Assembly: GCA_030278955.1 (NCBI GenBank)
Contig: JAOANR010000003.1
Location: 27,915,227 to 27,979,226, forward strand
DNA: 64,000 nt
Direction: 5' to 3'
DNA from: Hygrophila difformis
Lineage: Eukaryota > Streptophyta > Magnoliopsida > Lamiales > Acanthaceae
Below, piece by piece: positions 1-64,000 of the stretch (positions are counted from its first letter, which is position 1; each line of letters begins with the position of its first letter). Both the position numbers and the translations under genes were made by a program. Below the pieces are notes generated by a model. It had not been told where the DNA came from. It saw only the letters and a list, made by a program, of their open reading frames with translations, and searched no databases.

Positions 1-182
1 TTGCCTCGTTAGTGATCTCGCGCGCTGTATTTGTGGATCGCCTCGTTAGTGGTCCTACTATCTTTGTGGATCGCCTCGTTAGTGGTCCTACTATCTTTGA
101 GACTGCCTCGTTAGTGGTCTCCCATTGTTTGGACTGCCTCGTTAGTGGTCCTATGTTGAGATTGCCTCGTTAGTGATCTCCC
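1..182 (+). repeat. short tandem repeat in LTR (TGCCTCGTTAGTGGTC units)
   Basis: About seven copies of a 16-nt core (TGCCTCGTTAGTGGTC/ATC, CGCCTCG in some) are separated by variable 8-25 nt spacers. The 15413 LTR has only three copies in the same place, where its hairpin array begins, and the 31399 family has a different 70-bp repeat there. Confidence 0.8.
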
Positions 183-846
183 GGTATGGTGTCCTCTTCT
201 TAGTTTACGGGATGAAAAGTAAAAGACTCGTGTGAGTGTTTCATTATGCTTAAATCGTATTTATCCTGTCTTTAATTACGTATTTAAATTTTATGCATCT
301 TAAATTATGCTTTAGATTACGCTTTTAAAAATTTAGTTCTTTAATCATGATTTTCCCGCTGCTAATAAATCATGTATTTTTAAATTCTCGTACGATAAGC
401 GAAATCTTTAGTTTAAACACTTGTAACCCCTTTTATTTGTTAGTTAGGGATTAACTTACTCAGTATATTTTTATACTGACAACCATTGTCATTTTTCTGT
501 TACAGAGTATGTCGAGTGACGCATACGCATGCACTTGGGGGAATTATTTATGAACATTTTAAATTTCTGCATCGTACTGTTTTTACCGGGTCTGTTAAAC
601 CCGAGGATTTGGCCATGTTGGCCGTGATTTTACTTTCCGCTGCACTTACTTTATTTATTTTCCGCACGTGATAATTTCTACTATCGTACTAAGTATTATA
701 AATTTCCGGACTATATCTTGAAATGTTTTAAATCTTTTACATACCCACAAGCCTTGCGTTTCCTTAGCAAGCTCGGGAAGCCGTGTCTTGCTAGGGGGAT
801 GCGGCGGTGACATCCCGGCCTGGGTTATCAAATCCGGGGTGTTACA
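1..846 (+). mobile_element. 3' part of a Tekay/Del-like LTR (truncated by window edge)
   Basis: The segment ends in GGGGTGTTACA and shares its last part (rule from 'GTGTCTTGCTAGGG' through 'GGTTATCAAATCCGGGG') with the LTRs at 15413 and 20467 and, less closely, with those at 31399-42315. No primer binding site follows at 847, so this is a 3' LTR or a solo LTR inserted upstream of gene X. The 5' end is outside the window, so no target duplication can be tested. No coding region is seen in it. Confidence 0.85.
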
Positions 847-917
847 GCGTTCCTACTCCTATTCCTGATGAGCATATTTTTGAAAATCACAGACTCCGCA
901 CTAAAAATTTGGTACAG

Positions 918-2242
918 ATGGATCATCCACAGGGATCAGGGGGTGCCTCCAAGTCCAAGGGACTTCTCTCCTATTTTAGGAGGAACAAGTCCAAGAGTGG
1001 TGCATCTTCTAGACATACCACAGTACCAGCTGATGATCATCAGGAGGTCAATCAGCCTGATCAGCCTGACCAGCCCGATCAGACCATTCAGCCTGAGACG
1101 TCTGATCATTCACAGGCCCCCTCTAGAGCCTCTCGGGGGAAGGCACCTGTCACGAGTTCCACTTCCTCTCGACCTAGGAGGGGGAGATCTGCAGCACTAG
1201 TCATACAGGAGCCTGTCCCTGAGGCTGTAGGAGGAGAGGAAGATGAGGAGGAGGTTGATCAGGAGGAGCATGAGGAGCAGCAGGATAGGGGAGGACCGAA
1301 AAAGCAAGATCCGAGAGCTTATGTACCCGAGTTGTTTTATGTCAGCCCGGGCATATTTGATGCCACTGTGTTTAGGAGTGCCAGAGCCTACGAGTTATAT
1401 AAGAGGTTTCACAAGAAGAGGATTATTGCCGATAGAGGGTTTTCAGACAGAGATTTGCAACACCCTCTACTCCGTGATGCTATCAGATCCAGAGGTTGGG
1501 AAAGATTCGTCAGACATCCAGCCGGATCATATTCGTGGGAGTTGACTAGGCTGTTCTTAGCCAACGCTGAGGAGGAGGATTTTCGTGGATTTTTGGGGTT
1601 AGAGTACCCATCACTCCTCAGCACATCAACCAATTTTTCGGAGTAGTGGATGTGCCTTACGGTAGAGACTTTTGGGAGCCAGTTATGAGGGCTGATGATA
1701 GGGAGGAGATCAAGAAGCTTGTTTTGATGTCGATGTTTGAGGGTCAGGAGGATGTCCTCACATATGATGACGATGACATGAGCAGGCTACATGGGCCTGA
1801 CATGGATGCACCCATGTATCAGCTGCTCATGTTCTACAGATCTAGACTGAGTCCTTCGACTCACACCTCTGGACCTACTGCCTTGGATATGTATGTCCCA
1901 TACTGCATCAAGGTGGGGAGCCCGGTTAACATGGGAGAGCTTATATCACTAGAGTTGAGACAGACACCGGGGGTGTCTAAGAGATCAGCTCTTATGTTTC
2001 CCAGCTTGATATGGCAGCTGTGTGCACAGGCAGGAGTGGATATGGGGCAGTTTGACAGAGACTAGAGGATGAGGCCCCCTATTCCATATGGGAAAAGGAA
2101 CTTCAAGCTGCCTGGCATTAGATGCAAGCCCATGATACTTCCGAGGGAGTTACCCAGGCAGTCACCACCACCTGCACCTTCACATGCTAGCCAGGAGCAT
2201 TCTGAGGCTCCTTCGCAGTCCACCCGGGGTACACGAGGTGGT
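918..2242 (+). pseudogene. gene X, 5' part: ORF1-like plant transposon protein (frameshift, stop, interrupted)
   Basis: The ATG at 918 starts a basic, Ser-rich N-terminus, then a DQP-rich repeat and an acidic Glu stretch. A conserved block follows (RGWERFVRHPAGSYSWELTR near 1491-1550), then SPSTHTSGPTALDMY and FPSLIWQLCAQAGVDM (1850-2045). This block order matches gene Y at 26690 and the family annotated as 'putative plant transposon protein' (Pfam Transposase_32, name from memory); the fold pattern also resembles Athila ORF1. It is not a demonstrated transposase. Two lesions are visible: a one-base loss near 1610 that moves the reading frame, and TAG at 2063-2065, after which similarity continues in frame to 2242. 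There the large A element is inserted; coding resumes at 25181. An upstream in-frame start at 807 lies inside the LTR and is rejected. ATG 918 directly follows TTTGGTACAG, which looks like a splice acceptor. Confidence 0.7.
2238..2242. repeat. target site duplication GTGGT (left, element A)
   Basis: GTGGT lies directly before TGAAAC and is repeated at 25176-25180 directly after ATTATCA. A 5-bp duplication is normal for Ty3/gypsy integration. Confidence 0.9.
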
Positions 2243-2653
2243 TGAAACTTTTGACAATTTCCGCACACGAGTATTTTCTGAAATATATCGAGTTTGAATT
2301 TATTAAATGAAGGAGTTATGATTTCTGGAATGGGTTTAGGGATATATTAAGAGTGCCATTCTTTATTACTCAGGTGGGGTGCTTTAATTTCAAATGGCGC
2401 TGCAGTCCTCTCATATCATGAAACTTTTGACAAGTCTCATGGTACAACCGGGATAGATTGACCTTCAGCCTGTCACACTGAGGGTCCCCGGCATATGTGC
2501 CATGATACTTCTCATGATTTCATGTCATGAGATTACCTACCATGAAACTTTCGGCAGATTCCCACTACATGAGTATTTTCTGAAAAATCACATTTTTTAT
2601 TTACTCGTGTTAAGAAACTGTGCCCCCGAAAGCGCACGGAGTCAAAAATTGCA

Positions 2654-2663
2654 GTATTTATAG
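2654..2663 (-). promoter_or_regulatory. TATA box candidate, element A 3' LTR
   Basis: On the minus strand this reads CTATAAATAC, about 410 bp before the LTR 3' end. The same decamer is at 11266-11275 in the other LTR and at 45097-45106 in the diverged LTR B. Conservation across the diverged pair supports a promoter. Confidence 0.6.
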
Positions 2664-4970
2664 TAAGTACCGGATCGTTCACTGGAGGATGTGCGATGGA
2701 AGCAGGGCCCACGCCGTTTACTAAGATTTTCCACTCGGTTACTCGATTTAAGTTTGTGATTGACTATCAACTACTTGACAGAATTTAAACTAGATTATGA
2801 AAGCAATTAAAATAAAGCAGATAAAATTATTCTAGAAAGCGAATTAAATTTAATCTAAGAAAGCAATAAAATTATTCTAAGAAAGCGGTTAAAATTATCT
2901 AAGAAAGCAGATTTAAATTATGACAGAAGGGACAGGAAGAAAAGAATAAAGATTGGACAAGATTCAGATGAAACACAATTAAACTTCCATTTTAATTCAC
3001 AGATCTTAGCTTGGGATAATCCATCAGTTAGCTAACTCTCATGTTCTCTATACCATGTTCCCTTTAACAGACAGGTACTTACAGTAAGAGTTTACATGCT
3101 CTTAAGACAGCAAAATCTAAGATACCACAGACTCTCAACTGCCCTCACACGGCCGTGTAGAGGCATGTTATTCATCTGTGGTGGACAAACAACACCTGAC
3201 AAATCATTTATTGAAGTGGCAAGTACCGCTATCATTTCCCCATGTCACACCCGAAGATTCTAATCAAGCCCTGAACTATCCCTTAACTATCAGTCCTAGT
3301 AGCAGTTACACAACTCTCAATACAACCGAGTGACCTCTAACGAAAGCATTTAAAAGAAAGCGATAAAGAAAGCGTTTAAAATCCTATCACTCGGAAGTTT
3401 TAAAAGCCTGACCCTGGTAGTAAAAGAAAGCCCCCAGTCAGAATGACTGGGTGTGGATCAAGAATTCCCTATTCTCGGTGAACCGCTCGCAGTGTTCACT
3501 TCCCGTTGGGTGGTTATGAGATACAAACTAATGAAACAAACTAATAAATTAGTTCGTTCCGGATGCACTCACTCAGGACTCAAAAATAGGCTTTGGCAGA
3601 AGAGGATAGCAGTTGAAAGGAACTCAACCCTATCTTAAAAAATAACCAAGGCCTGTGTATTGTTCCTCTAGAATTATCTAACACACTGTATTTGAATCCA
3701 AGTGGATCCCATCTCGGTGTGATAGTTAAGACTAGATTCCCAATACATAGCAATTTTGGAAAATAATAGATTTTGAAAATCATTCCCTAAACAGGTACTA
3801 GACTCTCAATAAGAACACAGACCCTTTCAGTCTAGGTGAGACCTAATCGCTGACTCTGCTTCTAATTTCCCAAAATCAACCCCCAGTCGGATATGAATTA
3901 GTCATAACTGTCGAATTTATCCCTTACTCAGATCCGGATTTTATAAAGGAATTTTTGTTGGAAATTTATTATGAAACATCTGATTTAAATCAAGACTCTA
4001 TGTCCAAGGGAAGGATCCCAAAATCATAATGACCACAATATCTACATAATAATATCATGCATAAATTTATAGAGAAGTGTAAAATTAAATAACCCAAAAT
4101 ATAAGGTGGGTTTAGACAGAAGTTGACACACAGAGATGAAATAGCCGGAGATGAGAAGAATTTTGGCTAAAGAGAGTGCCAGAAATAACTGGGGTGATCT
4201 GGATTGCAAACATCTGCTATCCAGTTCCCAATTATTCCAGGTGGAACGGATTTAGACAGCAGAATAATCTTAAATGACAGTGGTCGCTATCATTCAGACC
4301 CTTACTATCTGTGAATCGGAGAAAAATCTACATGTTCTTTCGCTGTCTTAATTACTAGACAACATTGACCTATGTCGTCTAGTGTTGGCACAGTTTGAGA
4401 TTCGGGTTTGAAATTAAGATAAAGAAAAGAAGACTGTATCCGGACAGGAGTCAGCTGAGCAGCTATTATAATCCCGGATGGACGAACCGCCAAGGCTTCC
4501 ACCGACCACTATCCGGACCATGCAAAATAACATCTAGTAATTAATATACAGACCAAGAGCTAGTTATCCGTGTGGGAATACCCGCCAACATTAATCTGAT
4601 ATATTCCTTATTAGCTGTTTCACACATCACAGAAAAGACAAAATAAATAAAAGAAAAATATTTTTGGGTCATCTTGCATGAGAGACATTGGTTTCTCATG
4701 CAAGGTATGGAAATGATTCCATAATTACTCTTCATGGTCTAAATAATCACTCATTCCATAATTAATTAATTACAGTCCGGATTATATACTTAGATCATTA
4801 GAGTTTAATCATTTGTAGAAAAATCTTTTAATGGGAAATTGAACAAAGTTCTTTATATCAAATTAATCATGGGTTGAGATCATTGGATTTCAACCTCAAA
4901 ATATTAATATAAAGGTTCAATTAATTAATGGAGTGAGATGGAGAATAAAAATTTGGCAAAAAGATGCCAC

Positions 4971-5416
4971 TTTGTCGCGGAATAGAGTTTGTGTCGCGGA
5001 CCATGGGTCCGCGAAAAGGGTTTCGCGACAAAATGTTTGAAAATTGGTAAGGACATAATTCCTGGTCGCGGAACAAGGATTTTGTCGCGGTCCGTGGTTC
5101 CGCGACAAAGGTTCCGCAACAAAGTCCTCCCAGAATAAAATTACAAGTATTTGGGTCCTTGGTCGCTAATCAAGGGTTTTTGTCGCAGAACGTGGTTCCG
5201 CGACAAGATTGCTTCGCGACCAAGGGTTTCAAAATAATGGCAAGGCATAATTTTCTGTCTCGGAATAAGGTTTTGTCGCGGAACGTGGTTCCGCGACAAG
5301 GGTGCTCCGCGACAAAAGCCATGTAGACAAAATGCAAGAATTTGGTCCTTTGTCGCTAAACATGGGTTTTGTCGCGGAACGTGGTTCCGCGACAAAGTGT
5401 TCCGCGACAAAAGGTT
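4971..5416. repeat. GTCGCGGAAC hairpin array 1, element A LTR
   Basis: The array holds many copies of TTTGTCGCGGAAC and its complement GTTCCGCGACAAA. Perfect stem-loops with 3-nt loops are visible at 4995-5013, 5273-5299 (12-bp stem) and 5368-5396 (13-bp stem); other copies are partial. It begins right after a unique segment that LTR B shares (around 4810-4940). Confidence 0.85.
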
Positions 5417-6164
5417 TTAAAATTTTATAAAAATTTTGGCAGCATAACGCCTAATATTGCATTACATGGGTTTGCGTTGTGATCCGTGGGATCACAACGG
5501 GAAAATTACATTGCAACCTGTGGGGTTACAATGTGATGCAATACAATATAGGAGATGCAATTTTAAATAAATATGCACAAACACTTTAACACTATCCATT
5601 TTTAGATCTAATGCACTAAAACTAAAAGTAAAATAAAGAAATAAACTAACTAAAATCTAAACTAGACATGAACAGAATACTAAACAAAATAAATATAGCA
5701 AAACAAGAACTACTACTGAATACAAACTATGCTAGCACTAAAAATAAAAATAAAATAAAATAAAACCTACATTAAATCTATCAAGGGTAAATATCAAATG
5801 TTTATGCATTTTATTAAATAAGGAAAGCAATAAAACCTAACTACAATACCAAAACATGGTTAAAAATACACCCATTAATTAAGTGTTTGAAACCCACAAA
5901 CTACAAAATATAAAACTGGGAAAAAAAGAAATGAACACTAGCTACACTATTTTATTACAAAACATAAATTAAAACTAAGCTAAAGTCTATTTCTACATGG
6001 CATGAAAATAAATTAAACTGCCTACTCTAACATATTTTTGGAGAGCACAGTGGTGCCTCCAAGAACAGGGAAAAATAAACTATAGTGTAGCTAGGTTACT
6101 GTTCAAGGGGGTGGGAGGATATATTTATAGATGAGTAGGAAAGCCCTAGGCCCAATAGAGACCC

Positions 6165-6574
6165 ACTTGGTCGCCAAACAAAATATTTTGTCGCGGAACA
6201 GCTTGCATAGGGACACAACACATAAAATTTCCTTTTTTGCTTCAGATTTTCGCACAGGAGAGGACGGGAGCTCGAATCCAGCAAGATAAGACAAATCTTT
6301 CTTACCCAGCGGGACCTCAAGTCCTGGGACCTTGTGCGTATTTAGGCATGTGAGGAATTTCAAATGGGTGAGTGGAGCAAGTCACGTGAGCTGTCTGTCT
6401 CTTGCTTCAATTTTCTCTGTGTGTCGCGGTTGCGGTCCTTTGTCGCGGAACATTGTTCCGCGACAAATTTGTGTCTTGATATTCCTCTCACAGTCGCGGA
6501 GCAATTTTTTGGTCGCGGAGCATTTTTTTGGTCGCGGAGCACTTGGTCGCGGAGCAACCTTCCGCGACAAAGGT
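6165..6574. repeat. GTCGCGGAAC hairpin array 2, element A LTR
   Basis: The same motif returns, with a perfect 13-bp stem and 3-nt ATT loop at 6439-6467, followed by tandem TGGTCGCGGAGCA units from 6497 to 6555. The other LTR lacks one 15-bp unit here, which shows copy-number change. Confidence 0.8.
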
Positions 6575-6579
6575 TTTAA

Positions 6580-6860
6580 TTTTCTCTCTCTCTTTCTTTG
6601 TTTCCAGATTTCTCTTCTTTCCTCTTCTTTTCTATTTTGATTCTCGATCCCATCTTTCTTTTCTCTTCAATTTTCTTCTTCTTCTTCCTGTCCTCTCCAT
6701 CTTCCTGTTCATTCCAGTTTTGCTTTCTTCTTCCTCTTCGTTCTTTCTTCTTCATTTTTCATCCTCCATTCTCTCTTGTTTCTTGCTTCCTCGTCTCTTC
6801 TGTTTTCTTTCTTTTTGCTTCTATTTTCTTCTTCTCTCTTCTTGTTTTTCTGAAATTGGA
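6580..6860. repeat. long C/T-rich tract in element A LTR
   Basis: About 270 nt of almost pure pyrimidine on the plus strand (TTCTTC and CTCTTT runs), so purine-rich in the element's own sense strand. The open frames across it encode only Phe, Ser and Leu and are artefacts of composition. The gag-only element entered the equivalent tract of the other LTR near its 3' end. Confidence 0.85.
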
Positions 6861-6879
6861 GAAGTGATTTTGAGGGTGA

Positions 6880-7390
6880 GGTTGGAACGGTGGTTGGAAA
6901 CGACGGAGGACGGCGGTGGAGTGGTGGTTGGAGAAGGGCTGTCGAGGTTGGTGGATTTGGCAGGAGGTTGGGTGGTGGCGACGAGGGGGCTTCTGGCGGC
7001 GGATCTGGAGTTTGGTGGTGGCGATGGCTGCTGCGGTTGGAGGTGCAGTGGCCGTGGGTGACTGTGGTGGTGGGTGGAGCTATGTGTTGACGGAGATGGC
7101 GGATGAGGGCAGCGGGGGCTGCGGTGGTGGCGACGAGGGATGAAGATGGTGGTGGCGCTGCGCTGGTCGGAAAGGGGTGTCGGAAATGGTGGCTCGGGTT
7201 TGGAATGGTGGAGACGGGACGGCAGTGGTGGAGGATATGCGGCCGTGAAGGGCGGAGGAAGTTTCGGAAATGGAGGCTGTAGGCGGAGGTGCCTGGCGGA
7301 GATGAGCTGTGGACTGATGTGGTGGTGGTTCGCCGGAGGTGGCCGCCGGCCAGCGGTGGCGGCGCCGGCGGCAGGGGGCTAGGGTTAAGG
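6880..7390. other. G-rich (GGTGG) low-complexity block in element A LTR
   Basis: A G-rich block (GGTGG, GGCGG) of about 500 nt, repeated in the other LTR at 23560-24070. Open Gly/Trp-rich frames on both strands come from base composition and have no recognisable domain. The minus-strand (element sense) frame would be Pro/Ser-rich; I do not call it a gene. Confidence 0.7.
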
Positions 7391-7987
7391 TTAGGGTAGG
7401 GTTGGGCTTAGTGGTTTGGGCTTTTGGGTGATTGGGCCTGAGACAAGTTTTGGACTGGATTTGTTGGTTGTTGGGTTGGACTGCAAGTATTGGGCTTGGG
7501 GGTTTTTGGACTTAATTCTTGGACCAAATAATTTACCTGCAATTAATTAAAATCAGAAGTGATTAGTGGACCAATTATTTTTTAACTAAAGCAGAAAATA
7601 GAAATAAAAACAAACATAAAAATTATAAATATATACATTAAAATGTAAAAATAAAAATAATATAAATATAATATTTATTCCACTTGATTATTTGGTCTGT
7701 GTTCCATTTAATGAACTCGTGTTCCACCGAATAGACAACAACGAACCAAAATTAATCAAGTGTATGAGTTTTAATATTTTTATCATGTTTTTGGGTTTTT
7801 TAATATAAAATTAATAAAAATAACAATATTTTTGTGTTTTTCAATACCAGCTTATTATTTATACAAATTTGCATATATCTGTCAAATTCAACTGCTTTCT
7901 TATTTAAATAAGACCGGAATGCGATCAAATGCCCATGTTTAGACACGGAAATAGATTGAAAATAATGGTCAATTTTGGCCATTATCA

Positions 7988-8001
7988 ACATCCTCACATT
8001 T
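7988..8001 (-). other. Polypurine tract of element A
   Basis: On the minus strand AAATGTGAGGATGT abuts the LTR start TGATAATGG. The gene Y element has the same arrangement (AAGTGTGAGGATGT then TGATGCACC), which supports both the boundary and a common Athila lineage. It would prime plus-strand DNA synthesis. Confidence 0.85.
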
Positions 8002-8004
8002 AAT

Positions 8005-8024
8005 ACTGATCGTCCCCGAGCAGT
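8005..8024 (-). other. PPT-proximal stem-loop, element A
   Basis: On the minus strand the 5' arm is ACTGCTC, the loop GGGGAC and the 3' arm GATCAGT: seven positions with one mismatch. The stem ends three nt before the purine tract. See the matching hairpins at 20428, 29518, 35303 and 60763. Confidence 0.65.
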
Positions 8025-9747
8025 CAGAGTCAGTGCTCCTAAGAGCATAGACGCTGCATATTCAATCTATTTGTATGGCTTCAAAAATTTCATTCTTTTT
8101 AGATTGGGATAAAACAATTGAAAACTACAAGTATTAAATTCTCTTGATTGCAGTGTTTAATAAAATGATATTTCTCACTTAATCAGGCCTACAAATCAGT
8201 CATTATTGATAATTCTTCATGAATATCATGTTTAGAAATAATCATTGATTTAATTCTAGAATTAAAGTATGACATGAACATAATTAAAAGCAGAGCCTCA
8301 CATATAGTAGAAACGGAAATTTAACTCACTCTCAAAAAGGGGTTTTATCAATGAGCACTCATAATCAAATTTAATTAAATTCTCCCATATGCTTGCAATT
8401 GGACCAACTCGGCACCGGCTCATTTCTTCAAATCGAGATCATGAGGTCTTATTTAAGGTTGTAACGGGGCATACGGTTGTAACATTTGGTAGGAAAGGGA
8501 ATTATTGGGCTAAAAAGTGGCAAGAATTAATATTATCATAACATGGCATTATTATTTAAAAATTTGTGATCATCAATATTTTTCTTTTTCTTTCTTTTGC
8601 TTTTCTCTTTCATTTTGCATGACATTAGACTATGTCTAATTTGCTTTGTCAATTGCAATTTATTTTTGTTGAATTGAATTCAACATTTTTTTTTCTTCTT
8701 TTTTTTTTCAATCGGTTTTTGAATACCGATAAATGGTTTTGATGATCATAAATTGTAATGCCTTGATAAAATTCATTCTTGCACGCTTGGGTTTGAATTT
8801 TTTTTTTTGGTCTTTTTATGATGCTAGGAAAAATATAGAGGGTTTCAAAGAAAAATTAGGCTTAAGGCTCAAATTGGTTAATCCTAGGGGGAAAATATTT
8901 TGGGGTTTGGAATTCAAACGAAGGCCAAAATTTTGGTTTTCTAGGTGCCTCGATCATATGCCCGATTTTTGGAATATGGCATGGTCTTGAATCGGTCCCA
9001 ACTGCAAGTTCTTGTTTCCTTTAATCAAAATGATTTTCACTCATCAAAGAAAAGAATGAGTAAAAATGACTCAGGGCTCAAATCTCACATGGTATGTTTC
9101 ATTCATGTCATACAATATTAATAAATTTAATCTTTGAGAAATTCTTACACTCTATTCAATTAAATTCTCAACATGAGGACTCATTACCCAACAAGATGAT
9201 TATATCATTAAATTTTTATAGCTCAAAACCTCAAAAATTCATATCATGCATGTCTTCAATTATATTATCCCAATTTAAAAGTTTGAAAATTTAATCATAA
9301 ACCAAAATCAAATATGTGAATTCTTAGACAGAGTTATGCATGCTTTGCACTGGGTTTAAATATAAAATAATAAAAATAAACAAAAAGAAAAGTAACACAC
9401 TTTTTTTTATATTTAAGTGAAGAATCAACATCCTCACATTTTGAGCCTTGCTCGAAATGTGAGTAAATCAATTCCTACTTAAACGAATTATCAAAATCAA
9501 AATAAAAAGAGAGGAGGGAGGGAGGGGGAAAATATTAACATAAAAGATAGAAAAATAAATCCGATAGCCTTTTTCGTAAAACCAATTAAATGTTCGACGA
9601 TTTTTGGCTATGTGTGATCGTTTGGTTCGTCGAACAAGGCGATTGTTCGATGCCCAATACTTAAGAAAAATTCTGATTTTCATCAAAATTGTTCAATCAC
9701 ATTTTTGAATTTTATAAAATTTAATCTACCATATTTACTTGCATAAA

Positions 9748-10727
9748 TTAGGTTGGATTAATTCTGTTCTTATAAATGTTATTCCGGATTTTAAATTGCT
9801 TTAGATTCCAGGAATACTTTCAATTAATCACAGAATCGATCCAACCGGGAACCTGTTTTGGAGCTTTAATTTTCTTTTTGGTAGTTCCACAAATTCCTGC
9901 AAAACAAACACAGAAGAAGTTATCGGGTTTTATCAAAAATATCAACATCCTCACATTTAGAGTATTAGTACTCTAAATGTGATTCAATTTGACTAACACC
10001 CAAATTATTTAATAATATGCACAAGAGATATATATAAATAAATATATAGAAATATATATAAATAAATATACATAAATATATATATATATATATGATTTTG
10101 ACTTGCAGAATATTAGGTTGGATCAATCCTGTGCTTGTGAAAATTATTCCGGATTTTATATTTCTTTAAATTCCGGATATAATCTTCGGTCAATTACAGA
10201 ACTAATCCAACCGGGAACCTCTTTAGATGCTCAGTCGGGACAGGGGCGACGGAAAGTGAGATGATGGCTGTGGCTTGTCCGATGGTGGTGAGCAATTGGT
10301 AGTCCGAAGATCTGCTACTCCATTTGTTGTTTCACCAGTGATGAGGGTTCCCTCAGCGCAGTGGTGGTAATGAGGTGGATGGGCGATGGAGCAGCGGTGG
10401 AGCTTCGTGGTCCGGATGTGGTGGAGATGACAAACACGTGAGTCTCACGTGTTGTGCAATTTACAATTGCAAATTAGTGTAGCCCCAATGCTACACTTCT
10501 CCATTTTTCTTTGATTTTTCGTTTAATTAACCTCGATTTTACAATTGGAGAAGTGTAAAATTAAACGAAAGATCAAAGTAGTGTAGCCCAAATGCTACAC
10601 TTCCACATTTAACTCCTTACACCATTTTCGATGGTTCCATGATTCCTGCAAGACAAAATACCCAATTGGTTAGGTTTTCCCCTCAAATCAACATCCTCAC
10701 ATTTAGAGTCTTAGTACTCTAAATGTT
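9748..10727 (-). repeat. duplicated PPT-containing module in element A internal region
   Basis: 9748-9980 and 10109-10727 share the same order of blocks: TAGGTTGGATTAAT, TTATTCCGGATTTTA, GATCCAACCGGGAACCT, a GGTTCCA..ATTCCTGCAA block and the 18-mer ATCAACATCCTCACATTT with a hairpin. The second copy carries about 400 bp of extra DNA, including an inverted repeat (10479-10610). The 18-mer also occurs at 7984-8001 and 9424-9441, four times in all. Confidence 0.8.
10022..10093. repeat. AT-rich microsatellite
   Basis: Repeats of ATATATAAATAA and a terminal (AT)n run; simple-sequence DNA inside the internal region of element A. Confidence 0.85.
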
Positions 10728-10836
10728 TAATTGATTTGAGGGTACTTCTCTGTTCTGAAATAAACACACTAAACTAATACTAAACTAACTATGAGTAATC
10801 AGGAGTGTAATTCTCTTAATAAACGACGCTGCATCC

Positions 10837-10854
10837 TCCCCGGCAACGGCGCCA
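10837..10854 (-). other. Primer binding site, Asp-tRNA type (element A)
   Basis: On the minus strand TGGCGCCGTTGCCGGGGA follows the LTR with no spacer. It is complementary to the 3' end of plant Asp-tRNA(GUC) plus CCA and is the primer site typical of Athila elements. It fixes the element's orientation. Confidence 0.9.
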
Positions 10855-11265
10855 TGAAACTTTTGACAATTTCCGCACACGAGTATTTTCTGAAATATAT
10901 CGAGTTTGAATTTATTAAATGAAGGAGTTATGATTTCTGGAATGGGTTTAGGGATATATTAAGAGTGCCATTCTTTATTGCTCAGGTGGTGTCCTTTAAT
11001 TTCAAATGGCGCTGCAGTCCTCTCATATCATGAAACTTTTGACAAGTCTCATGGTACAACCGGGATAGATTGACCTTCAGCCTGTCACACTGACGGTCCC
11101 CGGCATATGTGCCATGATACTTCTCATGATTTCATGTCATGAGATTACCTACCATGAAACTTTCGGCAGATTCCCACTACATGAGTATTTTCTGAAAAAT
11201 CACATTTTTTATTTACTCGTGTTAAGAAACTGTGCCCCCGAAAGCGCACGGAGTCAAAAATTGCA

Positions 11266-11275
11266 GTATTTATAG
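11266..11275 (-). promoter_or_regulatory. TATA box candidate, element A 5' LTR
   Basis: CTATAAATAC on the minus strand, the counterpart of 2654-2663. This copy is the one that would drive transcription of the element. Confidence 0.6.
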
Positions 11276-13582
11276 TAAGTACCGGATCGTTCACTGGAGG
11301 ATGTGCGATGGAAGCAGGGCCCACGCCGTTTACTAAGATTTTCCACTCGGTTACTCGATTTAAGTTTGTGATTGACTATCAACTACTTGACAGAATTTAA
11401 ACTAGATTATGAAAGCAATTAAAATAAAGCAGATAAAATTATTCTAGAAAGCGAATTAAATTTAATCTAAGAAAGCAATAAAATTATTCTAAGAAAGCGG
11501 TTAAAATTATCTAAGAAAGCAGATTTAAATTATGACAGAAGGGACAGGAAGAAAAGAATAAAGATTGGACAAGATTCAGATGAAACACAATTAAACTTCC
11601 ATTTTAATTCACAGATCTTAGCTTGGGATAATCCATCAGTTAGCTAACTCTCATGTTCTCTATACCATGTTCCCTTTAACAGACAGGTACTTACAGTAAG
11701 AGTTTACATGCTCTTAAGACAGCAAAATCTAAGATACCACAGACTCTCAACTGCCCTCACACGGCCGTGTAGAGGCATGTTATTCATCTGTGGTGGACAA
11801 ACAACACCTGACAAATCATTTATTGAAGTGGCAAGTACCGCTATCATTCCCCCATGTCACACCCGAAGATTCTAATCAAGCCCTGAACTATCCCTTAACT
11901 ATCAGTCCTAGTAGCAGTTACACAACTCTCAATACAACCGAGTGACCTCTAACGAAAGCATTTAAAAGAAAGCGATAAAGAAAGCGTTTAAAATCCTATC
12001 ACTCGGAAGTTTTAAAAGCCTGACCCTGGTAGTAAAAGAAAGCCCCCAGTCAGAATGACTGGGTGTGGATCAAGAATTCCCTATTCTCGGTGAACCGCTC
12101 GCAGTGTTCACTTCCCGTTGGGTGGTTATGAGATACAAACTAATGAAACAAACTAATAAATTAGTTCGTTCCGGATGCACTCACTCAGGACTCAAAAATA
12201 GGCTTTGGCAGAAGAGGATAGCAGTTGAAAGGAACTCAACCCTATCTTAAAAAATAACCAAGGCCTGTGTATTGTTCCTCTAGAATTATCTAACACACTG
12301 TATTTGAATCCAAGTGGATCCCATCTCGGTGTGATAGTTAAGACTAGATTCCCAATACATAGCAATTTTGGAAAATAATAGATTTTGAAAATCATTCCCT
12401 AAACAGGTACTAGACTCTCAATAAGAACACAGACCCTTTCAGTCTAGGTGAGACCTAATCGCTGACTCTGCTTCTAATTTCCCAAAATCAACCCCCAGTC
12501 GGATATGAATTAGTCATAACTGTCGAATTTATCCCTTACTCAGATCCGGATTTTATAAAGGAATTTTTGTTGGAAATTTATTATGAAACATCTGATTTAA
12601 ATCAAGACTCTATGTCCAAGGGAAGGATCCCAAAATCATAATGACCACAATATCTACATAATAATATCATGCATAAATTTATAGAGAAGTGTAAAATTAA
12701 ATAACCCAAAATATAAGGTGGGTTTAGACAGAAGTTGACACACAGAGATGAAATAGCCGGAGATGAGAAGAATTTTGGCTAAAGAGAGTGCCAGAAATAA
12801 CTGGGGTGATCTGTATTGCAAACATCTGCTATCCAGTTCCCAATTATTCCAGGTGGAACGGATTTAGACAGCAGAATAATCTTAAATGACAGTGGTCGCT
12901 ATCATTCAGACCCTTACTATCTGTGAATCGGAGAAAAATCTACATGTTCTTTCGCTGTCTTAATTACTAGACAACATTGACCTATGTCGTCTAGTGTTGG
13001 CACAGTTTGAGATTCGGGTTTGAAATTAAGATAAAGAAAAGAAGACTGTATCCGGACAGGAGTCAGCTGAGCAGCTATTATAATCCCGGATGGACGAACC
13101 GCCAAGGCTTCCACCGACCACTATCCGGACCATGCAAAATAACATCTAGTAATTAATATACAGACCAAGAGCTAGTTATCCGTGTGGGAATATCCACCAA
13201 CATTAATCTGATATATTCCTTATTAGAAGTTTCACACATCACAGAAAAGACAAAATAAATAAAAGAAAAATATTTTTGGGTCATCTTGCATGAGAGACAT
13301 TGGTTTCTCATGCAAGGTATGGAAATGATTCCATAATTACTCTTCATGGTCTAAATAATCAATCATTCCATAATTAATTAATTACAGTCCGGATTATATA
13401 CTTAGATCATTAGAGTTTAATCATTTGTAGAAAAATCTTTTAATGGGAAATTGAACAAAGTTCTTTATATCAAATTAATCATGGGTTGAGATCATTGGAT
13501 TTCAACCTCAAAATATTAATATAAAGGTTCAATTAATTAATGGAGTGAGATGGAGAATAAAAATTTGGCAAAAAGATGCCAC

Positions 13583-14028
13583 TTTGTCGCGGAATAGAGT
13601 TTGTGTCGCGGACCATGGGTCCGCGAAAAGGGTTTCGCGACAAAATGTTTGAAAATTGGTAAGGACATAATTCCTGGTCGCGGAACAAGGATTTTGTCGC
13701 GGTCCGTGGTTCCGCGACAAAGGTTCCGCAACAGAGTCCTCCCAGAATAAAATTACAAGTATTTGGGTCCTTGGTCGCTAATCAAGGGTTTTTGTCGCAG
13801 AACGTGGTTCCGCGACAAGATTGCTTCGCGACCAAGGGTTTCAAAATAATGGCAAGGCATAATTTTCTGTCTCGGAATAAGGTTTTGTCGCGGTATGTGG
13901 TTCCGCGACAAGGGTGCTCCGCGACAAAAGCCATGCAGACAAAATGCAAGAATTTGGTCCTTTGTCGCTAAACATGGGTTTTTTCGCGGAACGTGGTTCC
14001 GCGACAAAGTGTTCCGCGACAAAAGGTT
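13583..14028. repeat. GTCGCGGAAC hairpin array 1, second LTR copy of A
   Basis: Counterpart of 4971-5416. Several substitutions hit the stems (for example GTCGCGGTATG for GTCGCGGAACG near 13890, and TTTTCGCGG near 13980), so some hairpins have weakened since insertion. Confidence 0.8.
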
Positions 14029-14776
14029 TTAAAATTTTATAAAAATTTTGGCAGCATAACGCCTAATATTGCATTACATGGGTTTGCGTTGTGATCCGTG
14101 GGATCACAACGGGAAAATTACATTGCAACCCGTGGGGTTACAATGTGATGCAATACAATATAGGAGATGCAATTTTAAATAAATATGCACAAACACTTTA
14201 ACACTATCCATTTTTAGATCTAATGCACTAAAACTAAAAGTAAAATAAAGAAATAAACTAACTAAAATCTAAACTAGACATGAACAGAATACTAAACAAA
14301 ATAAATATAGCAAAACAAGAACTACTACTGAATACAAACTATGCTAGCACTAAAAAAAAAAATAAAATAAAATAAAACCTACATTAAATCTATCAAGGGT
14401 AAATATCAAATGTTTATGCATTTTATTAAATAAGGAAAGCAATAAAACCTAACTATAATACCAAAACATGGTTAAAAATACACCCATTAATTAAGTGTTT
14501 GAAACCCACAAACTACAAAATATAAAACTGGGAAAAAAAGAAATGAACACTAGCTACACTATTTTATTACAAAACATAAATTAAAACTAAGCTAAAGTCT
14601 ATTTCTACATGGCATGAAAATAAATTAAACTGCCTACTCTAACATATTTTTGGAGAGCACAGTGGTGCCTCCAAGAACAGGGAAAAATAAACTATAGTGT
14701 AGCTAGGTTACTGTTCAAGGGGGTGGGAGGATATATTTATAGATGAGTAGGAAAGCCCTAGGCCCATTAGAGACCC

Positions 14777-15173
14777 ACTTGGTCGCCAAACAAAATATTT
14801 TGTCGCGGAACAGCTTGCATAGGGACACAACACATAAAATTTGCTTTTTTGCTTCAGATTTTCGCACAGGAGAGGACGGGAGCTCGAGTCCAGCAAGATA
14901 AGACAAATCTTTCTTACCCAGCGGGACCTCAAGTCCTGGGACCTTGTGCGTATTTAGGCATGTGAGGAATTTCAAATGGGTGAGTGGAGCAAGTCACGTG
15001 AGCTGTCTGTCTCTTGCTTCAATTTTCTCTGTGTGTCGCGGTCGTGGTCCTTTGTCGCGGAACATTGTTCCGCAACAAATTTGTGTCTTGATATTCCTCT
15101 CACAGTCGCGGAGCAATTTTTTGGTCGCGGAGCATTTTTTTGGTCGCGGAGCAACCTTCCGCGACAAAGGTTT
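14777..15173. repeat. GTCGCGGAAC hairpin array 2, second LTR copy of A
   Basis: Counterpart of 6165-6574 with one TGGTCGCGGAGCA-type unit (15 bp) missing, and one stem base changed (CCGCAACAAA near 15071). Confidence 0.8.
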
Positions 15174-15407
15174 TAATTTTCTCTCTCTCTTTCTTTGTTT
15201 CCAGATTTCTCTTCTTTCCTCTTCTTTTCTGTTTTGATTCTCGATCCCATCTTTCTTTTCTCTTCAATTTTCTTCTTCTTCTTCCTGTCCTCTCCATCTT
15301 CCTGTTCATTCCAGTTTTGCTTTCTTCTTCCTCTTCGTTCTTTCTTCTTCATTTTTCATCCTCCATTCTCTCTTGTTTCTTGCTTCCTCGTCTCTTCTGT
15401 TTTCTTT

Positions 15408-15412
15408 CTTTT
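15408..15412. repeat. target site duplication CTTTT (left, gag-only element)
   Basis: CTTTT precedes TGTAATACCC and recurs at 23498-23502 after TGTTACA. The uninterrupted A LTR has a single copy at the same point (around 6805). Confidence 0.92.
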
Positions 15413-16651
15413 TGTAATACCCGGGGTTTTTACAACGCCCAAAGAAACGAAATAAGATTTATTTCCGAGAAGAAAATAATTTATTACAATAAATTATTGC
15501 TCGGAAATGGCGTGACCGATAAATTCAAAGAATTCGAACCCAAATTTTGGTCAAGTCGAAATGGGACGAAAGAGGGAAAGGAAGCCCGAAGATATTCCAT
15601 GGATTAATCCCAAAAGAATTGGAATTAAATTCAAGAAGGAAAAGAATTTTAATTCCAAGAACCCGTGAAGTCGGAAATAAATTAATTAGATAAATTATTG
15701 CACGGGAACCACAGGACGACGAATTCAAGCCGACGGATTCGAACTCGACGAATTCTTGATTTCAAATATGAAATTCATTGGAGTCAAAATAAAATTTAGA
15801 AAGGAATCGTAACCCCAGAAATGACCCGAAAAGTCGAACCGAAAACGTAGGGGATAGAAACCCGATCGAGAAAAGAAGAAAAGACCCGACGGACCACGCG
15901 GACCGCCGAACCGGCCGGTCCGGCCGGCCCGCGCTGTCCGCGCGCCGCCGCGCGGCCACCGCGCGGCCAAGGGCGTCGCGACGCCAGGCCTGGCACGCGT
16001 GCTCCGCGCGACCATAGGGGTGGGTGCGCGCCACCTCCGCGCCAGAGGGGCTGAAGGTGCAATCTTTCCATTCGGGGGTGATTTTCTTGCCGAAATTACA
16101 ACTCCCTTCGAGGGAAACCAAATCCCAGCCTTAAGGAAGGCTTAGGGGCGGCTGGGGAGCCTCAAAACCCTAATCCCACAGAAAACCCATCCCCACCATA
16201 CTTACAAACTCCCTCTCCAAGCCAAACCCTCCCGACGAAGCTTTCCGGCGAACATTCCGGCGACGACGAGGTGAACGGGACTGAGCCACGGCTTCATAGA
16301 ACCTTGGTAAGTCTTAATATATCGTTCCATCAGTCCATGAGTCTCCAAAACGCGAATTCTAACACTATTTCCTTACTACGATTTCACGTCGGAAAACGAA
16401 CAAAAAGCGATCGGAGAAGTTGGCCGTTCGTCGTGACCCTAGGACGTCCGGAAACCCAATCCAGCGACCCTATCATCATTCTAAGTAAGTTAACACCTTA
16501 CTCACAAATTTTTGCGGTTGTTTGTTGTTTAAATCTCGAGATATAGGCTTGTAACAAAAATCGGTTTTCAAAAACCCTATTTTCGTCCAATTTTAAAGAC
16601 TCGCCAAAAACTCGACCTTCGGGAATTCAAACCGAAAACTTTTCAACATAG

Positions 16652-17290
16652 AAGTTGTTCCTAACACCTTTATCTATCTTGTGTCCAAATTTCAGCCATT
16701 GACATTAAGTTTTGCTATCCCAACTTTCGCCATGAACTTTCTGTATTGAACCGAACCGTTTAAATCTGTGACAGATTCCTTCATTCAACTTGATGCATGT
16801 TTTTCACCCATTTTTCGAATGATTTAACTTTGCATTTCTAAACAAAAGTTGTAGATAATTGTGTCTAGATTATGCCTACAAAATTTCACGAATTTTGGTG
16901 TTCATTTGATATGTCAAACGGCCAAGTTTTTAGAACTGTTTTGAATTCGTTTTAAGGGCCATGAGTATGCAGTGAGTTGCACTCGATTTTTGAGTACCAA
17001 GAATTCATTATTTCCAAAAACTTAAAACATGAAAGTTGTTCCTTAATGTGTCGTGTAGTTACTGTAAAAATTTCACATCGATTGGTTTTGAAATGAATTT
17101 TTAATCGGCGTTGCACGAACCTGTGACGAAAACGGTTTTTGAAACATAAATTATTCTTTGCAACAAACTCGGATTTCAACTCACTTCGGAACCTTATTTC
17201 CAAAAACTTAAAACATGAAAGTTGTTCGTATGTGTGTTTTTGAATTACTGTAAAAGTTTCAGAATTTTTGGAGAAAAGACGAATTTTTAA
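16652..17290 (+). repeat. four ~190-bp degenerate modules in LTR
   Basis: The anchor AAGTTGT occurs at 16652, 16846, 17033 and 17219, spacings 194, 187 and 186 bp. Each is followed 30-50 nt later by an (A)CTGTAAAAATTTCA-like or CAAAATTTCA-like block and often AGAATTTTTGG. Counterparts are at 21706-22344 in the other LTR. Confidence 0.75.
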
Positions 17291-17511
17291 TTAAGAAAGG
17301 CGTAAACTGCCTCGAATAGGATTTTTCGAACTTGAGAAAACTCGAACTATGAAAACGCGATATCGATCCTTTGATAACTTTGAAATACGAACTTTCGAAA
17401 AATCCCGTTCACTAGGCTGAGCCGATCTTCATACTATCATTATCTTTGAGACTGCCTCGTTAGTGATCTCGCGCGCTGCGCTTTATTTGGACTGCCTCGT
17501 TAGTGGTCCTA

Positions 17512-17701
17512 TGCCAAAACGGCAGTTGTGCACATGGCCTGCCAAATCGGCAGTGGGAAATACACGGCCTGCCCGAGTGGTAGTGAAACCGTTTGAAAGG
17601 CCTGTCAAACGACAGTTGATATACATGCCTGTCAAATTGACAGTAGATACACACGGCTTGCCGAAATGGCAATCGAGATACATGGCTAGCCAAAACGGCA
17701 G
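17512..17701 (+). repeat. array of seven small hairpins with covarying stems
   Basis: Units at 17512, 17540, 17570, 17603, 17630, 17659 and 17688 follow TGYC-N4/5-GRCA. The stem is TGCC/GGCA in some, TGTC/GACA in others and TGCC/GGTA (G-U pair) in one; the last unit loses its outer pair. Spacing is 27-33 nt. Counterpart at 22566-22755. Confidence 0.8.
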
Positions 17702-18446
17702 TCAATACTGATATGGCTGCGGCCGCCGGTTCACCGGCTAACTGATTATGATTTTTGAGATTGCCTCGTTAGTGATCTCTCTTGTGTGGTGTCCTCTTCT
17801 TAGTTGCGGGATAAAATATAAAAGACTTGTGTGAGTGTTGATTACGCTTAAATCTTTTGTATCATGTTTTTAAATTACGCATTTAAATTACGTCATTTAA
17901 GTTATGCTTTTAAATTCCGCTTTTAAATTCCGCTTTTAAATTATGCATAGTCGTCTTGAATAAATTAAACATGTTTTCCGCTGCGAATAAAATATGGATT
18001 TTTAAAGTAATGCATGACGAGTGAATCTTTGGATTTAAACACATGTAACCCCTTAAATTGTTTTGTTAGGGCTTAACTTACTCAGTATTTTATATACTGA
18101 TAAAACCCGTTGTTCATTTTTCCATTACAGAGTACGGAGCATGATCATGCATCGGGGGATCACTTTGGATATTGGCTATTTATTTACATGACTTGCATGC
18201 GGGTTTGTTGACCCGAGTTTTTGCCATGTCGGCCCATATTTAAATTTCCGCTGCAACATATTATTCTTATTCATGTATGGATGATGATACACTATTATTT
18301 TTAAGTAATTCCGGACTTGCTTTTAAAACTTTTTCCAACACCTATAGCCTTGCATCTCTTTAGTAAGCTCGGAGAAACCGTGTCTTGCTAGGGAGGTGCG
18401 GCGGTGACACCTCGGCCTGGGTTATCAAATCCGGGGTGTTACAAAG

Positions 18447-18458
18447 TGGTATCAGAGC
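18447..18458 (+). other. Primer binding site, initiator Met-tRNA type (gag-only element)
   Basis: TGGTATCAGAGC, three nt after the LTR end, complementary to the 3' end of plant initiator Met-tRNA. Usual for Tekay/Del and many other plant gypsy elements. Confidence 0.93.
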
Positions 18459-18977
18459 CCGGAAATATTTTTAAATTATTATTATTATTTTGGCCAATAT
18501 AGAGGCCCAAGATTTTTAAACAAATATTAATATTATTTTAAAATTTTTAAGTACCATTATTATTATTTAAATTTTAAGTTTCATTTCCATGGAACAAAAT
18601 TTATTTGAAACCCATGGAAAATATTTACATATGCATAGAAATTTTTCCAACAAGTTTTTAAAGTCACGAAAATATTTTTCCGGGTTGGGGTAGCATTGTA
18701 TAAAGCATACATGCATTCGCATACATACATACATGAATATCGCGCTAATTTTTTTTTATGTGAATTAACAGTGTCAAAACTCTTACCTTCAAATTAGTTA
18801 TGACATTGACTTAGAAGCGTTTGCTTTAAACTAATTCTGCCTCAGTCTTATAATTTGATCACCTAAGTTTAGCATTCTCCTATCTATTACCTCTTTCCAA
18901 TCCTACCTTATAGATTTTCTTGAACGCTAACTTGCCTTAGATTAGAAACTCATCTTCACGTGTGTTGGTAACAGAGA
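18459..18977 (+). other. 5' leader of gag-only element
   Basis: About 520 bp between primer site and gag, AT-rich and without open frames. Its last part (GATTAGAAACTCATCTTC) matches the leader of the 31399 complex directly before the gag stub there, so the two families share ancestry. Confidence 0.7.
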
Positions 18978-20033
18978 ATGGCACCTAAGGGAAAATCGAG
19001 AAAGGAAATCCCAAACAACACTAACGCTGACCTCCCCAACACACCGAACAATAATGAGATCCCTCAGAACATAGAAGGGCGAGTGCCTCATGTTCCCAAC
19101 AATATGGATGAGCGTCTAAGGACTGTCGAGGAAGTTCTCGTAGTATTAGGAAATGCTGAAGTGCAACGTGCACAAGCGGGTGTACCACCACCGGTAACCC
19201 GGGTCAACTACTTAGCTTTGGTAAACCCTTACCAACCACCCCACTACGGCGGCGAAGAGGACCCGGCTCAGCTAGAGGAATGGATACGGACGTTCGACAA
19301 GCTGTTGAACGCCGTAAAGTGTCCCGATGGGGAAAAGGTTCACGTAGCTTCATACTACCTAGGAGGCGAGGCGGATGATTGGTGGCAAGTCACCCAAGGG
19401 AAACGTGCAGAGTACGACGAGCCCTACACATGGTCAGGATTCACGGATCTGCTTAGGGATCATTTTTATCCCATGAGCATGAAGGGTGCTATGTATGAGG
19501 AATTTCTGACACTGAGGCAAGGAGGAAAGACGGTCCAAGAATACTATAACCGTTTCAAGGAGTTGGTGCGGTTCGCGCCGAGACTGGTGCCAACTGATGT
19601 AGAGAAGGCACAGAAGTTCGAGACGGGACTGAACTTATCTATTAGAGAGGTGATCACGGGCGAGCACTATCTTGACCTACAAGCTGTGTATGATCGTGCA
19701 GTAGCGGTTGCACGAGTTCAAGGACTGAAACAGAAACCGGTAGGTGGGACTAAGCAAGGACCACAAGGACGATACAGGAGGAATAAGGACCATTCCCGTA
19801 GAAACTTGGACCGACCACATCAAAACGACAATGGACGAAACAAGGGGATAGTTTTCAACCATGGCGACTATGCGCCACCATGTCCAAAGTGTGGTAAACC
19901 ACACTATGCGAGAGGATGCACTCAGCCTGGAGCATGCCTTCGGTGCGGTCGACATGGTCATCGGTTGCGTGACTGCCGGACGCGAATAGAAAATATAAAC
20001 AAGAGGGAGGACGTGACCACTCGGCCCAAGTAA
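18978..20033 (+). CDS. gag: Retrotransposon Gag polyprotein (Ty3/gypsy), intact
   Basis: 351 residues from ATG 18978. The N-terminus is Asn/Pro-rich. A Retrotrans_gag-type core follows from about residue 88 to 250, with the marks HYGGEEDPAQLEEWI, ASYYLGGEADDWW and LRQGGKTVQEYYNRFKEL. The C-terminus is basic and has two zinc knuckles: CPKCGKPHYARGC (CX2CX3HX4C) and CLRCGRHGHRLRDC (CX2CX4HX4C), coding roughly 19879-19977. Gag forms the cytoplasmic particle and binds RNA. The frame is fully open in an element that lacks pol, which suggests selection for, or very recent loss from, a working Gag. No frame continues into protease; the stop is TAA at 20031. The start is supported by the conserved ATG context shared with the gag stub at 34933. 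Confidence 0.93.
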   Translation: MAPKGKSRKEIPNNTNADLPNTPNNNEIPQNIEGRVPHVPNNMDERLRTVEEVLVVLGNAEVQRAQAGVPPPVTRVNYLALVNPYQPPHYGGEEDPAQLEEWIRTFDKLLNAVKCPDGEKVHVASYYLGGEADDWWQVTQGKRAEYDEPYTWSGFTDLLRDHFYPMSMKGAMYEEFLTLRQGGKTVQEYYNRFKELVRFAPRLVPTDVEKAQKFETGLNLSIREVITGEHYLDLQAVYDRAVAVARVQGLKQKPVGGTKQGPQGRYRRNKDHSRRNLDRPHQNDNGRNKGIVFNHGDYAPPCPKCGKPHYARGCTQPGACLRCGRHGHRLRDCRTRIENINKREDVTTRPK

Positions 20034-20130
20034 CCGTAAGAAGTTTTCAAGCATCGACAAACTACATTTATTTTTGAGTACGACTCTAAGAATTGTATCC
20101 AATCAAAAATAAATGAATTCAAATTGTTTT

Positions 20131-20205
20131 GAACTACGTTATGACTTGATCCCTTCACGGGGTACGTAGGCAGCTTGGAAATCTAAATTCTGGGTTCAGT
20201 CAAAT
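20131..20205 (+). other. conserved pre-PPT block (GAACTACGT...GGGTACGTAGG)
   Basis: A 75-nt block containing GAACTACGTTATGACTTGAT and GGTACGTAGGCA recurs with few changes at 35117-35191 and 39061-39135. I know this motif as widespread near the 3' ends of plant gypsy elements; its role is unknown to me. Confidence 0.6.
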
Positions 20206-20278
20206 AATAACAGACAACAACACACACTAATACAATCACGCAACCAAACAATGTCCGAGCTCGCGAGGAGCTAACGCC

Positions 20279-20427
20279 CAACTTCGAGGACGAAGTTGAT
20301 TCCTAAGGGGGAGAGGATGTAACACCCGAGAAATTTAATTCACGTTCAAAGGAATGGGATAAATTTCTTATGGAAAGTAGATGGAAATACCCCAACATTA
20401 AATTGAGCCCAAAAGAAAGCGAGGGCG
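20279..20427 (+). other. relic second 3' junction: hairpin, purine tract and LTR start
   Basis: 20279-20298 is a stem CAACTTC/GAAGTTG with loop GAGGAC. It is followed by AAGGGGGAGAGGA (20305-20317) and TGTAACACCC (20318), which looks like the start of another LTR, about 110 bp long. The same order (hairpin, purines, LTR) repeats at the true 3' junction 130 bp later. Confidence 0.7.
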
Positions 20428-20447
20428 CAACTTCGGGGACGAAGTTG
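20428..20447 (+). other. PPT-proximal stem-loop, gag-only element
   Basis: Perfect 7-bp stem CAACTTC/GAAGTTG with loop GGGGAC, six nt before the purine tract. Confidence 0.75.
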
Positions 20448-20453
20448 ATTCTT

Positions 20454-20461
20454 AAGGGGGG
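20454..20461 (+). other. Polypurine tract of gag-only element
   Basis: AAGGGGGG, followed by TAGAC and the LTR start TGTAATACCC at 20467. Confidence 0.85.
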
Positions 20462-20466
20462 TAGAC

Positions 20467-23400
20467 TGTAATACCCGGGGTTTTTACAACGCCCAAAGAA
20501 ACGAAATAAGATTTATTTCCGAGAAGAAAATAATTTATTACAATAAATTATTGCTCGGAAATGGCGTGACCGATAAATTCAAAGAATTCGAACCCAAATT
20601 TTGGTCAAGTCGAAATGGGACGAAAGAGGGAAAGGAAGCCCGAAGATATTCCATGGATTAATCCCAAAAGAATTGGAATTAAATTCAAGAAGGAAAAGAA
20701 TTTTAATTCCAAGAACCCGTGAAGTCGGAAATAAATTAATTAGATAAATTATTGCACGGGAACCACAGGACGACGAATTCAAGCCGACGGATTCGAACTC
20801 GACGAATTCTTGATTTCAAATATGAAATTCATTGGAGTCAAAATAAAATTTAGAAAGGAATCGTAACCCCAGAAATGACCCGAAAAGTCGAACCGAAAAC
20901 GTAGGGGATAGAAACCCGATCGAGAAAAGAAGAAAAGACCCGACGGACCACGCGGACCGCCGAACCGGCCGGTCCGGCCGGCCCGCGCTGTCCGCGCGCC
21001 GCCGCGCGGCCACCGCGCGGCCAAGGGCGTCGCGACGCCAGGCCTGGCACGCGTGCTCCGCGCGACCATAGGGGTGGGTGCGCGCCACCTCCGCGCCAGA
21101 GGGGCTGAAGGTGCAATCTTTCCATTCGGGGGTGATTTTCTTGCCGAAATTACAACTCCCTTCGAGGGAAACCAAATCCCAGCCTTAAGGAAGGCTTAGG
21201 GGCGGCTGGGGAGCCTCAAAACCCTAATCCCACAGAAAACCCATCCCCACCATACTTACAAACTCCCTCTCCAAGCCAAACCCTCCCGACGAAGCTTTCC
21301 GGCGAACATTCCGGCGACGACGAGGTGAACGGGACTGAGCCACGGCTTCATAGAACCTTGGTAAGTCTTAATATATCGTTCCATCAGTCCATGAGTCTCC
21401 AAAACTCGAATTCTAACACTATTTCCTTACTACGATTTCACGTCGGAAAACGAACAAAAAGCGATCGGAGAAGTTGGCCGTTCGTCGTGACCCTAGGACG
21501 TCCGGAAACCCAATCCAGCGACCCTATCATCATTCTAAGTAAGTTAACACCTTACTCACAAATTTTTGCGGTTGTTTGTTGTTTAAATCTCGAGATATAG
21601 GCTTGTAACAAAAATCGGTTTTCAAAAACCCTATTTTCGTCCAATTTTAAAGACTCGCCAAAAACTCGACCTTCGGGAATTCAAACCGAAAACTTTTCAA
21701 CATAGAAGTTGTTCCTAACACCTTTATCTATCTTGTGTCCAAATTTCAGCCATTGACATTAAGTTTTGATATCCCAACTTTCGCCATGAACTTTCTGTAT
21801 TGAACCGAACCGTTTAAATCTGTGACAGATTCCTTCATTCAACTTGATGCATGTTTTTCACCCATTTTTCGAATGATTTAACTTTGCATTTCTAAACAAA
21901 AGTTGTAGATAATTGTGTCTAGATTATGCCTACAAAATTTCACGAATTTTGGTGTTCATTTGATATGTCAAACGGCCAAGTTTTTAGAACTGTTTTGAAT
22001 TCGTTTTAAGGGCCATGAGTATGCAGTGAGTTGCACTCGATTTTTGAGTACCAAGAATTCATTATTTCCAAAAACTTAAAACATGAAAGTTGTTCCTTAA
22101 TGTGTCGTGTAGTTACTGTAAAAATTTCACATCGATTGGTTTTGAAATGAATTTTTAATCGGCGTTGCACGAACCTGTGACGAAAACGGTTTTTGAAACA
22201 TAAATTATTCTTTGCAACAAACTCGGATTTCAACTCACTTCGGAACCTTATTTCCAAAAACTTAAAACATGAAAGTTGTTCGTATGTGTGTTTTTGAATT
22301 ACTGTAAAAGTTTCAGAATTTTTGGAGAAAAGACGAATTTTTAATTAAGAAAGGCGTAAACTGCCTCGAATAGGATTTTTCGAACTTGAGAAAACTCGAA
22401 CTATGAAAACGCGATATCGATCCTTTGATAACTTTGAAATACGAACTTTCGAAAAATCCCGTTCACTAGGCTGAGCCGATCTTCATACTATCATTATCTT
22501 TGAGACTGCCTCGTTAGTGATCTCGCGCGCTGCGCTTTATTTGGACTGCCTCGTTAGTGGTCCTATGCCAAAACGGCAGTTGTGCACATGGCCTGCCAAA
22601 TCGGCAGTGGGAAATACACGGCCTGCCCGAGTGGTAGTGAAACCGTTTGAAAGGCCTGTCAAACGACAGTTGATATACATGCCTGTCAAATTGACAGTAG
22701 ATACACACGGCTTGCCGAAATGGCAATCGAGATACATGGCTAGCCAAAACGGCAGTCAATACTGATATGGCTGCGGCCGCCGGTTCACCGGCTAATTGAT
22801 TATGATTTTTGAGATTGCCTCGTTAGTGATCTCTCTTGTGTGGTGTCCTCTTCTTAGTTGCGGGATAAAATATAAAAGACTTGTGTGAGTGTTGATTACG
22901 CTTAAATCTTTTGTATCATGTTTTTAAATTACGCATTTAAATTACGTCATTTAAGTTATGCTTTTAAATTCCGCTTTTAAATTCCGCTTTTAAATTATGC
23001 ATAGTCGTCTTGAATAAATTAAACATGTTTTCCGCTGCGAATAAAATATGGATTTTTAAAGTAATGCATGACGAGTGAATCTTTGGATTTAAACACATGT
23101 AACCCCTTAAATTGTTTTGTTAGGGCTTAACTTACTCAGTATTTTATATACTGATAAAACCCGTTGTTCATTTTTCCATTACAGAGTACGGAGCATGATC
23201 ATGCATCGGGGGATCACTTTGGATATTGGCTATTTATTTACATGACTTGCATGCGGGTTTGTTGACCCGAGTTTTTGCCATGTCGGCCCATATTTAAATT
23301 TCCGCTGCAACATATTATTCTTATTCATGTATGGATGATGATACACTATTATTTTTAAGTAATTCCGGACTTGCTTTTAAAACTTTTTCCAACACCTATA

Positions 23401-23497
23401 GCCTTGCATCTCTTTAGTAAGCTCGGAGAAACCGTGTCTTGCTAGGGAGGTGCGGCGGTGACACCTCGGCCTGGGTTATCAAATCCGGGGTGTTACA
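20467..23497 (+). repeat. 3' LTR of gag-only element
   Basis: Same length (3031 bp) and order of parts as 15413-18443, with its 190-bp modules at 21706-22344 and hairpin array at 22566-22755. Ends TGTTACA at 23497, followed by CTTTT. Confidence 0.93.
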
Positions 23498-23502
23498 CTT
23501 TT
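23498..23502. repeat. target site duplication CTTTT (right, gag-only element)
   Basis: Second copy of the 5-bp duplication; the A LTR continues TTGCTTCTATTTTC after it exactly as in the uninterrupted copy near 6810. Confidence 0.92.
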
Positions 23503-24121
23503 TGCTTCTATTTTCTTCTTCTCTCTTCTTGTTTTTCTGAAATTGGAGAAGTGATTTTGAGGGTGAGGTTGGAACGGTGGTCGGAAACGACGGAGGACGG
23601 CGGTGGAGTGGTGGTTGGAGAAGGGCTGTCGAGGTTGGTGGATTTGGGCAGGAGGTTGGGTGGTGGCGACGAGGGGGCTTCTGGCGGCGGATCTGGAGTT
23701 TGGTGGTGGCGATGGCTGCTGCGGGTGGAGGTGCAGTGGCCGTGGGTGACTGTGGTGGTGGGTGGAGCTATGTGTTGACGGAGATGGCGGATGAGGGCAG
23801 CGGGGGCTGCGGTGGTGGCGACGAGGGATGAAGATGGTGGTGGCGCTGCGCTGGTCGGAAAGGGGTGTCGGAAATGGTGGCTCGGGTTTGGAATGGTGGA
23901 GACGGGACGGCAGTGGTGGAGGATATGCGGCCGTGAAGGGCGGAGGAAGTTTCGGAAATGGAGGCTGTAGGCGGAGGTGCCTGGCGGAGATGAGCTGTGG
24001 ACTGATGTGGTGGTGGTTCGCCGGAGGTGGCCGCCGGCCGGCGGTGGCGGCGCCGGCGGCAGGGGGCTAGGGTTAAGGTTAGGGTAGGGTTGGGCTTAGT
24101 GGTTTGGGCTTTTGGGTGATT

Positions 24122-24621
24122 NNNNNNNNNNNNNNNNNNNNNNNNNNNNNNNNNNNNNNNNNNNNNNNNNNNNNNNNNNNNNNNNNNNNNNNNNNNNNNN
24201 NNNNNNNNNNNNNNNNNNNNNNNNNNNNNNNNNNNNNNNNNNNNNNNNNNNNNNNNNNNNNNNNNNNNNNNNNNNNNNNNNNNNNNNNNNNNNNNNNNNN
24301 NNNNNNNNNNNNNNNNNNNNNNNNNNNNNNNNNNNNNNNNNNNNNNNNNNNNNNNNNNNNNNNNNNNNNNNNNNNNNNNNNNNNNNNNNNNNNNNNNNNN
24401 NNNNNNNNNNNNNNNNNNNNNNNNNNNNNNNNNNNNNNNNNNNNNNNNNNNNNNNNNNNNNNNNNNNNNNNNNNNNNNNNNNNNNNNNNNNNNNNNNNNN
24501 NNNNNNNNNNNNNNNNNNNNNNNNNNNNNNNNNNNNNNNNNNNNNNNNNNNNNNNNNNNNNNNNNNNNNNNNNNNNNNNNNNNNNNNNNNNNNNNNNNNN
24601 NNNNNNNNNNNNNNNNNNNNN
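24122..24621. other. assembly gap, 500 N
   Basis: Exactly 500 N, a typical placeholder for a scaffold join. The left flank ends TTTTGGGTGATT and the right begins GGGCCTGAGACAAG; in the other A LTR (7420-7445) these are directly adjacent, so no base appears to be missing. Confidence 0.95.
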
Positions 24622-25175
24622 GGGCCTGAGACAAGTTTTGGACTGGATTTGTTGGTTGTTGGGTTGGACTGCAAGTATTGGGCTTGGGGGTTTTTGGACT
24701 TAATTCTTGGACCAAATAATTTACCTGCAATTAATTAAAATCAGAAGTGATTAGTTGACCAATTATTTTTTAACTAAAGCAGAAAATAGAAATAAAAACA
24801 AACATAAAAATTATAAATATATACATTAAAATGTAAAAATAAAAATAATATAAATATAATATTTATTCCACTTGATTATTTGGTCTGTGTTCCATTTAAT
24901 GAACTCGTGTTCCACCGAATAGACAACAACGAACCAAAATTAATCAAGTGTATGAGTTTTAATATTTTTATCATGTTTTTGGGTTTTTTAATATAAAATT
25001 AATAAAAATAACAATATTTTTGTGTTTTTCAATACCAGCTTATTATTTATACAAATTTGAATATATCTGTCAAATTCAACTGCTTTCTTATTTAAATAAG
25101 ACCGGAATGCGATCAAATGCCCATGTTTAGACACGGAAATAGATTGAAAATAATGGTCAATTTTGGCCATTATCA

Positions 25176-25180
25176 GTGGT
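25176..25180. repeat. target site duplication GTGGT (right, element A)
   Basis: Second copy, directly after ATTATCA. With one copy removed, gene X is in frame across the insertion. Confidence 0.9.
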
Positions 25181-25630
25181 AGAGGCAGAGGTAGAGGCAG
25201 AGGGAGAGCTCAGCCACAGCAGTCGCAGCAGTCACATCAGCAGTATCCGGGAGAGCCTGATTGGGCTAGGGCATTGAGGATTGATCAGCAGACGATGATG
25301 ACCAACCAGCAAAATTGGATGAACACTATGGATGAGAGGATGAGGTTGGTAACTCAGAGGCAAAACTTTTTGAGCGATCAGATTGAAAAGAATGCTCGAG
25401 CCCAAGCTTACCATGCAGCCAGACTAGAGTATTTTATGTCCCAGAGCCTAGGGCAACGTTATGTCGCTCCTCAGACACCTTCTGAGGACGATGATGATGA
25501 GGACTATGTTGGGTCTGGGGATGGTGGTGATGATGCTGCGGATGATGATGCTGAGGATGCTGATGCTGGAGATGGGTCTGAAGAAGTAGGGGACAATGAT
25601 GATGATGATGATTCTGAGGACTCAGACTGA
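25181..25630 (+). pseudogene. gene X, 3' part: ORF1-like protein C-terminus
   Basis: 150 codons, open to TGA at 25628-25630. It begins with an RG repeat (the last codon left of the insertion, ending at 2242, runs into it in phase), then a Gln/Ser stretch, a coiled-coil-like region (MDERMRLVTQRQNFLSDQIE) and LEYFMSQSLGQRYVAPQ. A very acidic Asp/Glu tail ends it. The YFMSQSLGQRYVAP block matches FFMSESLGDRYIPP near the end of gene Y (about 28024-28065), which shows that this is the C-terminus of the same family. An ATG at 25163 lies inside the transposon end and is spurious. Confidence 0.75.
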
Positions 25631-26084
25631 GTGTGAAAGATGAGCGATAGATAGGCTTGTGATCATTAGATATGACATGTATTGATAGGCCTATGTATTT
25701 GACTCTATTTTTATTTTGCTACATTTTAGTTATTTTCATTTGGGGTTGTATTGTCCTAACTCTATTTTTTATTATTTTTGCTATCTTAGAGTTATTATTT
25801 CTATTATCCATGTCTTTTGATTAGATGGAGTATTAGATGGTGCTTATTTAGATTATAAGAGTGTTAGTTGCTTTTAAATTCAATAAAGTAGCTCTTACCA
25901 ATAACATGCTAAATTGAGTTGTTTTGAACTGGTAAAAAGATCAATGAAGTTTATTTGGACTAGATTGAGGTGTAGATGAAGTGAAATTGGTATTGTTGAG
26001 TGATTTGGAGATTTTGGACATCATGGGGAAGAACTTAGGAAAAACACATTCGGCTCGAATTGACACAGAATGCGCCACTTAGGC
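25631..26084. other. non-coding DNA after gene X
   Basis: About 450 bp of T-rich then mixed sequence with no frame or repeat of note, resembling a 3' untranslated region. It ends where the GCGCC array begins. Confidence 0.5.
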
Positions 26085-26402
26085 ACTGTGGCGCCTAATC
26101 ATGCCCTGAAGCGCCATTTTATGCGCCAGAAAACTTAGAAATTTTTCTAAGTTTTTCCAAAATGCGTCACACATGCTTGGTGGCGCATAAATCTGCCTTT
26201 CTGCGCCACTTTTTGCGCCGCAGAATTAAAATTTTTCCAAGTTTGCTTCAGGATGCGCCACTTCTTCTTGGCGGCGCATAAAACTCCCTTCCTGCGCCAA
26301 TTTTTGCGCCATGGCTTATTTTTAAATTTATATTATTTTCAAAATGCGCCATTTGTGCTGTGTGGCGCCTAAAAGTGACATTCTGCGCCACTTTTTGCGC
26401 CA
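26085..26402. repeat. GCGCC hairpin array upstream of gene Y (4 units, ~91 bp)
   Basis: Units start near 26088, 26161, 26253 and 26344. Each has the order ATGCGCCAC..., a GGCGCMTAAAA arm, and GCGCCACTTTTTGCGCC. The same four-unit design occurs in the Y LTR at 29858-30190. Confidence 0.8.
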
Positions 26403-26573
26403 CTGACGCAAATTTTTCAAAAATTCGCGAATCCAAAATATTCAAATCATATCTATTCGATTTTTGGGATCCTAAACAGCATTATACTAACTCCAAATCA
26501 TATGTTTAGTGTATATTTGGATCTAGATTAAATCAATCCCGCCATATCTCAACAAAATCAAGATTTCACCCCC

Positions 26574-26581
26574 TTTAAAAG
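26574..26581 (+). promoter_or_regulatory. TATA-like motif upstream of gene Y
   Basis: TTTAAAAG about 110 bp before ATG 26690, after a C-rich run and before a pyrimidine-rich stretch (TTTTTCTCTTCTTCC) like a plant 5' leader. Weak evidence on its own. Confidence 0.35.
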
Positions 26582-26689
26582 AGCCATGACCGATCGGTCA
26601 TACTCTCATTCTCAAATCTGTCAATTTTTCTCTTCTTCCAGTTTAATTAGCTTTCCAATCCCAATCCTTTCTTCCTAAATTCTGCCACC

Positions 26690-28147
26690 ATGAGACCAAA
26701 GAGAAAGAATAACCCAAGAAACAATGGTGGAAAGAAATTGAAAGCCACAGAGCCTGCTCCATCACAGACACCAGAAATTAATGAACCCATTCTGGAGCCG
26801 GCTGCTGTGGGTGCTGAAGATGAGTTTGTGAACAATCTGGTAGTTCCCGATTCATATAATGGTTACGATACTTCTTTCAATTCTGCTCAACCAACGGAGG
26901 ATGATCCACAGCAAGAAGAAGATGTCGCTGAATCCCCGGAGGAAATCTCACCAGAAATTCCTCGTGAATCTAAAACCAAGAGGAAGAGTCACAATAGAAA
27001 GAATGATACTACCCCTCTGGAAGAATTAACAGGAGATACGTTTAATCCAGCTATTTTCATCAATCAAACTGCATATTCTTATTATCAGAAGATGGTGGAA
27101 AGATGGATTATTCCGGATAAAGGGTTCACTGAAGCTGACATGGAGCGATTTTCGGTTCATGATGCTCTCATGAGTTGAGGATGGATGAAATTTGTTGCGC
27201 ATCCGGAAGGAGTTTATTCTTGGGAGCTTACCAGACAGTTCTTGTGCAATGCTCAGTATGATCGTTATACCTCATGGATTAGGGGAGTGCCTGTGCCATA
27301 TGATCCCGCAGTAATCAATGAACTTTATGGTACTGTGGATGTTTCTTGCCCAGCTACGAAGAAGAAGCACTTTCATGGCCCTATTCATGAAGAGGAAGGA
27401 GGACCCAAATTGGAGAAAAGAATTTTGAAAGAGATGTTTGAAACTCAAAAGAAGGTGGCCTACATAGGAGAGAAGAAGGAGAATGTTGTAGCTACTTTAA
27501 TGGCTGCACCGCTTTATCAGATCTACCTGCTCTACAAGCATAAGGTATTTCCTACTTCGCACACTTCACAACCGAGTGCAGAGGAGCTTTATTTTGTGTA
27601 TTGTGTGAAGAACGGGTTGCCTATTGATATTGGAGAGATGATAGCATATGAGCTGGATAAAATGGCGTCTGACACTGCACGGATTGTGCTGGGATTTCCT
27701 GCACTGATCTGGACACTTTGTGAGAGAGCTGGAGTGAATATGACGGCCTATGCTCATGATGTGAAGCCAAAGCCTCCTATCTCCTTCAAGAATTTCTATA
27801 ATAAGCCTGGAGTAAAGTGTGCAGAGCTTGGTTACCCTACTACATCCCGTGGGACACCCACTTGTCATCCTGATAGACCTAGTACATCTGGTACTAAGGT
27901 GGAGCCTGCAGAGATCGCAATCAATAGGATGACCTATGAGATTCATCAGTTTAGAGAGGAGATGAAGAGGAAGGAGGATAGTACACGAGCACAAATTTCA
28001 CAACTTTCTAGTAGACTTGAATTCTTCATGTCTGAAAGTCTAGGTGATCGATATATTCCTCCTACTACTAGTTCGAGCTCTACAGGGAATGATGATGTTC
28101 CTAGGGAAAATGAAGTAGGTGATTCGGATGGATCTTTAGAAATCTAG
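26690..28147 (+). pseudogene. gene Y: ORF1-like plant transposon protein, one in-frame stop
   Basis: One frame of 486 codons from ATG 26690 (context GCCACCATGA) to TAG 28145-28147, broken only by TGA at 27176-27178. At that place gene X has Arg, so a CGA to TGA change is likely. Order of parts: basic N-terminus with a nuclear-targeting-like KRKNNPRNN, acidic linker, YSYYQKMVERWIIPDKGFTE, FVAHPEGVYSWELTRQFLCN, VPYDPAVINELYGTVDV, FPTSHTSQPSAEELYFVYCV, IVLGFPALIWTLCERAGVNM, and a coiled-coil-like C-terminus (REEMKRKEDSTRAQISQLSS). It is a full-length paralogue of gene X and more distantly of the Athila ORF1 at 50676. It lies between missing pol and a 3' LTR, the ORF1 position of Athila elements. 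Function unknown; an envelope-like role has been proposed for this position but nothing here shows it. Confidence 0.78.
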
Positions 28148-29517
28148 ATTTTTGATTAGATAGGATTGCTCCCTTTTTGGTTTAATTTGTAATTGTTAGA
28201 ATTATTTTGGTACTATTTTGCTTATTTAATTAGCTTCTTTATGTAATAGTTGCTAGAATTTGTGGTATTTTGCTTTTGGTAAATTTATGGAATTTAATAT
28301 TTTAATTAAATCTGTCCTTGTTTATTTAATGGATGAAAATGATTATTAAAAATCAAAAATCTGAAATTTATAAATTAAAATAATAAAAATCTGAATTAAA
28401 TAAATAATGGATAGAAATTTAATTGTTTGAATCTATAAATTATCATGTGTTCTAACATTTATCTTTTGTATGAGCAAATACCATATAAATATATAAAGCA
28501 GCAGGATATACCATGAGAAACAAGCAAAAGGGGGACATTCAATACGGTGAAAGAATTTCTAGGATCTACATATTCCAGGTGTGATCTTTTTATGTATTAT
28601 GTTATCAATTTGCATGAAGAATATGGTAAGATATTGAGTTGATTTAATTTTAGTTTATTTTATTATTTACTGTGCTTTAAATAAAATGGTACATGCATGA
28701 CTAGTTATTTTAAATTTAAATTGTGTTTTCCCAGTGGTGCTATTATTTAGAGATTATCACATCATTGCCAATCTGGAGAAAATCCAAATAAGTCTAAATG
28801 TTCTGCTTTAATCCGATTTTACAATTTAATGAGTGTTAGGTTTCTTAGTTTAAAGTTCTAGACTTTGTCAAATTGTTATGCAAGTTGTTTGAGCTATTGG
28901 TGACAATTCTATTTGCCTTGCAGAAAGCTTTTTGATTAATTAGACTAGTTATTTGAAATGTGGAGAGTTATCATTATTTATAAACAAATATGCTCGTTCC
29001 AAGTCTTTTTAAATGCTTAATTAAAATAAAGTCAGAGTGAGAACCCTGTAAAAAAAAAAGTTATCTTGCAAAAAGAAAAGAAAAATTAAAGAATGCAAGA
29101 TTTAAAAAAAAAGAGGGTGATCAAATAAAAATTCATAAACTCTTGACTGGATGACTGGCACATATTCGGTGACACGAGTAGCTTTTGAAATTCAACCGTC
29201 TACAACTCAGCCAAAGTGTCGAGAATATAGTGAAACCTAGCCATAGATTGAGCATATTTAAAGACTGGAATAGAAAAGCATATTTACATTATTCACTTTC
29301 CCATATTGAGTGCTAGGTATAATTGATCTGTTTTCTGTATTGTAAGTGCTTTGGACATCTGGTTCTAATAACTGATGCATATCAATTTGCCTAGTTCTAG
29401 TACATTAAACTTTGAACCCTCTTATCTCATTTTGTTGTTGAAATCTACGATTTGGCAGAACTATAAAGACTTTATCTCTATTATCTTGATTGGCAAGTTG
29501 ATGTGCTAATTGATCTC
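28148..29517 (+). other. 3' non-coding region of the gene Y element
   Basis: About 1.4 kb of AT-rich DNA between ORF1 and the purine tract, with A-rich runs near 29050-29115. No frame of interest. Long 3' non-coding regions are usual in Athila elements. Confidence 0.65.
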
Positions 29518-29538
29518 ATTGCTCAAGGGACGAGCAAT
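29518..29538 (+). other. PPT-proximal stem-loop, gene Y element
   Basis: Perfect 7-bp stem ATTGCTC/GAGCAAT with the 7-nt loop AAGGGAC, four nt before the purine tract. Confidence 0.75.
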
Positions 29539-29542
29539 ATTT

Positions 29543-29556
29543 AAGTGTGAGGATGT
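29543..29556 (+). other. Polypurine tract of the gene Y element
   Basis: AAGTGTGAGGATGT followed by the LTR start TGATGCACCC. Confidence 0.8.
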
Positions 29557-29857
29557 TGATGCACCCTGTGAAACCACATTTAAATAAGCTTAAATTATGA
29601 TAAAATGAACCTAAATTGCATGCATGAGACCCTATTTTACTGCTTTTTAGTGTACATTTCATGTGATGTGTAAATATTAATAAGACTGATTAAATTGAGC
29701 TTATTTGAGTTCAATTTATCTTGTTTTATGCTTTTTAATAAGACTTTGGCAATTCTAATACATTGCAATGATGTTTCAGGCATTAAAATGAAGAAAGAAG
29801 ATGTTCGGAGGTCAAAGGATGCAAAATTCGGAATTTTCAACACTGGAAGGCCCCAGA

Positions 29858-30190
29858 ATGCGCCACATAGGCATGGCGGCGCATAAAAATGCTCTCCAGC
29901 GCCATTTTATGCGCCACTTCAACACTTGGGAAAATTTCGGATGGAAAAAGCTTCAGGATGCGCCAACTCTTCTTGGCGGCGCATAAAAAGCCATTCAAGC
30001 GCCACTTTTTGCGCCGAGGTCGAATTTTAGGAAATTGTCAGAATGCACCGCTTCTTCTTGGCGGCGCCTGAAACCACCTTGGAGCGCCACTTTTTGCGCC
30101 GTTTTGGAAAATTCGGAAAATCGGCGTATGCGCCAGTTCTCCTTGGTGGCGCCTAAAACCCTCTCCGAGCGCCGTTTTATGCGCCATCGT
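29858..30190. repeat. GCGCC hairpin array in the Y LTR (4 units, ~90 bp)
   Basis: Units start near 29858, 29949, 30042 and 30127, each with TGCGCCA, CTTGGCGGCGCMT and AGCGCCACTTTTTGCGCC. It is equivalent in design, though not identical in sequence, to 26085-26402. Confidence 0.8.
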
Positions 30191-31393
30191 CGCAGTTGGG
30201 CAGTTTTCTAACCTCCCGAACACGGTTTTAAGGGGCGTTTTTCTTCATTTCTTCATACCACAGACTGAAAAATTCGAAAGGATACACTCTGAAATCATCT
30301 GCAAATGGGAGAAGAAGGCCGGAAACACAAATCCATGCCGGAGGAATGCATCAAGGACGCTGTTCTGGGCGTGTTCTTCCTATTCTAGGTGTTGCCTTTC
30401 TTTTTCTTGCTTTGTAATGAATTGAATTTGCCTTTAAAAGTAATCTGCTATCATGTTCTTAATTTGTAGACGGATTTCTGTAATGTTCGTGTTAGAAGTG
30501 TTCTAGAACGGGAGTTCAGAATCACTTTGAAGTACGAATTCATCTTTTATGGAAGTAATATGATATGCCGATGTTTTATTATGTAATCTGGATTAATCTG
30601 TTTGAATTATTAGAATGTGGATTAAAATCATGTATTGTATGCCTGCATTTGATCGATAATTAGAATGTAGGAGAAATCTGGAATCTGTCATTTTAATCGA
30701 TCAATCTGCTTTAATGTGTTTTAATTAATCTGCTGCAATATTAATCTATTCATATACTAAATTTAGGATTATATGTTAAATGTTACGGAAATTGATCGAT
30801 CTTTTGTGTTTTATCAAATCTGTGATTTAGAATATTAATCTGCTAAAAGCCTGACTGATCGATCAAATCTGTAATTCCCTATTTTTAGTAATCTGGCATT
30901 AATTCTAATTTATCTGCATTTTAATAATATTAATTAAATCCAGTTTACCATGTTTTGCTATTATTTTACCATAATTGTTAAATTATTTACACTGTTCTGC
31001 ATAATTAAATGTTAGAATCTAATTCTATAAATTCTGCTTTGCTAAATCGGGAGATAAAAAGTGGGATTCATATTTTAGTACCGGAATTGGGAATAAATTA
31101 CATTAAAGATGGATTCTGGCATGTGCACAATGATTTGGGAAATGAAAAGTGCCTATTAATTGCTATAGGAAAATTTGTAAGCTTGGGAAAGACTCAAATT
31201 TAAGCCTAAAATAATAATTGCAGAATGTTAGATAATTTAACCAACTTCCATGAAATCTGTTTAAGCATAATTTGATTATTAGCAGATTATAATATTTTTA
31301 ATCTTTATAAAATAATTAATTTTAAGAAATTGATTTTTAGAACATTGGGAAATGTCAAATTATTACACAATTTCTATTTTATATAAAGATGGC

Positions 31394-31398
31394 AATAT
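31394..31398. repeat. target site duplication AATAT (left, three-LTR complex)
   Basis: AATAT precedes TGTAATACCCC and recurs at 42316-42320 after TGTTACA. Confidence 0.9.
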
Positions 31399-31943
31399 TG
31401 TAATACCCCAGATTTTTATCAACGCCCAAAGGAATAAAATTTATTCCGATCAATGTCGAAATATCTCCGAGAAGAAGAAAATAATTTATCACAATAAATT
31501 ATTGCTCGGAAATAAAACGCCGATAGATTCAAATTCAAAACGGAATAAAAGAGGGAAAGGAAGCCCGAAGACATTCCATGAATTGAGTCAAGATAATTGG
31601 AATTAAATTCAAGAAGGAAAAGAATTTTAATTCCAAGAACCCGTGAAGTCGGAAGAAATTTAATGATACAAGTTATTGCACGGGAATCAAAAGACGACAA
31701 ATTGGAAGCCGACGAACCCGAGAAATCGCCATCGAAAATTTAAATCCAAAAATAAAGAATTGGATTTAAATTATTAAAACCGAAATAATTCCGAGAGAGC
31801 GGAATTTATTATTTACCGGAAGATAACAACTCGAAACGAGTTTATCGAATTGTCCCAACAATCACGGATAATTCCCACATTATGATTTTTATTTTTGTAG
31901 ATAAGGAATCTTAATATTAAAAAAAAAAAAAAAATATTAAAAG

Positions 31944-32015
31944 TTACTGTAGCACGTGTCTACTGTAGCAGTACTGTAGCAGTACTGTAGCACGTGCGGG
32001 TACTGTAGCAGCCGA
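31944..32015 (+). repeat. TACTGTAGCA tandem motif (six copies)
   Basis: Six copies of TACTGTAGCA, two followed by CGTG, lie within 70 nt directly after the A-run in the U3-like part of the LTR. The pattern suggests repeated protein binding sites; that is inference. Copies recur in LTRs b and c. Confidence 0.75.
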
Positions 32016-32554
32016 TCTCTTGTCGGATTTTTGTCCCTTTAATGCCAAAAATACACCCCCAACACCCCATTATCACCCATCTACTTCATTTCTTCACCCA
32101 AAAACACTCCCAAAACTCTCCCAAAGCCAAAACACCTTTCCGGCGAACTTCCGACGAACTTCCGGCAACTTTCCGGCAACCAAATCCGACCAAGGAAGTG
32201 TGTAGATCAAGGATCACAGTGCTTAGATCTTTGGTAAGTAGTATCTTAGGTTCTCAATCTCGTTTTTCCTCTCAAATCCCCAATCTAACTCTTGAATCGT
32301 TGATTGCAAATACGTTCGTGGCCAAAGTCGGGAACTTTGCGTTTCGTAGATCCGTTCGTAGGTGTTTGGACGACTCAAGAACACAATCTTTGTAAGTTAA
32401 CCTTACTATGGTTTTGGGTGACTTAAAATGCAACAAAAACATAGAGTTTTAAAAACTCTAAAATCTGTCAACAAGAGAAACCCTCAACGCAGCGTTTTCG
32501 TATGAATTTTTCAAACCTCTAAAGCTGCTCAAACAAGAAAACTCAAAACATGAA

Positions 32555-33380
32555 AAGTGTTCCTAAGACTTTGGTCTAGCTTCTGTAAAAATTTTAGAAT
32601 TTTTCATGATGTTTTGAAACCTGAAACCAACCCAAAACCGAAGAGTATTAAATCTGGATCTTAGAACTTTGGACAGATTTCACTCTCAATCTTGTTAGCC
32701 ATTTTGACCTTGGATCTAGGCCGATCTAGGATTGGTGTTGAACATGAAAGTTGTAGATCTATGAGTTTGGAATATTACTGTAAGTTTTTAGAATTTTTCG
32801 TTGAGATTTGAGCCTCCGAATCTGAGCCGATCCGATCTGCGTTAGTACTAATGTCAAGAACCTTGACAGATTTCTTAACCGAACTTGATGAGCATATTTC
32901 TATTACTTCGAGTGTTCAAACCTGAAAACTCAAAACTAAGATTTTGATCCAAAGATCATAAGCTATATTGTGTAAAAATTTCAAAGATTTTCATCAAGTT
33001 TTGATACCCCAAATCGTATCGAACATATTCTGCGTTTTAAGAATTGTCAAAGGATGACAGATTTCATAGCCGATCTTGATGAGCTTATTCCTATCATTTA
33101 TAGTCCGAACCAATCTTTGAGTTCTAAACAAAAGTTGTTGGAAATCATGTCTAGTATGTCTCTGTAAAATTTCAGAATTTTTGGAGTCCATTTGATATGA
33201 TAAAAAGTCGAATCTTTTAACGTTGTCAAACCTGAATCCTGACAGCATACCATTTCTGTAGAAAACTTGATTTTTTTGACATACTTCCCATCGTTTTTCC
33301 GAAAAACTTAAAACACGAAAGTTGTTCGTTGGGATGTTTTTGAGCTACTGTACAAATTTCAGAACAATCGCCTAAGAAAT
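32555..33380 (+). repeat. five ~190-bp degenerate modules in LTR a
   Basis: Anchors (AAGTTGT or its variants) lie near 32555, 32748, 32938, 33132 and 33319, spacings 193, 190, 194 and 187 bp. Each is followed by a CTGTAAAAATTTCAGAATTTT-like block. Same design as in the 15413 LTR. Confidence 0.75.
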
Positions 33381-33574
33381 GGATTTTTAAACCAAAAAGG
33401 CGCAAACTATGACATCGATCGATTTTTGAAATCTTTTAAACAACGATCGAGACGTTGGAATTACGATAAAGCTATATTTTTGAAAAATCCCGTTACACCA
33501 AATAAAAACATTTTCTGTAAAAGAATTCTTTAGAAACATTGGGGAATTTATGACCAAGTTTGATATTATCAATA

Positions 33575-33895
33575 TGGCCAGACGGCTTGTGGACATAAGA
33601 GCCCAAGCGAACGGCTAGTGGACATAAGAGCCCTAGCGAATGGTCGACCAAACGGCTTGTGGACATAAGAGCCCAAGCGAACGGCCAGTGGACATAAGAG
33701 CCCTGGCGAATGGTTATAAATATTGATTATGAGGATTGCGGTCACAAGAGCCCTGGTGTATGGTGAACTATAAAAGAAACGAAAAATATTTTGAGAAGTG
33801 ATACTTATGAAATTGGCTGAGGCCGCCGGATCACCGGCTAAATGATACTTTTGAAATTGGCTGCGGCCGCCGGATCACCGGCTAAATGATATTTT
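33575..33895 (+). repeat. 70-bp tandem repeat and duplicated GCCGCCGGATCACCGGC block
   Basis: Two 70-bp units (33583 and 33653) built from GGCTTGTGGACATAAGAGCC and CTAGTGGACATAAGAGCC, a partial third, then two copies of GGCCGCCGGATCACCGGCTA near 33822 and 33865. They hold the place of the hairpin array in the 15413 LTR, which ends with one GGCCGCCGGTTCACCGGCTA. Confidence 0.75.
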
Positions 33896-34429
33896 GATGA
33901 AATGGTTATGTAACGGGAGAACAAAATATTTAAGGTTTTTAAGTCTTTATGCCTTGCAAATCATTTTCCTACAAGAAATCTTTTTATAAAATTTAACTAA
34001 AGGCTTTGAAACCCCTAACCCATGCTATGTGTTAGCTTACTCAGCGCGTTTTTGCTGACCCAAACCATATATCTCCTTTTTCTTACAGAGTACGAAGAAT
34101 ATGCATCGTCATATGCATACATGGGAACATTAAGGGAAATCTTTATTTTAAATCCCTGCGTTTAATTACGACTTGCATGAACGGGAATGTTTAATCCCGT
34201 GTTTTGGCCATGTTGGCCCTATATTTAATTTCCGCTGCACAATTTATATTTCTGCTGCAATTTTGATGTACTATCTTTAAGTTATATATGAATGGGCTGT
34301 TTGAATATTTTAAATTCTGAAAAACCATAGCCTTGCATCTCTTTAGTGAGCTCGGAGAAACCGTGTCTTGCTAGGGAGGTGTGGCGGTGGCATCCCGGCC
34401 TGGGTTACCAAAACCGGGGTGTTACAATG

Positions 34430-34441
34430 TGGTATCAGAGC
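34430..34441 (+). other. Primer binding site, initiator Met-tRNA type (internal 1)
   Basis: TGGTATCAGAGC, three nt after LTR a. Confidence 0.92.
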
Positions 34442-34932
34442 CCGGAATATTTTAAAACTACTATTTTAAAGAGCCCGGATTATTTTGAAGCTATTATATT
34501 TTAAAGAGCCCAATTATTATTTTGAAGTTAAAGCCCAAATTTTTAGCCCAAAATTTTTTTTTAGAAGCCCAAGAAATTATCTTGGCCCAATAGCCTTGTT
34601 TTTATTTAAAGCCCAAATAATTTATTTCTTTCGGCCCAATATAGTGGCCCAAACCTTTTATCCTTATTTTAATCTATCCATGGAATAAATTTATTTTTAA
34701 AACCCATGGATAAATAAATGCATGCATAAAATTTTTTTTATTGGGGGGATCACATATACATATGCATACATAAATATTTACACTAACTCTTTTTATGTGA
34801 ACTATCGGTAATAAGAAACACTCCTACCTTAGAACTCGACATGATCTTGACTTAGGAGCGCTTGCTAAAGACTAACTTTGCCTTAGTCCTAGATCTTGAT
34901 CACTTAGAAACTCATCTTCGCGTGCTTCTAAA

Positions 34933-34974
34933 ATGACACCTAGAAGAATACTGAGGAAGGATCATATGCGATGA
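34933..34974 (+). pseudogene. gag stub (13 codons)
   Basis: The short frame MTPRRILRKDHMR lies exactly where gag starts in the 15413 element (MAPKGKSRKE) and shares the upstream TTAGAAACTCATCTTC leader. The rest of gag has been deleted, joining the start to the 3' non-coding part. A second copy is at 38877-38918. Confidence 0.7.
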
Positions 34975-35005
34975 TACCCGAACATAGTTGTGAATAATAC
35001 ATAGG

Positions 35006-35302
35006 CAGTTATGGGGACATAACTGTAATCTTAAGGGGGGGAGGATGTAATACCCCGTAAGAAAGCATAAGCATTTATTTTGAAACTCGAAAATTTTGTA
35101 TCCCAAATAAATTTTTGAACTACGTAATGACTTGATCCCTTCACAGGGTACGTAGGCAACCTGGAAATTTCAATTCTGGGTTCAGTCAAACAATAATCAA
35201 ACAACAAAAAAATAATCAACAATCGAACAATAATTCAATAACACAATATCGCAAATAGTAAACAAAAGGACCATAACTCTTAGCGCGAGAAAAGCTGAAA
35301 CA
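35006..35302 (+). other. relic 3' junction in internal 1 (hairpin, purine tract, LTR start)
   Basis: 35006-35025 is a perfect stem CAGTTAT/ATAACTG with loop GGGGAC; AAGGGGGGGAGGA follows (35033-35045) and then TGTAATACCCC (35046), an LTR-like start. The conserved GAACTACGT block lies inside this relic (35117-35191). Confidence 0.7.
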
Positions 35303-35322
35303 CAACTTCGAGGACGAAGTTG
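35303..35322 (+). other. PPT-proximal stem-loop, internal 1
   Basis: Stem CAACTTC/GAAGTTG, loop GAGGAC, six nt before AAGGGGGG (35329-35336). Confidence 0.75.
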
Positions 35323-35328
35323 ATTCTT

Positions 35329-35336
35329 AAGGGGGG
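35329..35336 (+). other. Polypurine tract, internal 1
   Basis: AAGGGGGG, then TGGAG and the LTR b start at 35342. Confidence 0.82.
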
Positions 35337-35341
35337 TGGAG

Positions 35342-38300
35342 TGTAATACCCCAGATTTTTATCAACGCCCAAAGGAATAAAATTTATTCCGATCAATGTC
35401 GAAATATCTCCGAGAAGAAGAAAATAATTTATCACAATAAATTATTGCTCGGAAATAAAACGCCGATAGATTCAAATTCAAAACGGAATAAAAGAGGGAA
35501 AGGAAGCCCGAAGACATTCCATGAATTGAGTCAAGATAATTGGAATTAAATTCAAGAAGGAAAAGAATTTTAATTCCAAGAACCCGTGAAGTCGGAAGAA
35601 ATTTAATGATACAAGTTATTGCACGGGAATCAAAAGACGACAAATTGGAAGCCGACGAACCCGAGAAATCGCCATCGAAAATTTAAATCCAAAAATAAAG
35701 AATTGGATTTAAATTATTAAAACCGAAATAATTCCGAGAGAGCGGAATTTATTATTTACCGGAAGATAACAACTCGAAACGAGTTTATCGAATTGTCCCA
35801 ACAATCACGGATAATTCCCACATTATGATTTTTATTTTTGTAGATAAGGAATCTTAATATTAAAAAAAAAAAAAAAAATATTAAAAGTTACTGTAGCACG
35901 TGTCTACTGTAGCAGTACTGTAGCAGTACTGTAGCACGTGCGGGTACTGTAGCAGCCGATCTCTTGTCGGATTTTTGTCCCTTTAATGCCAAAAATACAC
36001 CCCCAACACCCCATTATCACCCATCTACTTCATTTCTTCACCCAAAAACACTCCCAAAACTCTCCCAAAGCCAAAACACCTTTCCGGCGAACTTCCGACG
36101 AACTTCCGGCAACTTTCCGGCAACCAAATCCGACCAAGGAAGTGTGTAGATCAAGGATCACAGTGCTTAGATCTTTGGTAAGTAGTATCTTAGGTTCTCA
36201 ATCTCGTTTTTCCTCTCAAATCCCCAATCTAACTCTTGAATCGTTGATTGCAAATACGTTCGTGGCCAAAGTCGGGAACTTTGCGTTTCGTAGATCCGTT
36301 CGTAGGTGTTTGGACGACTCAAGAACACAATCTTTGTAAGTTAACCTTACTATGGTTTTGGGTGACTTAAAATGCAACAAAAACATAGAGTTTTAAAAAC
36401 TCTAAAATCTGTCAACAAGAGAAACCCTCAACGCAGCGTTTTCGTATGAATTTTTCAAACCTCTAAAGCTGCTCAAACAAGAAAACTCAAAACATGAAAA
36501 GTGTTCCTAAGACTTTGGTCTAGCTTCTGTAAAAATTTTAGAATTTTTCATGATGTTTTGAAACCTGAAACCAACCCAAAACCGAAGAGTATTAAATCTG
36601 GATCTTAGAACTTTGGACAGATTTCACTCTCAATCTTGTTAGCCATTTTGACCTTGGATCTAGGCCGATCTAGGATTGGTGTTGAACATGAAAGTTGTAG
36701 ATCTATGAGTTTGGAATATTACTGTAAGTTTTTAGAATTTTTCGTTGAGATTTGAGCCTCCGAATCTGAGCCGATCCGATCTGCGTTAGTACTAATGTCA
36801 AGAACCTTGACAGATTTCTTAACCGAACTTGATGAGCATATTTCTATTACTTCGAGTGTTCAAACCTGAAAACTCAAAACTAAGATTTTGATCCAAAGAT
36901 CATAAGCTATATTGTGTAAAAATTTCAAAGATTTTCATCAAGTTTTGATACCCCAAATCGTATCGAACATATTCTGCGTTTTAAGAATTGTCAAAGGATG
37001 ACAGATTTCATAGCCGATCTTGATGAGCTTATTCCTATCATTTATAGTCCGAACCAATCTTTGAGTTCTAAACAAAAGTTGTTGGAAATCATGTCTAGTA
37101 TGTCTCTGTAAAATTTCAGAATTTTTGGAGTCCATTTGATATGATAAAAAGTCGAATCTTTTAACGTTGTCAAACCTGAATCCTGACAGCATACCATTTC
37201 TGTAGAAAACTTGATTTTTTTGACATACTTCCCATCGTTTTTCCGAAAAACTTAAAACACGAAAGTTGTTCGTTGGGATGTTTTTGAGCTACTGTACAAA
37301 TTTCAGAACAATCGCCTAAGAAATGGATTTTTAAACCAAAAAGGCGCAAACTATGACATCGATCGATTTTTGAAATCTTTTAAACAACGATCGAGACGTT
37401 GGAATTACGATAAAGCTATATTTTTGAAAAATCCCGTTACACCAAATAAAAACATTTTCTGTAAAAGAATTCTTTAGAAACATTGGGGAATTTATGACCA
37501 AGTTTGATATTATCAATATGGCCAGACGGCTTGTGGACATAAGAGCCCAAGCGAACGGCTAGTGGACATAAGAGCCCTAGCGAATGGTCGACCAAACGGC
37601 TTGTGGACATAAGAGCCCAAGCGAACGGCCAGTGGACATAAGAGCCCTGGCGAATGGTTATAAATATTGATTATGAGGATTGCGGTCACAAGAGCCCTGG
37701 TGTATGGTGAACTATAAAAGAAACGAAAAATATTTTGAGAAGTGATACTTATGAAATTGGCTGAGGCCGCCGGATCACCGGCTAAATGATACTTTTGAAA
37801 TTGGCTGCGGCCGCCGGATCACCGGCTAAATGATATTTTGATGAAATGGTTATGTAACGGGAGAACAAAATATTTAAGGTTTTTAAGTCTTTATGCCTTG
37901 CAAATCATTTTCCTACAAGAAATCTTTTTATAAAATTTAACTAAAGGCTTTGAAACCCCTAACCCATGCTATGTGTTAGCTTACTCAGCGCGTTTTTGCT
38001 GACCCAAACCATATATCTCCTTTTTCTTACAGAGTACGAAGAATATGCATCGTCATATGCATACATGGGAACATTAAGGGAAATCTTTATTTTAAATCCC
38101 TGCGTTTAATTACGACTTGCATGAACGGGAATGTTTAATCCCGTGTTTTGGCCATGTTGGCCCTATATTTAATTTCCGCTGCACAATTTATATTTCTGCT
38201 GCAATTTTGATGTACTATCTTTAAGTTATATATGAATGGGCTGTTTGAATATTTTAAATTCTGAAAAACCATAGCCTTGCATCTCTTTAGTGAGCTCGGA

Positions 38301-38370
38301 GAAACCGTGTCTTGCTAGGGAGGTGTGGCGGTGGCATCCCGGCCTGGGTTACCAAAACCGGGGTGTTACA
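35342..38370 (+). repeat. LTR b of the complex (3029 bp)
   Basis: Middle LTR, same as LTR a except for a run of 17 A (35862-35878) instead of 16. It is flanked by a purine tract on the left and a primer site on the right, so it serves as 3' LTR of one unit and 5' LTR of the next. Confidence 0.92.
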
Positions 38371-38373
38371 ATG

Positions 38374-38385
38374 TGGTATCAGAGC
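38374..38385 (+). other. Primer binding site, initiator Met-tRNA type (internal 2)
   Basis: TGGTATCAGAGC, three nt after LTR b. Confidence 0.92.
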
Positions 38386-39246
38386 CCGGAATATTTTAAA
38401 ACTACTATTTTAAAGAGCCCGGATTATTTTGAAGCTATTATATTTTAAAGAGCCCAATTATTATTTTGAAGTTAAAGCCCAAATTTTTAGCCCAAAATTT
38501 TTTTTTAGAAGCCCAAGAAATTATCTTGGCCCAATAGCCTTGTTTTTATTTAAAGCCCAAATAATTTATTTCTTTCGGCCCAATATAGTGGCCCAAACCT
38601 TTTATCCTTATTTTAATCTATCCATGGAATAAATTTATTTTTAAAACCCATGGATAAATAAATGCATGCATAAAATTTTTTTTATTGGGGGGATCACATA
38701 TACATATGCATACATAAATATTTACACTAACTCTTTTTATGTGAACTATCGGTAATAAGAAACACTCCTACCTTAGAACTCGACATGATCTTGACTTAGG
38801 AGCGCTTGCTAAAGACTAACTTTGCCTTAGTCCTAGATCTTGATCACTTAGAAACTCATCTTCGCGTGCTTCTAAAATGACACCTAGAAGAATACTGAGG
38901 AAGGATCATATGCGATGATACCCGAACATAGTTGTGAATAATACATAGGCAGTTATGGGGACATAACTGTAATCTTAAGGGGGGGAGGATGTAATACCCC
39001 GTAAGAAAGCATAAGCATTTATTTTGAAACTCGAAAATTTTGTATCCCAAATAAATTTTTGAACTACGTAATGACTTGATCCCTTCACAGGGTACGTAGG
39101 CAACCTGGAAATTTCAATTCTGGGTTCAGTCAAACAATAATCAAACAACAAAAAAATAATCAACAATCGAACAATAATTCAATAACACAATATCGCAAAT
39201 AGTAAACAAAAGGACCATAACTCTTAGCGCGAGAAAAGCTGAAACA

Positions 39247-39280
39247 CAACTTCAAGGACGAAGTTGATTCTTAAGGGGGG
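39247..39280 (+). other. PPT-proximal stem-loop and polypurine tract, internal 2
   Basis: Stem CAACTTC/GAAGTTG with loop AAGGAC (39247-39266), then AAGGGGGG at 39273-39280. The one substitution is in the loop and keeps a purine. Confidence 0.75.
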
Positions 39281-39285
39281 TGGAG

Positions 39286-42200
39286 TGTAATACCCCAGAT
39301 TTTTATCAACGCCCAAAGGAATAAAATTTATTCCGATCAATGTCGAAATATCTCCGAGAAGAAGAAAATAATTTATCACAATAAATTATTGCTCGGAAAT
39401 AAAACGCCGATAGATTCAAATTCAAAACGGAATAAAAGAGGGAAAGGAAGCCCGAAGACATTCCATGAATTGAGTCAAGATAATTGGAATTAAATTCAAG
39501 AAGGAAAAGAATTTTAATTCCAAGAACCCGTGAAGTCGGAAGAAATTTAATGATACAAGTTATTGCACGGGAATCAAAAGACGACAAATTGGAAGCCGAC
39601 GAACCCGAGAAATCGCCATCGAAAATTTAAATCCAAAAATAAAGAATTGGATTTAAATTATTAAAACCGAAATAATTCCGAGAGAGCGGAATTTATTATT
39701 TACCGGAAGATAACAACTCGAAACGAGTTTATCGAATTGTCCCAACAATCACGGATAATTCCCACATTATGATTTTTATTTTTGTAGATAAGGAATCTTA
39801 ATATTAAAAAAAAAAAAAAAAAATATTAAAAGTTACTGTAGCACGTGTCTACTGTAGCAGTACTGTAGCAGTACTGTAGCACGTGCGGGTACTGTAGCAG
39901 CCGATCTCTTGTCGGATTTTTGTCCCTTTAATGCCAAAAATACACCCCCAACACCCCATTATCACCCATCTACTTCATTTCTTCACCCAAAAACACTCCC
40001 AAAACTCTCCCAAAGCCAAAACACCTTTCCGGCGAACTTCCGACGAACTTCCGGCAACTTTCCGGCAACCAAATCCGACCAAGGAAGTGTGTAGATCAAG
40101 GATCACAGTGCTTAGATCTTTGGTAAGTAGTATCTTAGGTTCTCAATCTCGTTTTTCCTCTCAAATCCCCAATCTAACTCTTGAATCGTTGATTGCAAAT
40201 ACGTTCGTGGCCAAAGTCGGGAACTTTGCGTTTCGTAGATCCGTTCGTAGGTGTTTGGACGACTCAAGAACACAATCTTTGTAAGTTAACCTTACTATGG
40301 TTTTGGGTGACTTAAAATGCAACAAAAACATAGAGTTTTAAAAACTCTAAAATCTGTCAACAAGAGAAACCCTCAACGCAGCGTTTTCGTATGAATTTTT
40401 CAAACCTCTAAAGCTGCTCAAACAAGAAAACTCAAAACATGAAAAGTGTTCCTAAGACTTTGGTCTAGCTTCTGTAAAAATTTTAGAATTTTTCATGATG
40501 TTTTGAAACCTGAAACCAACCCAAAACCGAAGAGTATTAAATCTGGATCTTAGAACTTTGGACAGATTTCACTCTCAATCTTGTTAGCCATTTTGACCTT
40601 GGATCTAGGCCGATCTAGGATTGGTGTTGAACATGAAAGTTGTAGATCTATGAGTTTGGAATATTACTGTAAGTTTTTAGAATTTTTCGTTGAGATTTGA
40701 GCCTCCGAATCTGAGCCGATCCGATCTGCGTTAGTACTAATGTCAAGAACCTTGACAGATTTCTTAACCGAACTTGATGAGCATATTTCTATTACTTCGA
40801 GTGTTCAAACCTGAAAACTCAAAACTAAGATTTTGATCCAAAGATCATAAGCTATATTGTGTAAAAATTTCAAAGATTTTCATCAAGTTTTGATACCCCA
40901 AATCGTATCGAACATATTCTGCGTTTTAAGAATTGTCAAAGGATGACAGATTTCATAGCCGATCTTGATGAGCTTATTCCTATCATTTATAGTCCGAACC
41001 AATCTTTGAGTTCTAAACAAAAGTTGTTGGAAATCATGTCTAGTATGTCTCTGTAAAATTTCAGAATTTTTGGAGTCCATTTGATATGATAAAAAGTCGA
41101 ATCTTTTAACGTTGTCAAACCTGAATCCTGACAGCATACCATTTCTGTAGAAAACTTGATTTTTTTGACATACTTCCCATCGTTTTTCCGAAAAACTTAA
41201 AACACGAAAGTTGTTCGTTGGGATGTTTTTGAGCTACTGTACAAATTTCAGAACAATCGCCTAAGAAATGGATTTTTAAACCAAAAAGGCGCAAACTATG
41301 ACATCGATCGATTTTTGAAATCTTTTAAACAACGATCGAGACGTTGGAATTACGATAAAGCTATATTTTTGAAAAATCCCGTTACACCAAATAAAAACAT
41401 TTTCTGTAAAAGAATTCTTTAGAAACATTGGGGAATTTATGACCAAGTTTGATATTATCAATATGGCCAGACGGCTTGTGGACATAAGAGCCCAAGCGAA
41501 CGGCTAGTGGACATAAGAGCCCTAGCGAATGGTCGACCAAACGGCTTGTGGACATAAGAGCCCAAGCGAACGGCCAGTGGACATAAGAGCCCTGGCGAAT
41601 GGTTATAAATATTGATTATGAGGATTGCGGTCACAAGAGCCCTGGTGTATGGTGAACTATAAAAGAAACGAAAAATATTTTGAGAAGTGATACTTATGAA
41701 ATTGGCTGAGGCCGCCGGATCACCGGCTAAATGATACTTTTGAAATTGGCTGCGGCCGCCGGATCACCGGCTAAATGATATTTTGATGAAATGGTTATGT
41801 AACGGGAGAACAAAATATTTAAGGTTTTTAAGTCTTTATGCCTTGCAAATCATTTTCCTACAAGAAATCTTTTTATAAAATTTAACTAAAGGCTTTGAAA
41901 CCCCTAACCCATGCTATGTGTTAGCTTACTCAGCGCGTTTTTGCTGACCCAAACCATATATCTCCTTTTTCTTACAGAGTACGAAGAATATGCATCGTCA
42001 TATGCATACATGGGAACATTAAGGGAAATCTTTATTTTAAATCCCTGCGTTTAATTACGACTTGCATGAACGGGAATGTTTAATCCCGTGTTTTGGCCAT
42101 GTTGGCCCTATATTTAATTTCCGCTGCACAATTTATATTTCTGCTGCAATTTTGATGTACTATCTTTAAGTTATATATGAATGGGCTGTTTGAATATTTT

Positions 42201-42315
42201 AAATTCTGAAAAACCATAGCCTTGCATCTCTTTAGTGAGCTCGGAGAAACCGTGTCTTGCTAGGGAGGTGTGGCGGTGGCATCCCGGCCTGGGTTACCAA
42301 AACCGGGGTGTTACA
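39286..42315 (+). repeat. LTR c of the complex (3030 bp)
   Basis: Same as LTRs a and b except for a run of 18 A (39806-39823). Ends TGTTACA, followed by the AATAT duplication. Confidence 0.92.
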
Positions 42316-42320
42316 AATAT
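42316..42320. repeat. target site duplication AATAT (right, three-LTR complex)
   Basis: Second copy; host DNA of the Y LTR continues after it. Confidence 0.9.
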
Positions 42321-42608
42321 TTAAAATATTACAAGCAACTCCCATTTATATTCTTATTAAATATAATTTTAATTTGCTTTATTTTAAATTTGATGTCACT
42401 ATCTTTAATTAAATCACCATTAGAATTAATCAAAATCTTTTTAAATATATTACAATTAATTAATGAACTTAAGAACAATTAAAATTTCTCCGGAATGAAA
42501 TAATATTCTGAAATTCCCTGTGGATTCGACCCGGTATTCACCGGTTTTTATTACTTGATGACTACCATCCGCTTGTGGTAAAATATGAGTAGTGAAAATC
42601 ACCCATCA

Positions 42609-42785
42609 GCTACACCTACGACGCTATCCTAGTATAACGCCGTAAATTAGTGTATAGCGTCGTACACACCCCTTTAACCCCAGAAATTTTCAGCTCTTTC
42701 ACCAATCCATGACGACGCTAACCTCACAATGCTATCCTAGGATAGCGTCGTCAAATCTGTTTAGCGTCGTAATTGGCATTTTTGC
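42609..42785. repeat. AGCGTCGT hairpin array in LTR B
   Basis: Copies of ACGACGCT and AGCGTCGT, including a 9-bp stem GACGACGCT/AGCGTCGTC and the perfect 16-nt palindrome GCTATCCTAGGATAGC (about 42730-42745). It occupies the position of GTCGCGGAAC array 1 in the A LTR. Confidence 0.75.
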
Positions 42786-45096
42786 CAGATTTCCCATTCT
42801 CCATTTTTCCCACTTAATTAATTGAACCTTTATGTTAATGTTTTGAGGTTGAAATCCAATGATCTCAACCCATGATTAATTTAATATAAAGAACTTTGTT
42901 CAATTGACCATTAAAAGATTTTTCTACAAAATTAAACTCTAATGATCTAAGTATATAATCCGGACTGTAATTCATTAACTAAATATGGAATGAGTGATTA
43001 TTTAGACATAAAGAGTAATTATGGATTTAATTCCATACCCTTGCATGAGAAACCAATGTCTCTCATACAAGATGACCCAAAAATATTTTCTTTTATTTAT
43101 TTTGTCTTTACCCGTGTTGTGTGAAACAACTAGTAAGAGATATAACAGACTAATGTTGGCGGGTATTCCCACACGGATAAACTAGCTCGTGGTCTGTATA
43201 TTAATTACTAGATGTTATTTTGCATGGTCCGGATAGTGGTCGGTGGAAGCCTTGGCGGTTCGTCCATCCGGGATTATAATAGCTGCTCAGCTGATTCCTA
43301 TCCGGATACAGTTTTATTTTCTTTATCTTAATTTCAAACCTGAATTCAAGTTGTAGTATTATTAAATGATGTCGACCAACATTATTTGAGAATTATTACA
43401 GCAAGAAAATATGTGGGTTTTTCTTCCATTCACAGACAAAAGGGAGCTGAATGACAGTGGTCATCGTCATTTGGAATTCCTTTCTGTCTAAAAATCATTC
43501 CATCCAAATGAGAGGGAAATTGGACAGCAGATGTTTGCAGTTCACCCAATCATATTGCCATCTTTTTAGCCAAAATAAATTCTTCTCATCTCCGGCTATT
43601 TCATCTTTGTGTTCCAACTTCTGTCTAAACCCACCTTATATTTTGGGTTAAATTAATTTTACACTTCCTTATAAAATTATGCATGATATTATTATGTAAA
43701 TATTGTGGTCAATATTATTTTGGGATCCTTCCCTTGGACATAGAAGTCTTGATTTTAATCAGATGTCTCATGATAAATTTCCAACAAAAATTCATTTATA
43801 AAATCCGGATCTGAGTAAGGAATAAATTCCACAGTTATGACTAACTCATATCCGACTGGGGGTTGATTTTGGGAAATTAGAAGCAGAGTCAGCGATTAGG
43901 TCTCACCTAGACTGAAAGGGTCTGTGTTCTTATTGAGAATCTAGTACCTGTTTAGGGAATGATTTTCAAATCAATTATTTTCCAAAATTGCTGTGTGTTG
44001 GGAATCTGATATTAAATGTTGCACTGAGATGGGGTCCACTTGGACTCGAATACGGTGTGATAGTTAATACTAGAGGAACAGCATTCGGGCCTTGGTTATT
44101 TTCTAAGGTAGGGTTGAGTTCCTTTCAACTGCTATCCTCTTCTGCCAATGCCTATTTTTGAGTCCCGAGTGAGTGCATCCGGAATGAACTAATTTATTAG
44201 TTTATTTCATTAGTTTGTATCTCATAACCACCCGACGGGAAGTGAACACTGCGAGCGGTTCACCGAGAATAGGGAATTCTTGATCCACACCCAGTCATTC
44301 TGACTGGGGGCTTTCTTTTACTACCAGGGTCAGACTTTAAAAAACCTCCGAGTGATAGGATTTTAAATGCTTTCTTTACCGCTTTCTTTTACCGCTTTCT
44401 TTTAACTGCTTTCTCTAGAGGTCACTCGGTTGTATTGAGAGTTGCGTAACTGCTACTAGGACTGAGAGTTAAGGGATAGTTCAGGGCTTGATTAGAATCT
44501 TTGGGTGTGACATGGGGGAATGATAACGGTACTTGACACTTCAATAAATGATTTGTCAGGTGTTGCTTGTCCACCACAGATGAATAATATGCCTCAGCAT
44601 GGCCATGTGAGGGCATTTGTGAGTCTGTGGTATCTTAGAATTTGTTTTCTTAAGAGCATGTAAACTCTTACTGTAAGTACATGTCTGTTAAAGGGAACAT
44701 GGTATAGAGAGCATGAGAGTTAGCTAACTGAAAGGATTATCCCAAGCTAAGATCTGTGTAACAAAATGGAAGTTTAATTGTGTTTCATCTGAATCTTGTC
44801 CAATTTTTATTATTTTCTTCATGTCCCTTCTGTCTCATTTTAAATCTGCTTTCTTAGAATAATCTTAACCGTTTTTTTCTTAGAATAATTTATTGCTTTC
44901 TTAGATTAAATTTAATTCGCTTTCTAGAATAATTTTATCTGCTTTATTTTAATTGCTTTCATAGCTTAGTTTAAATTCTGTCAAGTAGTTGATAATTAAA
45001 ACACAAACTTGAATCGAGTAACCGAGTGGAAAATCTTAGTAAATGACGTGGGCCCTGCTTCTATCGCACATCCTCCAGTGAACGATCCGGTACTTA

Positions 45097-45106
45097 CTAT
45101 AAATAC
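45097..45106 (+). promoter_or_regulatory. TATA box candidate, LTR B
   Basis: CTATAAATAC, about 190 bp from the LTR end, conserved with the two A LTRs. Confidence 0.55.
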
Positions 45107-45296
45107 TGCAATTTTTGACTCCGTGTGCTTTCGGGGGCACAATTTCTTAACACGAGTAAATAAAAACGTGACAACCTATAAATATATCCTTAAACCCTTT
45201 CCCACGAATCATAACTCTTTTCATTTAATAAATTCGAACTTGATATTTTAAAAAGAAAATACTCGTGTTGACGAAATTTGTCAAAAGTTTCAATTA

Positions 45297-45930
45297 CTAA
45301 TCCAATATTTTTATGATGGTCTTACTAACATGGAAAGGAGGCTTCTGGATTCGGCTTGTGGAGGGTCATTGATGAAGAAAACACCAGCAGAGGCATGGGA
45401 CATGATTCAAACGTCCGCTGAGTACACCCAACAGTTTGGATATCGGGACAAAGTTGTTGCAGTTAAAGAGGCATTCGAGATAAATTCGCGTTCTGTTCAA
45501 CAACAACTTTCGGAATTAATTGCCTTTGTTAGAAAACTTGCTGTAGTACAAGCCCAAGTTAAAGCTTGTGGAATTTGCTGCCACACTGGCCATGCCACCA
45601 ATGAATGTCCGACGTTGCATCAGGAAGTCGATTGAACGCAACTAGGTTTGTGCCCCGAAAGAATTATGATCCATTTTCACAAACATACAACCCAGGTTGG
45701 CGTGATCATCCCAACATTCGCTATGGAAACTCCTAAAAAACCAACAACAAAATCGCCCACCTCCTCAAGGCGAAACAGGTATGTCTTTACACGATATAGT
45801 TAAATCCATGGCATCTAACACTTTGCAATTTCAACAGGAGGCGCGCACCAACATTAAGAATCTTGAAAATCAAATGGCTCAATTGACCAGGGAGGTGCGC
45901 GAGTCCAGGGAGCGTAAAAAAGGGTAAACT
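45297..45930 (+). pseudogene. gag: Athila Gag, C-terminal part
   Basis: Coding similarity starts directly at the LTR B junction (LIQYFYDGLTNMERR, frame of 45297). It continues through DSACGGSLMKKTPAEAWDMI to a zinc knuckle CGICCHTGHATNEC (45567-45608, CX2CX4HX4C). TGA stops this frame at 45633. The next conserved piece, RKNYDPFSQTYNPGWRDHPN (about 45656-45715), and the linker FQQEARTNIKNLENQMAQLT (about 45829-45888) lie in other frames, so at least two frameshifts exist. Athila Gag is usually around 600 residues or more; only about 200 are represented. The N-terminal part was lost to the left of LTR B. Confidence 0.82.
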
Positions 45931-45961
45931 ACCTGCACAACCTGAAATTAATCCATGCAAT

Positions 45962-46699
45962 GTGAGCGCCATGGTGCTTCGCAATGGAAAGGAGTTGGTG
46001 GAACATGAAGTGGCTGCTGGAAGGATAAGCAAAGATGAAGAATCAATTGAGAAAGAAATTGAGAAGGATGAGAAACTCTCTTCTAAAACTTTAGTCAATG
46101 AAAAATTTCAATTATCTGCTGCTGATGCTGCTCCTTTTCCTAACAGGTTAGTCAGACCTCCCAAGAGCGACAAAAATAAGGAAATCATGGAGATATTCAA
46201 GAAAGTTGAACTAAGCATTCCTCTCCTTGACGCCATCCAGCAAATCCCACGCTATGCTAAGTTTTTAAAAGAGCTGTGCAATAATAAAAAAAAAAAAAAG
46301 CTTCGTGGGGATGAAAAGATCATAGCTGGAGAGGTCGTGTCTACTGTGCTTCAACACAAACTTCCACCAAAATGTGGTGACCCGGGTATGTTTCTAGTCC
46401 TTTGCAAGATTGAAAAGTTGGAAATAAAAAAGGCTATGTTAGATATTGGAAAAGCCATTAATGTGATGCCATTACCTATTTATAAGAATTTGAATGTGGG
46501 TCCATTAAAAGAAACATGTATAATAATTCAACTAGCAGATAGAACCAATGCTTATCCTGAGGGTATGATTGAGGATGTTCTTGTGCAAGTCAATGAATTA
46601 ATTTTCCGTGTCGATTTTTATATCTTGGATATGCATGATAATAATTCTCCCAATCCATCACCTGTGTTGTCTGGTCATCCATTCCAGTGTACTGCTTAA
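45962..46699 (+). pseudogene. Athila retropepsin (aspartic protease) region
   Basis: An open frame of 245 codons. It starts in the gag-pro linker (SAMVLRNGKELVE), then PFPNRLVRPPKSDKNKEIME, and then a retropepsin-like domain around PGMFLVLCKIEKLEIKKAML. The catalytic motif is DIGKAINVMP (Asp codon 46442-46444), where plant gypsy proteases mostly have DLGAS. The Asp is kept but the next two positions are altered, so activity is doubtful. The frame ends in TAA at 46697 and pol continues in other frames, so this piece cannot be part of a working polyprotein. A run of 12 A near 46288 codes Lys5 and is a slippage-prone spot. Confidence 0.82.
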
Positions 46700-48195
46700 A
46701 CTAAAATTGATGTCAAGCAGGGAACTTTGACCATGGAGTTTGATGGTGTGAAATCCAATTCAATATTTTTGATGCTTTAAAATATCCTGCTTCATCTCAT
46801 GATTGTTTTAGAGTGAATATAGTTGATGAAAGTGTGCAGAATATTTTTCTCCAAAGTGGAAAGGATCCCATAGAAGCAGCACTTCTCAACTACGTGGAAG
46901 ATTTTGGAGAAGATGGAACTGGTAAAAAAATACAGGAGATGGTTGATGCTTTGAACTCCCCGGAGCAGCAAAATGCAAGGTACAAGTCAATTCAATCAAT
47001 TTCAACATAGTCTAACCAAAAGAAATTGCCATCTGTTTTGCAGGCTCCAGAGTTGGAATTAAAACCATTACCTTCAAATTTGAAGTATGCTTTCCTGGAA
47101 AAAGATGAGACATTGCCATTTATAATTTCATCCACTCTCACCAAGTTACAAGAGGAGAAATTGGTGAGAACTTTGGCAGACAACAACGAGGCAATTGGTT
47201 GGACCATAGCCGACATAAAAGGGATTAGTCCGTTTCTGTGCACATACAAAATCATTCTGGAAGAGGAAGCCAAACCTCTTAGGCAAGCCCAAAGATGACT
47301 AAATCCCAGCATGATGGAGGTAGTTAAAAAGGAGATTTTAAAGCTCTTGGATGCTGAAATAATTTATCCAATATCCGATAGTCCTTGGGTAAATCCAATT
47401 CATGTTGTACCTAAGAAAGCTGGTGTCACCGTGGAAGCTGGAATGGATGGTAAGTTGATCACTGTTCATAAACAGACATAATGGCGTCAATGCATTGATT
47501 ATCGTAGGTTAACCTTGGTAACAAAGAAAGATCACTTCCCATTACCTTTTGTTGATCAAATGGTTGAGCGTCTTGCTGGTAAATCTCACTATTATTTTCT
47601 AGATGGCTTTTCAGAATACTTCCAAATTGCCATAGCACCCGAGGATCAAGAGAAAACAACCTTCACCCGTCCCTACGACACATTTGTATATAAAAGGATG
47701 CCATTTGGATTGTGCAATGCGCCGGCCACATTTCAAAGTGTATGGTTAGTATTTTCTTAGAATAAGTTGGTAAGATAATTGAGGTGTTTATGGATGATTT
47801 TAGTATTTATGGTGATGATTTTGATGGTTGGTTGGATAATTTGGCGTTAATTTTAGAAAGTGGTGAAGAAACTAAACTTGTGCTTAATTGGGAGAAGTGC
47901 CAATTTATGGTTGATGAGGGTAATGTTTTAGGCCATGTTGTTTCTGCTAGGGGTATTGAGGTTGATAAGGTAAAAGTGGATATTATTTCATCCTTATCCT
48001 ACCCCACTTCGGTGAGGGACTTGTGATCTTTTCTTGGCCATGCAGGTTTCTATCTTCGCTTTATTAATGATTTTTCCAAGGTGGCCACTCCTCTTTTCCA
48101 CCTCTTGCAGAAAGATGTCCCATTCGCATTTACTGACGAATGCAAACAAGCATTTGATACAATCCGTGGAATCTTGACAGCACCACCAATCATTC
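46700..48195 (+). pseudogene. Athila reverse transcriptase
   Basis: The linker (46813-47010) is followed by the RT frame from 47026 (APELELKPLPSNLKYAFLEK). Conserved blocks: SPWVNPIHVVPKKAG, CIDYRRLTLVTKKDHFPLPF, FLDGFSEYFQIAIAPEDQEK, MPFGLCNAPATFQ, and FMDD at 47787-47798 (the YXDD catalytic box in its usual Athila form). Lesions: TGA 47296-47298 at a conserved Arg, TAA 47479-47481, a frameshift between about 47745 and 47784, TGA 48024-48026 at a conserved Arg before SFLGHAG. It would copy element RNA into DNA if intact. The element is clearly dead. Confidence 0.88.
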
Positions 48196-48600
48196 AACCA
48201 CCTAGGAGTTTCCTTTTGAATTAATGTGCGACACAAGTGATATAGCTGTAGGAGCTGTCCTGGGGCAGAGAAGTGGGAAGGATTTTTGGGCCATTTATTA
48301 TACATCCAAAGCTTTGAATGGAGCCAATTAAATTACACCACAACTGAGAAGGAGCTTTTAGCTATTGTTTATGCTTTAGAAAAATTTAGATCTTACCTTC
48401 TTGGAACTAAAGTAACTGTGTTCTCTGATCATGCAGCTCTACGATTCCTCCTGTCCAAGAAAGAAAGCAAAACGAGGTTGATAAGGTGGATCCTGCTTCT
48501 ACAAGAATTCAATATTAAAATTCGAGACAAAGAGGGAAGTGAAAATCTTGTAGCAGATCACCTTAGCAGGCTACCATCGACAGTGGAGAAATTATGTTTA
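48196..48600 (+). pseudogene. Athila RNase H domain
   Basis: Similarity begins near 48212 ([18 protein letters not shown]). It includes [19 protein letters not shown] and [14 protein letters not shown], giving the acidic residues expected of RNase H (D, E, D), and ends near VADHLSRL (48553-48576). A frameshift lies around 48320, where the open frame starts out of phase. It would degrade RNA in RNA/DNA hybrids. Confidence 0.82.
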
Positions 48601-49940
48601 AGGGAGTATTTTTCTGAAGAACAATTACTTGCTATTAAAATTTCTTTGCCTTGGTTTGCAGACATTGCTAATTATTTGCAAACTAATAAATTTCCTACAG
48701 GATGGTCAAAGGCGAAAAAGGATAAGTTGAAGAGTGATGCAAAATATTTTATATGGGATGATCCTTATCTTTGGAAGAGAGGAGCTAACCAGGTAATTCG
48801 TCGATTTGTAGGTGAGGATGAATTTGAATATATTCTTAAATTTTGCCACGACCTTGAGTGTGGGGGTCAATTTTGGGCCCCAACGTATTGCTAGGAAGGT
48901 GCTTGACAGTGAGTTTTATTGGCCAAGTGTATTTAAAGATGCTCATGCTTATTGTAAATCTTGTGATAAGTGTCAATGTGTGGGAAATATAGGTTTCTAG
49001 AGGTCAAATGTCCCAAACCCCATTGATGTTTGTTAAAAAATTTTATGCTTGGGGATTGGATTTTATGGGACCTTTTCCTTCTTCACATGGATTCCTTTAT
49101 ATTATCTTGGTTGTCGACTATGTTTCTAAATGGGTGGAAGCGAAAGCCACCCGGACTAATGATTCTAAAGTGGTTGCAGAATTTCTTAAATCATATATCT
49201 TCACTCGATTTGGAATGCCCAGGGCCATGGTAAGCGATAGAGGTACTCACTTTTGTAATAAAACCATCACTGCTCTCTTTCACAAATATGGGATTATGCA
49301 TAAGGTGTCTACTTCATATCATCCCCAAACCAATGGATTGGTCGAGCTTTCCAATAGAGAGGTGAAAAGCATTCTGGAAAAGATGGTGCGACCCGACATA
49401 AAAGATTGGAGTATGTGATTGGAGGATGCTCTTTGGGCTTATAGGACTGCTTACAAAATACCAATTGGGATGTCCCCATTTCGGTTGGTTTTTGGAAAGC
49501 CTTGCCATTTACCAATTGAGATCGAACATCGAGCATTTTGGGCAGTGAAACAATGCAACTTAGATCTAATAGGTGCTGGAGAATATAAGAAGTTGCAACT
49601 ACAAGAGCTTGAGAAAATCCGAAATGAGGCATATGATAATGTAATGATCTATAAAGAGAAAACAAAAGCATTTTAGGATATAAGAATTTCCAGAAAGAAG
49701 TTCAAGATTGGACAGAATGTGTTATACCAATCGCAGCTTAAACTCTTCCCAGGTAAGCTTCGTTCAAGATGGATAGGCCCTTTTGTTGTTACTAATGTTT
49801 TACCTTATGGTACAGTGGAAATTAGAAGCTTGACGAGGGAAAAAACATTTACTGTTAATGGACATCGTCTCAAGCCATACATTGAAGGATTTTGCGCCCA
49901 AGAGGAAGAGAGTGTTGTTTTAGTGGATTTTCTGGAGTGA
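48601..49940 (+). pseudogene. Athila integrase
   Basis: The N-terminal zinc domain ([12 protein letters not shown] and KSCDKCQ, 48840-48980) has Gln where the second His of HHCC is expected. The catalytic core from 49008 keeps D (49059, WGLDFMGPF), D (49236, VSDRGTHF) and E (49344, NGLVELSNRE). The C-terminal part reads [20 protein letters not shown] and KLRSRWIGPFVVTNVLPYG. Lesions: frameshift near 48885, a further shift near 49000, TGA 49416-49418 at a conserved Arg, TAG near 49674. No chromodomain, as expected for Athila. Frame ends TGA 49938-49940. Confidence 0.88.
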
Positions 49941-50675
49941 CCAAACATTGGTTGTCTGGCCAAAGACGTTAAAGAAAGGGTTTCTTGGGAAGCAACCCAA
50001 GTTTTTGCTATTTTATTTCGTTTGAATTTTTCTTTTATTTAATTTTGAACTTTTGATGTTTTGTCATGACATTTTACTTGTTAGTTTGTAGAAAGATGAA
50101 AAATTCTTGGTTCTCCAGCTTGGATAATGCAGAATTGGAAAACTTTGCTTGGCTACATGTTGCGTGGGCACACGCAAGCCATTTACTCATTGATTTTGCT
50201 AATTAAATTGGGAGAGGAACTTTCTACAGGTAGTATGGGCATACACAAGGGCATTGATCAAAATAGCCAATACATTAGAATACCTACTTCATAACCCATT
50301 CACCGAATACCCATAATTTTTATCCTACCCCCTTCCTTCCTACGTGGTCAATGTCTAAAACACTCAACCCGGAAGCAAAATTCTGATACCCAAAGCTAAA
50401 ATCCCGAAACACAGCCTAAAATCTATAATTGAGAAAAATCCCCAAAGTTGGTTGTGCCCTAACCTCTCATTCCCGTCATCTCCCTCCATCTCTCTTCTCC
50501 CATATCTGCGCCGCCCACCACCACTACTCCATCTTCATCCTCTCGCCGTTGGCCACGCCACCATCGCCTCCGACCGCCGCTGCTGCCTCGCCCTCCCTCA
50601 TCATCGCTCTCCCTCTCGCTCGCTCCCTACATTTTTCCGTTTCCTTTTGCACAGCCCAGTCCCGCTGCGCCCACC
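49941..50675 (+). other. pol-ORF1 spacer of element C
   Basis: About 735 bp of non-coding DNA, T-rich then C-rich (CCTCTCATTCCCGTCATCTCC) just before ORF1. In Athila elements this spacer may hold the splice or promoter signals for ORF1; I cannot identify any. Confidence 0.6.
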
Positions 50676-51918
50676 ATGGCCAAGAGACGGAGGGCCAAAT
50701 CGCCACTGCCGCCTCCGTCCGAGCCCACTGACGCTGCCACCACTGAACCCTCCAGTTCACGCCGCCCTCCCAAGAAGTGGAAGACACCCGTCGCTTCTGC
50801 CGCTCCTCCTCCGCCCCTAGTGCCACCACTGTCGCGCGCGCACGCCGCCTCTCCAAGTAGCGGCAACCAGCCCCTGCTGTGTCCCCTACCTCTTCCGCCT
50901 CTTCCCAGCAAGCCACACCATCGCCCCACCAAGCTCCTCTCACCACCAGCCACCATTCTCTCCCTCTCCGGATGCTGCTACGGTCACAGATCCATTCTTG
51001 GATCCAGTTCCCCGAGTTCCAGTGCACCGTGGAAGAACTCTGACAGCCTCTTCATCGCGAGCTCGAATAGGTGGAGTTACTCAAATTCTTCCCCCGGGGC
51101 ATTTGGGAGTTAATGTTGATTCCTTTACAACTAAAGAACGAGCCAGGTATGATAAGTGTTGTTTTAAACATCTGTATTCTGATAAGTTTGTGCACATTGA
51201 TACTTTAGACTTGTTGGGAATCAAGGAGGATGTAGTTAAGTATATGAGTAATATTGGGTGGTCCAGATTGTTGCATTTTAAATTGTCTGCTGTGCATGAA
51301 TTGGCTGTTGAGTTCATGTCAACATTTGTTTGCAAATTGCCTGCTACTTATGATGTGCACACCCTTAATATGATTCGATTTAGATTACTTGATACTGTTT
51401 TTCACTTGTCTCTAGCCGAGTTCAACATGCATCTTGGTATAATTAGTGAGCCCGAACTTGAGTCTGATGTCTCTGTGAATACCGTTTGTGATTCCTGTGA
51501 TCCCTTTGAGTATGAATCTTCTGATTTGTGGTGTCAAGTTACGCATTACCAAGGTGAGAAATTTTCTCGAAATGTGAATGCTCACAGCCTTTGTGACCAT
51601 GCTATCCGATATATACATAGATTTTTGGCATTTACGATAGCGGGACGTAAGGAAACCACAACTACTGGTACAAAAACCAAGTTCTTCTTTTTATGGTGTA
51701 TGACAAATTCTGTGAAAGTTAACTTGGGATTTTGGTTAGCTTCTGAGTTTAGTGCTACATTAAATCAGAATCGCTCTCTTGTATGTGCATCCTTTATCAT
51801 TGCTATAGCTCTTAGTTTGGGTGTTATCAATTCCGTGGATCCTGATTATCTATCCTCTTTAAATTTGCATTTGGGTGCTGAGATGGATCCCTGGACACCA
51901 ATGCATTACTCCGGATGA
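50676..51918 (+). pseudogene. Athila ORF1 protein (ATHILA ORF-1 family)
   Basis: ATG 50676 (context CACCATGGC) opens a Pro/Ser-rich, basic N-terminus (MAKRRRAKSPLPPP). The conserved part is in another frame, open to TGA 51916-51918, so at least one frameshift lies between about 50900 and 51000. Conserved blocks: FTTKERARYDKCCFKHLYSD, LLGIKEDVVKYMSNIGWSRL, RFRLLDTVFHLSLAEFNMHL, CDHAIRYIHRFLAFTIAGRK, KTKFFFLWCMTNSVKVNLGF. These match the ATHILA ORF-1 family as I remember it. ORF1 lies between integrase and 3' LTR; its function is unknown, though an envelope-like role was proposed. Block order shows distant kinship with genes X and Y. Confidence 0.82.
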
Positions 51919-53188
51919 ACATGATTCAGAAGGTGGGATCGAGCTACCAATTTTGTTATCCTACACCAGTCCCTGCTGCCACATCCAAGCCACCACCTGC
52001 CTTACCTTTTAGCTCCTCCAATTGCGCTCCTCGCGGACCTACCTCCGTGGTAGCCACACATGCATTGAGCTAGAAGGTTGACTTACTTCTCCAGCAGCAA
52101 GCAGAGATGTCCAGACAGTTGGCAGCCTTCTTCGATCACATTGGTTTTAACCCCCACCTCCCTCCAGCCAATGACTCAGGGACATCCTTCTATCCTTTCT
52201 TTTTATTTTATTTATATTATTTTATTTTTACTTTCTATCTTTTGTTTCTTTTCTTTCCTGTTTCCATTTTTCTTTCTATCTTTTTATTTGGCATTGAGGA
52301 CACTGCCTGGTTCTGGTGGGGGGGGGGGGGGGGGGGGATTACATGTCACTTCTTGTACTTATCTCTGTATATGCCCTTGCTTGCCTTCTTGTCAAAATTT
52401 TAATTATTGATTGTTGATTAAATTCTTGATCTAGTCGATGATATAATTGTCAATTGGTATGCCTGGCGTGCTATTTATGTCCTTGTGAGATTTGAGCCTT
52501 ACTGAGCTTTCATTTTCATCATCATTACATGCTCATTTTCTTGATGTGGGAACATGGAAATTGCATCATTCTTGAATTTGCACAAAAATGCATGTGAACT
52601 CTTCATATTCTAGTATGCTAGCAAAATGATTTGGGCACTATGATTCACCTTACTGGCCTTATACACTTGCCTACCCATAATTTTCCAACTAGTGAACCCC
52701 TCTGAGCCTTATAAACTTTTTCCTTTGTGATACACTTTCCCCCTAGCCATTAGCCTTTTATTTCCTTTGGATCTTATCTGCTTGAATACGGAATAGAGGA
52801 TTAACTCTTGAGCTTGTTTATCATTAGTGCCGCATTGATGAGATGTTGCTGTTAGAGCCGTTATTGAAGAAGCAGATCATTTGTTCGAGTTTGATTTATA
52901 TTCCGCCCCTCTTCTTAAAAAAATGATAGATATATAGCTGGCACTATTGTTCCTCTAACCTCAGGGTTAAGAGGAAGGAGTTGAAATTCTGTCTGCAATG
53001 TCAGATATAGGGATTCCTCTAATAAGACGTGAAATCGAGCTATTGAAAGCCACTGATTGAGAAAAAAATGAAAAAAGGGAGAGGGGTAGAGACTTCTTGA
53101 TTGTTGCTATCATGTGTTCTGATGATTCATGGAGATTTAAGAAATTTATGGATTGACAGTCGATCTTATTATGAACAAGTCTTTTTGA
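51919..53188 (+). other. 3' non-coding region of element C, left of D
   Basis: No gene. It contains a stretch (51912-52307) of which a related copy sits in the 5' LTR of D, a PPT-like site (52290-52337), and 52933-53060, which resembles 55797-55930 in the D leader. The CTTTT-rich part near 52190-52280 is low complexity. Confidence 0.65.
52290..52337 (+). other. cryptic PPT-like site: hairpin GGCATT/ACTGCC and a run of 20 G
   Basis: 52290-52307 folds as GGCATT/ACTGCC (one mismatch) around the loop GAGGAC. It is followed by TGGTTCTGGT and 20 G (52318-52337). It resembles the PPT hairpins but lies far upstream of the true 3' LTR. Confidence 0.55.
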
Positions 53189-53193
53189 GTTGG
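53189..53193. repeat. target site duplication GTTGG (left, element D)
   Basis: GTTGG before TGACGTGG, repeated at 60440-60444 after ATTCATGGCA. Confidence 0.9.
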
Positions 53194-53639
53194 TGACGTG
53201 GATGTCCGGATCAACCCACTCAAATGCTTGAACCGGCCCGGAAGATTCACTGAATGGATTGCCAGTCTTCCCAGGACCACAGAATTCCAAGCTCAAACCA
53301 ACCGGGGAGAAGGAAGCAGTCCAGAAGCTGTAACTTTGATCCAATCGGAGGAAATTGGGGATCGCCCATACGTGCCATGCATGGGCTCTCCAATTCTACA
53401 TTGAAGAAGGGAATACAGTCAACACCGCCGCCGAAGCATCACCGGAGCCGCCGGAGTATCGCCGGAGCATCACCGGAGTTCGCCGGAAGTTGGCCGCCGC
53501 CGGCGGCCGGAGACCGGTCAATGGTCGGAAGTGTTGAACTGTTGTTTTGTTTAATTCAGACTTATTTCAGTTTAAACAAGGCACGTAATAATTTAAAACA
53601 ACTACTGTGGGGTCCGCACTAGACTTGTTGAAATTCAGG

Positions 53640-53719
53640 ATCCCCGTCGCTAGACTCCAGTCCGGAGAGTCCCAGTCGCTACACTCCTGTCCGGAGACTC
53701 CCAGTCGCTAGACTACGTC
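53640..53719. repeat. 29-bp tandem repeat with CTCC/GGAG hairpins, D 5' LTR
   Basis: Units begin GTCGCTAGACTCCAGTCCGG and fold through CTCC..GGAG. There are two full units and a part here; in the 3' LTR (59760-59872) there are three full units and a part. Confidence 0.75.
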
Positions 53720-54113
53720 CGGATGAACATGATTCGGAAGGTGGGATCGAGCTACCAATTTTGTTATCCTACACCAGTCCCTGCTGCCACATCCGACCAC
53801 CACCTGCCTTACCTTTTTGCTCCTCCGATTGCGCTCCTCGCGGACCTACCTCCGTGGTAGCCACACATGCATTGAGCTAGAAGGTTGACTTACTTCTCCA
53901 GCTGCAGGCAGAGATGACCAGACAGTTGGCTGCCTTCTTGGATCACATTGGTTTTACCCCCCACCTCCCCCCAGCCAATGACTCAGGGACATCCTTCTAT
54001 CCTTTCTTTTTGTTTTATTTATATTATTTTATTTTTACTTTCTATCTTTTGTTTATTTTCTTTCCTGTTTCCATTTTTCTTTTTATCTTTTTATTTGGCA
54101 TTGAGGACACTGC
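53720..54113 (+). other. captured segment resembling Athila C 3' region (394 bp)
   Basis: It matches 51912-52307 over its whole length with about a dozen or more substitutions, starting CGGATGAACATGATTC and ending GGACACTGCC. The 3' LTR of D has GACTACGTCTAGCGACACAG at the same point with nothing inserted. The right edge coincides with the end of the GGCATT/ACTGCC hairpin. Confidence 0.85.
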
Positions 54114-54693
54114 CTAGCGACACAGTTTTTGCCTAGCGACAGGCAGTGTCCAGAATGCCAATTTTTGTATTTTCTAGGGATTTCTTTGTATTTTCCATTC
54201 CCGTTTTACCCCTGTAACTTGGAGGCCTTATATATATGTCCTCCTAAACATTGTATTGCATCTTTTGGTTTAATATTATTGAGAACACTTCTATCTTATT
54301 TTCCAATTATGAACTAGAGTTTGTGGGAACCGAAAACCCTCAATCGAGCACATAGCTCAAAACAATACCGTGATCTAGACTCGGGCTAGATTCACACGAT
54401 TCAGATTCTTGAAGCAAATCCGACGATCGATTATATCCATTGTTGGAGGATTTGGAGGGGACGGTGTTGTTTAGCATCATTGTCTTGATATTTTCTTCAT
54501 CCTTAGATAGCTTCCATATCCCTTTTATTTTCTTGTTCAATCCACCATTTGGCATCACTTGCCTTTTGGTAATCAAATCTAAAAAAATCCAAAACACCCT
54601 TCCCCTTTTGGCACCAAGTGTCAATCGGCAATCATCCGAACAATATTGTATCCAATCCAAGATCCGCGTTGATTCATGGCAGCCTAATTAATT

Positions 54694-54705
54694 TGGTATC
54701 AGAGC
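54694..54705 (+). other. Primer binding site, initiator Met-tRNA type (element D)
   Basis: TGGTATCAGAGC, twelve nt after the LTR end as defined by comparison with the 3' LTR. Confidence 0.88.
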
Positions 54706-56337
54706 TAAGGATTGGATCTTATTGTGTTCTTCATCCTTGAAAACCCACAAAAATCGAAAAACCCTTCAAAACCCCAAAAATAGTGTTCTGTCCAGATTTC
54801 AGCTCTCTCATCATTCATATTTTGTGAAATCTGATCCGATAATCTTGTTTCTCTCATAGAGTACATGCATTTGCATATAAATTTCATCAAAAACGGACAC
54901 CGGGAGCCAAAGTTATGGCCATTTGAAGATTCTTGAATGTTCTTGATGTTCTTCATCCAAAAATCAAAAAATACTCATATTTTGCTTTTTGATTCTGTAA
55001 TTTTGTATTTATGAGCTTGTTTTCTCTTATATAAACATCAATGTATTGATATTGCATCATTCACCAAGCATTTTGAGCGTTGAACACAAGTTGGTGGAAC
55101 AAGTACCCTAGTTTGCTGTCCATTTTCACTTTTTGAACTTTTTGGTGTTTGTTCTTGTTGGGGAAGACGATCTGATATAATTCCAAGGGGTAGATTTACA
55201 TATTTTGGGTGTGAGGAATCCAATGGAAGTGGTTTTGAAGCGTTTGGAGCTCATTTGATTGGTCAAACAACGAAAACAAAAAATCTGCCCAAGTGCACCA
55301 AGGGGAGCTCATTTGATCGGTCAAACAACTTCGGGAGTTCATAACTTCCTGAGTTCTTCCAGTTTCCTGTTGAATCTTCATCCATATTCAAGCTCTTTGA
55401 GTTTTGAATCCATAGGATTTTGAATCACCAAATTTGGAGTTGTTTAGAGGTCGTTATCACCTTTTTGGCAAAGGTGTACTTTTCTGGCGGCACCAAAAAG
55501 AAGCCGCGAGTGTGGGCGCGTGAGCAGACCAAACGTGGTGTTTTTTGTTTGTATCTCCTCCCAATCCGTGATATTTTGGCATTCCTTTGGTTTGGCATTA
55601 ATTGGAGGGGATTTGGTGTCTCAAAAACGTCCAAAATTACACAACAGAAAATCTGGAACTGAAGTTCAAGCTGCCAACTTTTGAAATTCTAGGGTTTTGA
55701 CCACTTTTGAGTGTTTTGAGTGTAAAAGTGAGCTACAAACATAACTTGGGATATTGGGACTATATTTTTAGTGATACAATAAAGTGGATATCTGACTGGC
55801 ACAATTGTTCCTCTGAACAAAGTTCACGAACATCGAGTTGAAGTTCCGCCTATTATAAAGGCATTGGAATTCCTCTCATAAGTTGTGATACCTAGCCGAG
55901 AAGCCACTTGAGTATTACGAATTTTTCCCAAGTGTTATTTTTCAAAGTGAGCTTACTCATATATATTGGGATCGATTAAGGACGACCAATTTTGAAGGAT
56001 AGTGAACGTTGAGAGCAATTGCACTGATCGACTTGTACTCAATTATCATCTGCATTGCATATCACATACATGTCATTGCTTCTTTGATCGAGTCAAACAT
56101 TACATTTTGTTTCTTGCATTGTGCGTTCATAATCTCTCATACACTGATCCTCCTACCCAACATTGGAATTTTTATCCAGACAAGCTTCCAAGAGCTGAAC
56201 AGTGTGTCGAACCCGAGTCAACGACACCAAGGGTTTGATCATTTTGTGAGAGCAAATATTCAATATACATATATATATTATATTACATTTATAATTTCTA
56301 ACCTTCTATAAATATATCTGGAGTATTATTTTCTGAG
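54706..56337 (+). other. 5' leader of element D
   Basis: A long (1.6 kb) non-coding leader, AT-rich. 55797-55930 shares blocks (GTTCCTCTGAAC, GAGTTGAAGTTC, GGAATTCCTCTCATAAG) with 52933-53060 of element C. Open frames here are short and unrelated to known proteins. Confidence 0.65.
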
Positions 56338-58430
56338 ATGGCAAGTACATCCGACCCAGCCATGATGGAATTACTGAGGAGCTTAAATGCGAATATTGTG
56401 GAGTTAAAGCAGGATATTAATTTTAAAATTGAACATTTAAATGAAAATTTTGTGAGCCTTGAAAATAAATTTGATACTTGAAGTGATGAACTTTTAGGTC
56501 ACAAAAAGAAGGTGGATAACAAAATTCTGAAGGAGATTACTAGTCTCTCCTCCGAGCTACATGGAAAGTTGCACAGGGTTGCCACTGATGGTCAGAAAAG
56601 GATTGACAACTCCATGCTGGAAGTGCACAAGAAACTCAACGAAGTTACTGATGACTTCGATGAAAAGCTGGATCGACTCGCCTCGGATTTCGAGAAAGTA
56701 TTGAATGTCCAAGTCGACCACCGCATAGGAATTTTGTCTGAAAAATTGGACGGTAAAATGGAATATCTTGCTGAAGAGTTAGATCAGCAGACAACTGAAC
56801 TCCAGGAACACATCATCGTTTCTACCACCGAGACAGAAATCCGAATGGATGCCGTTGTGACGCTTTTCAAGCGATATGCTAAGGATTTATCTATTCAAAA
56901 TGGTCAGAAATTGATGGGAAGAGTCAAACATTTATTCTGTCAAGCTAAGAAGGATTTAACAGAAAAATTGGAAGATAAAATGGATGAGTTAGCTGGACAG
57001 ATAGATGGAAAGTTGGAGTATGACATGGATCAGCTAGAGCAGAGACTTGAAGCACGAATTTTGGAACGAGCCGAGGAAATCGCGATTGATGATTTGCTTG
57101 CTCGATGCTCTGCTACGCTTAAACAGGAAGTCCTCCAAAATAGGGAAGAGCTTTCTAATTTATTTAATTCAAAATTTGGCGCATATTCTGATGATCTCAC
57201 GTCAAAAATGAATTTTATTGCAGAAGAGGTTGATCACCGAATTGTGGACCCACAATCCATATACGACCAAGTAATGGATACGGTGAAACAAGAGCTTTGT
57301 CATACCCTGGATATACAGATCGCAGTCATTCTTGAGGAAGAATTTAATTTCAAAAGGCCAATCAAACCTTCAAGGCGTCAAAAGACCATTACTAGGGAAG
57401 AAATGAAGCCCCTTCCACCCGACAGAAAACATGTGTATGATAGAGGCCGAATAGAAGTGCATCCTGAAGTGGAGCCAATTTTTCCACACTTGCCTTGGCT
57501 CCATATCAGATTCCAAGGGTATGATGGTCCACAAGAATACCTGGAATGGAAGGAACAAATGGAGGATGTACTGAAGTGCCAATATTATACTGAAGCCGAG
57601 ATTCTCCAAATAGCCACGCAAAGCTTTCAAGGAATGGCCATGGATTGGTGGCGATCATTGGTAGAGAAAATACAGCGGACATGACACCTCCCTGTCACTA
57701 CGTGGGCGCACCTGATCAGGCTCATGGATAGGAAATATTTGCCAAAGAAGATCAGGGCAGAGGCCACTTCAGAATATCAGGCCATAGTGCAAGCAGGCCG
57801 ATCCGTGAAGGAATACATCATGGATTTTACTGATCTGAAAAGGCAATCGGGCAAAGAGGAAACAACTGAACAAGAGTGGAAGCATTTTCTGACCGGCCTA
57901 CGGAAAGAAATTTCTGAATGATTGCGAACTCGGTATAAAACTCTTGATCAAGTTATAGATGATGCAGTCATTGTAGAAAAATCCTTGCATGATAAACCCA
58001 GAAGGATCAAGCTTGAAGCTGCAACAAAGGTCAAACAAATAGCCGAGCCCATGCCTACTGCGAAGGTAAAAGGAACAACGCCTTTTTGTGAATATTGTTC
58101 AACTCTCGGACATAGCATCAGATTTTGTTACAACAAGGAATGGGAAGAGCGTAGGGCCAAAGAAGAGGGAGATCAAAAGCGGAAATCCCAATCGAAAGGC
58201 AAAGGAAAAGAGATCGTCGAAATAGTGAATGACTCGAGCGAACCCGTATTGACATTTGAGGATGACCGAACTTCTTCGTCATCAGTGCTCATTCCCATGA
58301 TCAATTCTGTCAAGGCGCTTGAAACCGCAGCAACCGAATCCAAACAAAGGGAGAACTTATTTCACTATCATTGCAAGATTTTTGATCATTTATCATTATT
58401 AATTGTTGATAGTGGTAGTTGCTCTAGTCA
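56338..58430 (+). pseudogene. gag: Gag of element D (three in-frame TGA)
   Basis: One frame from ATG 56338. The first third is a long coiled coil of heptads (EQDINF, SSELHGKL, EKLDRLASDFEKVLN and similar, to about 57330). The Retrotrans_gag-like part follows (FPHLPWLHIRFQGYDGPQEY, MEDVLKCQYYTEAEILQIAT, FQGMAMDWW), then a zinc knuckle CEYCSTLGHSIRFC (58087-58128, CX2CX4HX4C). In-frame stops are TGA at 56479, 57682 and 57919; at least the third is at a conserved Arg, and all could be CGA to TGA. The frame ends at TAG 58432, where a one-base shift passes into the protease frame. The long coiled coil before the gag core is unusual compared with the gag at 18978. Confidence 0.82.
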
Positions 58431-58993
58431 TTAGTTTGCATGCGGTGCACATGTTTAAATTGACGACCGAGGACCACCCGAATCCATATTGTTTGCAGTG
58501 GGTGAACAATAGTGGAAAATCAAAGGTTGTCAAGCGCGCGAAAGTTCAAATCGCCATTGGCCCGTATTCTGAAGAAATCTACTGTGATGTTATGCCCATG
58601 AATACGTGCCACATACTGCTAGGTCGACCATGGTTGTACGACAACAATGTTGCCTATCAGGGGAGAGTGAATTCAATAACGTTCGCCCATGAACAAAGAG
58701 AGTACAACATCAAATCGCTGTCCCCCAACATTGTCCGAGTTGACCGCGAAGGGCTTCTAGAGGAAATACAACTGGAAGAGAAAGAATACCTGGCCCGAAC
58801 AAAGGAGCATCCACAGAGCTCAATCACCCTCCATTCTGAGGCGCCGGCTATGGAGAACCTACCACGAATTTGTTCCTTAATTTTTTGTCACTCTGAAAAT
58901 TTCTCTAAATTTAATTCTGGTACTATATCTAATTTGATTAATTTTTCTACAGGTACCCAAGGAAATCAAGATGAAATTTTTCTAAACAAATAA
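58403..58993 (+). pseudogene. Retropepsin of element D
   Basis: The catalytic motif LIVDSGSC is in the gag frame (Asp 58408-58410). After a frameshift near 58428 the rest is in another frame: FKLTTEDHPNPYCLQWVNNS, then CDVMPMNTCHILLGRPWLYD, the typical C-terminal half of gypsy retropepsins. TAA at 58991 is followed by more sequence in the same frame (to about 59290) of no known domain, and RT never begins. The protease would cut Gag, but the frameshift and stop make it inactive as it stands. Confidence 0.8.
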
Positions 58994-59269
58994 GGTAAAA
59001 TTGTTCCAGTTGATGACAAAATTGATTTATCTAAAAATTGTCATTTGTTTTGCAGGCAATTGAAATCGGGAGCTAAGCTGGAGCGCAAAATGAAATTCAC
59101 CTCCGAAGCAGAATCGGATAGATTTATCTGCTCAATGGATAATATTTCTAATGAATTTCTAGCTCAATCTTGCTTTACCGAGATTACTGAAAAATGTCAA
59201 TCTTATGGGATAACGGTTCGTGCAGGTCTACCTTATTTGGTTGATCCATCTCAAATAATAACTCCTTCC

Positions 59270-59286
59270 GCTTTGGAGTCCAAAGC
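59270..59286 (+). other. PPT-proximal stem-loop, element D
   Basis: Perfect 7-bp stem GCTTTGG/CCAAAGC with the 3-nt loop AGT, five nt before the purine tract. Same position as in the other elements but without the RRGGRC loop. Confidence 0.65.
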
Positions 59287-59291
59287 TTCTC

Positions 59292-59303
59292 AAGGGGAGG
59301 GAA
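59292..59303 (+). other. Polypurine tract of element D
   Basis: AAGGGGAGGGAA directly before the LTR start TGACGTGG. Confidence 0.88.
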
Positions 59304-60439
59304 TGACGTGGAAGTCTGGATCAACCCACTCAAATGCTTGAACCGGCCCGGAAGATTCACTGAACGAATTGCCAGTCTTCCCAGGACCACAGAATTCCAA
59401 GCTGAAATCAATCGGGGAGAAGAAAGCAATCTAGAAGCTGTAACTTTGATCCAATCGGAGGAATTGGGGATCGCACATACATGCCATGCATGGGCTCTCC
59501 AATTCTACATTGAAGAAGGGAATACAGTCAACACAGCCGCCAGAGCATCACCGGAGCCGCCGGAGCATCACCGGAGTTCGCCGGAAGTTGGCCGGAAGTT
59601 GGCCGGCGCCGCCGCCATCGCCGGCCGGAGATCGGTCAATGGTCGGAAGTGTTGAACTGTTGTTTTATTTAATTCAGACTTATTTCAGTTTAAACAAGGC
59701 ATGTAATAATTTAAAACAACTACTGTAGGGTCCGCTCTAGACCAGTTGAATTCAGGATCCCAGTTGCTAGACTCTAGTCCGGAGACTCCCAGTCGCTAGA
59801 CTCCAGTCCGGAGACTCCCAGTCACCCAGTCGCTAGACTCCTGTCCGGAGATTCCTATTCGCTAGACTACGTCTAGCGACACAGTTTTTGCCTAGCGACA
59901 GGCAGCGTCCAGAATGCCAATTTTTGTGTTTTCTAGGGTTTTCTTTGTATTTTCCATTCCCGTTTTACCCCTGTAACTTGGAGGCCTATATATATGTCCT
60001 CCTAAACATTGTATTGCATCTTTTGGCTTAATATTATTGAGAACACTCCTCTCTTATTTTCCAAAGATCAACTAGAGTTTGTGGGAACCGAAAACCCTCA
60101 ATCAAGTACATAGCTCAAAACAATACCGTGATATAGACTCAGGCTAGATTCACACGATTCGGATTCTTGAAGCAAATCCGACGATCGATTATATCCATTG
60201 TTGGAGGATTTGGAGGGGACGGTGTTGTTTAGCATTATTGTCTTGATATTTTCTTCATCCTTGGATAGCTTCCATATCCCTTTTATTTTCTTGTTCAATC
60301 CACCATTTGGCATCACTCGCCTTTTGGTAATCAAATCTAAAAAAATCCAAAACAACCTTCCCCTTTTGGCACCAAGTGTCAATCGGCAATCATCCAAATA
60401 ATATTGTATCCAATCCAAGATCCGGGTTGATTCATGGCA
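59304..60439 (+). repeat. 3' LTR of element D (1136 bp)
   Basis: Same ends as the 5' LTR; no captured segment; three full 29-bp units. Followed by GTTGG. Confidence 0.9.
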
Positions 60440-60444
60440 GTTGG
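60440..60444. repeat. target site duplication GTTGG (right, element D)
   Basis: Second copy of the duplication. Confidence 0.9.
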
Positions 60445-60762
60445 TCCTCGATTCCTTAGCCTTTATATCCTTTTTCCTACCCCAACCATGGCCCCGTTAT
60501 AACCTTGGTTAAAGGCCCTTTGATTGCTAGTTGCTACTTTATGATTATGGTTTGATTTGATTGATGTGCAAATTTATGGAATTAGTACTTTTCTTTCTTG
60601 TGCTTTGAGTAAACACTTAGCCTATGCACTTGAGAGTGAGTGAGCACTTTTATATATTCCCCATCCGGTGAGAGCATTGTTGGGCATACCTGTTGTGCAA
60701 TTAAGTTATTGGCATGATTGAATTTGATTTTGACTTGTGGTGTCTTTGTTTTGACTTGATGG
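60445..60762 (+). other. 3' non-coding region of element C, right of D
   Basis: About 320 bp with no frame of interest; it continues the region ending at 53188 and leads to the hairpin and purine tract. Confidence 0.6.
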
Positions 60763-60782
60763 CATGCTTGAGGGCAAGCATG
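60763..60782 (+). other. PPT-proximal stem-loop, element C
   Basis: Perfect 7-bp stem CATGCTT/AAGCATG with loop GAGGGC, four nt before the purine tract. Confidence 0.78.
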
Positions 60783-60786
60783 GAGT

Positions 60787-60800
60787 AAGTGTGGGGGGAT
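60787..60800 (+). other. Polypurine tract of element C
   Basis: AAGTGTGGGGGGAT directly before TGATATTCATC. Confidence 0.85.
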
Positions 60801-62330
60801 TGATATTCATCATTTTGTGCTTATATTTTATATGTTTCCATATGGTTGATTGATGAGTATTGATCCATTTTGGTGTCTTATTGAAGTGTTTTGGATTTCA
60901 GGAACTAAAATGAGCTTGGCTTGAGAAAGATATCAAATTGGTGACATTTTGAAGAAGTTTCTGGTCATATACCCATGCACAAGAGCGGCGGTCAGTCCTG
61001 CTGTACAAAGAGTCTTGCTGAGGTGTTCCAAGTGGTTGCTGATGTGTCCGTGTGACTTGGATGATGATGTGGATGGATTTGGGAGCTGAATACATGATAT
61101 TTTGGGATCATGGAAAGCATCTTGTGGCTGGAAGCTTATTTCCAAAAGAGAGAGTAAGGATTTGTAAAGAAGGAAACATATTTTCAAAGAAGGAAACTTG
61201 AAGTATTTGGTTCAATTTCTTGCCTCTTCTCTTGGTGCTGTTGCTGGACGAATTGGAGGGCTTGGAGATGATATATACATCTTGTTGCTGGTTTTTGGAA
61301 GGAACTCGTTACTGAGAGCTGGAGACTTGGCCTGGGGAAGACGCACATTACTGGAGACCGTGAAGATTCTTGAAATTCCATTCTTTCTGCTGGAATAGTA
61401 TTTGTGATGAACTTTTATTTAGCTTTTGTTATTTCATTCATGGGTAGTGAGCAGTTTACTTTTATCTAGCTTAGGATTGGATCCCGTGTTGGGATTGGAT
61501 TTCCGTTGTGAGACGCGCTATGTTCGAATGTTTAATTTCCTTTGACTATTAAGTATTTCTATGATTTCTATTTTCACGACATTAATTCTTGTGTTGATTG
61601 CTTATGCTGCGCACATAGTTGATTGATGTAGGAGTTTTACCGTTATAATTAGATTGTTGTCCGTGTAATTGCACTTTTTTTTGGGTAACACAGCCTAAGA
61701 AGGCGAGCAAAGTGTAATTGCACTTTAATCTAATTGAGTAACAACTAGAGGATACAACTCTAGGGAATCATGGAATCAATTGAGACATCACCGTGTAGGT
61801 AGAGTCGTCCATTTGAATTAGGCTTTTCTAGAAGCTAATGCAATTGGATAAGTAAATCTACGGTCGTACCTAGGTTCTTAATCCGATTAGGGGAGTGAAT
61901 AACGGCCGTGCCTTGTTCACCGATCAAGTAAGGAAAAGTTGGTCACGAAGCAGTTGCCGAGTGACTATAACTAATTTATTTAATAGGAGAAGGAAATATT
62001 TGTCAATGATCAACAATAAATCCAATTCCAATCCGGCAAGTTCAAGTTCTAATCTAGGTATTTTTCATCATTATATTTCATAAACTTTCCAGTGTCTCTT
62101 GCCGTCGCCTGCTTTATTTAATTTTATTCTTCTACTCTATTTTATTTTCTTAGCATTAGTTAAAATCAAACCCCCGTTAATCATAGTTAATATTTCGTTT
62201 GAATCCCCGAGGAGACGATTCTACTCATCATTATCTATTTTATTTTAATATGAGTAGAATTATTTATTTTTGTAGCTAGACGAGAGCTATCCATCATGAT
62301 CGATATCTTAACAGCTATGATAGCGCATCA
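60801..62330 (+). repeat. 3' LTR of element C
   Basis: Starts TGATATTCATC after the purine tract. Near the end it has TGAATCCCCGAGGAGACGA, a mark of Athila LTR 3' parts. I place the end at GCGCATCA (62330); CTATCCATCA (62296) is the alternative. The 5' LTR is absent, so this cannot be settled here. It holds the small poly(A) insertion at 61676-61711. Confidence 0.65.
61663..61724 (-). mobile_element. tiny 5'-truncated retroposon with poly(A) and 13-bp duplication
   Basis: GTGTAATTGCACT at 61663-61675 and 61712-61724 flanks 36 bp that, on the minus strand, read TTTGCTCGCCTTCTTAGGCT, then GTGTTACCC and a run of A. A long duplication and an A tail are the marks of LINE-driven retroposition; the body is probably the 3' end of a SINE or LINE. 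Confidence 0.7.
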
Positions 62331-62597
62331 TGTAACCACAAATTTATGTACCAAATAAATTGTAAACAAAAATACCTTGGGTCTAATTATTTGTGTTCCC
62401 TTACCTTACACTGTTTATTATTAGGGGATGTAGAAAACGTTTAGGTCAAGCCACTTTTTTTTTAATTATTTTTTAAAAAAATTTGTTATATAAATTTTAA
62501 TTTTGTTGTAATAATGCTTCTTGGCCAATTAAAAATCTCATATGTGCTTGATTTCAGGTTCGTAGTCCAACCCCTTAAGTTTTTTGTTCTATAAATA
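62331..62597. other. AT-rich DNA, nothing recognised
   Basis: T-rich runs near 62455-62500; no frame, repeat or element end seen. Confidence 0.5.
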
Positions 62598-62935
62598 AAA
62601 ATTGAAAGGCAAATTGAGTTCAAGATTCATAGATATCTACGAAATTACCAATAGAATTAACAAAGTGACCTATCAGCTTAACCTGCTCACAGAGATCAGA
62701 AATATGCATATTATTGCATAATGTATTTCACATTTCCCAGTTAAGGAAGTTCATAGGTGATAAGGATGTAGGATCATCCAACGGGATCAAGTCGAATTGA
62801 ATGCGAGTGTGGAGTATGAAGTATAAGGACAAGGTGTTGAGAAATAAGACAACAAGGATGGTTAAGGTGAATGGTCTCGATATGGAGAACATCATGCAAC
62901 AGTTCCGATACTCGAGCGTCAATTATTGTAACTCA
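62598..62935 (+). pseudogene. Chromovirus integrase C-terminus and chromodomain relic
   Basis: In three frames: KGKLSSRFIDIYEITNRINK (from about 62605), then NVFHISQLRKFIGDKD (about 62723-62770), VELNASVEYE, KDKVLRNKTTRMVKV (about 62827-62871), EWSRYGEHHAT. These correspond to the segment of chromovirus polyproteins from the integrase C-terminus into the chromodomain. At least three frame breaks are needed to join them. No LTR is attached. It is a small orphan fragment, older than the other elements judging by its state. Confidence 0.65.
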
Positions 62936-63186
62936 AAAAAGAAAAAAAAATATTTAAACTTACTTTTTATATTAAGTGAAAACTAAGCACCATTGTAAGA
63001 CAAACATAATGTGAAAAAGCCCACCTAAAAACGTAGATCCAAGAGAGAGAGAAAAAAAGAAACCATTCATTGGTTCAAAATTTTTGTTTTCTGGACTATA
63101 TAAAAAAAATGAAGGGCCAAGAAATAAGAAATTATGGGCTTTAAGAAAAGAAATAAAAAAAAATATTTATTGGTTCCTTCAATTAA
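62936..63186. other. A-rich spacer, nothing recognised
   Basis: A-rich runs (62937-62955, 63045-63060, 63103-63170) between the chromovirus relic and the LINE fragment. Confidence 0.5.
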
Positions 63187-64000
63187 TATTTTTTCCTTTG
63201 AGGACGACATTCTTGTCTTTGCCAAAGCCTCAACCGATCAGGCCATTATTATCAAGGGGCTGCTTACAGCCTTTGGACAAGCATCTGGTCTAATTGTCAA
63301 TGTTCACGAATCCAAGATCCTATTCGGGAAGGCTATCCCTAGTTCAACTCGTAACAGTATTGAAGGTTTGGTTGGTACTAGGAGCTCGGATAACCTTGGC
63401 TCTTACCTCGGCATCCCTATCATGGATACCAGGAAGACGCTCTAACTCTCACTTCCATTCTTTACTCGACAATATGAAATCTAAACTTAACGCTTGGTCT
63501 TGCCGCTATCTGAGCTTTGCAGGTCGCGTAACCCTCGTCAAATCGGTTTGTTCTCCAAACCACTTGCAGGTTTCCTTTGGGACTCTTCTTACAACTCCAG
63601 GAAAATCCATCTAGTCGCTTGGAACAATGTAACACAGACACTCAATATGGACCAAGGGGCCGGGGTTTAGGAGGAGTCTTCAACCTCTCCAACCTCAACA
63701 ATGCCCTACTCATGAAATGCTGTTGGAATCTTCTACCCTCGCTCCTCAAGAAACGATATGGCTGGAAACTCAATAAGTTGAAGCAAGGATATCCCAAACC
63801 GTGTCTCACTTTGCCAAAGATCTCACAAATCTCTGGAATACTTTTTACTCAAAGATCGAATAAGTCCATCCTTTTTTGGAGTGATAAATGGCTTACAAAT
63901 GATATCATCTTGCAGGACTATGCCACCAGAACTCTAAGGGACAGTGAGTTGACCCGGACAGTAGACTCATACCACCGCCAATGCTACATGGAACCTGTCG
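63187..64000 (+). pseudogene. LINE (non-LTR) reverse transcriptase, C-terminal fragment
   Basis: FEDDILVFAKASTDQAIIIK from 63197 is the catalytic block of plant LINE RT (normally FADD; here Ala is Glu). SGLIVNVHESKILF, LGSYLGIPI, then after a frameshift near 63450 MKSKLNAWSCRYLSFAGRVT and further blocks (NLNNALLMKCCWNLL, SILFWSDKWL) follow in varying frames up to the window end. The 5' part of RT and the endonuclease are missing upstream, where only A-rich DNA lies, so the copy was cut or 5'-truncated. It would prime on chromosomal DNA if active; this copy is dead. Confidence 0.85.

What the first reader, a model, noticed from the sequence alone, without database searches (positions are those of the whole stretch)
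20428..60800. Conserved stem-loop just before the polypurine tract, with covarying stems and a constant RRGGRC loop
Directly before each true or relic purine tract I find a stem of about 7 bp. The stems (5' arm/3' arm) and loops are: CAACTTC/GAAGTTG with GGGGAC (20428), with GAGGAC (20279, 35303) and with AAGGAC (39247); CAGTTAT/ATAACTG with GGGGAC (35006, 38950); CATGCTT/AAGCATG with GAGGGC (60763); ATTGCTC/GAGCAAT with AAGGGAC (29518); ACTGCTC/GATCAGT, one mismatch, with GGGGAC (8005-8024, minus strand); GGCATT/ACTGCC, one mismatch, with GAGGAC at the cryptic site (52290). Stem sequence differs between elements but stays almost wholly complementary, while the loop stays nearly fixed, and AAG of the tract follows 3-7 nt later. 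Athila-like and Tekay-like elements share it. Element D has a stem at the same place with a different loop. This points to a structured RNA (or DNA) signal for RNase H cleavage at the tract, plus-strand priming, packaging or recognition by a shared protein. GAGGAC near the 3' end is familiar to me as sequence; I do not know of a description of it as a covarying hairpin.
Basis: partly seen in the sequence, partly recalled or inferred. Interest (0 to 1): 0.88.

Follow-up and report, generated by a model that had tools for sequence, protein, structure and literature searches.

The report
Covarying hairpin before retrotransposon polypurine tract
Plant gypsy-type retrotransposons in this genome carry a small hairpin at a near-fixed distance before the purine tract that primes their second DNA strand; its stem letters differ between families while base pairing is kept, so it looks like a real structural signal, for which I found no earlier description.

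Summary
Seven perfect 7-bp RRGGRC hairpins and one with a mismatch lie in the window, all directly 5' of purine tracts; 20 Markov sequences gave one perfect hit in total. The cryptic site at 52290 is rejected.
Sampling the 915-Mb host genome by purine tract gave further stem types: at an internal Athila-like tract, in L023, and two with other loops. On 12 chosen representatives 97.9% of cells pair and 7 of 8 pairs change on both sides. A hairpin model puts 22 of 23 hits of at least 17 bits at purine tracts.
Stem end to LTR start is 17-21 nt at 42 of 45 hairpin sites, many of them related copies. I propose that the hairpin stalls reverse transcriptase just after it copies the tract, setting RNase H at the tract/U3 junction; this is inferred.
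Against: within type A, G.U variants are no commoner than mirror mismatches (366 against 435); yeast Ty3 RT spacing is about 13 bp; some ends lack the hairpin.
Nine searches of an open-access library showed no earlier description.

The parts
20279..20298 (+). type A hairpin CAACTTC-GAGGAC-GAAGTTG, upstream (relic) module
20305..20317 (+). purine tract of the upstream module, followed by an LTR-start-like TGTAACACCC at 20318
20428..20447 (+). type A hairpin CAACTTC-GGGGAC-GAAGTTG of the terminal module
20454..20466 (+). terminal purine tract; 3' LTR starts at 20467 (LTR pair 15413-18443 / 20467-23497)
35006..35025 (+). type B hairpin CAGTTAT-GGGGAC-ATAACTG; the type that lies on the pol stop codon in copies with an open frame (this copy has none)
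35303..35322 (+). type A hairpin, terminal module; tract 35329-35341, LTR from 35342
38950..38969 (+). type B hairpin, second unit of the tandem three-LTR array
39247..39266 (+). type A hairpin with AAGGAC loop (the loop-closing G is A in this copy); tract 39273-39285, LTR from 39286
60763..60782 (+). type C hairpin CATGCTT-GAGGGC-AAGCATG; tract from 60787
29518..29538 (+). type H hairpin ATTGCTC-AAGGGAC-GAGCAAT; tract from 29543
   Evidence: not a hit of the model (7-nt loop)
8005..8024 (-). type I hairpin ACTGCTC-GGGGAC-GATCAGT with one mismatch; tract 8001-7988, repeat end (LTR-like) from 7987 downwards
59270..59286 (+). type G hairpin GCTTTGG-AGT-CCAAAGC (other loop); tract from 59292, right copy of an LTR-like repeat pair from 59304
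52290..52309 (+). claimed cryptic site; rejected
   Evidence: hairpin absent from the minimum-energy fold, z +1.67; not among the hits

Best explanation
Shown: directly 5' of purine tracts of several kinds of LTR element in this genome there is a stem of 6-9 bp, usually with an RGGR tetraloop closed by G-C, whose stem letters differ between types while pairing is kept, and whose 3' foot mostly lies 17-21 nt before the first base of the LTR. Inferred: the hairpin forms in the genomic RNA and acts in cis in making the plus-strand primer. Minus-strand synthesis copies U3, then the tract, then meets the stem. Reverse transcriptase stalls at or just before its foot, and a stalled enzyme places its RNase H site about 13 (yeast Ty3) to 18 (HIV-1) bp behind its polymerase site, that is, at or close to the tract/U3 junction, where the primer 3' end must be cut. 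The pyrimidine-rich spacer (ATTCTT, TTCTC, CTTT) would be the T-box known from other elements. The near-constant loop may be a fold-stabilising cap or a protein contact; that is open.
For: Pairing across 12 representatives: 97.9% of cells pair against 61.2% in shuffles, 35 cells with double changes against 10.8, covariation 0.945 against 0.236 (each 0 of 500), slid controls at most 40.6% paired. Permuting 3' arms among 10 representatives: 0 of 200000 reach the observed 65 of 70 pairs; among 7 types 31 of 200000 reach 45 of 49, about what the unpermuted order alone would give. RNAalifold finds the same helix unprompted. One copy within type A has a compensatory pair (L006: A-T to G-C). Blind to the hairpin: of 23 sites found by an Athila-like tract pattern, 20 carry it in place (L053, L055 and L066 with a weakened or broken pair; the commonest subtype has one mismatch), 2 carry it decayed, 1 lacks it. 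A tract+LTR-start expression finds 11 sites in the window (5) and the arbitrary stretches (6), and 11 of 11 carry type A or B, but that expression does not catch two hairpin-less ends listed against. Spacing 17-21 nt at 42 of 45 hairpin sites. Internal tracts carry hairpins as well: ACATTG/CAATGT in L050, L058, L062, and type B at the end of pol. Literature, passages only: polymerase-dependent RNase H cutting 18 bp behind the polymerase site (PMC3185654); RNA structure can stall RT and so influence RNase H cuts (PMC4439019, citing Suo and Johnson 1997, not seen).
Against: Within type A, copies with G.U-keeping stem changes number 366 and copies with the mirror-image mismatches 435 (10674 and 10743 less 10308), so there is no sign inside that family that plus-strand RNA pairing is what is kept. 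Two of five measures do not stand clear of shuffles (pairs with double change 7 against 5.2, 49 of 500; further pair types 14 against 11.8, 77 of 500). Yeast Ty3 RT separates its sites by about 13 bp (PMC5371799, passages), which fits only if the enzyme stops some nt before the stem. PMC3616985 holds it unlikely that RNA structure as such modulates PPT function in HIV/SIV (passages), and PMC4439019 says the HIV element would not account for the exact cut. Some ends lack the hairpin (L028:3436; L032:5638 minus); type I has a fixed mismatch; a 9-bp stem at window 9958 minus ends 11 nt before a TGAT after a tract-like stretch (not shown to be an element end). Many of the 45 spacing sites are related copies, 10 loci having been fetched by their type A hairpin. 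Lineages are related and shuffles do not correct for that. One genome. No experiment.
Confidence: 0.5

Rival explanations
1. Coding constraint: the hairpin is the C-terminus of pol, and the letters are kept for the protein.
For: Type B lies on the end of a frame that reads ...VMGT* or VMGA* in 4 of 7 copies examined (L007, L026, L027, L033); in L007 and L027 that frame matches PF24626 above its cut-off and Chromo below its cut-off (L026 and L033 not scanned). Type A reads NFEDEVDS* or alike in one frame. PMC3605345 reports an extra tract overlapping the pol stop in Bongo3 (passages).
Against: In type B the stop codon is inside the 3' arm and the bases after it still pair with the coding 5' arm. 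At type A sites the longest open stretch upstream is 34 codons in the NFEDEV frame and 43 in any frame; at type C sites 84 codons. Coding does not predict complementarity or covariation.
Confidence: 0.08
2. A DNA dyad: the inverted repeat is bound in double-stranded form by integrase or a host protein near the LTR end.
For: Arms are inverted repeats and rarely vary within type A (10308 exact copies, against 366 and 435 with transitions of the two kinds tested); no G.U preference within the family.
Against: A binding site would keep its letters across families; here all seven outer pairs change while loop letters mostly stay. Internal tracts away from LTR ends carry it too.
Confidence: 0.14
3. 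An RNA packaging, dimerisation or Gag-recognition hairpin that happens to lie beside the tract.
For: A constant purine loop on a variable stem suits recognition by a protein or by another loop (inference); it is kept in an element with only a gag ORF and in ORF-less elements.
Against: Near-fixed distance to the tract/U3 junction and presence at internal tracts are not predicted; the loop is not self-complementary (by inspection).
Confidence: 0.15
4. A recombining 3'-end module copied between elements, without present function; stems reflect descent from a few founders.
For: Hairpin+tract+LTR-start islands stay alike between otherwise unlike 3' ends and are stacked in series.
Against: Stem types differ at all seven outer pairs yet remain complementary, which descent without selection does not give.
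Confidence: 0.08

Closest known systems
[quoted passage not shown] 2010, PMC2829016; passages and one section seen)
   Same: A secondary-structure element at the plus-strand primer, proposed there to guide RNase H; several purine tracts per element.
   Different: There the tract is in the loop and the right arm lies inside the LTR (arms on average 19-28 bp); here the whole hairpin is short, upstream of the tract, with a near-constant purine loop, in gypsy-type elements, and repeats at extra tracts, whereas Sirevirus extra tracts are said to lack the inverted repeat.
T-box/U-box before the PPT (retroviruses, Ty1) and TCTT before the PPT of fission-yeast elements (PMC10085805, passages)
   Same: Pyrimidine-rich letters directly 5' of the tract; here ATTCTT, TAATCTT, TTCTC, CTTT.
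   Different: Those are described as sequence motifs; no hairpin is described in the passages seen.
Structured cPPT/PPT of HIV-1 and SIV (PMC3616985, PMC4439019; passages)
   Same: RNA structure near PPTs shared by central and 3' tracts; RT pausing raised as a possible link in the second paper.
   Different: There the G-rich end of the tract itself is paired; here the tract is outside the helix.
Extra PPT overlapping the pol stop codon in Bongo3 of Beta vulgaris (PMC3605345, passages)
   Same: Same place as the type B module: a tract at the end of pol in chromoviruses.
   Different: No hairpin is mentioned in the passages seen.

Membership tests
PPT-flanking inverted repeat of Ty1/copia (Sirevirus) type | tract lies inside the loop; right arm inside the 3' LTR | tested here: not met
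   both arms are upstream of the tract, mostly 17-21 nt before the LTR
PPT-flanking inverted repeat of Ty1/copia (Sirevirus) type | only the terminal PPT has the structure | tested here: not met
   upstream tracts carry hairpins as well
Known structured RNA family (Rfam 15) | match at gathering score | tested here: not met
   0 matches in the window
Covarying RNA hairpin (general) | compensatory changes keep pairing across types | tested here: met
   three of five measures clear of shuffles, two not
Covarying RNA hairpin (general) | within-family preference for G.U over mismatch on the transcribed strand | tested here: not met
   366 against 435; type A only
Covarying RNA hairpin (general) | covariation beyond phylogeny (R-scape) | not testable with these tools
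   program not on hand; few independent lineages
Ty3/gypsy chromovirus 3' end (type B) | chromo-integrase C-terminus directly upstream | tested here: inconclusive
Athila lineage (type C) | RT phylogeny | not tested
Plus-strand priming signal | effect on RNase H cutting at the PPT/U3 junction | not testable with these tools
   needs an in-vitro assay

The most novel reading that the evidence does not exclude
Plant gypsy-type elements of both chromovirus and Athila-like kinds use an RNA brake: a covarying hairpin whose foot is set one polymerase-to-RNase-H distance before the tract/U3 junction, so that the stalled enzyme cuts the plus-strand primer end. Distance, not sequence, is the signal, and extra tracts with their own brakes let an element reset where its LTR begins.
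Probability: 0.3. Interest if true: 0.82.

Novelty: new variant of a known kind. Interest (0 to 1): 0.64.

Why it matters
How reverse transcriptase picks one purine tract and cuts it to the base is not settled, and purine tracts lack a common consensus sequence (PMC3185511, passages). A hairpin at a near-fixed distance from the cut, kept through complete changes of stem sequence, would offer a positional answer that can be tested with short RNA templates. It would also give a structure-based mark for 3' ends of plant gypsy elements, including ORF-less ones, and help to read stacked relic ends.

Tried and rejected
Cryptic site 52290: no hairpin in the fold and no model hit. Coding: kept as a rival but does not explain the 3' arms. 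Mirror test for G.U preference within type A: negative. Other organisms: viral-contig scans gave no sign of plant elements; one search confirmed no relative of the query; the 13 loop+tract matches have 0-4 of 7 stem positions paired and served as a negative control; L001-L004 showed no RRGGRC stem. The window holds 1022 perfect 7-bp stems with any 6-nt loop, against 4-28 in 20 Markov sequences; I take these to be simple repeats, not checked. Not answered and dropped: the patterns (a third tract type and a copia tract), so absence from copia elements is untested; and a compensatory-pair count.

Rows dropped before counts: the 12 rows were chosen by me to stand for types and subtypes; type H was left out for its 7-nt loop, types F (L028:2172, GGTTGA/TCAACC, loop TGGA) and G (L020, 59270) for other loops; row E lacks its last two columns. 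Two earlier alignments were set aside: as out of register in the 3' arm (it was later folded as it stood), for my wrong coordinates. In one search, 36 further loose matches had no 6-bp stem; many do not look like element ends, but L028:3436, L032:5638 minus, three type I copies, one type H copy (L030:9071) and two decayed type C copies (L048, L066) do; L014 is counted twice among the 45. In one search, 14 of 25 sites lie in loci fetched by their type A hairpin and are not counted as blind; that expression misses L028:3436 and L032:5638. In one search some sites also lie in such loci.
Full report
CHECK. A script over both strands finds the seven perfect and one one-mismatch RRGGRC hairpins at the stated places and no others among 141 RRGGRC words. 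First-order Markov sequences give almost none (1 in 20 runs). In one search RNAfold was given eight RRGGRC-type sites and the element D stem: the hairpin forms at 7 of the 8 (mostly as 8 bp with a tetraloop closed by G-C; weakly at 8024) and not at 52290, and element D forms its own. Whole 63-71-nt folds have z between -2.72 and +1.67, several no better than shuffles, so the case rests on comparison, not on energy.

SURROUNDINGS. Repeat pairs place 20428 directly before the 3' LTR at 20467, 35303 and 39247 before LTRs at 35342 and 39286 of a tandem array of three nearly identical LTRs, 8024-8005 (-) before a repeat end at 7987, and the element D stem (59270-59286) before the right copy of a repeat pair at 59304. 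The element of 20428 has a gag ORF (18972-20033, Retrotrans_gag) ending well before the hairpins; no stop-to-stop frame of 150 aa lies in the tandem array.

GENOME. The host assembly has 915 Mb. The exact type A 20-mer occurs 10308 times, its reversed control 0. A tract+LTR-start pattern occurs 7145 times. Twenty 10-kb stretches at places I picked by round numbers hold 14 RRGGRC stems with up to one mismatch, 12 of them before purine tracts. Of 23 sites found by an Athila-like tract pattern alone, 20 carry the hairpin in place (some with a weakened or broken pair), 2 carry it decayed, 1 is joined to unrelated sequence. A looser tract scan over held sequence: 30 of 70 tract-like sites have an upstream stem score of 6.5 or more, against 23 of 453 random places (2 of the 30 are simple repeats, and some loci had been fetched by their hairpin). 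New types seen there or: GCGCAAC/GTTGCGT (L023), ACATTG/CAATGT at an internal tract (L050, L058, L062), GGTTGA/TCAACC with loop TGGA (L028), GCTTTGG/CCAAAGC with loop AGT (L020, window).

COVARIATION. On 12 chosen representatives the 8-bp helix has 97.9% paired cells; 7 of 8 pairs change on both sides; 35 double-change cells against a shuffled mean of 10.8; covariation 0.945 against 0.236; slid versions reach at most 40.6% paired. Two further measures are not clear of shuffles (49 and 77 of 500). RNAalifold gives the same helix and its inner six pairs on the longer, partly misaligned set. Permutation of 3' arms: 0 of 200000 for 10 representatives; for 7 types 31 of 200000, about the share of the identity order. 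A covariance model over 264 kb gives 25 hits up to E 3; of 23 with at least 17 bits, 22 stand at purine tracts, many of them copies of training types, and one (L031:9717, long loop, in what reads as pol) does not. The model does not reach types F, G and H. In 168 kb of viral contigs the best score is 13.2 bits.

POSITION. The distance from stem to LTR start is 17-21 nt at 42 of 45 hairpin sites (25 of them at 19); the other three are stems at 25, 12 and 11 nt, of which one (window 9958 minus) runs into a tract-like stretch. The 42 cover seven stem types (A, B, C, D, F, G, H) but most are type A or B. LTR starts were supported by repeat pairs for only some and otherwise read from the TG start.

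CODING. Type B coincides with the pol end: in 4 of 7 copies examined (L007, L026, L027, L033) an open frame ends ...VMGT* or VMGA* with the stop inside the 3' arm; L007 and L027 match PF24626 and, below cut-off, Chromo. Type A lies 137-315 nt further on where both are present, and no open stretch longer than 43 codons leads into it in sampled copies. Coding can therefore hold the 5' arm of type B but not the complement.

NEGATIVE RESULT. Because the type A stem is an exact inverted repeat, each G.U-making transition has a mirror transition that makes a mismatch. Counts: 10674 with G.U-type letters allowed, 10743 with mirror letters, 10308 exact; so 366 against 435. Most copies are probably decaying after insertion, which would hide selection (inference), but the test gives no support for the RNA reading within this family.

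MECHANISM. What stays nearly constant is the place of the stem relative to the tract/U3 junction. A polymerase stalled at the foot would hold RNase H 13 bp (Ty3, PMC5371799) to 18 bp (HIV-1, PMC3185654) behind it; with a stop a few nt before the stem either value comes near the junction. RNA structure can stall RT and so influence cuts (PMC4439019). Shown here: sequence, complementarity, covariation across types, spacing, link to tracts. Inferred: folding in RNA, stalling, cutting.

KNOWN OR NEW. Nine searches of an open-access library and passages of thirteen papers (one section) showed no hairpin 5' of the PPT in gypsy-type elements. Subscription papers and supplements were not searched. [quoted passage not shown]

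Noticed in passing
window 20279-20466 and 35006-35341; L005-L011, L013, L014, L025-L027, L033: Hairpin+tract modules in series, 55 to 343 nt apart (L009 has four); where both types occur, type B is upstream of type A in the copies seen. The upstream tracts are mostly followed by TGTAAYACCC-like letters, as if former LTR starts had been left in the 3' UTR and the LTR boundary reset.
   Followed up: partly
window 31399-42316: Tandem array of three nearly identical 3.0-kb LTRs (99.9%) with two internal units.
   Followed up: no
L050-L052 (C3:16464030, 16470716, 16477365): Three Athila-like 3' ends spaced about 6.7 kb apart in one direction, probably another tandem array.
   Followed up: no
L050:79, L058, L062: Internal purine tract about 1.4 kb before the terminal one, with its own hairpin ACATTG-GGGA-CAATGT.
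   Followed up: partly
window 27179-28147: ORF with PF20167 (Transposase_32, putative plant transposon protein) upstream of the type H hairpin at 29518.
   Followed up: no
window 24122-24621: Run of 500 N between two parts of a repeat.
   Followed up: no
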